Assembly: GCA_913062955.1 (NCBI GenBank)
Contig: CAJXZP010000043.1
Location: forward strand, 1-34,516
Direction of reading: 5' to 3'
DNA from: an uncultured Flavobacteriales bacterium
Lineage (GTDB): Bacteria > Bacteroidota > Bacteroidia > Flavobacteriales_G > Salibacteraceae
DNA: 34,516 bases
The notes beneath the pieces are model-generated. The model was given only the letters and a program-made list of their open reading frames with translations. It did not search any database and was not told where the DNA came from. The position numbers and the translations under genes were made by a program. Numbering within the stretch: the first letter of the stretch is position 1; every line of letters begins with the position of its first letter. Positions 1-34,516 of the stretch are shown piece after piece.

Positions 1-1076
1 CCCAGTTCATTTTTCAAAGTAACTACGTACATCCCCGAAGCCATTTTAGCCATATCAATGGTAGTGATTTGTTTTTTTGAAGTGGATTGATGCACCGTAG
101 CTCCTGCGCTATTCGTAATTGTAATTTCTAAAGATTTGTTACTGCCTTTATCGATATGTAAAACATCGCTGGTTGGGTTTGGATATAAACGTACCCCTAT
201 CAACTCTGGTTCTCCAATTCCAACGTTGGTAATGGCATAACACGCGGAAGAATCCACACATCCATTTTGGGTGATTTCTACTTGATAATTTCCATTTTGG
301 GTAGCCGTAAAACTTGCATTCGTTTCTCCTGTTATCCTTCCATTATCACAATCTACCCATTGATAGGTGGCACTGGTAGCTTGGGCGGTTAGCGTTAAAT
401 AGTTTCGAGTAACCGAAGTATCTACTTCTAATAAAGTAAAATCTAAAGTGACAACACTATCACAACCTTGATTATTTGGAATGGTAAAAGAGGGACTGTT
501 AGTGGATTGATCGTACGTAATTCCATCGATCCAAGTAATTGGATTACACGATGAAATTTCATCCATAAAAGAGGATGAATTCATAATAGTCAGATTCAGG
601 GTCACAATACTATCGCACCCCATAGAATTCACCAAAGTATCTAATGCTGTTGTGTTATTAGAGGTATATATTATCCCATTCCATGTATAGCTGTCGCATG
701 CCGATACTGTTTCGGTCCCCGAAGATGGTTGTAGAATCGTTAAATCTAAGGTCATAACAGAATCGCAACCTAAACTGTTTGTAGTAGAATAAGTTGCAGT
801 ATTGTTATTCGAAGTGTACGTAATTCCATCTATCCATGTATAGGAAGAACAACTAGAAATAACATCCACATCATGTGTACCATTTACCGTCAGGTTTAAC
901 GTAACAACACTATCGCATCCATTACTATTTCCTCCTGGGATAGTATGAATAGCTGCATTGTTATCCGAATAGTACGTATTTCCATCCATCCACATTAAAG
1001 AGTCGCAAACCGCTTGGATACCTTTACCTAAAGTACCAATGGGAGGGGAACTAAATGATTCTTCATCGACATCAAA
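1..1076 (-). pseudogene. 5'-truncated T9SS surface-protein remnant (runs off left edge)
   Basis: The minus-strand frame is open from 1076 to the left edge. It has no signal peptide or beta-helix head: a TAA stop lies at 1077-1079, and the first in-frame ATG (995-993) falls inside a repeat unit. It encodes four GCDS-type repeats of about 50 residues, an Ig-like module and a T9SS type A sorting domain starting YPNPTSDVLHIDKGSNKS. The tail DNA is almost the same as that of the 5477-8668 gene: bases 1-77 equal 5508-5584. By that comparison only about ten codons are missing beyond the edge. Without a signal peptide the product could not be secreted, so I read it as a gene fragment left by duplication or deletion. 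A sequencing frameshift near 1000-1080 is possible, but the 1108-5277 gene ends just upstream and leaves no room for a head. Confidence 0.7.
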
Positions 1077-1107
1077 TTAGGTTAAAATAAGAACCTAAAA
1101 TTACACA

Positions 1108-4100
1108 TTACTGCACCACCATCTTCTCAGTCACCCTATTCACCTCATCACCCACTTCAATAAAGTAGGTGCCTTTGGTCCATTGGCTGGTATTGATGGT
1201 GACGGTTTCTTTATTAGAAATTGGTTCCACCTTTTGGGTAAATACCAATTTCCCGCTCATATCTCGAACCACAACATGTACCCCGATTGTTGGCCAATTT
1301 GTGATTTCAATGCTGACTTGATCATGGACTGGATTGGGGTAGATATGGATGTTGTTAATTAGGTTGACCTGCACGATTGCATTGGGCTCTGCGCCTTCTA
1401 CCATCAAATCAAAACCGGAAGATCTAAACCAAATACCGTGGTTAGAAATGGAGTCGCAATAAGTATCTACACACCCGCTTCCATCATCAATGGTTAAACA
1501 AAAATTAAAGGGACCGTTAGTCGCGTAGCTATGGGTTGGAAACTGTTGGGTAGATGTGGTTCCATCTCCAAAACCCCAGGTATAACTCAAGTTATTTCCA
1601 ATAGAACTATTCACCACATTCACCGTTCCTGCATTCGTGTCGTAATACACCGAAAAACCAGCTTGACAAACCAATGACGTACCTACTCCTGTTACACTTA
1701 GGGTATCCATAAAATGACTTACACATGTTTGATTTGCAATGGAATCGTTAATGGTTAAAACCACGACATAGTTGCCATTGGCTTGATACAGGTGATTGGG
1801 ATTAGTGATTGTAGAAGTAGTACCATCTCCAAAAGACCAATGGATTTGGGTGTATGATCCTAACGATGCATCTGTAAAATCAAAATCACCTGCTCCGTTA
1901 TCAATAAAGGTGTATTCTGCTTGATTATCGCACACATTAACCTGAAAACAAGCCGAAGTATCTATACAAATTCCTTTGGTTATTTCGACCTTGTAACTAC
2001 CCGAAACATTTGGTACAAACTGTTGCCAAACGGCTCCTGCAATTATAGTGTTAGAACTACAATCTATCCATTGGTAAGATACACCAGCTTCCACAGCTCT
2101 TAAAGTATCCTTATTTTGAACCACCGTAGAATCAATGGTTTCGATAGTCAAGTTTAAAGCGACAATACTGTCGCAGCCAGCACTGTTTAATAGGGTGTCT
2201 TTAGCGGTGTTGTTATCGGAATAATATGTCATTCCATTTATCCAAGTGTAACTATCGCATGCCGTTACAATCTCAGTTCCTGAAGTGGACTGATTAATCG
2301 TTAGGTTTAAAGTTACGATAGAATCACATCCTGCTGCATTTACCAAGGTATCTAATGCTGTGCTATTACTGGATGTATAAGTTATTCCGTTCCAAGTATA
2401 ATCATCACATGCCGTTACTATATCAGTTCCTGAAGTAGACTGTGTAATGGTAAGGTTAAGGGCTACTATAGAATCACATCCTACAGAATTCACCAAAGTA
2501 TCTAATGCTGTGCTATTACTGGATGTATAAGTTATTCCGTTCCAAGTATAATCATCACATGCCGTAACGCTTTCAGTTCCTGATGTAGATTGATTAATTG
2601 TCAAGTTTAAAGTTACAATTGAATCACATCCTGCTGCGTTTATTAAAGTATCTCGTGCAGTAGTATTACTGGATGTATATGTTATTCCATCAATCCAGGT
2701 AAAGGAATTACAGCTTGTAATTAAATCTGTTGCGGAAGTTGCGTTATTGATCGTTAAATCTAAGGTTATTACACTATCGCAATTCATTGCATTTGTTAAT
2801 GTGTGCGTGGCACTATTGTTACTTGATGTATACGTTACTCCATCAATCCAGTTAAAGGAATTACAACTTGTAATTACATCTGTTGCCGTAGTCGCGTAAT
2901 TGATCGTTAAATCTAAGGTTACTACACTATCGCAATTCATTGCATTTGTTAATGTGTGCGTGGCTGTGGTATTACTTGCAGTATATGTTACTCCATCAAT
3001 CCAGGTTAATGAATCGCAAGAAGTAATTACATCTATACCAGTAGTGGCGTAATTGATTGTTAAATCTAAAGTTACTACACTATCGCAATTCATTGCATTC
3101 GTTAATGTATGCGTGACTGTGTTATTACTTGCGGTGTATGTTACTCCATCAATCCAAGTTAATGAATCACAGCTTGTTATTACATCTATACCAGTGGTTG
3201 CGTAATTAATGGTTAAATCTAACGTCACTAAACTATCGCAATTCAAGGCATTAGCCAATGTGTACGTAGCCGTATTATTACTGGCAATATACGTTACTCC
3301 ATCCATCCAGGTTAATGAATCACAACTCGTAATTACATCTGTTGCCGTAGTGCTATAATTGATCGTTAAATCTAAGGTTATTATACTATCGCAATTCACT
3401 GCATTTGTTAATGTATCCGTTGCACTATTGTTACTTGATGTATACGTTACTCCATCAATCCATGTAAAGGAATTACAACTCGTAATTACGTCTGTTGCCG
3501 TAGTGCTATAATTGATCGTTAAATCTAAGGTTATTATACTATCGCAGCCTGCAGCATTCATTAAGGTATCTTTAACTAAATTACTACTAGCATAATACGT
3601 TAAACCGTTTATCCATGTTAAACTATCACAGCAGGAAACTACATCATTTGAAAAAGATTGTTGTATAGTTAAATCAATAACAATTATACTATCAGCACCA
3701 CAGCCGGTCAAAATTGTATCTTGATATAAACCGGATTGAGTATATGATGCATTACCACTAGGAACAGTATACGAGGAACATTCGGTAACAGAAATAAAAG
3801 AAGGAATTGCGTAACAGTTTTCTGCAGCTCCTATATTTCTAATACCAACTATTGGGGCATTTTGAGCATCAGAATAATCAGTAGGGTTGCCATCATTTAA
3901 TGCAATACTTCCCAATCCAGGCATTACAGTCATAGTTGCTCCCCCATTAAGGGTTAAGGGTTGTAAATTTAGTTGGGCAGCTGATATATTAACATGATCT
4001 AATAGATTAACACCACTAACGGAGTCATCAAAAACATTATAACCATTAGAAATTATTTTGGGTGAATGATCATTATAAACACTACTGGTTAAGGAATCAT

Positions 4101-5277
4101 TAAGAGCTATTATACTACCTGAGATAGTAACATCAGAAGTACACCTGTAAGAATAATGGGATCCGTAAGAATAAATCGCCCTATCTGTGTTTCCACTCAC
4201 CGTTGAGTTTAGAACTGAAATAGATGAAGCAAATGAATTTGACCTAGAGTAATTTGAAACGGTAGAATATACACCAATCCCATCGTTTCCGGAAACGGTA
4301 GAATTGGAAACCATAACTTTAGAAGCTGAACTAGTCGAAGTTAAAGATGCATATGATCCAATTCCATTTCCTGAATTATCGGAAATCGTAGAATTTAACA
4401 CTTTTACTAATGATTCTGAATATTCTGAAATGCTATTTGAAGTAGATGAAGAAAATGCAATGGATGCAATTCCTCCTTCATTAGAACATATGTTATCGGA
4501 AACTGAAGAATTAATGACTTCTACAAATGAAATAGCCGTATCTGCGTATGGAGAGAGGGAAGACTTAGAATAAATACCACCGCCTTTACCTGCAAGCAAA
4601 CATGTATTACCTGTTATCTTAGAATTGTAAATAAGAACAGATGAAAAAGTAGTTCCAGAATATGAATAGGAAGAAGAAGAAATACCTCCCCCCCCAGTCC
4701 CCCCTGAAGTGGTACAGGTTATGTTGTTTTTTATTACGGAATTATTAACCACTATAATAGAAGAAATTCTACTTGATGAATAGAAAGATGTACGAGAACA
4801 AATTCCTCCACCAGCATGAGTCGATTTATTTTCATGAATAAATGAATTTTTCACAAATAGAGTATCTAGACAATTGTTACAATAGATGGCACCACCATAA
4901 CCAGGTGATAAAGTTCCCTCACCATTACCATTAATAAGAGCCATGGAATCTAAAACAATTTTACCTGCTCCATCATAAGAAAATATTCTTGACGTTTGAT
5001 TCCCTGATATAAACAAAGTATCCGATGAAGTGTAAACCCCTTTTATGACTACCCCAATAGAGTCAAAGTCAATCTCACCCGAAGTCAACACAATAGAATC
5101 AGAGCCATTCGCAATTAAAGAAGGTGAAAACCTGATGATATCTCCAGCCACACAACTATCCGCTGCAGCTCTTAAGGAACCTAAACCGGCATCATTGGTA
5201 TTGATAACCATGTGGGTAGTTTGTGCTTGCAAAGCAATGCTTGCTATAAGCACAATAAAGAGTAGTATTTTTTTCAT
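1108..5277 (-). CDS. Secreted beta-helix/repeat/PKD protein with T9SS sorting domain
   Basis: A 1389-residue predicted cell-surface or secreted protein. I chose the ATG at 5277, 22 codons inside the longest frame, because it gives a clean signal peptide (MKKILLFIVLIASIALQAQ) and because the 15 bases just upstream, CAGCCGATTACCACC, also precede the paralogue's start. In order: signal peptide ~1-19; a head GLGSLRAAADSC as in POMP/choice-of-anchor-Q proteins; a beta-helix rich in S/N/G with recurring SxxSGN-type turns ~50-480; a divergent repeat, then ten units of 50-51 residues ~539-1049; an Ig-like segment; two PKD domains (~1120-1180 and ~1203-1265, each with WxFGDGT or a close variant); and a T9SS type A domain (IHIYPNPVHDQVSIEI) ~1310-1389. 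The tail is unlike those of its two neighbours although the head matches. The family suggests adhesion or a structural surface role; no enzyme motif is seen. Confidence 0.85.
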   Translation of the reverse strand: MKKILLFIVLIASIALQAQTTHMVINTNDAGLGSLRAAADSCVAGDIIRFSPSLIANGSDSIVLTSGEIDFDSIGVVIKGVYTSSDTLFISGNQTSRIFSYDGAGKIVLDSMALINGNGEGTLSPGYGGAIYCNNCLDTLFVKNSFIHENKSTHAGGGICSRTSFYSSSRISSIIVVNNSVIKNNITCTTSGGTGGGGISSSSYSYSGTTFSSVLIYNSKITGNTCLLAGKGGGIYSKSSLSPYADTAISFVEVINSSVSDNICSNEGGIASIAFSSSTSNSISEYSESLVKVLNSTISDNSGNGIGSYASLTSTSSASKVMVSNSTVSGNDGIGVYSTVSNYSRSNSFASSISVLNSTVSGNTDRAIYSYGSHYSYRCTSDVTISGSIIALNDSLTSSVYNDHSPKIISNGYNVFDDSVSGVNLLDHVNISAAQLNLQPLTLNGGATMTVMPGLGSIALNDGNPTDYSDAQNAPIVGIRNIGAAENCYAIPSFISVTECSSYTVPSGNASYTQSGLYQDTILTGCGADSIIVIDLTIQQSFSNDVVSCCDSLTWINGLTYYASSNLVKDTLMNAAGCDSIITLDLTINYSTTATDVITSCNSFTWIDGVTYTSSNNSATDTLTNAVNCDSIITLDLTINYSTTATDVITSCDSLTWMDGVTYIASNNTATYTLANALNCDSLVTLDLTINYATTGIDVITSCDSLTWIDGVTYTASNNTVTHTLTNAMNCDSVVTLDLTINYATTGIDVITSCDSLTWIDGVTYTASNTTATHTLTNAMNCDSVVTLDLTINYATTATDVITSCNSFNWIDGVTYTSSNNSATHTLTNAMNCDSVITLDLTINNATSATDLITSCNSFTWIDGITYTSSNTTARDTLINAAGCDSIVTLNLTINQSTSGTESVTACDDYTWNGITYTSSNSTALDTLVNSVGCDSIVALNLTITQSTSGTDIVTACDDYTWNGITYTSSNSTALDTLVNAAGCDSIVTLNLTINQSTSGTEIVTACDSYTWINGMTYYSDNNTAKDTLLNSAGCDSIVALNLTIETIDSTVVQNKDTLRAVEAGVSYQWIDCSSNTIIAGAVWQQFVPNVSGSYKVEITKGICIDTSACFQVNVCDNQAEYTFIDNGAGDFDFTDASLGSYTQIHWSFGDGTTSTITNPNHLYQANGNYVVVLTINDSIANQTCVSHFMDTLSVTGVGTSLVCQAGFSVYYDTNAGTVNVVNSSIGNNLSYTWGFGDGTTSTQQFPTHSYATNGPFNFCLTIDDGSGCVDTYCDSISNHGIWFRSSGFDLMVEGAEPNAIVQVNLINNIHIYPNPVHDQVSIEITNWPTIGVHVVVRDMSGKLVFTQKVEPISNKETVTINTSQWTKGTYFIEVGDEVNRVTEKMVVQ
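2130..3660 (-). repeat. Coding tandem array of ten ~150-bp repeats
   Basis: Ten consecutive in-frame units of about 150-153 bp encode the pattern VITSCDSLTWIDGVTY, then TLxNAxxCDSVVTLDLTI. Units 4 and 5 are nearly identical in protein sequence, while the last units (nearest 2130) use the variant TWNGITYTSSNST and are one residue shorter. Each unit keeps two cysteines, one near the SC/AC motif and one in the CDS motif, which could form a disulfide in the exported protein. Near-identity of the central units points to recent expansion. Confidence 0.85.
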
Positions 5278-5476
5278 CAGGTGGTAATCGGCTGAATAGA
5301 GTTCTAAATATTTAAAAAAGAGACAAAGTATTTTAAGCCACAATGATACACTATTTTCTTTAATAATCTTTAAACTAAAGTGTTACAAATCACTATTAAA
5401 GTATTTGTGAATTAGTAAATTTAGATTTGAAACTTACCTCTCCTCTAATCCATCCACAGGAGAACACTCAAACAAG

Positions 5477-8400
5477 CTACCTCTTCACTACTTTTTCCAC
5501 CTTCAACCCCAGTTCATTTTTCAAAGTAACTACGTACATCCCCGAAGCCATTTTAGCCATATCAATGGTAGTGATTTGTTTTTTCGAAGTGGATTGGTGA
5601 ACTATTGCTCCTGCGCTGTTGGTGATCGTTATTTCCAAAGATTTGTTACTGCCTTTATCGATATGTAAAACATCGCTGGTTGGGTTTGGGTATACGGAAA
5701 TCCCCACCAATTCTGTTTCATTAATACTTACATTATTTACCGTTATACAATCGGAGGTATCGGTAAAACCATTTTGAGTTACAATTACAGCGTAGTTCCC
5801 ATTTTGAGTTGGAGTAAATACCGAATCAGTAGCTCCAGGAATGATATCGTAATTAGGACATACCACCCATTGAAAAGTACCAAATGTTGCTTGAGCAGTA
5901 AGATTAGGCCAAGTTTGGTCAATTCCTAATTCTACAAATTCAATATGCAGATTTAACGTGATCACACTATCACAACCAGTTGTATTTTGCAATACATGGG
6001 TTGCTGTGTTATTACTGCTGAAATACGTATTCCCATCAATCCAAGTATATTGATTAACAGCAATTACAGAATCTGTAGAAAAGGTAGAAAAGTTGACATT
6101 TAAATCTAACGTAATTACAGAATCACACCCTTTCGAATTAACCCACACATAGCTATCTGTGGTATCCGAGAAATAGGTAACACCATTTATCCATGCGAAG
6201 CTATCACAAGAAGTAATTACATACCTTGCAGTAGTCGCAAAATTGAGGGTTAAATCTAAGCTCACTATACTATCACATCCAAATGAATTTACCAAAGTGT
6301 CGATCGCTGTATTATTACTAGAGTAATACGTTATTCCATCTATCCAAACCAATGAATCACACGCTGTTACCATTTCTATGCTCGAAGAAGAATTTAAAAT
6401 AGTCAAATCAAGCATTACAATACTATCACAGCCGGCTGTATTAACTAGCGTATCCAAAGCCGTATTATTGCTCGAATTATACACTAGCCCGTTCCAGGTA
6501 TAACTATCGCAAGCTGATACTATTTCTGTACCCGAAGACGGTTGAATAATGGTTAAATTTAAAGTTATCACACTATCACAACCTACACTATTTACCAATG
6601 TATCAGTAACGGCATTGGTATTTGAATAATAGGTAACTCCATTTATCCATATTAAACTATCACATGACATGATTACATCCGTAAATGAAGCGGAGTAATT
6701 AATCGTTAAATCCATAGTAACCACACTATCGCAACCAAAAGAACTAACTAAGGTGTCCTTGGCTGTATTATTACTAGCATAATATTTCACCCCATTAATC
6801 CATTCCAAACTATCACAAGAACTTAAAATATCAACTCCATAATTGGAAGGGATAAAATTTAAATAAACTACACTATCGCATCCATTGACATTAATGAGAG
6901 TATCACTCACCATACCATGATTAGGATAATAAGTTATTCCATCTATCCAAACTACACTATCACATGCGTGAACTTCATCATAAATAGGTAAACTATACAA
7001 TGTCAAGTTTAGGGTAATAACACTGTCACATCCTGCTAGGTTTTCTATTACAAAGGTAGAATTGGTGTCATTTTCGATATAGGTATTCCCATCAATCCAA
7101 GTATAGTAGCTAGAACAACTATATACAGAATCTATAGAATACGTTTTAGCACAAAATTCTGCAGCACCTATATCCCTAACGCCCACAATTGGAACATTCT
7201 GTGCATGGGAGATATCCGTTAAATTCCCACCATCAATAGCCACACTACCCCAATTAGGCATCATGGTTTCTGTAAAACCTCCATTATTGGCCAAAGGAGT
7301 TAAACTTAAATTTACCGAAGAAACATTCATACTATCCGAAAGAATAGCCCCAAAAGGAGAGTCGCTAAAAATATTAAATCCACTGGAAACAATCATTGGT
7401 GAAAGATTATTTCCAATTCCACTACTTCCAGTGCCATTTTCAGCAATTATACTACTAACAACAGATATCGATGAATAGGGGGTCCCGTAGGAATAAACAC
7501 CATACCCACCTCCCGTACTCGCAGTATTCCCTGTTATTGTTGAGTTTTTGATGAAAATTTTTGATGAATCATTTGCATAAGAAACAATACCACCCCACAT
7601 ATTCCCAGAATTTCCAGCTACTGTAGAATTTAAAACGTTGACTGTGGAAGTTATTGTTGACACCATATCAATACCACCCCCTGTATTATTAATTGCGGTA
7701 TTTCCAGAAACTGTAGATTTAAACAAATCAATGGACGCATCCGTATTTGAAGGAGAAGAGGACGAAAATGCATAAATACGAACACCACCACCGTAATACA
7801 TACTCACATTATCAGATATTGTAGAATATTCCATTTTTACCGAAGCAGATGAAGAATAAAATGAGAAATTATCCGAAAACACATAAACACCACCACCATC
7901 ACTACCTGAAATATTATTTGATATTGTAGAATACTTTAAATCTACTGTTGCCAAATTAACAGCTGTTGAGTCAACAGAATTGCTTTCGGAAGAACAATAG
8001 ACCCCTCCCCCTGATCCTGATGACGAATTATTTGAAAGAGAAGAGTAAACCATACTCACTCCGGAAATTGAGGTCGCAGTGAGTGAATTTGAATTAGAAT
8101 ATACCGCTCCACCACTATAAAAACTATCATTATTTGAAAGGACTGTATTTTCCAGATGGATAAAAGAAAATGAATTCGCGCCATTTGAATATGAATTTGA
8201 AGAAATAGCCCCTCCATTCCCATTCGTAGAAGTGTTATTCGTTAAAAATGAGTTTTTCACAAAAATTGTATCTACATTATTAATAAAGTCAATCGCTCCT
8301 CCACTCCAATAGCTTGTCCCATTTCTCAATACCAAAGAATCTAGAACTACTCTACCAGCACTCGAAAATGAAAAAATACGAGAACTATGATTCCCCGAAA

Positions 8401-8668
8401 TAGATAAAGTATCGGTAGTCGTAAATTGCCCAATAATCACTATTCCTATTGCACCAAAAGCAATCTCTCCACTAGTCAACACAATAGAATCCGAACCATT
8501 CGCAATTAATGAAGGAGAAAACCTGATGGTATCCCCTGAAACACAACTATCCGCAGCAGCTCTTAAGGAACCTAAACCCGAATCGTTAAGACTATCAACA
8601 GTCCAAGTTGTTTGTGCGCATAAACCCATGCTGGCTATAAGCACAATAAAGAGTAGTAATTTTTTCAT
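5477..8668 (-). CDS. Secreted beta-helix/repeat protein with T9SS sorting domain
   Basis: A 1063-residue paralogue of the 1108-5277 product. Signal peptide MKKLLLFIVLIASMGLCAQ, then the same head (GLGSLRAAADSC, FSPSLIANGSDSIVLTSGEI), an S/N/G-rich beta-helix ~50-490 with many STxSxN turns, eight GCDS repeats (~513-913), one Ig-like segment (FGTFQWVVCPNYDIIPGATD) and a T9SS type A domain (ISVYPNPTSDVLHIDKGSNK) ~985-1063. PKD domains are absent. Its 3' end is almost the same DNA as the remnant at 1-1076, whereas its 5' end matches the 1108-5277 gene, so it is a mosaic. The product should cross the inner membrane by Sec and the outer membrane by T9SS, then be cleaved and anchored or released. 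Exact function unknown; an adhesin or surface-layer role is an inference. Confidence 0.85.
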   Translation of the reverse strand: MKKLLLFIVLIASMGLCAQTTWTVDSLNDSGLGSLRAAADSCVSGDTIRFSPSLIANGSDSIVLTSGEIAFGAIGIVIIGQFTTTDTLSISGNHSSRIFSFSSAGRVVLDSLVLRNGTSYWSGGAIDFINNVDTIFVKNSFLTNNTSTNGNGGAISSNSYSNGANSFSFIHLENTVLSNNDSFYSGGAVYSNSNSLTATSISGVSMVYSSLSNNSSSGSGGGVYCSSESNSVDSTAVNLATVDLKYSTISNNISGSDGGGVYVFSDNFSFYSSSASVKMEYSTISDNVSMYYGGGVRIYAFSSSSPSNTDASIDLFKSTVSGNTAINNTGGGIDMVSTITSTVNVLNSTVAGNSGNMWGGIVSYANDSSKIFIKNSTITGNTASTGGGYGVYSYGTPYSSISVVSSIIAENGTGSSGIGNNLSPMIVSSGFNIFSDSPFGAILSDSMNVSSVNLSLTPLANNGGFTETMMPNWGSVAIDGGNLTDISHAQNVPIVGVRDIGAAEFCAKTYSIDSVYSCSSYYTWIDGNTYIENDTNSTFVIENLAGCDSVITLNLTLYSLPIYDEVHACDSVVWIDGITYYPNHGMVSDTLINVNGCDSVVYLNFIPSNYGVDILSSCDSLEWINGVKYYASNNTAKDTLVSSFGCDSVVTMDLTINYSASFTDVIMSCDSLIWINGVTYYSNTNAVTDTLVNSVGCDSVITLNLTIIQPSSGTEIVSACDSYTWNGLVYNSSNNTALDTLVNTAGCDSIVMLDLTILNSSSSIEMVTACDSLVWIDGITYYSSNNTAIDTLVNSFGCDSIVSLDLTLNFATTARYVITSCDSFAWINGVTYFSDTTDSYVWVNSKGCDSVITLDLNVNFSTFSTDSVIAVNQYTWIDGNTYFSSNNTATHVLQNTTGCDSVITLNLHIEFVELGIDQTWPNLTAQATFGTFQWVVCPNYDIIPGATDSVFTPTQNGNYAVIVTQNGFTDTSDCITVNNVSINETELVGISVYPNPTSDVLHIDKGSNKSLEITITNSAGAIVHQSTSKKQITTIDMAKMASGMYVVTLKNELGLKVEKVVKR
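5930..7130 (-). repeat. Coding tandem array of eight ~150-bp repeats
   Basis: Eight in-frame units encode the same ~50-residue GCDS module found in the neighbouring gene and in the 1-1076 remnant (consensus SCDSxxWINGVTYY, then DTLVNSxGCDSVITLDLTI). These units differ more from each other than those at 2130-3660, so this array looks older or less homogenised. Confidence 0.8.
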
Positions 8669-8862
8669 CTGGTGGTAATCGGCTGCTTTATAAGAGTTTT
8701 AAACGTAAAAATAAGTAAACAAGCATTTTAGGACACATAAATACCATTGTTTTCTTAAAATAATATCATTCCATTTTCAATGAATTAAAGATCATCAAAA
8801 CGCATTAAATCCGCAATAATTTTAATACTGTTGTAGTCCATAATCAAAGTAAACCGTTCCCA

Positions 8863-10404
8863 TTGAAAGAAAATAAATCAAGAGTACTCAAACTCGCACT
8901 ATTTGCCACCGGATTATCGGGAATTGTAGCCGAATACATCTTGTCTACGCTAGCGACTTATTTTTTGGGAGATTCGGTTTTTCAATGGACCATGATTTTA
9001 TCGATTATGCTGTTTGCCATGGGACTTGGGGCACGGTTAAGTATGAACTTCAAAACTCAAATATTGGAGAAGTTTTTAATTGCCGAATTCGTACTCACTT
9101 TGTTGACGTCTACTGCGGCTCTGGGGACCTATTTTTTTATGGGATTTACCGAGCACATTGGAATCATCATTTACGGATTTAGTATCAGTATTGGACTTTT
9201 AATTGGGATGGAAATTCCATTAGTTACTCGAGTAAACGAAGAAAATGAATCCTTACGTACCAATATTGCAGGGGTTCTGGAAAACGATTATTACGGTAGT
9301 TTAATCGGTGGGTTATTTTTCGTTTTTGTGGGACTCCCCTATTTGGGTTTAACGCATACTCCGTTTGTACTGGGAGGAATTAACTTTATGGTCGCCATTT
9401 TCTTATTTATCAAACTTCGAAAACATATTGATAGAAAGTATCAAATAGCCTTTAGTATTACCATTCCTGTGTTATTCGCAGTGATTTCATTTTTGAGTTA
9501 CAACGCCAACGAGATTGTACTTTATGGGGAGCAAAAACGGTACAATGACAAAGTGGTTTTCTCTAAACAAACCCGTTATCAAAAAATTACGATTACGCAA
9601 TGGCAAGAAAACTATTGGTTGTACCTAAACTCCAGTAAGCAACTTTGTACTTTTGATGAATGGTTATACCATGAGCCATTGGTGCATCCGGTAATGAGTT
9701 TAACCAAAGATCCTCGAAGTGTACTTATTTTAGGTGCTGGAGATGGGTGTGCGATTCGGGAGGTTTTGAAACATGAAGGGGTTCAAAAAGTCACTTTGGT
9801 TGATATTGATCCCGAGATGACAAAAATTGGTAAAACCAATGAGATTTTTGTCAAAATGAATGACAGTTCCTACTACGACCCAAAGGTGACGGTCGTTAAT
9901 CAAGATGCATTCCAATTTCTAGAAAATTCAAACGAGTTTTATGACGTAATGATCTTGGATTTTCCAGATCCAAAAAGCATTGATTTAAATCGGGTGTATA
10001 CGCGTGAGTTTTACACTTTGTGTAACAAGAGGTTACGCCCCTTAGGGCATATCATTACGCAAGCGGTAAGCCCTTATTACACGACAAAGGCATTCCGTTC
10101 CATTGAAAAAACACTGGGTGCATCCGGATTCCATACGCTCCCTATTCATAACCATGTATACTCCTTTGGTGAATGGGGCTGGGTAATTGGATCGAAATCT
10201 GAAACTTCAGATTACATGAAAAAACAGTTACTTCAAACTGATTTTAATCATTTGGATGTGCAATGGATTACCAATGAATCCATTAACTTAATGACTTCTT
10301 TTGGTAAAGATTTAATAAAAGCGGATTCCATAGAAGTCAATACCATTCACAACCCAGTGATATATCGCTATTACTTGGATGGAACATGGGCTAGATATTT
10401 ATAA
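8863..10404 (+). CDS. speE: Membrane-fused long-form polyamine aminopropyltransferase
   Basis: A 513-residue protein with about seven predicted membrane helices (residues ~8-220) fused to a cytosolic spermidine-synthase domain (~225-480). It would transfer an aminopropyl group from decarboxylated S-adenosylmethionine to a polyamine. Visible motifs are the SAM loop LGAGDG (290-295) followed by REVLKH, the acidic VDIDPEM, the NQDAF motif, the gate region TFDEWLYHEPLVHP, and DFPDPKS then LNRVYTREFY. The last motif has FPDP where short SpeE enzymes have S/T-DP, as in other long-form members. The start is TTG: the frame closes upstream at 8806-8808 with no ATG or GTG between, and the paralogue at 14255-15790 begins with ATG at the same alignment point. 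The next gene starts 3 bases after the stop, forming an operon. Confidence 0.88.
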   Translation: MKENKSRVLKLALFATGLSGIVAEYILSTLATYFLGDSVFQWTMILSIMLFAMGLGARLSMNFKTQILEKFLIAEFVLTLLTSTAALGTYFFMGFTEHIGIIIYGFSISIGLLIGMEIPLVTRVNEENESLRTNIAGVLENDYYGSLIGGLFFVFVGLPYLGLTHTPFVLGGINFMVAIFLFIKLRKHIDRKYQIAFSITIPVLFAVISFLSYNANEIVLYGEQKRYNDKVVFSKQTRYQKITITQWQENYWLYLNSSKQLCTFDEWLYHEPLVHPVMSLTKDPRSVLILGAGDGCAIREVLKHEGVQKVTLVDIDPEMTKIGKTNEIFVKMNDSSYYDPKVTVVNQDAFQFLENSNEFYDVMILDFPDPKSIDLNRVYTREFYTLCNKRLRPLGHIITQAVSPYYTTKAFRSIEKTLGASGFHTLPIHNHVYSFGEWGWVIGSKSETSDYMKKQLLQTDFNHLDVQWITNESINLMTSFGKDLIKADSIEVNTIHNPVIYRYYLDGTWARYL

Positions 10405-10407
10405 AAC

Positions 10408-11487
10408 ATGTGGTTATTTGGTAAATACAAAGATTTAGGCATCCTCTTTCTTCCGGTATGGATGATCTGGGTGATTTTGTTCTTGCTTCCGGAATCGGTT
10501 TTACATGCCCCTATTTCATTATGGATTTGGGTCGTGGTTATTATGGGTATTGATGTCAGCCATGTATGGAGTACTATATTCCGGACTTACCTCGATAAAG
10601 AGGAGTTTCAAAACCATAAAAAAACTCTGATCCTGGCGCCTCTTTTAGCCTTTGTATTGTTATTTCCAATTGCGCAAGAATCCACCCAATATTTTTGGCG
10701 AGTACTAGCCTATTTAGCTGTATTTCATTTCATGAAGCAGCAATACGGGTTCTTTGCCATTTATAGTTACAAAGCGAAACACCAAAAAAAACATACCTGG
10801 TTTAAAGACCAATGGGTGTTATACCTCAGTATGCTTTATCCGGTACTTTACTGGCATTTGAACGATCGCAGTTTTGAGTGGTTTATTGAAAATGATTTCA
10901 TTTCCATTCCCTGGGTGATGTCCTCTACGGTTCATTATACCCTGGAAGTCCTTTATTGGGGTGTCATTACGGGGTGGTTTGTAGAAGAATTACGGTATGT
11001 CAAAAAAGGCTACAACAAGTTATCTTATGGGCGAATATTATGGCTAGGCACCACTATTCTTAATTGGTACCTAGGAATAGTTTGGTTCAATTCTGACTTA
11101 GCCTTTACCCTCACCAATGTGGTGGCTCATGGGATTCCTTATTTCGCTTTAGTGGTATTTTACAAGGTCAAAAAACAGCAAATTCAAAACGTCATAAAAT
11201 CAAAAACCGCTCTTTCAATTGCGGTAACTATCATCGGACTATCATTGGTATTGGCGGGGTTAGAAGAGTATGTATGGGACCTATTTCTAAACCATGAAAA
11301 AGAAGCTTTCTTTTCGAAAATAATGGCCTACCCTGATTTTGATTTGTACGGTTCACACCTGGAAACCATAGCGCTGGTATTATTGTCCTTACCGCAAGTA
11401 ACGCATTATATACTGGATGGTTTTATATGGAAAATGAATGCTTCCAATCCGTATTTAAAACAGATTATAAACGCAAACCATGAATAG
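10408..11487 (+). CDS. Polytopic membrane protein with intramembrane histidines
   Basis: A 359-residue protein with roughly eight or nine predicted membrane helices and no signal peptide. I do not recognise a named family. Histidines occur at regular places in or next to helices: DVSHVWSTIF, VFHFMKQQYGF, VVAHGIPYFAL and QVTHYILDGFIWK. That pattern would fit a membrane metal- or haem-dependent oxidase or desaturase, but this is an inference and no canonical histidine-box set is complete. It starts 3 bases after the spermidine synthase stop and overlaps the flavoprotein start by 8 bases, so the three genes should be co-transcribed and translationally coupled. The context suggests work on, or transport of, a product of the upstream aminopropyltransferase. 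Confidence 0.75.
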   Translation: MWLFGKYKDLGILFLPVWMIWVILFLLPESVLHAPISLWIWVVVIMGIDVSHVWSTIFRTYLDKEEFQNHKKTLILAPLLAFVLLFPIAQESTQYFWRVLAYLAVFHFMKQQYGFFAIYSYKAKHQKKHTWFKDQWVLYLSMLYPVLYWHLNDRSFEWFIENDFISIPWVMSSTVHYTLEVLYWGVITGWFVEELRYVKKGYNKLSYGRILWLGTTILNWYLGIVWFNSDLAFTLTNVVAHGIPYFALVVFYKVKKQQIQNVIKSKTALSIAVTIIGLSLVLAGLEEYVWDLFLNHEKEAFFSKIMAYPDFDLYGSHLETIALVLLSLPQVTHYILDGFIWKMNASNPYLKQIINANHE

Positions 11488-13003
11488 ACGAATGTTTTTG
11501 AAACTGAGTGGAGGATTTGTTTTTCTTACCGCATGTACGGATGAGTTTACCCAAACAAGCACTCGCAAGGTTTCCAATTTCCCCATTCATTTAGAATCCA
11601 ATCGAAACACGGGGCATTTGGTTCGCACGGCTATGGAACTTCCCATCTCCCATGTTCTCCATACGGAAACTTTGATTGTGGGGGGAGGAATTTCTGGGTT
11701 AGCAGCCGCTTGCTCATTACCCAACCACGACTTCCTATTGTGCGAATTAAATCCGGATTTAGGCGGCACTTCAGGCGCCATCCAAATCAATGGGGATAGC
11801 TATTCTCAAGGGGCTCATTACGATTTGGCCTACCCAGAAAATTACGGGGCGGATGGTTTGCAATTATTACAAGATCTTGAAATTATTACTTTTAATACGA
11901 AACGAGGTTTATGGGAATTTAAAGACAAGCAGTATCTGATAGATTCAAAAAATGAAGAAGCCTGTTACGACAACGGAAAAATGCGATCTTCGATTTTGGC
12001 CAATACAGAACTCAAAAAGAACTTTATTGAATTGCTCGCTCCTTACTCCAATCAGTTTCCGCTTCCAAGTACACTCATAAATCCTGAGCTTCATCATTTA
12101 GACCACATCTCTTTTTTCGATTATTTAAACAAATACCTTCCGGTTGACCAATATTTCATCGAAGCCATTGATTACCAAATGCTAGATGATTACGGGGGTA
12201 CTAGTCGTCAAATATCCGCCCTAGCGGGGATTCATTACTACAAATGCCGACCTTACTATACAGGCGAAAAGGTGGAGTTATTCTCACCGCCCCAAGGGAA
12301 CTACTATTTTATTGATAAAATGAAACAGCAAATTCCAGCATCTAATATCAAAAATAAGCACTTGGTATTTGGATTAAAACAAACCGAAAAGGGTTGGCAA
12401 ACCGATGTATATGATGTAGAAAGTAAAACCCGTAAACAAATCGTTTCAGATAACATTGTATACGCGGGGCAAAAGCACCCCTTAAAATATATTCATCCAG
12501 AGTCATATGCGCAGTTTAATGACGTTACCTACGCTCCATGGGTAATTGTGACCATCGAATTAAAACCCGAAGCGCTAACAGGTAGTAAATGGCAAAATGA
12601 CTTTTTATCGCCAAACGCTGCTTTTTTAGGTTTTGTAGATTCTCAATACCAAAACCAACGTTCTACACATGTACTAACCGCCTATTATTGTTTTGCGGAA
12701 GTAAATCATCATATGGTGGCTAATATGGAGGAGAACGTAGATCCAATAGTGCATGAAACCATTGATAATATCTCCTTGTATTTCAAGAGAGATATTAGCG
12801 AATTGGTTAAACAAGTACATGTAAAATTATTGGGGCATGCCATGCCTATTCCTCAAAAAGGATACTTGACTAAAGAGAGAACCCTAACTCATAATCAGCT
12901 TTCATTTGCGGGTGTGGATACGGGAAGACTCCCATTAATGTTTGATGCTATGGATTCGGGGATTCAAGCAGTTAAAAGGCTACACCTAAAAGGGAACTCC
13001 TAA
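11480..13003 (+). CDS. Tat-exported FAD-dependent amine-oxidase-like lipoprotein
   Basis: A 507-residue flavoprotein. The N-terminus NRRMFLKLSGGFVFLTAC combines a twin-arginine motif (R3, R4) with a possible lipobox ending at C19, so it is probably folded with its cofactor, exported by Tat and lipid-anchored. The dinucleotide fold follows: LIVGGGISGL with G68, G70 and G73, the acidic end of the second strand at E89, and GGTSG at 95-99. The C-terminus LSFAGVDTGRLPL, then MDSGIQAVKRL, matches the final FAD-contact motif of the flavin-containing amine oxidase superfamily. The substrate is not readable. Position behind a spermidine synthase suggests oxidation of a polyamine or an aminopropylated compound outside the cytoplasm. 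Start ATG overlaps the previous stop (ATGAATAG). Confidence 0.8.
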   Translation: MNRRMFLKLSGGFVFLTACTDEFTQTSTRKVSNFPIHLESNRNTGHLVRTAMELPISHVLHTETLIVGGGISGLAAACSLPNHDFLLCELNPDLGGTSGAIQINGDSYSQGAHYDLAYPENYGADGLQLLQDLEIITFNTKRGLWEFKDKQYLIDSKNEEACYDNGKMRSSILANTELKKNFIELLAPYSNQFPLPSTLINPELHHLDHISFFDYLNKYLPVDQYFIEAIDYQMLDDYGGTSRQISALAGIHYYKCRPYYTGEKVELFSPPQGNYYFIDKMKQQIPASNIKNKHLVFGLKQTEKGWQTDVYDVESKTRKQIVSDNIVYAGQKHPLKYIHPESYAQFNDVTYAPWVIVTIELKPEALTGSKWQNDFLSPNAAFLGFVDSQYQNQRSTHVLTAYYCFAEVNHHMVANMEENVDPIVHETIDNISLYFKRDISELVKQVHVKLLGHAMPIPQKGYLTKERTLTHNQLSFAGVDTGRLPLMFDAMDSGIQAVKRLHLKGNS

Positions 13004-13037
13004 TCTGGTAAAATGGAATGAATGGCCTTTCGATCCT

Positions 13038-14159
13038 TTACTTAGAAGGTTTTGAAAAAATGTTAGGGAATTTGAATGTATCCCTTAAATCGGTAAATGG
13101 TTTTTCGTAAAATGTATACAGAAGTGTAGAAAAAACAAGGGTTGCCACCCAATACACCACATACATATAGGCATTTTCCCATAAGGTTTCTGGGGGGAAA
13201 TTCTTATCTATTACCTGGGCCACTAAAGCCAAATTCACCAAGTACATAGAATACGAAATTAAGGAGATAAAAATCACTGTTTTGCCAATCACCGGATACT
13301 TGAATTTTTTGATGCTATCGGCTTTAGCTAACAATAAAGCCGCTCCAATAGAGGTCATTGTAAACGATATTGTTTTTGAATAGAAGTCGTTAGGATCTGT
13401 GGGTATAAAGGAGTTTGCGTACAAGCAAATCACTCCTACGATAAACATAATGTTTCGGTATTTATGAAAAACGAGAGGATAGTAATACTTACTAAATGCG
13501 GCTAGGACTCCGAAATTAATGGCATCCAGTCGGGTTAATACTACTTTTCTAAAATTGACATCTAACCAAAACTGATCTACATTCATATCTGAAATAGAAA
13601 ACCGGTACATCATCGGTAAAATAATCAGTAGAAGAATAGCGAATAACAAGGTGTTCTTCTTGGAAAAAATGTAACCAAACCCAAGAATTAAAACGGGTAA
13701 AAAAATGTAAAACCACTCTTCTACCGATAAACTCCAACTTTCCCAGAAGAACCCCACAAATCCAGCTTCAAAATTCTGAAAAAAGAACAAAAACTTGAAT
13801 GAAAAATCATCGATACTTCCCGCAATTATTTCGTTCTTAATTAATAGGTAATTGATTAGGAGAATCAAGTAATAATTGGGTAATGTTCGAAACCATCTCC
13901 GTTTCCAAAAATGGGTCAGGGATGCCCAACCAAAGTGGGACTCTTTTTCCACTGTTTTTATTAAAATCCCTCCAATTAAGAATCCACTTAAAACAAAAAA
14001 TAACTCCACACCGTCAATCCGTATGAGATGGGGTAGGCTATCAAACAACTCCCCTTCAATCATTCCACCATGTACCTTTACGACAATCAATATGGCCACT
14101 GCTCTGAATACATCCAGACCATATACCCTATTCTCGTAATTGATATTTAATAGTTTCAT
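13038..14159 (-). CDS. Acyltransferase 3 family integral membrane protein
   Basis: A 373-residue protein of the OafA/acyltransferase-3 type, which moves acyl groups onto surface sugars or lipids. Evidence: about ten hydrophobic helices; the N-terminal block GLDVFRAVAILIVVKVHGG with the family's conserved Arg and His; ELFFVLSGFLIGG; KRRWFRTLPNYY; and WSLSVEEWFYIFLPV. The start could be the ATG at 14159 (MKLLNINYENRVYG) or one seven codons upstream at 14180; I prefer the inner one because homologues usually begin just before the RVYGLD segment. It lies on the same strand as the cluster that ends at 14255, but a 95-base gap separates them. It converges with the flavoprotein gene, with 34 bases between stops and no clear terminator. 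Its link to the polyamine genes is not evident. Confidence 0.82.
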   Translation of the reverse strand: MKLLNINYENRVYGLDVFRAVAILIVVKVHGGMIEGELFDSLPHLIRIDGVELFFVLSGFLIGGILIKTVEKESHFGWASLTHFWKRRWFRTLPNYYLILLINYLLIKNEIIAGSIDDFSFKFLFFFQNFEAGFVGFFWESWSLSVEEWFYIFLPVLILGFGYIFSKKNTLLFAILLLIILPMMYRFSISDMNVDQFWLDVNFRKVVLTRLDAINFGVLAAFSKYYYPLVFHKYRNIMFIVGVICLYANSFIPTDPNDFYSKTISFTMTSIGAALLLAKADSIKKFKYPVIGKTVIFISLISYSMYLVNLALVAQVIDKNFPPETLWENAYMYVVYWVATLVFSTLLYTFYEKPFTDLRDTFKFPNIFSKPSK

Positions 14160-14254
14160 TGCGTGAAAATGACTTTTCAAAAAGGAGACGAAAATAGCCT
14201 TTTCAATACGTTCATCCTTTTCTTGGGTTAGATTTTTTTATACGGATGAATGAA

Positions 14255-15790
14255 TTAATACAAATCCCAATTTCCGTTTAAATAGTACCGATACAGAACC
14301 GGATCATTAATGGTGTTAATTTGAATATTGGCGGTATCTACCAGCGGTTTCCCAAAGGAAGTAATCAACGTAATAGACTCTTGATTCAACCATTTGTTGT
14401 TTAAAGACGAATAATCCGTTTCCATCATTTTATGGATCATTTGAGGTTTAGTTAAACTCTTGCTCCCAATAATCCACCCCCATTCCCCCAAGGTAAGCAC
14501 TTGGTTATGTAAAGGCAAAGTATTAAACCCAACATTGGCCATGGTTTTTTCAATGCAATGAAAAGCCTTGGTGGCATAATAGGGACTCCCCGACTGGGTG
14601 ATGATGTGTCCGTTGGGACGTAACATCCAAAAGGCCATTTGATAAAACTCACGGGTGTAGAGTTTATTTAACGAAATGTTTTTAGCATCTGGAAGATCAA
14701 CAATAATTAAATCGTAAAAGGACTGGCTTTTTTCTAAAAACAGAAATCCATCTTGATTTAAAATAGTGACCCGGGAGTCGTATAAAGCCGAATCGTTATA
14801 GGTTAACAACCCTTCAAAGGTTTTACCCAAACGCGTCATGGCAGGATCTAAATCTACCAGGGTAATATTTTTGATTCCGGAGTACTTCAACAGCTCCTTT
14901 ACGTTAAAACCGTCTCCCCCACCAATGATTAGAATATCGGTATGTTCGGGAGTTAAGGCCATAACTGGATGCACCATAGGCTCATGGTACAACCATTCAT
15001 CAAAGGTACTTAATTGTTGATTTCCATTAATAAACAGCCAAAAATGTTCTTTCCATTGGGTGACCGTTATTTTTTGAAATGGCGTTTGTTCAGAATATAC
15101 AATTTTGTCTTTATAGCGTGATTGTTCGCCAAACAACATGATTTGATCGGAATACAGATAGGCAACCGACAATAAGGCGATAATTCCAACCGATACAGCG
15201 CGTACCCCGTTTTTAAATTCGGGGTAATAACTTTTGTAACGTTCGAATAAAATGAGGGCGACTACAAAATTTAAGGCTCCAAAAACAAAAGCGGTATTGG
15301 TAATTCCTAAGTGAGGCAACCCCCAGAAAGCAAATAACAAACCTCCAATTAAACTCCCTACATAATCCCACGACATGATGTTAGAAATGTTTCTATCTAA
15401 GGATTCATGTTTTTCGTTTAAACGAGTCGCTAAAGGAATTTCAAATCCAATACAAAAACCTACGAGTAAGGCCAATCCATATATAACGATATGAATAAAC
15501 TCTGTTTTTGCAGCTATGGAAAACACCCATAAAGGGGATAAACTGATTAAAAGAGAAAGCGAAAATTCAACAGCAATAAAGGTGACCAGTAAATGTTTAT
15601 CTACAAAACGACTCACCTGGCTACCTACGCCCATGGCGAATAACATAATGGACAATACAACGGTCCATTGAATAATGGTGTCGCCAATAAAATAGGACGC
15701 TAATGTGGAGAGAATAAACTCAGACGTTAGCCCTGATATTCCGGTAGCAAAAATGGCTAATTTTAACCATATTGCATTCTTACTTTTCAT
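14255..15790 (-). CDS. speE: Second membrane-fused long-form polyamine aminopropyltransferase
   Basis: A 511-residue paralogue of the 8863-10404 product with the same layout: about seven membrane helices to residue ~220, then the SpeE fold. Motifs: TFDEWLYHEPMVHPVM, IIGGGDGFNVKELLKY, VDLDPAMT, NQDGF, VDLPDAKN then LNKLYTREFY, and SPYYATKAFHCIEKT, all typical of long-form SpeE. In this copy the usual DP of the catalytic loop reads DA (LPDAK), and the SAM loop keeps GGGDG where the other copy has GAGDG. The start is a normal ATG 24 bases after the DUF350 stop. It is the last gene of the large minus-strand cluster, which also supplies SpeD, the source of decarboxylated SAM. The two copies may act on different acceptors. 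Confidence 0.88.
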   Translation of the reverse strand: MKSKNAIWLKLAIFATGISGLTSEFILSTLASYFIGDTIIQWTVVLSIMLFAMGVGSQVSRFVDKHLLVTFIAVEFSLSLLISLSPLWVFSIAAKTEFIHIVIYGLALLVGFCIGFEIPLATRLNEKHESLDRNISNIMSWDYVGSLIGGLLFAFWGLPHLGITNTAFVFGALNFVVALILFERYKSYYPEFKNGVRAVSVGIIALLSVAYLYSDQIMLFGEQSRYKDKIVYSEQTPFQKITVTQWKEHFWLFINGNQQLSTFDEWLYHEPMVHPVMALTPEHTDILIIGGGDGFNVKELLKYSGIKNITLVDLDPAMTRLGKTFEGLLTYNDSALYDSRVTILNQDGFLFLEKSQSFYDLIIVDLPDAKNISLNKLYTREFYQMAFWMLRPNGHIITQSGSPYYATKAFHCIEKTMANVGFNTLPLHNQVLTLGEWGWIIGSKSLTKPQMIHKMMETDYSSLNNKWLNQESITLITSFGKPLVDTANIQINTINDPVLYRYYLNGNWDLY

Positions 15791-15814
15791 GTACCAAGTA
15801 CTATTATGGCTTGA

Positions 15815-16684
15815 TTAAGCGAAGCTTAAACAGATCAAAACGGAACCACCTACGTATGCAAAAGCTTCAATGATAGCTGCACCCACATTTGGTTTTTCTT
15901 GATTTACAATTTCATCGGTCAAGCTTCTTTTTGAAAGTAAAATCTTATCCGCTAATAAACGAGCGATGGGTAAAAGCACCAATCCAATGCCCGTTTCTAA
16001 TACCAGGTTTTCACCTACCAAAAACCAGCTATCCGCTTCCATTTGCACGCCAAAACGAACCAAGTTACCCATGGCGATAACAGCCCCACTAAAACCGACT
16101 CCTACCGCTACATTCTTTTTTAAGATATGCTCATGAATATCATACGGAGTGATTAAATTGTAAATTCTACTGGCTAATAAAAGAGATACTTGAGCCAAGG
16201 CCCATAACAAAATTATTCCGCCATAATTATCTTGATTCTCGGCTAATACCCCATGAATAATTAGTCCGTTAGCCACATTCATGGCTCCTTCAATTACCCC
16301 AGTTCCAACATTTTCATCTTCAATAATTTCCTTTTTTATGGAGAATTTATTTAAGATTATTTTGTCGGAGATTAATACCGATAAGTTTAAAAGAACAATA
16401 GAAAACAAACCATATGCCATGATATTAATCACGTTATCTAGCAAATGGTCCACTCCGGAACCTGCAAACACACTAGAAATAGCGATAATAACACCGATAT
16501 AATACCCTACGTTAGCAAATGAAAAAGCAAGATTATCTTTTTCTAATAACTCGTGATCCATATCAATGTCTCTATGAAACAATTGGTATACCTTTTTACC
16601 AATATAGAACAGTAAGAAACTGACTAACAAATAGATTAAAGCTGTCAATAAATTATCTAAAGTAGTTAGAAAATTGAATTCCAT
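15815..16684 (-). CDS. Double DUF350 (YjfL-like) membrane protein
   Basis: A 289-residue protein with about eight predicted helices in two similar halves (~1-140 and ~145-289), each resembling DUF350. The halves share FANVGYYIGVIIAISSVFAG and VGVGFSGAVIAMGNLVRFG, followed by segments with I/L-DKI-L-x-K (SDKIILNKFS and ADKILLSKRS). E. coli YjfL is a single DUF350 unit next to the PspA paralogue YjfJ, so the context here agrees. The biochemical role of DUF350 is unknown. It sits 31 bases after the lipoprotein gene and 24 bases before speE, consistent with one transcript. Confidence 0.85.
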   Translation of the reverse strand: MEFNFLTTLDNLLTALIYLLVSFLLFYIGKKVYQLFHRDIDMDHELLEKDNLAFSFANVGYYIGVIIAISSVFAGSGVDHLLDNVINIMAYGLFSIVLLNLSVLISDKIILNKFSIKKEIIEDENVGTGVIEGAMNVANGLIIHGVLAENQDNYGGIILLWALAQVSLLLASRIYNLITPYDIHEHILKKNVAVGVGFSGAVIAMGNLVRFGVQMEADSWFLVGENLVLETGIGLVLLPIARLLADKILLSKRSLTDEIVNQEKPNVGAAIIEAFAYVGGSVLICLSFA

Positions 16685-16715
16685 AATTTTAATATTTTTC
16701 AGATTAACGATTCAC

Positions 16716-17414
16716 TTATTTTCCAAAACCAGAACCTCTGGATCTTCCTCCAGAACGACTTCGAGAACCTGACCATCCCGATTTACTGGCTCTACGTTTG
16801 TAAAAATTAGGGTTAGATTTTTTAGTTTGAGCCGAATTCGTTCCATACATATGTCCGGTACCCTGCTTAGGTCCGTAATAGTTTCTAGAACCATAATACC
16901 CACCCGTACGGTACGAATTATATGCGCCCCTGTAAACGGGTCTATGCATCATCCCGAACATATGCGACATAAACATGTATTGGCCATAAAAAGCCCAAAA
17001 TGAATTCCCGTTATGGTTTCTCCATTCCCCATAATGCCTATCCCCTACATAGCGATACCCAGGAGGTGCCGCTACTTTAGAAAGTTTGCCATTTATATCT
17101 TTAGCCAATACAGTCATCCCGAGATTATTCTCATTTTTCCGGAAAAAATCACTATTAACTTCTTTCCAATTGGATGCGGTTTCATAGGGAAGAGAATCCT
17201 TCACACGGATCACCTTATACTTATGCTTATAGGTTTTGAAGAAAGTTCCATCCACATCCATATCGGCTAGAATTACCGAGTATTCCGGTTCATCTTCAAA
17301 TTCAATAATGTACTTATCCAGGGGTGTTTTTTCAAACTTTTTGCCCCCACAGCTCACCAACATAGTGGCCATAATGCCTACTAACCCGATTACAATTCTT
17401 AATTTCAATCTCAT
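16716..17414 (-). CDS. Lipoprotein with Y/F/M-rich centre and R/S/G-rich tail
   Basis: A 232-residue predicted lipoprotein. I chose the ATG at 17414 (MRLKLRIVIGLVGIMATM, then LVSC) because it gives a signal peptide with a lipobox, and it starts 10 bases after the DUF4178 stop; the longer frame would overlap that gene. The mature part has a globular segment (~25-110), then a low-complexity stretch FWAFYGQYMFMSHMFGMMHR and a tail of S, R and G ending SGFGK. E. coli YjfM and YgiB (DUF1190) are also lipoproteins with an FW/M-rich centre and a G/S/R tail, and YjfM neighbours the DUF350 protein YjfL. I suggest a functional counterpart; I cannot show homology. Confidence 0.78.
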   Translation of the reverse strand: MRLKLRIVIGLVGIMATMLVSCGGKKFEKTPLDKYIIEFEDEPEYSVILADMDVDGTFFKTYKHKYKVIRVKDSLPYETASNWKEVNSDFFRKNENNLGMTVLAKDINGKLSKVAAPPGYRYVGDRHYGEWRNHNGNSFWAFYGQYMFMSHMFGMMHRPVYRGAYNSYRTGGYYGSRNYYGPKQGTGHMYGTNSAQTKKSNPNFYKRRASKSGWSGSRSRSGGRSRGSGFGK

Positions 17415-17424
17415 TTTAGTTTTA

Positions 17425-17955
17425 TTAACGAGGTAAAATATTTGAAAACTCAAATTCCTTTATATAACTACCTACCGCAGCACCATAACTTTCTTCTCCC
17501 CATCTATCAATAGAGAGCATTTCTTTTGAACTTGGCTCTACATACATCCAATTCACTAGTTCTGAACCCTCTTCGTTATCATTTTCATAACAAATACCCA
17601 TACTAGATTCTTTACGATAATACGTTTTTCCTTTATAATCTAACCTATCTGGAGCTTCATCATTTTTGGTAATTTGATTAACTAAATTAGAGTTCACATC
17701 TTCCATAGCAATTTTTTGCCAGGTAGAACAAACTAATTCATCCTCCTCTTCCACACTCAAATACATGGTTTCATTACCGGCATCCATAAAATACTCTTTT
17801 GAAAAGAAATTATTTCCCCAATCGTAGGTATATACCTTTTTTACTTCCCAGGTTTTCATAAAATAATCTACCATGAAGCCTTTTTCTAGCTCATTTAAGG
17901 TGAAATTTATTTTAACCTCTGATTTCTTTTTCTTTAAAAAGTCGAATATTCCCAT
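17425..17955 (-). CDS. DUF4178 domain protein
   Basis: A 176-residue soluble protein, M-G-I-F-D-F-L-KKKK at the start, then a beta-rich segment. The parts FMVDYFMKTWEVKKVYTYDW, MYLSVEEEDELVC, and the end LSIDRWGEESYGAAVGSYIK with EFEFSNILP fit DUF4178: a W/Y motif, a structured repeat, then a final G-x-x-I-x-x-x-x-F pattern. DUF4178 proteins are often encoded beside DUF350, PspA-like and polyamine genes. The function is unknown. It lies 11 bases after the K+ channel gene and 10 bases before the lipoprotein gene. Confidence 0.75.
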   Translation of the reverse strand: MGIFDFLKKKKSEVKINFTLNELEKGFMVDYFMKTWEVKKVYTYDWGNNFFSKEYFMDAGNETMYLSVEEEDELVCSTWQKIAMEDVNSNLVNQITKNDEAPDRLDYKGKTYYRKESSMGICYENDNEEGSELVNWMYVEPSSKEMLSIDRWGEESYGAAVGSYIKEFEFSNILPR

Positions 17956-17966
17956 AATCTTAATTT

Positions 17967-18782
17967 TTAATGTTCACATCCACAATTGGGACATACCTGT
18001 TTTTTAGTTTTTTCTTCTTCGTTTAATTCCTCTGGTTTAGAAGCCGCAAATCCATTGGCTAAAATTCCCGCAGGGAGTGCAAATATTCCAATTCCTAAAA
18101 TGGCCATAAGTCCCGCCAAAAAACGACCTAAATCGGTCACGGGATACACATCTCCATAACCTACGGTAGTCAAAGTGGCTACCCCCCACCACATGGTAGC
18201 AGGGATACTCGAAAAGCTTTCTGGTTGTATTTCGTTCTCTACAAAATACATCAAACTAGAGGAAATCACCAATAAGGTTAATACGGCAAAAAGGGAAACA
18301 ACCAACTCTTCTCTAGAGGTTTCCATTACCCTTTTAATCTGTTTAAAAGCTTTATTGTATCTCGATAATTTCAATAATCGAAACAATCGTAATAAACGAA
18401 TTGCACGAACAATTCTGAAATCCGCTTTTATAAAGAACGGCAAGAAAGCAGGTAGGAATGAAATTAAATCCACCAAGGAGTAAAAGGAAAAGAAATAACT
18501 TATCCGACCAGTAATGGATTTATGGTACTTTGGGTTTTCGGTTATGGACCAAATCCTTAAGAGGTATTCGATAGAAAACACTCCAATTGAGAACCACTCA
18601 AAGACCAAAAAATAATCGCCAAAATCGGTACGAATCCATTTCACGGACTCCACAATTACTGAAACGACATTCAAGAATATTAAAGTGACAATAAAAATAT
18701 CTACCCGCCTACTCAAAAGGTCGTCTTTCGCCCCCTTTTCTAGGACCTGGTAACACCGTTTTTTTAAGCTCTTATACCCCAT
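17967..18782 (-). CDS. Voltage-gated-type potassium channel with CPNCGCEH tail
   Basis: A 271-residue six-helix ion channel. A voltage-sensor S4 is visible as RIVRAIRLLRLFRLLKLSR, with arginines every third residue, preceded by S1-S3 (IVTLIFLNVVSVIVES; FSIEYLLRIWS; FYSLVDLISFLPAF). The pore helix WWGVATL leads into the selectivity filter TVGYGD (206-211), followed by S6 (LMAILGIGIFALPAGILANG). Filter and S4 are intact, so K+ selectivity and voltage response are likely. The C-terminus EEKTKKQVCPNCGCEH ends in a cysteine/histidine cluster that could bind a metal or sense redox. The start overlaps the end of speD by 11 bases, coupling the two. Confidence 0.92.
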   Translation of the reverse strand: MGYKSLKKRCYQVLEKGAKDDLLSRRVDIFIVTLIFLNVVSVIVESVKWIRTDFGDYFLVFEWFSIGVFSIEYLLRIWSITENPKYHKSITGRISYFFSFYSLVDLISFLPAFLPFFIKADFRIVRAIRLLRLFRLLKLSRYNKAFKQIKRVMETSREELVVSLFAVLTLLVISSSLMYFVENEIQPESFSSIPATMWWGVATLTTVGYGDVYPVTDLGRFLAGLMAILGIGIFALPAGILANGFAASKPEELNEEEKTKKQVCPNCGCEH

Positions 18783-19146
18783 CTGCTTCTTTTAACTGAG
18801 GAATAAAGCCACGTTTAACGGTGGTGTAACTTGGTGATTTGGAATGTAGTTTATCGACCAAATAATGGTACGTTTTCAAGTAATCCATACTGGTATTACA
18901 TGTAAAAAAATCGACCGCAGCATACCCGTGTTCTGGCCAGGTATGAATGGCTAAATGACTCTCTGCCACTACTACTACACCGGTAACTCCCTGGGGAGCA
19001 AACTGATGAAAAACAGACTTAATAATGGTAGCTTTAGACGCTAATGCGGCTTCTTCCATAACGACTTCCAATCGTTTTAAATCATCCAATGTTTCTACGG
19101 AACAATCCGAAAACTCCATCAAAATATGTACACCCAATTCATTCAT
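18772..19146 (-). CDS. speD: S-adenosylmethionine decarboxylase proenzyme
   Basis: A 124-residue prokaryotic short-form (class 1B) pyruvoyl-dependent S-adenosylmethionine decarboxylase. It makes decarboxylated SAM, the aminopropyl donor used by the SpeE enzymes at 8863-10404 and 14255-15790. The block VVVAESHLAIHTWPEHGYAA includes the autocleavage site between E62 and S63, so S63 becomes the pyruvoyl group; H68 and C83 (DFFTC) are in the expected catalytic places, and all three agree with the numbering I recall for the Thermotoga maritima enzyme. Length fits the family. It is the only speD in the window and is translationally linked to the K+ channel gene by an 11-base overlap. A separate promoter may lie at 19181-19188. 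Confidence 0.95.
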   Translation of the reverse strand: MNELGVHILMEFSDCSVETLDDLKRLEVVMEEAALASKATIIKSVFHQFAPQGVTGVVVVAESHLAIHTWPEHGYAAVDFFTCNTSMDYLKTYHYLVDKLHSKSPSYTTVKRGFIPQLKEADGV

Positions 19147-19180
19147 TATATCCCCACTGTTTCGATCCTTAACTACCCCA

Positions 19181-19188
19181 CAAAAATA
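19181..19188 (-). promoter_or_regulatory. Possible -7 box (TATTTTTG) for speD
   Basis: On the minus strand, TATTTTTG matches the Bacteroidota -7 consensus TAnnTTTG. It lies about 35 bases before the speD ATG in a 68-base gap. No good TTG -33 box stands at the usual distance, so support is modest. Confidence 0.35.
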
Positions 19189-19214
19189 GACTTCAAGTTT
19201 AGATTATACCATGG

Positions 19215-19685
19215 TTAAAATAACCAATCCAATAAACGGATCATTAAACTTTTCTCCGGTTCAAAACCAGGGGTATTTTTTAACTCCGTTAATTTTTCTT
19301 CAAACTTTTCAAATTTGATAAATTTATTCAAGTGATTGGCCATATAACTGGTCAATGCTTCCACTTCATGTTTAGGCAAACCCAATGAAATACCTAATTC
19401 CGAACATAGCTTAATTTCTTTATCATGCGCTTGCATATCCATTTTCATCATGGTTAGTATGCGCCAAAAATACTCCACCTTTTCTTCATAGGTTTCTGGG
19501 GGTATTATTTCAAAGGAGTCCAAGTCATTTTTCATTACAGAAATCATGGCATGATCCACCCCTAATGTATTGGACAACATGGTGATATTCATTTGTTCGA
19601 AATGATTCACATGATCATCTATTCTTGCCATTTTTATTAATGCAAGAATCAGGGAGGTTTTAGCATCTACAGTTACGGTACTCAT
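19215..19685 (-). CDS. TerB-like protein 2
   Basis: A 156-residue all-helical protein resembling the TerB/tellurite-resistance and DjlA N-terminal fold. The motifs are ALIKMARIDDHVNHFEQ and ILTMMKMDMQAHDKEIKLC, which line up with ALIKIAKADGK-like and ILTMMSLDMDANEEEIKIC in the gene just upstream, so the two are paralogues. The first acidic loop (IDDHVN) lacks the standard DG. Its C-terminal ~35 residues (KFEKFEEKLTELKNTPGFEP) are an extension. TerB proteins are thought to work at membrane-linked stress complexes. The gene starts 17 bases after a strong hairpin (19703-19726), so its expression may depend on read-through. Confidence 0.72.
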   Translation of the reverse strand: MSTVTVDAKTSLILALIKMARIDDHVNHFEQMNITMLSNTLGVDHAMISVMKNDLDSFEIIPPETYEEKVEYFWRILTMMKMDMQAHDKEIKLCSELGISLGLPKHEVEALTSYMANHLNKFIKFEKFEEKLTELKNTPGFEPEKSLMIRLLDWLF

Positions 19686-19702
19686 TTGATTGGGTTTTAA
19701 AA

Positions 19703-19726
19703 AAGGCCAAAGAAAACTTTGGCCTT
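19703..19726 (-). terminator. Strong hairpin with U-tract between the two TerB genes
   Basis: AAGGCCAAAG, loop AAAA, CTTTGGCCTT is a perfect 10-base stem. Read on the minus strand it is followed by TTTTTT, two of which lie in the stem base, so it fits an intrinsic terminator. It lies 10 bases after the stop of TerB-like protein 1 and 17 bases before the ATG of protein 2, inside an otherwise tight cluster. It may end the upstream transcript or limit read-through. Confidence 0.75.
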
Positions 19727-19736
19727 GATTTATTAA

Positions 19737-20132
19737 TTACGCGATAGCCGCAGCTATTTGATCTTTGGTTATTACGTTATTGACGTTATCTACGCTAAGT
19801 TTAATGGCTTTATCCACTTGCTCCTTGGTAAAACCAATGAGCTCGCCTAAATGGGCACAAATTTTGATTTCTTCCTCATTGGCATCCATATCTAAACTCA
19901 TCATGGTAAGGATATCATACAAAGCGTTCATTCTTCCCTCTGCGGTCACCGGAGTTTCTTCCTTTACAGATTCTATATTCAACACGACTTCATTAAATTC
20001 GTTACTACTCACGCCTAATTTAATGGCGACAGATTTCACGAAAATCACTTCTTCTTGGGTTAATTTACCATCTGCCTTAGCGATTTTAATCAAATTGGCA
20101 ACATGAAATTTCTTGGCTTCTTTAGTGGTCAT
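19737..20132 (-). CDS. TerB-like protein 1
   Basis: A 131-residue helical protein of the TerB type. The first acidic loop IAKADGKLTQEE has the classic D-G-x-L-x-x-x-E spacing; the second, LDMDANEEEI, follows ILTMMS. The chosen ATG at 20132 (MTTKEAKKFHVAN) aligns with the start of the paralogue at 19685, leaves 16 bases to the preceding small gene and avoids overlapping it; a longer frame from 20183 would overlap the 46-codon ORF. TerB-like proteins bind metals in some families and are tied to phage, metal and membrane stress, but the precise role is not established. It lies between the AAA+ ATPase module and the downstream polyamine/K+ channel module. Confidence 0.77.
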   Translation of the reverse strand: MTTKEAKKFHVANLIKIAKADGKLTQEEVIFVKSVAIKLGVSSNEFNEVVLNIESVKEETPVTAEGRMNALYDILTMMSLDMDANEEEIKICAHLGELIGFTKEQVDKAIKLSVDNVNNVITKDQIAAAIA

Positions 20133-20148
20133 ATATTCTATTTTATGG

Positions 20149-20289
20149 TTATTTAAACTTATTATTTTTATAGCGATATCCAATCCAGGCTCCTATTCCT
20201 AAAATCAAAACAATAAACCCTACTTTAAATGCCAATTGATAAATTAGCATGACGGCTAGCACGATTATTACGACTCTTAATATGCTCAT
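20149..20289 (-). CDS. 46-residue small membrane protein
   Basis: A short ORF in the gap between the giant ATPase and TerB genes, ATG at 20289, TAA at 20149-20151. It has one or two hydrophobic helices: VVIIVLAVMLIYQLAF, then VGFIVLILGIGAWIGY, ending in a basic YKNNKFK tail. The spacing supports it: 19 bases after the ATPase stop and 16 before the TerB start. No known family is recognised. Small membrane proteins often tune or tether larger complexes, so it may link the AAA+ ATPase to the membrane, but that is inference. Confidence 0.65.
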   Translation of the reverse strand: MSILRVVIIVLAVMLIYQLAFKVGFIVLILGIGAWIGYRYKNNKFK

Positions 20290-20308
20290 GATTTATTTAA
20301 TTACATTC

Positions 20309-23300
20309 CTATTTTGAATCGGATAATACATCTTTAATTCCTATTAATCCATCCGATACCGACTCCATTTGTGCTAATATCATCGTCATTTGATTTTGAT
20401 TTTCACCAAAGCCTTGCATCTTCTGGTTTCGTTGAAACTTCGTTTTGATTTCTTCCCAACGAATTTGTTCTTCTTGAGTGATCCAACCTACCATTTCTTT
20501 AAACTTTAACAAATTGGCTTCTGCACTAGTTGTTAAAGTTTGCGATTCACTTTCGTACGCGCTCAATAATATGGTTTTCAATTCCGCATCATTCATTATA
20601 GGAATAATTTTCTCCGCAATTTTATTCATATTCCGATACGAGCCTTGCAATTTAAAAGACGGTTCTACTCGATATTGATCTTCCATTGCGGCCGATTTGA
20701 TGTATTGCATATTCACCTTCAAAATTACATCTCTCACGACAAATAGCTTTTGAATAACAGCTACATAATCGTTAATTTCATCCACCGAATGGTTCGACTC
20801 AAAATCAAGTCCGTCTCTACTTCCTGATTCGGCCATCTTGATCAGGGTATACAGGTCTTTTTGGCTTTTACCCGCAAGTTTACCCAAAGTAGCATTGGAG
20901 GTTAAACAGTTTTCGATGTAACTCGATTCAAAGGCATCGCTGGTATCTCCAATAATATCACCGAGGTTATAGATGTCCGCTCTATTGGCCAACATATCTG
21001 GAATTTTAAATTTATCTCCACTCTCGGTATAGGGGTTACCCGCCATCACCACACATACTTTCTTCCCTCTTAAATCATATGTTTTTGAACGTCCTTTATA
21101 CACCCCTTCAATTTTACGTTGCCCATCACTTAAGGAAATGAATTTTTGCAAAAACTCCGGGTGACAGTGTTGAATATCATCCAAATAAATCATGACATTA
21201 TCGCCCATTTCAAAACCTAAATTAAGTTTTTGAATTTCTTCACGAGCTCCCGCATTGGGTGCTTGTTCGGGATCTAACGAAGTGGTTTCATGCCCTAGAG
21301 AGGGACCATTAATTTTTAAGAATATGATACCGAGTCGGCTAGCGATATACTCCATCAAGGTAGTTTTCCCGTAACCTGGAGGAGAAATCAGTAATAACAT
21401 TCCCATTAAATCGGTCCGTTTGTTTTCACCTGCAGTTCCGATTTGTTTGGCCAAGTTATCTCCAATAATGGGAAGGTAAACCGAATTGATTAATTTGTTC
21501 CGTACAAAGGAACTCATTACTCGGGGTTTTAAATCCGCTAGTTTTAAATCTTCTTTGTACGATTCTATATAGTGTTTTTTTAAGTTTTTAAACTGAATAA
21601 ACGCAGGGATATCTACCGCCATAAACTGAGATAATCGTTCGGTAAACTCTTTGTAATCAACCACCATTTTTTGGTTAACCACCCGTTGATGGGTGCCATT
21701 CAAACCTGTTACAGACTTCACTAAAGTGGTATCTACCATTTGGTTTTTATGTACCGATTGGGTGACTAATAAAATGGACGCTTCATTAATCAGATCGGGA
21801 CTTACCGCTGTATCTGTTTCAGAATAGGCTTTTAGCCAGCTTTTGACAATAGAGAATTTTGCAGCTGATTTACTTAAACTCCCTACGGAAGTCTTGAAGG
21901 TTTTACTTAACTGATTATCATTCAGATAATCTTGAAAACCGGTACATAAATCAATCGCTTCCTTACCATTACTAAAGGTATTATTTGTGGCTAATTCAAT
22001 AAACAAATAACGAGAGGCCTCCAACATATCTACTTCGGTAAACAGATGCTCGGAAGTGGCGAATCCCTTAATTTCCACCGCTAATTTTTGAATTAAATCG
22101 TCAAAAACACGGGTATTTGGAAAAGCTTCAATGATGTTTCCTACGGCTTTGATTTGATGATTAATCAAAGCTTTGGTATCATCAGACACATACAATTCCC
22201 AATAAAACGCAGCACATACCCGGACATTGGGAGCGAATTTTAAAATCCCACCATAATGCGACATTTGAACGAGCTCTTTCAAAATGACCAAAGCATCCCG
22301 ATCATGCACCCCTTTCACATAGCCTTCTTCGTAACGGGGGGCCATGATTGTGCTCACAAAGTCCAAGAGTTTCTCATCGGACCAAGTAATCACATCGGCT
22401 ACTACATGCGGTGGATTACGTAATTCTTCAAAAACAATCCAAGCCAAATACTCGGCTCTATACACGTTTTTGTTTTCGGAAACGACTACCTGATCCCATA
22501 CCGAACGGGTAGCTAAGAACTCTTCTTTTTCAATTACCTCAAAGAAATTGGTACCTGTAATATGGAAATACATTTCCTTATTACGAGGTACGATCGATAA
22601 ATCTAAATTTTGGTTATTGACAGAAAATTGGTGCTTGCCAAAATTGATAATTCCTTCCCCTGAATATAATTCCGTTTTATCACGTAATTGACGTGCCGCC
22701 TCTTCTTTCGTGGATTTCAGTTTACTCTGAATATCATCCGATTTTACGGTATCTCCAATCTCGATAAGTTCGTCAATAATGTTCCGAAGTTTATCCACCA
22801 TTAAATCGGAGGCCATATAACTATGAATGGCATTCATACTATCTAAGGCTGCTAAACGACTGGCTACGCCAGAAATAATGCGATCGGCAGAAGATTGTAG
22901 TCTGGCGGTTTTCTTATTAAGTTTTTCGATGAGATATACCTTTCGAGATTCAAAGGCATTATAGATTTCTTCTCGTTTTTCGGAAATCTTCTTTAAATAC
23001 TCGTCAAAATCACTGAATTTACCTTCTAGTTCTTCTAATTGAATCAGTAATTTGGTCAAGTACTCCTCACATTTCTGACTGGTATCCGAAATATCTAAGT
23101 AATTGACAACTCCCTGGCTAATTAAACGCAATTGCGAATGAAATACCGCCTCGCCTTCCTCCAATTGCAGTTCTTTACGTTTCCGTTTTAGTACCGCACT
23201 TATTTGATTGAATCGAGAGTAGATCTCCGAGATATTGTTAATGATTTTTGTGGTTTGGGTCGCATCTTCAATTTTTAGATCACTGACTACCTCAATTAAC

Positions 23301-25198
23301 ATTTCGAGTTCTTTAGATGTTCTCAAAACACCTTCTTCCAGCTCGCTTACTTCAATCCCTTTTTTTACCGTTTCAATGGAATGATTAAAACCATCAATTT
23401 TTTCATGGTAAAAGGATAAAGCTCCCTCCTTTAAAAGAAAATCCACACATTGATTCGAAACTTTTTCGTTTTGTTTGGCTAATTCTTCCTCGTATGTTTG
23501 GATGAGATTTACATCTACATAGCGTAAATCATTTAAGGAAATCACTTCTCCCCGAGCCACACGTAATTGGGCAATTAATTGCACAAATTCGTTAACATGC
23601 TCTTTTTTAGCGGTTTTTATATCCGACATCAAATCGTTAAACTTGATGCTAAAGTTATTTTGCTCTTCTAAGGTGCTTTTTTTGATTTTCACCACCTTAT
23701 CAAATTCATCAATAGCTAAAGAAGCAGAAGCCTTTATCTCTAGTAATGGCTCCGATAAATTCTGGGTTTCAGAATCCGTCAACCAATAGTACGAATCCAC
23801 TATATCGGTGGTTTTCTTAACTAAATCGACATATAGATTTGCGTAGGAATCCTCTTTAGAGAGCAAGTTCAATACCTCATGGCATTCGGCCATGGCACGC
23901 ACCACATCTTTATTCCCAATCTTAGCGATTAAAGAGCTTGAATTTACGGTTGTTGGTTCATTATTACTTTCAAATGGGGTTTGCCATATTTGAACCACAT
24001 GATGATTCTGAGGGTCTTCTTCTCCTTTGAAATAGCATAATTCTCCATCTGGGAACAAAGAGTAACCGTGACAAACGGTGGGAATATTGACTTGTTGAGA
24101 AATCAAGTTATATAACAACAAAGCATAAGTTCCGGATTGAAGATCACTAAAAATATACAGGAAGTCTTCTCCATTAGGGGAAGCAACGGTTTCTTGAAAT
24201 TGCATAGGTGCACTATCCAAATCAAAAATTTTGTACTCTCCGGTTTGTAGGTAAAACCCTTTGGGGAATATGACCCCATGATCATCGGGTAATAACACAC
24301 ATGAATTTCCAATTTCATCTACTCGAACTGCTTCCGCGATTTTACTGTTGTAGATTATGTAACGAAAAGAATTTTCTTTATAGGGTTTAATTTTTAGAAA
24401 AACTAGATTTCCAACAATAGCGTAAAAAACCTCGGCATCATCTAAAGTTTGATCGGCATAATCTACCGGTTCATTGTAAATTCCTTTACCATCCGCTGTA
24501 TTATCCTCAATTTTGATGGTTAAATCTCCCTTTACGGTTTCTACAAATACCAGATCCTCGATAGAAATATGCGGATGAATACCATCCCGATACATATTTC
24601 GAGTCGTCCGTTTCCATGTAAATTCATGTTGATTGGGATAAACAACCTCATGATCACTCCGATTATCGATGTATTCTAAGCCCTCCTCTAATACCCGCCA
24701 TTTAAAGGACTTAAAGTCATTGGCATCCTTACCGATTTGGAATACCATGTAGAGATACGGACCTAGTTCTGCAAATTTTGAAAACTGTGTTTCTTTATAG
24801 TATTTGTATAACTCGCTAAAATCGGCTAAAAATTTAGCGGAGTTGATCAGCTTATTGTCTTTAACATGAAACGCATGTTCTTGGTATTCATATACACTAA
24901 ATACATCATTAATATGTGTTTCGGTCCGCAAGCCCATATGCACATTGTACCCAAAAATGAATTGGTCGCCTATCGAAACCATATCTCTAGGAATGCACTT
25001 ATTATCGGTGGTGATTCGTTCGGTTGCTAACAGTTTGGTTTCTACGGCACCGAAAACTTTCTTTCTAGCAGAATTTAATTCCGCTAGACGAGTTTGCAAT
25101 TCATCCCCGTGTTTGTTTAACCTATTCTGAATAATTTCATAGGTGCCCTGCTCCAGGGTGGATGTATTTTTATTTTCGTCTTCTACTGAATCTGACAT
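20309..25198 (-). CDS. Giant AAA+ ATPase with coiled coils (DNA repair ATPase-type annotation)
   Basis: A 1629-residue cytoplasmic protein of the class often labelled DNA repair ATPase, though nothing here proves a DNA role. Order: an N-terminal short coil ~15-45; a beta-rich region ~60-420; long coiled coils ~500-860 rich in E/K/L; a helical middle; and a MoxR-like AAA+ module ~1255-1480. In the module: Walker A SPPGYGKTT (K1278), Walker B YLDD (D1340, D1341), sensor-1 AGNPY (N1388), and an arginine-finger candidate in LANRAD (R1406). The C-terminal ~100 residues are again helical. ATP hydrolysis looks intact. Placed behind flotillin and PspA and ahead of TerB, it is probably a remodelling engine for the membrane complex. 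It starts 111 bases after the flotillin gene. Confidence 0.85.
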   Translation of the reverse strand: MSDSVEDENKNTSTLEQGTYEIIQNRLNKHGDELQTRLAELNSARKKVFGAVETKLLATERITTDNKCIPRDMVSIGDQFIFGYNVHMGLRTETHINDVFSVYEYQEHAFHVKDNKLINSAKFLADFSELYKYYKETQFSKFAELGPYLYMVFQIGKDANDFKSFKWRVLEEGLEYIDNRSDHEVVYPNQHEFTWKRTTRNMYRDGIHPHISIEDLVFVETVKGDLTIKIEDNTADGKGIYNEPVDYADQTLDDAEVFYAIVGNLVFLKIKPYKENSFRYIIYNSKIAEAVRVDEIGNSCVLLPDDHGVIFPKGFYLQTGEYKIFDLDSAPMQFQETVASPNGEDFLYIFSDLQSGTYALLLYNLISQQVNIPTVCHGYSLFPDGELCYFKGEEDPQNHHVVQIWQTPFESNNEPTTVNSSSLIAKIGNKDVVRAMAECHEVLNLLSKEDSYANLYVDLVKKTTDIVDSYYWLTDSETQNLSEPLLEIKASASLAIDEFDKVVKIKKSTLEEQNNFSIKFNDLMSDIKTAKKEHVNEFVQLIAQLRVARGEVISLNDLRYVDVNLIQTYEEELAKQNEKVSNQCVDFLLKEGALSFYHEKIDGFNHSIETVKKGIEVSELEEGVLRTSKELEMLIEVVSDLKIEDATQTTKIINNISEIYSRFNQISAVLKRKRKELQLEEGEAVFHSQLRLISQGVVNYLDISDTSQKCEEYLTKLLIQLEELEGKFSDFDEYLKKISEKREEIYNAFESRKVYLIEKLNKKTARLQSSADRIISGVASRLAALDSMNAIHSYMASDLMVDKLRNIIDELIEIGDTVKSDDIQSKLKSTKEEAARQLRDKTELYSGEGIINFGKHQFSVNNQNLDLSIVPRNKEMYFHITGTNFFEVIEKEEFLATRSVWDQVVVSENKNVYRAEYLAWIVFEELRNPPHVVADVITWSDEKLLDFVSTIMAPRYEEGYVKGVHDRDALVILKELVQMSHYGGILKFAPNVRVCAAFYWELYVSDDTKALINHQIKAVGNIIEAFPNTRVFDDLIQKLAVEIKGFATSEHLFTEVDMLEASRYLFIELATNNTFSNGKEAIDLCTGFQDYLNDNQLSKTFKTSVGSLSKSAAKFSIVKSWLKAYSETDTAVSPDLINEASILLVTQSVHKNQMVDTTLVKSVTGLNGTHQRVVNQKMVVDYKEFTERLSQFMAVDIPAFIQFKNLKKHYIESYKEDLKLADLKPRVMSSFVRNKLINSVYLPIIGDNLAKQIGTAGENKRTDLMGMLLLISPPGYGKTTLMEYIASRLGIIFLKINGPSLGHETTSLDPEQAPNAGAREEIQKLNLGFEMGDNVMIYLDDIQHCHPEFLQKFISLSDGQRKIEGVYKGRSKTYDLRGKKVCVVMAGNPYTESGDKFKIPDMLANRADIYNLGDIIGDTSDAFESSYIENCLTSNATLGKLAGKSQKDLYTLIKMAESGSRDGLDFESNHSVDEINDYVAVIQKLFVVRDVILKVNMQYIKSAAMEDQYRVEPSFKLQGSYRNMNKIAEKIIPIMNDAELKTILLSAYESESQTLTTSAEANLLKFKEMVGWITQEEQIRWEEIKTKFQRNQKMQGFGENQNQMTMILAQMESVSDGLIGIKDVLSDSK

Positions 25199-25309
25199 GT
25201 AAATAAATTAATGATTGGAAAATAGAAGGAATAGTCCCTCGAAATACTCTGTAATGTCTACATTCCCCAACTAATGAGAAATGCAGACACAGAAAGAAGT
25301 ATGTATTTT

Positions 25310-27454
25310 CTATTTCGTAATACCCAATGAATTTGGAGTTAAATCTCCAATTCCTGCGCTTTTTACTGCGGTCATTAATTCACTTAGTACACCATCCGTC
25401 TTTGGGTTTTTAGATTCTTGCATCATTTTAAATATCAAAGTCGAGATAGACAGATTCTTCAGATCATCGGAACTAATACCAAACTGGCCAATTAGATTCT
25501 TGATTTTCTCATTCAAGGAATTACCTTCAATTCCATCCATTAAACTCCCCTTTAAATCAGTTAAAGTTGCACTATTATCAATCGTTCTTTCCACTGCTTT
25601 CCCGTTTGAAATTGCCCCAATAATCTTATCAAAGAACACGGTTTCTCCACCAACGATATCAATTTTGGCCGTTTTCAATGCATTGGAAATAACCTCTGCT
25701 TGGGCATCCGCAATATCTTTCTGGATATGAATTTGAGCTAATTCAACTTCCTTTTGTTTATCCAAGTTCAATTTGAATTCCTCATGCTCTTTTCCAACAC
25801 CATCCAATTGCTTCATGGCATCGGCTTTTTGATGGATTCCATCGGCTTCTACATGGTATTTCTCTTTGCTTACCGCTGCCTCTGCTAAACCTTTCTTTTC
25901 ATCGGCTACTGCTTTCACTTCCACTACTTGAGCTGCAGCACTCCCCATCTCGACATCCGATTTGGCCTGTGCAGTCATTTTCGCTTCTATAGCTTTTGCT
26001 TCAGCAAATGCCATGGACTCAATAACAGATGCTTCTGCATCTCCTTCTTTTTCACGAGCCAATGCTTTTGCCTCTAGTACTTTTGCTTCCGCAATTCCCG
26101 TAGCCGCTTCACGCGCTGCATCTGCTTCGGCCATTACCTTAATGGCTTGTGCTCTTTGAATAGAAGAATCTTGTTCCGCTTTGGCATCAATCATAACCTG
26201 CTCCGCTTTAAACTCCGCAGATTTCTTTCCGGCTTCAGCCGATTTGATTTGTTGTACGAGATCAGACTCAGCCAACTCTTCTGCTTTGGTAATCGCGACC
26301 AATTTTTCACGATCCGCTTGTGATTTGGTCTTAGTATCTTTGATACTTTCTTCCTCTATCACCACTGTTTTTTCAATGGCCACACGCTCACGAATCACTT
26401 CTTGAATAATCTTCTTCTCTTCTTCAATCGCTTTTTCTTTTGAGATCTGAGCTAGGGTAACGATACGTTCTCTTTCGGTAACCTCCAGTAAGCGATCTTT
26501 CTCTACTTTCTCTGTTTCAACAGCAGCGGTTCTCTCTTTGTTTTTAGAAGCTACAATAACCTCTCTATCTCTATTTTGTTCGGCAATTTGAATTTCTTCA
26601 TCTGCAATAATGCGTGCCCGTTCAGACTTTAATTTTTCCTCTTCATGAACTTTTGCGATATCCGCTTCTTCCCGAGATTTAATGTTAGCCACTTCTCGTT
26701 TTTGACGCTCTTCCGTTTCGGCTAATTGTTTCTCTAGTTGAAGAATAGCTTCCCGCGCTTCTACATTTTGTTTCTTAATAATCTTCTCTTTATCCTTTTC
26801 AATTAGATTGGATTTAATTTTTTCTCGAGAGGTAATTTCAATAATTTTCTTAATCCCTTCTGCATCTAAGATATTCATCTCATCCATTTGATTAATGGGT
26901 GTTTGTTCCAAATAATCAATGGCGGCATCATCGAGTACATATCCATTCGAATCCGTACCTAAACTGTTCAAAATCTCCTCTCTAAAGTCATCTCTTTTAT
27001 TGTATAAATCCACAAAGTCAAACTTCTTACCTACCGTTTTTAGGGCTTCCGAAAATTTAGAATCAAATAAATTATTTAAAGCCTCCAAATCAGAAGCTCT
27101 TTCACAACCTACCGATTGTGCGACCTGGATCACATCCGTGTCCGTTTTATTAACTCGAACAAAAAAGGCTACTTTAATATCCGCTCGTAGGTTATCCTTA
27201 CACACTAATCCATCAGATCCATTACGTTCTATCAAAATGGTTTTTAAGGCGATATCCATTATTTCCAAACGGTGTAAAACCGGGTAAACCATAATTCCGT
27301 TAAAGGACACTTTTGTTCCTCCCACACCGGTACGCACTAAAGCCTGACCTTGAGATGCCTTGCGATACCATTTAGCCAGCATCGCTGCAGTGCCAAATAT
27401 CAATACTACGAATATTATTATCACCGTAAAAGTGACATTTCCAAACATTTCCAT
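25310..27454 (-). CDS. Flotillin-like SPFH protein (YqiK type)
   Basis: A 714-residue membrane-anchored scaffold. An N-terminal helix (~8-28, VTFTVIIIFVVLIFGTAAML) is followed by an SPFH/Band-7 domain (~30-200, with GGTKVSFNGIMVYPVLHRLE and DNLRADIKVAFFVRV), then a long coiled coil rich in E, A, K and R (~205-600) with flotillin-type EA repeats, and a helical C-terminus. Flotillins form oligomeric membrane microdomains. The gene just upstream is a YqiJ-like OB-fold protein, the same pair as yqiJ-yqiK in E. coli, 20 bases apart. The start may be the ATG at 27454 (MEMFG) or at 27448. The protein should organise the membrane platform of the cluster. Confidence 0.9.
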   Translation of the reverse strand: MEMFGNVTFTVIIIFVVLIFGTAAMLAKWYRKASQGQALVRTGVGGTKVSFNGIMVYPVLHRLEIMDIALKTILIERNGSDGLVCKDNLRADIKVAFFVRVNKTDTDVIQVAQSVGCERASDLEALNNLFDSKFSEALKTVGKKFDFVDLYNKRDDFREEILNSLGTDSNGYVLDDAAIDYLEQTPINQMDEMNILDAEGIKKIIEITSREKIKSNLIEKDKEKIIKKQNVEAREAILQLEKQLAETEERQKREVANIKSREEADIAKVHEEEKLKSERARIIADEEIQIAEQNRDREVIVASKNKERTAAVETEKVEKDRLLEVTERERIVTLAQISKEKAIEEEKKIIQEVIRERVAIEKTVVIEEESIKDTKTKSQADREKLVAITKAEELAESDLVQQIKSAEAGKKSAEFKAEQVMIDAKAEQDSSIQRAQAIKVMAEADAAREAATGIAEAKVLEAKALAREKEGDAEASVIESMAFAEAKAIEAKMTAQAKSDVEMGSAAAQVVEVKAVADEKKGLAEAAVSKEKYHVEADGIHQKADAMKQLDGVGKEHEEFKLNLDKQKEVELAQIHIQKDIADAQAEVISNALKTAKIDIVGGETVFFDKIIGAISNGKAVERTIDNSATLTDLKGSLMDGIEGNSLNEKIKNLIGQFGISSDDLKNLSISTLIFKMMQESKNPKTDGVLSELMTAVKSAGIGDLTPNSLGITK

Positions 27455-27474
27455 ATTATAATTTTTTTTAAGTT

Positions 27475-28113
27475 TTAGTTAATCGTTTCATAGGGTTCAA
27501 CGATGTAGTATCCTTCATTTTTGATATGATTCACTACTAACATTGTTTGGCCTCTTTTAATAGATCCTTTTTTTGTTTTTATATTTATTCGATAACTATT
27601 CCCGGAGATATTTACGTCTCCCTGCCCCATTTTAGAAGCATCTGAACCTACCACCACTTTACCTTCACGTCCCAGCAGGTCATCAGAACCTTCGGTATCT
27701 TGTTCTAGATAGACAAACATTTTCACAAAGGGAATGGTTAATGGTTTGGCAATAATTAAACTAACCACAAAATTAGGCACTAATAAAAGCAATGAAAATA
27801 GCACCGAAGAGTTGCCAATGATGTGATTACTCATAATCGAAATCACCCACATTGGAATGGCTAAAAAGGTTAAGAATACCATAAGCGGTATTTTGTCGAG
27901 GTTGAAGAAGCGTAAGATTTCATTTAACCAAGATACGGATGGCTCACTTGCTCCATCTATATCAACATCCGCATCGATATCCACGTCCACATCTACGGAA
28001 CTGACATCTACCGCTCCGAAGATGACTAGCATCCAGTAAAACAAAACAAAGACCAATAATAAGGTGGGCATAAAATTCACCCCAGAAAAGGACGCATGAA
28101 ATAGCTCGATCAT
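27475..28113 (-). CDS. YqiJ-like membrane protein with OB-fold C-terminus
   Basis: A 212-residue membrane protein: hydrophobic helices at ~15-33, ~75-95 and ~100-125, and a beta-rich OB-fold-like C-terminal domain (~145-212; LLGREGKVVVGSD, GSIKRGQTMLVV, YYIVEPYE). Between helix 1 and 2 lies an acidic stretch of alternating D and hydrophobics (VDVDVDIDADVDIDG) that could bind cations. It is the expected NfeD-like partner of the flotillin gene 20 bases downstream. It begins 16 bases downstream of a hairpin (28130-28157), and the ATG is at 28113. Confidence 0.83.
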   Translation of the reverse strand: MIELFHASFSGVNFMPTLLLVFVLFYWMLVIFGAVDVSSVDVDVDIDADVDIDGASEPSVSWLNEILRFFNLDKIPLMVFLTFLAIPMWVISIMSNHIIGNSSVLFSLLLLVPNFVVSLIIAKPLTIPFVKMFVYLEQDTEGSDDLLGREGKVVVGSDASKMGQGDVNISGNSYRINIKTKKGSIKRGQTMLVVNHIKNEGYYIVEPYETIN

Positions 28114-28129
28114 GTAGAATTAGTTTTAA

Positions 28130-28157
28130 ATGAGTTGCCCAAAGAAGGGCAACTCAT
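28130..28157 (-). terminator. 11-bp perfect hairpin after pspA
   Basis: ATGAGTTGCCC, loop AAAGAA, GGGCAACTCAT. It lies in the 78-base gap between pspA and the YqiJ-like gene. On the minus strand it is followed by TTAAAACTAA, a weak U-tract, so it may be a partial terminator or an mRNA-stabilising end that sets a higher PspA level than downstream genes. Confidence 0.6.
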
Positions 28158-28191
28158 ATGAATGTTAAATAAGGTTGGTACGGATTGAATA

Positions 28192-28899
28192 TTACTTATC
28201 CAATCCCATAGAAGCTTTTAAGGCAGCCAAATCATCGGATGCTTTAGACGCTGAATTCTCTTCTAATGCTTTATCGATATCCTCATCTACGCTACGGCTT
28301 TCATTGGCAATATCTCCATATGATTCTGCTAAAGCTTCCTCTTGTTCTACTTTATCTTTCATACGTTCCAACATAGAAACCGTACCGGAAGAATCAATTT
28401 GAGCCAATTGCTTGTTCAAGTTTTTAGTCGCACTACTTACCTTCACTCTCGCTTTTAAGGTTTTTAGTTCAGACTCCCATTTACCAATATTGGTTCTAAT
28501 TTTTTTGATATTACCATCGAGTTGACCTACCGATTTATCAAAACGACCTTGTTCTTTTAAAGCATCTGATGCCAAGCGATTGTTATCATCTTTTAAGCTC
28601 AATGCCTCAGTAGCTAAGCGATCCGCTTCTTTGGGATCCATTTCATTTTTTTGCGCACGTTTTAATAACAACATGGCTTTACCTTCGTAATCCTTCGCTT
28701 TCTCACTATAGGTTTGATGATCGTTTCTGGAACGAATGGCCATCGCTTTCACTTCCGCCAAAGCACGTAAGCTTTTGTCTAAATCCTCTTTCATATCGCG
28801 AATACCTTGTTCGGTCAATTTAATTGGATTTTCTAATTTATCTACTGCAGAATGTGCTTCTGACTGTCCTATCTTAAATAATCTATTGAAAAAATTCAT
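28192..28899 (-). CDS. pspA: PspA/IM30 family membrane-stress protein
   Basis: A 235-residue coiled-coil protein of the PspA/Vipp1 (IM30) family, which coats and repairs stressed membranes as helical or ring oligomers. It begins MNFFNRLFKIGQSEAHSAVD with an amphipathic N-terminal helix, continues with LTEQGIRDMKEDLDKSLRAL, long heptad-rich helices and a helical C-terminus (SKASDDLAALKASMG). Length is near the ~220-residue norm. It lies 11 bases after the YbjN/CesT-like gene and is closer to E. coli YjfJ in context than to PspA of the pspF-controlled operon. No PspF-like regulator is in the window. Strong expression relative to downstream genes is plausible because of the following hairpin. 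Confidence 0.93.
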   Translation of the reverse strand: MNFFNRLFKIGQSEAHSAVDKLENPIKLTEQGIRDMKEDLDKSLRALAEVKAMAIRSRNDHQTYSEKAKDYEGKAMLLLKRAQKNEMDPKEADRLATEALSLKDDNNRLASDALKEQGRFDKSVGQLDGNIKKIRTNIGKWESELKTLKARVKVSSATKNLNKQLAQIDSSGTVSMLERMKDKVEQEEALAESYGDIANESRSVDEDIDKALEENSASKASDDLAALKASMGLDK

Positions 28900-28910
28900 C
28901 TGTTTAATTT

Positions 28911-29309
28911 TTAATTGTTTTGTGAAAATTGGATTAATTCGTCAGAATATTCCGACAATAAAAGGGTTAAAGAATTAATGGAACCTTCTAGTTCATTAAT
29001 ATCTAAAGTCCCGATTTGAAGTGTATCTCTAAATATGAGTTTTTCTCCGGTTTCATCGAGCACAAATGCCCCATGAATAATATCACGATTCTTCTGCAGA
29101 AGTTTCTTAAATATACCTGGATGTTTATCCGAAACATCCAAAATATGTTGCTCCATAATTAAGATTGGGTCCGCACAACCCAACACAAAATTCTTCAAGC
29201 CTACACTCTCATCTTCAATAACTAAGATACTATCTTCTTTATTTTCTAATACAATAGAATGTCCAAGTTCGGTTACATAATCTTTTACTTTATCAAAACT
29301 ATTTGTCAT
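28911..29309 (-). CDS. YbjN/CesT-like small protein upstream of pspA
   Basis: A 132-residue soluble alpha/beta protein. The pattern is of the YbjN / type III chaperone-like (CesT) fold: an N-terminal helix, strands (SILVIEDESVGLKNFVLG), a long helix, LLQKNRDIIHGAFVLDETGE and LIFRDTLQIGTLDINELEGS, then a final helix. It stands just ahead of pspA with an 11-base gap, the place held by yjfI (DUF2170) in E. coli, and is probably its counterpart, although I cannot confirm family membership. It is the first gene of the minus-strand cluster, with a likely promoter at 29348-29355. A protein-binding or chaperone role for PspA or another partner is inferred. Confidence 0.68.
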   Translation of the reverse strand: MTNSFDKVKDYVTELGHSIVLENKEDSILVIEDESVGLKNFVLGCADPILIMEQHILDVSDKHPGIFKKLLQKNRDIIHGAFVLDETGEKLIFRDTLQIGTLDINELEGSINSLTLLLSEYSDELIQFSQNN

Positions 29310-29347
29310 TACTGGTTATTTATGTTGTTAAAAAAATCAAAGGCGCC

Positions 29348-29355
29348 CAAATCTA
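29348..29355 (-). promoter_or_regulatory. Likely -7 box (TAGATTTG) for the pspA cluster
   Basis: Minus-strand TAGATTTG is a full match to the Bacteroidota -7 consensus TAnnTTTG, about 39 bases before the ATG at 29309, giving a leader of about 30 bases. A TTTG lies 28 bases upstream, a little farther than the usual spacing of the -33 box. Confidence 0.5.
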
Positions 29356-29461
29356 TAATTTTTTTCTGTTGATTTGACCCCTCCAAAAATCTTATTTCCC
29401 TGCGCATGGATTTTTTCAATTTTTAAAGGCTTTCCTTTTAAGTCTGACACAAAATGCTAAA

Positions 29462-29510
29462 TTTGTTATACAATAGTACTACAAATATTAGCTTTGTCAA
29501 AAATATTAGC
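29462..29510 (+). promoter_or_regulatory. Promoter and candidate operator of the XRE regulator
   Basis: A -33-like TTTG (29462-29465) and a full -7 match TAGCTTTG (29489-29496) lie upstream of the XRE gene, 23 bases apart. The 10-base direct repeat AAATATTAGC occurs at 29483-29492, overlapping the -7 box, and again at 29501-29510, near the likely start site. A partial inverted version, TGCTAAATTT, is at 29455-29464. Copies 18 bases apart at a promoter suit binding of a dimeric HTH regulator, possibly self-repression. Confidence 0.5.
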
Positions 29511-29526
29511 AATAAATTTTAAATAA

Positions 29527-30195
29527 ATGTCGAAAATTGGAAAAAACATCCGTAAAATAAGAGCCACAAAAGGATTGAGTCAAACTGCCTTTGCTAACTT
29601 ATTTAACCTTACCCGGGCGAGTATAGGGGCATATGAGGAAGGAAGAGCCGAACCCAAGACGGATATCACCCTTCAAATAGCTAAATATTTTAGCATTCCT
29701 GTGGAAGCTCTATTATCAGAAGAGCTCACCGTCAATAGATTAACTAACTTTAGTCTGAAATCAGTACTCTCCCCTACTAGCCCCACTAGCGAGAAGCCAT
29801 TTTTATTTATTAATAAAGGCAATTGGAACGCTTTTATTAACGACCGACTTCCATTTAACGATTTTGCTCAGAATTACCCTATTGGATTCCTTACAGGGGA
29901 ACTTGCGATAGAAATTCACAACGAAATAACCACCCACCTCTCTATAGGAACAATTATTACGTGTTCGGAAGCCAACAGTCTCACCAAAAATGGATTATAT
30001 CTATACATCTCCGAAAACGAGGCCATTATTGGTTCACAGACAGAAATCAAATACGATTCTACATCCAAAGGGAAACTTTATACCATTCACCAAAAGATTG
30101 AAAATGTAAAAAACATCCCTAGCCAAAGTGTTGAGGATAGACTTACCCATGTGGAGAATCAACTTAGCCAAATATTAAAAACCCAAAATAAATGA
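29527..30195 (+). CDS. XRE-family transcriptional regulator
   Basis: A 222-residue regulator with an N-terminal Cro/CI-type HTH (~5-65; GKNIRKIRATKGLSQTAFAN, then LTRASIGAYEEGRAEP) and a ~100-residue C-terminal domain with strands (KGLYLYISENEAIIG-type) that resembles an S24-like sensor fold but shows no Ser/Lys dyad, so I do not call it a LexA-type protease. It ends in a short coiled coil (VEDRLTHVENQLSQILK). Its stop overlaps the next start as ATGA, coupling it to the PLD gene. The candidate operator upstream suggests autoregulation, and because the intergenic region is divergent it may also affect the pspA cluster. Confidence 0.82.
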   Translation: MSKIGKNIRKIRATKGLSQTAFANLFNLTRASIGAYEEGRAEPKTDITLQIAKYFSIPVEALLSEELTVNRLTNFSLKSVLSPTSPTSEKPFLFINKGNWNAFINDRLPFNDFAQNYPIGFLTGELAIEIHNEITTHLSIGTIITCSEANSLTKNGLYLYISENEAIIGSQTEIKYDSTSKGKLYTIHQKIENVKNIPSQSVEDRLTHVENQLSQILKTQNK

Positions 30196-30878
30196 ATGAA
30201 ATCATAGAACTACTCCAACAATCTATTACCGACCATGTACTGGTTAGCGGAGAGAAGAAAGAACTCAAACAACTTATTAAAGACAAAAAACCATCTCCCC
30301 AAGATTTCAATGTTTTACGTAGTGAAATATTTAAGATTGCGAACCAACATGTGGATCTCATTCCAGCACGCAACTTATTAGACTGGGTAGAAACAGCAAA
30401 CAAGCTCACACTAAGCTCGCCTAAAAAACAAGAAAGTAATGCTCGGGTATATTTCAGTCCAGGAACGCAATGCCGAGAGGGTATTATTCAACAAATCCAA
30501 CAGGCTAAATCAAGTTTACACATCTGTGTTTTCACGATTAGTGACAACGAAATCACGAATGAAATAATAAACGCCAGTAAACGCGGTATTGCCATCAAAA
30601 TCCTCTCGGACGATGATAAAACTTACGACCTAGGCTCAGATGTGCAACGCATGGCAGAAATGGGCATCCCAACCAAAGTAGACGGTACACGAGGGCATAT
30701 GCACCATAAATTTTGCATCATCGATAAAGAAACCGTGATTAGTGGTAGTTATAACTGGACTCGAAGTGCAGCGGACAGGAATTATGAAAATATTACTATT
30801 GGAACAAACGCAAGAATTGCAAAAATATTCTTAAGCGAATTTGACAAGCTATGGAAAGAATTATCCTCTATCTCCTAA
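30192..30878 (+). CDS. PLD-family single-HKD nuclease-like protein
   Basis: A 228-residue protein with one HKD phosphodiesterase motif, HHKFCIID (H171, K173, D178), followed by GSYNWT (N188). One HKD per chain is typical of Nuc-type enzymes that dimerise to form an active site; cleavage of nucleic acid is more likely than of phospholipid for this size, but I cannot decide. The first ~75 residues are a helical domain (MNEIIELLQQSITDHVLVSG, with EKKELKQLI) that looks a little like a calcium/TerB-type helical bundle. It is translationally coupled to the XRE gene, so the pair is likely one functional unit such as a regulated nuclease. No signal peptide. Confidence 0.85.
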   Translation: MNEIIELLQQSITDHVLVSGEKKELKQLIKDKKPSPQDFNVLRSEIFKIANQHVDLIPARNLLDWVETANKLTLSSPKKQESNARVYFSPGTQCREGIIQQIQQAKSSLHICVFTISDNEITNEIINASKRGIAIKILSDDDKTYDLGSDVQRMAEMGIPTKVDGTRGHMHHKFCIIDKETVISGSYNWTRSAADRNYENITIGTNARIAKIFLSEFDKLWKELSSIS

Positions 30879-30899
30879 AAAAACAAACGATTAATTGAA

Positions 30900-32090
30900 T
30901 CAATATAAAAAACCGAACAACCATAAAGGGATCTTGCTTTCTGTCGCAATCTCTAAATTATCTACGGCTAAAAAAGAGTCCTTTTCGTTTTTTATTTGCG
31001 TATTCGTTTTACGCTTACCTCCTACTTCAAACAAGTATTTTCCATTTATCAAAAAATCACCTTTTGCTGGATAAGTAACTTTGTTTTGATATTTCAATTG
31101 ATTCAAAAAGAACGTTTCCCGAACATTCCCTACATCAGCCAAACCATCACCCAATGCGTAGCTTAAGTTTGTATTTTCTAGAAAAATCTTTTCTGGCTTT
31201 TGCAATACACTAACCCCAAAAGAACTTTTATTCAAGGAGTTTATCAGGTTCACATCATCTAAATGTCGCAAATATTCAACCAGGGTATTCCTGGTCACTC
31301 CAATTTTGCTTGCCAAACTACTTACATTGGGCTTAAACGGCACAGATTGAGAAACCACATACAACAGCTGCTTCACCTTATTAATTTTTGACACTTCAAC
31401 CCCTCTTAACTGAGGCAGTTCAATCTCTAATATCATATTGATTACACTATTCAACTTTTTATAATACAAAATTTCATTCCCACTATAAAACGGGTAATAG
31501 CCGTGTTTCAAGTAATCAATAAAGTATGCTAAGGGCTTAATTTCATTACTAATATCAGCAGAAATATCCGGATTACTTAACACATCTTGCAAGGAAAGTC
31601 TGTCAAATTTTATTTGATAATACAACTCTAGATATTCTCTAAATGAAAGACCTTGCAACTCATAAACTAAAGCCCTTCGGCTTAAATCGGCTGAAGAATT
31701 CAACATTTCCAATAGAGAAGAACCTGTAAATACAACCCGCAACTCTTTATGGTAATCATAGATATTTTTTAATCCTATACTCCAATTTGGGTACTTATGA
31801 ACTTCATCTAAAAACAGGTGTTTCCCCCCTTTTTTCACAAAATCATCTACCACATCTACTAGCTTTATTTCTGTAAAGAGGATATCATCTAAAGAAATAT
31901 ATAGCGCATCAGCAGACAAACCATAATTCTTAGCAATATATTGAAGCAACAAAGTGGTCTTTCCTACCCCTCTAGACCCTTTAATTCCAACCAGACGTTC
32001 TTCCCAAGGCAAATCAGTCATTAAACTTCTTACAAACCTTAATTCCGTGTTTTTCACATACACATTATGCTTATCTCGCAAAATACTCAT
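30900..32090 (-). CDS. AAA ATPase with DUF4143-type C-terminus
   Basis: A 396-residue ATPase of the large AAA/DUF4143 group common in Bacteroidota and archaea. Walker A KGSRGVGKTTLLL, Walker B HLFLDEVHKYPNWS, sensor-type VVFTGSSLLEML. A winged-helix-like part follows (LASKIGVTRNTLVEYLRHLD), then a C-terminal region with LFEVGGKRKTNTQIK, a PD-(D/E)xK-like remnant typical of the group. I chose the ATG at 32090 (MSILRDKHNVYV) because the 49 extra codons to 32237 are Cys-rich and atypical. The family has no settled function. It stands alone, transcribed toward the PLD gene from a palindrome-rich divergent region. Confidence 0.83.
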   Translation of the reverse strand: MSILRDKHNVYVKNTELRFVRSLMTDLPWEERLVGIKGSRGVGKTTLLLQYIAKNYGLSADALYISLDDILFTEIKLVDVVDDFVKKGGKHLFLDEVHKYPNWSIGLKNIYDYHKELRVVFTGSSLLEMLNSSADLSRRALVYELQGLSFREYLELYYQIKFDRLSLQDVLSNPDISADISNEIKPLAYFIDYLKHGYYPFYSGNEILYYKKLNSVINMILEIELPQLRGVEVSKINKVKQLLYVVSQSVPFKPNVSSLASKIGVTRNTLVEYLRHLDDVNLINSLNKSSFGVSVLQKPEKIFLENTNLSYALGDGLADVGNVRETFFLNQLKYQNKVTYPAKGDFLINGKYLFEVGGKRKTNTQIKNEKDSFLAVDNLEIATESKIPLWLFGFLY

Positions 32091-32106
32091 ATCCAAATAT
32101 ACAAAA

Positions 32107-32157
32107 TGCTTTATACAGGAAGCACTTTTTATCACATAGTGCTTTTCGCATAAAGCA
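32107..32157. promoter_or_regulatory. Overlapping inverted repeats upstream of the AAA ATPase
   Basis: AAGCACT (32120-32126) pairs with AGTGCTT (32138-32144), 11 bases apart; the overlapping TGCTTT (32140-32145) pairs with AAAGCA (32152-32157), 6 bases apart; a further TGCTTT is at 32107-32112. The cluster lies just before the ATPase ATG and may bind a regulator. Confidence 0.4.
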
Positions 32158-32211
32158 AAACCAACAAAACAAGCCTCTATACATGTGTAATCTCCTCTTA
32201 TGCAAAATATA

Positions 32212-32246
32212 TTAACAACACTTGTTAAATATATCAACTAACTTTG
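32212..32246 (+). promoter_or_regulatory. Palindrome and -7 box upstream of dnaE
   Basis: TTAACAA-CAC-TTGTTAA (32212-32228) is a perfect inverted repeat with a 3-base centre. Ten bases further, TAACTTTG (32239-32246) is a full match to TAnnTTTG. The ATG of the polymerase is at 32302, leaving a ~50-base leader. The palindrome covers the -33 area, so it could be a repressor site, for example for DNA-damage control, but the motif is not one I can name. Confidence 0.5.
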
Positions 32247-32301
32247 CATTTCATATCGGATCTCCCGACTTCGGTCTTCTGACTTCCGGCACAAGAAATG
32301 C

Positions 32302-34516
32302 ATGTATCTCAACAACCACACCTATTACAGTTTAAAATACGGCACTATTTCACCTCGTGAATTAGTGGATGAAATGATACAGGCTAAGGTGACGCATTTT
32401 ACTTTGACCGACATCAATAATACTTCGGCTTTACTGGAGTTACTTCGTTTAGCCAAAGGCCAGGGAATTACCATTTCGGCAGGGATAGATTTCAGGAATG
32501 GCGCGCACCAACAATTTGTATCTATAGCTAAAAACAACTGTGGATGGCTTGAGTTAAATAACTATCTATCAAAACACTTACATTTAAAAGAAGAGATACA
32601 AACTCCAGCACCAAAATTCAAAAACGCCTACACCATTTACCCTTTTGGAACGATAGATTACAAAGACTTAAGACCGAATGAATTTATTGGAATTCGGATT
32701 TCTAACTTGAATGCCTTACGCTTTGACGCACTGAAAAACCACTCGGAAAAACTCGTTGTGATGCAACCCGTTACTTTTCGATCTAAACGCGATTTTAATG
32801 CTCATCGCTTGTTGCGTGCTATTGACACCAACGTATTATTGAGTCAGCTTGATAAAATGGAAGAAGCCCATCCAGACGAGGTTTTCTATACCGAAAAAGA
32901 GCTTCGAGTTTTATTTCAAGAATACCCGAAAGCGATTACCAACACCTTCAAATTACTTCGTTCTTGCGCTATTGAATTTGAATTTGGGAACGACCACGGA
33001 CATAACAATCTGCAACACTACACGGGGAACCACGAACTGGATTTCAGACTCTTAAAAAGATTAGCATTCAACGGTCTTTCCTACCGATTTGATACGGTGG
33101 ATGATACGATTCTGGATCGGATCAACATGGAACTGGACATTATCCTTAAAAAGAAGTTTGTCTCCTACTTTTTGGTGGCCTGGAAAATCACCAAATACGC
33201 ACGAAACCAAGGCTATTTCTATGTAGGTCGTGGCAGTGGCGCCAATAGTATTATTTCTTATTTGCTTCGAATTACGGATGTAGACCCGATGGAATTGGAC
33301 CTCTATTTTGAGCGATTCATTAACCTGTTTCGTTCGAGTCCGCCCGATTTTGATATTGATTTTTCATGGAAAGAGCGGCAAGACATCACGCGCTACATCT
33401 TCGAAAGGTTCCCTAACGCAACCCTATTAGCCGCTTACAGCACATTTAAGCATAAATCGGTACTACGTGAACTCGGAAAGGTTTTTGGGCTTCCTGCACA
33501 CGAAATTGACAAATTGCAACGAAGCCCTACCCAAGCGGATGAAATCGGACAAATCATCTTACGTTACAGCACGTTGATTCAAGGTTTCCCGAGTCATTTA
33601 ACCGTTCACTCGGCTGGGATCATTATTTCCGAAAAACCGATTCACTACTACACCGCTACTTTTATGCCTCCTAAAGGGTTTCCTACCACCCATTTTGACA
33701 TGCATATAGCCGAAGATATTGCGCTTTATAAGTTTGATATTTTAGGACAAAGAGGCTTGGCAAAAATCAAAGATTCGCTTCATATAATCGCTCAAAATAA
33801 CCTAAGTCAAGGCTTTGATATTCATGACATTAAACAATTAAAAAAAGATATGAAATCCAATGAGTTATTACGCCTAGGAAACGCCATTGGATGCTTTTAC
33901 ATTGAATCGCCCGCAATGCGAATGTTACTTCGGAAACTACAAGTCAGCAAGTACTTAGATTTAGTAGCCGCCAGTTCGGTTATTCGCCCGGGAGTAGCAC
34001 AAAGTGGTATGATGCGGGAGTACATTATCCGGCATAGAAACCCTGAGAAACGGAAATTAGCGCAAGAAAAATCGCCCACCTTATACCAACTTATGCCCGA
34101 CACCTATGGGGTGATGGTATATCAGGAAGACGTGATTAAAGTAGCCCATTATTTTGCCGGTCTGAGCCTTGCTGAGGCGGATGTGTTACGGAGAGGAATG
34201 AGCGGGAAATACCGATCTCGAGAGGAATTTCAACAAGTAAAAGACAAATTCTTTAGCAATTGCGATGCAAAAGGCAATCCACCAGCGCACACATTGGAAA
34301 TATGGACGCAGATAGAGAGTTTTGCAGGATACGCCTTTGCCAAATACAACTGGATGGCCACCCCCTATTTAGACATTGCCATCGGCTTTGGCTTGGCCAA
34401 TAACGATTACCTAAAAGATCAGACTCAACACCCCAGAATAGATGCCCGCTTTGAATTGAATGAACATTGGATACTCACGGGGGCCGCAGGCAAACACCAT
34501 CAATTTCCGCGCCCAA
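32302..34516 (+). CDS. dnaE: DNA polymerase III alpha subunit-like (DnaE), 3' partial, anomalous end
   Basis: Open from ATG at 32302 to the window end, with the polymerase part covering residues 1-683 (to 34350). The N-terminal PHP-like domain (MYLNNHTYYSLKYGTISPRE, TDINNTS) lacks the usual histidine-rich metal sites, so phosphoesterase or proofreading activity is unlikely. Catalytic core: GRGSGANSIISYLLR, PPDFDIDFSW with D349, D351 and D353, HSAGIIIS, YKFDILGQRGLAKI, YQEDVIKVAH and LRRGMSGKYRSREEF. The short PHP-degenerate form resembles Bacteroidota DnaE copies linked to error-prone repair. After FAGYAFAK the next 55 residues do not match any DnaE (see the following entry), so a normal C-terminus is not seen. 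Start chosen over ATG 32299 (wrong frame). Confidence 0.85.
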   Translation, partial: MYLNNHTYYSLKYGTISPRELVDEMIQAKVTHFTLTDINNTSALLELLRLAKGQGITISAGIDFRNGAHQQFVSIAKNNCGWLELNNYLSKHLHLKEEIQTPAPKFKNAYTIYPFGTIDYKDLRPNEFIGIRISNLNALRFDALKNHSEKLVVMQPVTFRSKRDFNAHRLLRAIDTNVLLSQLDKMEEAHPDEVFYTEKELRVLFQEYPKAITNTFKLLRSCAIEFEFGNDHGHNNLQHYTGNHELDFRLLKRLAFNGLSYRFDTVDDTILDRINMELDIILKKKFVSYFLVAWKITKYARNQGYFYVGRGSGANSIISYLLRITDVDPMELDLYFERFINLFRSSPPDFDIDFSWKERQDITRYIFERFPNATLLAAYSTFKHKSVLRELGKVFGLPAHEIDKLQRSPTQADEIGQIILRYSTLIQGFPSHLTVHSAGIIISEKPIHYYTATFMPPKGFPTTHFDMHIAEDIALYKFDILGQRGLAKIKDSLHIIAQNNLSQGFDIHDIKQLKKDMKSNELLRLGNAIGCFYIESPAMRMLLRKLQVSKYLDLVAASSVIRPGVAQSGMMREYIIRHRNPEKRKLAQEKSPTLYQLMPDTYGVMVYQEDVIKVAHYFAGLSLAEADVLRRGMSGKYRSREEFQQVKDKFFSNCDAKGNPPAHTLEIWTQIESFAGYAFAKYNWMATPYLDIAIGFGLANNDYLKDQTQHPRIDARFELNEHWILTGAAGKHHQFPRP
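34351..34516 (+). other. In-frame segment unlike DnaE, resembling a TonB-dependent receptor barrel
   Basis: The frame from dnaE continues, but after FAGYAFAK the expected GHSxSYAxxSYQ helix of DnaE is missing. Instead come TPYLDIAIGFGLANND, HPRIDARFELNEHW and ILTGAAGKHHQFPRP, a pattern of beta-strand, P-R-x-x-A-R-F and G-x-x-x-Q-F-P that recalls the barrel of TonB-dependent outer-membrane receptors. Likely an assembly join or a recombination product at about 34350. The identification rests on 55 residues. Confidence 0.6.

What the first reader, a model, noticed from the sequence alone, without database searches (positions are those of the whole stretch)
14255..29309. A ~15 kb cluster uniting PspA, flotillin, a giant AAA+ ATPase, TerB proteins, a K+ channel and polyamine synthesis
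Fourteen co-directional genes with mostly 10-70-base gaps combine the parts of E. coli yjfIJKLM (YbjN-like, PspA, DUF350, lipoprotein), yqiJK (OB-fold protein plus flotillin), TerB proteins, a Kv-type channel and SpeD/SpeE. It suggests that polyamine made at the membrane and K+ flux act together with a PspA/flotillin repair platform. Spermidine is known to block or gate some K+ channels, so a locally made polyamine that tunes the channel is one testable idea (inference).
Basis: partly seen in the sequence, partly recalled or inferred. Interest (0 to 1): 0.85.

Follow-up and report, generated by a model that had tools for sequence, protein, structure and literature searches.

The report
Fused PspA-flotillin and aminopropyl-transfer membrane-stress cluster
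A Bacteroidota genome joins two already described bacterial membrane-stress gene sets (a PspA/flotillin/giant-ATPase set and a set that makes and uses decarboxylated SAM beside a potassium channel) on one shared PspA pair, and the enzyme assumed to make spermidine there probably modifies some other, perhaps membrane, target.

Summary
The genes are real: thirteen same-strand ORFs plus a 46-aa membrane ORF fill 14255-29309. They are two modules described by Ravi et al. 2024 (PMC11237479): module 1, CesT/Tir-PspA-YqiJ-flotillin-AAA; module 2, SpeD, Kv channel, DUF4178, lipoprotein, DUF350, membrane-fused SpdSyn. Module 2 often carries its own CesT-PspA; here one module-1 dyad, with the only PspA in the genome, heads both. 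The same kind of fusion arose separately in Cytophagales, and in a related MAG the modules lie side by side, so adjacency is not accidental. Yet they are separable: a same-genus genome has module 1 and no SpeD, DUF350 or SpdSyn, and the window's only strong terminator-like hairpin lies between the TerB genes, so one long transcript is doubtful. 'Polyamine made at the membrane' is not supported: no putrescine-forming decarboxylase was found, and the SpdSyn domain keeps its dcSAM-side and catalytic residues but has a different, conserved amine-side motif. More likely it aminopropylates another acceptor. Spermidine gating of the channel has no sequence support. A facing SpdSyn/FAD-oxidase cassette (8863-13003) was missed. 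New variant of a known kind.

The parts
28911..29309 (-). CesT/Tir-like chaperone (YjfI-type partner of PspA)
   Evidence: Pfam CesT_Tir_1 3.8e-52
28192..28899 (-). PspA/IM30 (ESCRT-III-type), YjfJ-like; only PspA found in this genome
   Evidence: Pfam 1.8e-39; one match in G000; groups with the module-1 PspA of a same-genus genome, 100/96
28130..28157 (-). strong hairpin in the PspA-YqiJ gap without a T run; possible attenuator or mRNA 3' stabiliser
   Evidence: -19.6 kcal/mol, z -7.1
27475..28113 (-). YqiJ/YuaF-like membrane protein with OB/NfeD-like C-terminus
   Evidence: weak Pfam YqiJ_N; family profile hits E. coli YqiJ 2.4e-11
25310..27454 (-). flotillin-like protein (YqiK relative)
   Evidence: BLASTP to E. 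coli YqiK 3e-46
20309..25198 (-). giant AAA+ ATPase: DUF3686, DUF7902, C-terminal AAA
   Evidence: Pfam 2.5e-185, 6e-26, 5e-8; AAA model nearest MoxR-type NorQ/CbbQ, Z 13.7, moderate model
20149..20289 (-). 46-aa single-pass membrane protein; similar small ORFs follow the AAA gene in relatives
   Evidence: similar small ORFs in L026, L037, L028, L048 and between PspA and SpeD in L176, L177
19737..20132 (-). TerB2 (start corrected to ATG 20132)
   Evidence: Pfam TerB 1.8e-7; next to AAA also in L026, L037 and same-genus G296
19703..19726 (-). predicted intrinsic terminator: 10-bp perfect stem, then a T run
   Evidence: -15.4 kcal/mol, z -4.9; the only - strand site in the window passing a perfect-stem/T-run scan
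19215..19685 (-). TerB1
   Evidence: Pfam TerB 1.7e-6
18772..19146 (-). SpeD, class 1b S-adenosylmethionine decarboxylase with Ser/His/Cys intact
   Evidence: Pfam 3e-38, TIGR03330 132 bits; residues conserved in all associated SpeDs but one
17967..18782 (-). six-TM voltage-gated-type K+ channel, TVGYGD filter, C-terminal CxxC; overlaps SpeD by 11 nt
   Evidence: Pfam Ion_trans 1.7e-31; SpeD-channel pair conserved in L176, L177, L181, L184, L187, L188
17425..17955 (-). DUF4178 protein
   Evidence: Pfam 8.9e-22
16716..17414 (-). lipoprotein (lipobox LVSC; start corrected to ATG 17414), no Pfam family
   Evidence: conserved in module 2 of relatives
15815..16684 (-). DUF350 (YjfL-type) membrane protein, two repeats
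   Evidence: Pfam 2e-50, 2 stretches
14255..15790 (-). membrane-fused aminopropyltransferase (MFS-SpdSyn 1)
   Evidence: NCBIfam PRK03612 531 bits over cut-off; motifs; fold match to SpdSyn Z 27
29527..30195 (+). divergent HTH regulator, conserved partner of the CesT-PspA dyad
   Evidence: 43 of 43 dyad-bearing ATPase loci with enough upstream sequence have it
30192..30878 (+). PLD-family protein, one HxK(x4)D motif
   Evidence: Pfam PLDc_2 2.7e-31; motif at residue 171; found in 11 of 63 ATPase loci
8863..10404 (+). second MFS-SpdSyn, in a convergent cassette
   Evidence: PRK03612 545 bits; same cassette in L026/L176 and L177
10408..11487 (+). unknown multi-pass membrane protein of the cassette
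   Evidence: conserved with SpdSyn2 and FADox
11480..13003 (+). exported-type FAD oxidoreductase of the amine-oxidase superfamily
   Evidence: Pfam NAD_binding_8; homologue L028 passes the Amino_oxidase cut-off

Best explanation
The cluster is two membrane-stress modules hung on one CesT/Tir-PspA dyad. Module 1 (dyad, YqiJ, flotillin, giant AAA ATPase, small TM protein, TerB) is an assembly and remodelling platform: flotillin/YqiJ mark a membrane domain, PspA coats it, CesT/Tir chaperones PspA, and the ATPase assembles or disassembles the complex. Module 2 (SpeD, K+ channel, DUF4178, lipoprotein, DUF350, MFS-SpdSyn, plus the facing SpdSyn2/FAD-oxidase cassette) makes decarboxylated SAM and uses it, through a membrane-embedded aminopropyltransferase, to add an aminopropyl group to an acceptor other than putrescine, plausibly a membrane-associated molecule. 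Together they would change membrane charge and packing and K+ permeability under envelope stress. Shown by sequence: gene content, conserved active-site residues, repeated joining of the modules, sharing of one dyad. Inferred: the acceptor, the stress signal, and the physical cooperation of the modules.
For: Families. Module 1 recurs: of 63 ATPase loci with enough upstream sequence, 62 have flotillin, 61 YqiJ, 43 CesT-PspA, all 43 with the divergent HTH. Module 2 with its own dyad in L176 and L177. Fusion onto one dyad in the window and separately in Roseivirga, Fulvivirga and other Cytophagales (L028, L030, L043, L048, L075); their PspAs form their own group (97/91) while the window PspA is sister to a module-1-only genus member (100/96). 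In G336 both modules plus the oxidase cassette lie side by side, with only the module-2 dyad. The only PspA and only SpeD found in the genome are here. No putrescine-forming decarboxylase found: the sole PF02784 protein is a 408-aa DAP-decarboxylase-like protein, OKR and pyruvoyl ArgDC absent, nspC absent. SpdSyn domain keeps GGGDG, YHE and DxPD but has GEWGW where canonical enzymes have PxYPxG. Fold match to SpdSyn Z 27. Ravi et al. propose membrane dynamics tied to polyamine level or aminopropylation of other substrates.
Against: No functional data for any gene here. The genome is a 95.8% complete draft, so a putrescine pathway could be missing by chance, and putrescine can be imported. Both catalytic Asp of the amine site are kept, so a polyamine acceptor is not excluded. 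The predicted terminator between TerB2 and TerB1 and the absence of module 2 from same-genus G296 show the modules can act apart. Most ATPase loci (about nine in ten) lack module 2 nearby.
Confidence: 0.5

Rival explanations
1. True polyamine module: SpeD and MFS-SpdSyn make spermidine (or a related polyamine) at the membrane, exported or sensed locally, stabilising the membrane and tuning the channel.
For: SpeD keeps its Ser/His/Cys; SpdSyn domain keeps the dcSAM motif and both Asp; NCBIfam names it polyamine aminopropyltransferase.
Against: No putrescine-forming enzyme found in the genome; same-genus G296 has a SpeA-like protein and agmatinase-like neighbour but no SpeD or SpdSyn, the reverse combination; the amine-side motif differs throughout the family; Li et al. 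2019 (recalled abstract, not held) report no spermidine and no complementation of a SpdSyn deletion; no channel feature of polyamine block.
Confidence: 0.2
2. Two independent operons that are merely neighbours: module 1 ends at the terminator after TerB2, and TerB1/module 2 is a separate unit with separate regulation.
For: Only strong terminator-like site in the window lies between TerB2 and TerB1; module 1 alone in G296 and most Bacteroidota loci seen; in G303, G088 and G166 the modules lie far apart.
Against: Tight fusion in Cytophagales with little but a small TM gene between AAA and DUF4178; adjacency in a second form in G336; module 2 here lacks its own dyad and the genome has one PspA.
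Confidence: 0.25
3. A defence or conflict system (TerB, PLD, giant ATPase) against phage or toxins.
For: TerB and PLD occur in defence systems (general knowledge); weak PADLOC matches to DrmC for the PLD protein.
Against: No PADLOC model fits the ATPase, flotillin or TerB1 beyond noise; gene order conserved across families rather than patchy cargo.
Confidence: 0.05

Closest known systems
Ravi et al. 2024 group 1: CesT/Tir-PspA with YqiJ, flotillin and AAA+ ATPase (PMC11237479)
   Same: Same five genes in one directon; PLD and divergent HTH nearby
   Different: Two TerB genes and a small TM gene added; module 2 attached downstream
Ravi et al. 2024 group 2: CesT/Tir-PspA with MFS-SpdSyn, DUF350 (8TM), lipoprotein, DUF4178
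   Same: All four downstream genes present together
   Different: Own dyad missing, the module-1 dyad in its place; SpeD and a K+ channel included
Ravi et al. 2024 group 3 / E. coli yjfIJKLMC
   Same: K+ channel, DUF350, AdoMet decarboxylase and polyamine-type enzymes in PspA-related operons
   Different: No ATP-grasp ligase, DUF2491 or DUF1190; channel has no ligand domain; DUF350 has two repeats
Fused MFS-SpdSyn with AdoMetDC and DUF350 (Li et al. 2019, Biochem J; recalled, not held)
   Same: SpeD plus membrane-fused SpdSyn-like protein plus DUF350
   Different: Here joined to the flotillin/ATPase module
E. coli YqiJ-YqiK
   Same: Flotillin and its OB-fold partner
   Different: Embedded with PspA and a giant ATPase

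Membership tests
Ravi group 1 PspA operon | CesT/Tir, PspA, YqiJ/YuaF-like, flotillin-like, AAA+ ATPase in one directon | tested here: met
   order conserved in relatives
Ravi group 2 PspA operon | MFS-SpdSyn, 8TM DUF350, lipoprotein, DUF4178 together | tested here: met
Ravi group 2 PspA operon | own CesT-PspA dyad adjacent | tested here: not met
   one PspA in the genome, in module 1; tree places it with module 1
Ravi group 3 / E. coli yjf operon | GSP-synthetase-like ATP-grasp, DUF2491, DUF1190 | tested here: not met
   no such protein among the ORFs' Pfam matches; lipoprotein not related to YjfM
Spermidine synthase (SpeE) | dcSAM motif GGGDG and catalytic Asp pair | tested here: met
Spermidine synthase (SpeE) | amine-side PxYPxG motif | tested here: not met
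   GEWGW instead, family-wide; SpdSyn2 has a Tyr near the position
Spermidine synthase (SpeE) | makes spermidine from putrescine | not testable with these tools
   needs an enzyme assay
AdoMet decarboxylase class 1b | cleavage Ser, processing His, catalytic Cys | tested here: met
Kv-type K+ channel | Ion_trans domain and TVGYGD filter | tested here: met
Vps4-type ESCRT ATPase | AAA domain of the Vps4/meiotic clade | tested here: inconclusive
   best fold matches are MoxR-type NorQ/CbbQ, Z 13.7, on a moderate model; Pfam AAA and AAA_5 both match
Flotillin | SPFH/Band_7 domain | tested here: inconclusive
   Pfam models miss it but YqiK homology 3e-46 covers residues 9-444

The most novel reading that the evidence does not exclude
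MFS-SpdSyn is a membrane synthase, perhaps also a translocase, that adds aminopropyl groups to a lipid or other envelope molecule, an MprF-like charge-modifying machine fed by SpeD, with the K+ channel and PspA/flotillin platform forming one membrane-potential and surface-charge response.
Probability: 0.2. Interest if true: 0.85.

Novelty: new variant of a known kind. Interest (0 to 1): 0.45.

Why it matters
It shows that two PspA-linked operon types described apart can share one PspA/chaperone pair, and that this joining probably happened more than once, which makes a functional link between PspA remodelling and decarboxylated-SAM chemistry testable in a single locus. It also sharpens an open question: what a widespread membrane-fused 'spermidine synthase' really modifies. 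This genome shows almost no other polyamine genes, so any aminopropylated product would be easier to see.

Tried and rejected
Defence-system reading: PADLOC gave only weak or generic matches. Vps4-like ATPase: the fold look gave MoxR-type matches first, not decisive. Sigma-70 promoter scan: 49 sites against 57.6 expected, uninformative. Flavobacterial TANNTTTG boxes are fewer than chance overall; four lie in the 217-bp CesT-HTH gap, and one (19188) before SpeD without a proper upstream TTG, so no promoter is claimed for module 2. MFS-SpdSyn fold model (pLDDT 71) confirmed the SpdSyn domain, but no row listed was a membrane transporter; the TM domain was barely tested. Conserved polar TM residues: E75 in 19 of 22; others fall below the threshold when degenerate homologues are included, so the translocase idea stays inference. 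Li et al. 2019 is not held. Several genomes in the later searches were chosen because their loci looked fused, so fusion frequency was judged only from the 80 unselected ATPase loci: 5 fused, plus L026 with a different layout; 59 have at least 5 kb downstream.
Full report
WHAT IS THERE. The - strand of 14255-29309 holds, in transcription order: CesT/Tir, PspA, YqiJ-like, flotillin-like, giant AAA ATPase, a 46-aa membrane protein, TerB2, TerB1, SpeD, a Kv-type channel, DUF4178, a lipoprotein, DUF350 and a membrane-fused SpdSyn. That is 13 ORFs of ordinary size plus the small one. Gaps, read from the coordinates, are 11, 78, 20, 111, 19, 16, 51, 68, -11, 11, 10, 31 and 24 nt. An HTH gene and a PLD gene diverge upstream. 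A DNA search of the own genome first revealed the paralogue.

LITERATURE. Ravi et al. 2024 (PMC11237479) describe three relevant operon groups: CesT/Tir-PspA with flotillin, AAA ATPase and YqiJ; CesT/Tir-PspA with MFS-SpdSyn, DUF350, lipoprotein and DUF4178; and CesT/Tir-PspA with an ATP-grasp ligase, K+ channel and DUF350. They propose that PspA-based membrane dynamics respond to polyamine level or aminopropylation of other substrates. Their main text has no TerB and does not describe groups 1 and 2 joined; supplements were not readable. Li et al. 2019, cited there, is not held; from memory its abstract says the fusion does not complement a spermidine synthase deletion and that spermidine is absent. 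P. aeruginosa BacA, a YjfI relative, has a chaperone-like crystal structure and is in a PspA-containing operon (PMC10948618).

MODULE 1 IS COMMON. The DUF3686 ATPase is in 8 of 296 sampled phylum genomes; the seven besides this genome have HTH divergent from CesT-PspA-YqiJ-flotillin-AAA and no module 2 adjacent. Of 80 ATPase loci from named genomes, 63 have over 7 kb upstream; 62 carry flotillin, 61 YqiJ, 43 the dyad, and all 43 of these the HTH. Fewer carry PLD (11). TerB genes follow the ATPase in close relatives only (L026, L037, G296, weakly L074).

MODULE 2 IS SEPARATE BUT JOINS MODULE 1 REPEATEDLY. In G337 (L177) and G336 (L176) module 2 is CesT-PspA-small TM-SpeD-channel-DUF4178-lipoprotein-DUF350-MFS-SpdSyn, facing the oxidase cassette. 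In G336 a dyad-less module 1 lies just beyond that cassette. In L028, L030, L043, L048 and L075 (Roseivirga, Fulvivirga, other Cytophagales) module 1 runs into DUF4178-lipoprotein-DUF350-MFS-SpdSyn with one dyad at the head; in L028, L030, L048 and L075 under 220 nt separate the ATPase stop from DUF4178, with a small TM ORF reported there in L028 and L048; L043 has about 3 kb between. The PspA tree puts the window protein with the module-1 PspA of same-genus G296 (100/96) and the Cytophagales PspAs in their own group (97/91), so at least two joinings is the simpler count, though one gain plus losses is possible. In G337 and G336 the module-1 and module-2 PspAs form one group (100/100), showing that dyads are duplicated or exchanged between modules. 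The same-genus genome G296 has no SpeD, DUF350 or SpdSyn match at all. In G303, G088 and G166 the two kinds of module lie at distant places.

TRANSCRIPTION. Between TerB2 and TerB1, - strand, AAGGCCAAAG-TTTT-CTTTGGCCTT is followed by a T run: -15.4 kcal/mol, z -4.9, and it is the only - strand site in the whole window passing a perfect-stem plus T-run scan. The PspA-YqiJ gap holds a stronger hairpin (-19.6, z -7.1) with no T run, a possible device for making more PspA than downstream protein (inference). So two units, or attenuated read-through, are more likely than one uniform transcript. No promoter can be claimed for module 2.

IS IT POLYAMINE SYNTHESIS? SpeD retains the processing Ser and His and the Cys. 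The MFS-SpdSyn domains keep the dcSAM motif GGGDG (GAGDG in SpdSyn2), the YHE motif and a D-x-P-D pair, but throughout the non-degenerate family the canonical DS[TS]DPxGP stretch reads D[LF]PD[AP] followed by other residues, and the canonical PxYPxG stretch reads like VLTLGEWGW; in-phylum canonical SpeD-SpeE fusions (L214, L215) have the ordinary motifs. Which residues touch the amine is taken from general knowledge of SpdSyn structures, not tested here. The genome (95.8% complete) shows one fold-III decarboxylase, by length and sequence a DAP decarboxylase, no OKR-type enzyme of the right size, no pyruvoyl arginine decarboxylase, no nspC and no free SpdSyn with a strong score. G296 shows the reverse: a SpeA-like protein followed by an agmatinase-like protein, no SpeD. 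So dcSAM is probably used on an acceptor that is not home-made putrescine. Import of putrescine, or an unrecognised source, cannot be excluded. The fold model agrees with SpdSyn (Z 27.1, 250 aligned, 2.8 A).

THE CHANNEL. It is a six-TM channel with TVGYGD, no RCK or cyclic-nucleotide domain, no acidic residue in S6 and a C-terminal CxxC. SpeD followed directly by the channel is conserved in L176, L177, L181, L184, L187 and L188, the strongest hint that dcSAM chemistry and K+ flux are functionally tied. Nothing in the sequence singles out spermidine as the tie.

THE ATPASE. The C-terminal AAA model (pLDDT 73) matches MoxR-type NorQ and CbbQ first (Z 13.7 and about 13), then dynein and Clp. These Z values are modest and partly tied. 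A MoxR-like remodeller is a fair guess; a Vps4-like one is not excluded.

VERDICT. Real, conserved beyond chance, largely anticipated by published work. What is added: one dyad serving both modules, repeated fusion, the TerB and small-TM additions, the facing oxidase cassette, and sequence and genome-content evidence against simple spermidine synthesis.

Noticed in passing
L214, L215 (G338 C141:31321, G344 C1:1493627): SpeD and a canonical SpdSyn domain lie in one open frame of about 430 aa, a SpeD-SpeE fusion in Bacteroidota.
   Followed up: partly
L232, L233, L234, L239: A degenerate class of MFS-SpdSyn (GGENG or GGEMG in place of GGGDG) occurs after short SpeD-like and/or channel genes with the membrane protein and FAD oxidase; its dcSAM site may be lost.
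   Followed up: partly
window 1108-8668, - strand: Two very large repeat-rich surface-type proteins with repeated 'CDS-TW-DG-TY' units and C-terminal secretion-type domains.
   Followed up: no
L026:9356-9970: An extra ORF, weakly DUF3137-like, between flotillin and the ATPase in a close relative, absent from the window.
   Followed up: no
L026:5153-5926 and L177:12089-12865: A 257-aa membrane-type protein with no Pfam family next to SpdSyn2 in two relatives.
   Followed up: no
L176:10070-10456: Another TerB protein follows HTH-PLD divergent from the module-2 dyad in G336.
   Followed up: no
window 13038-14180: Acyltransferase-3 gene about 95 nt after MFS-SpdSyn, same strand, not found beside it in the relatives examined.
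   Followed up: partly
window 30900-32237: AAA_14/DUF4143 ATPase next to the PLD gene, resembling PADLOC PDC-S01.
   Followed up: no
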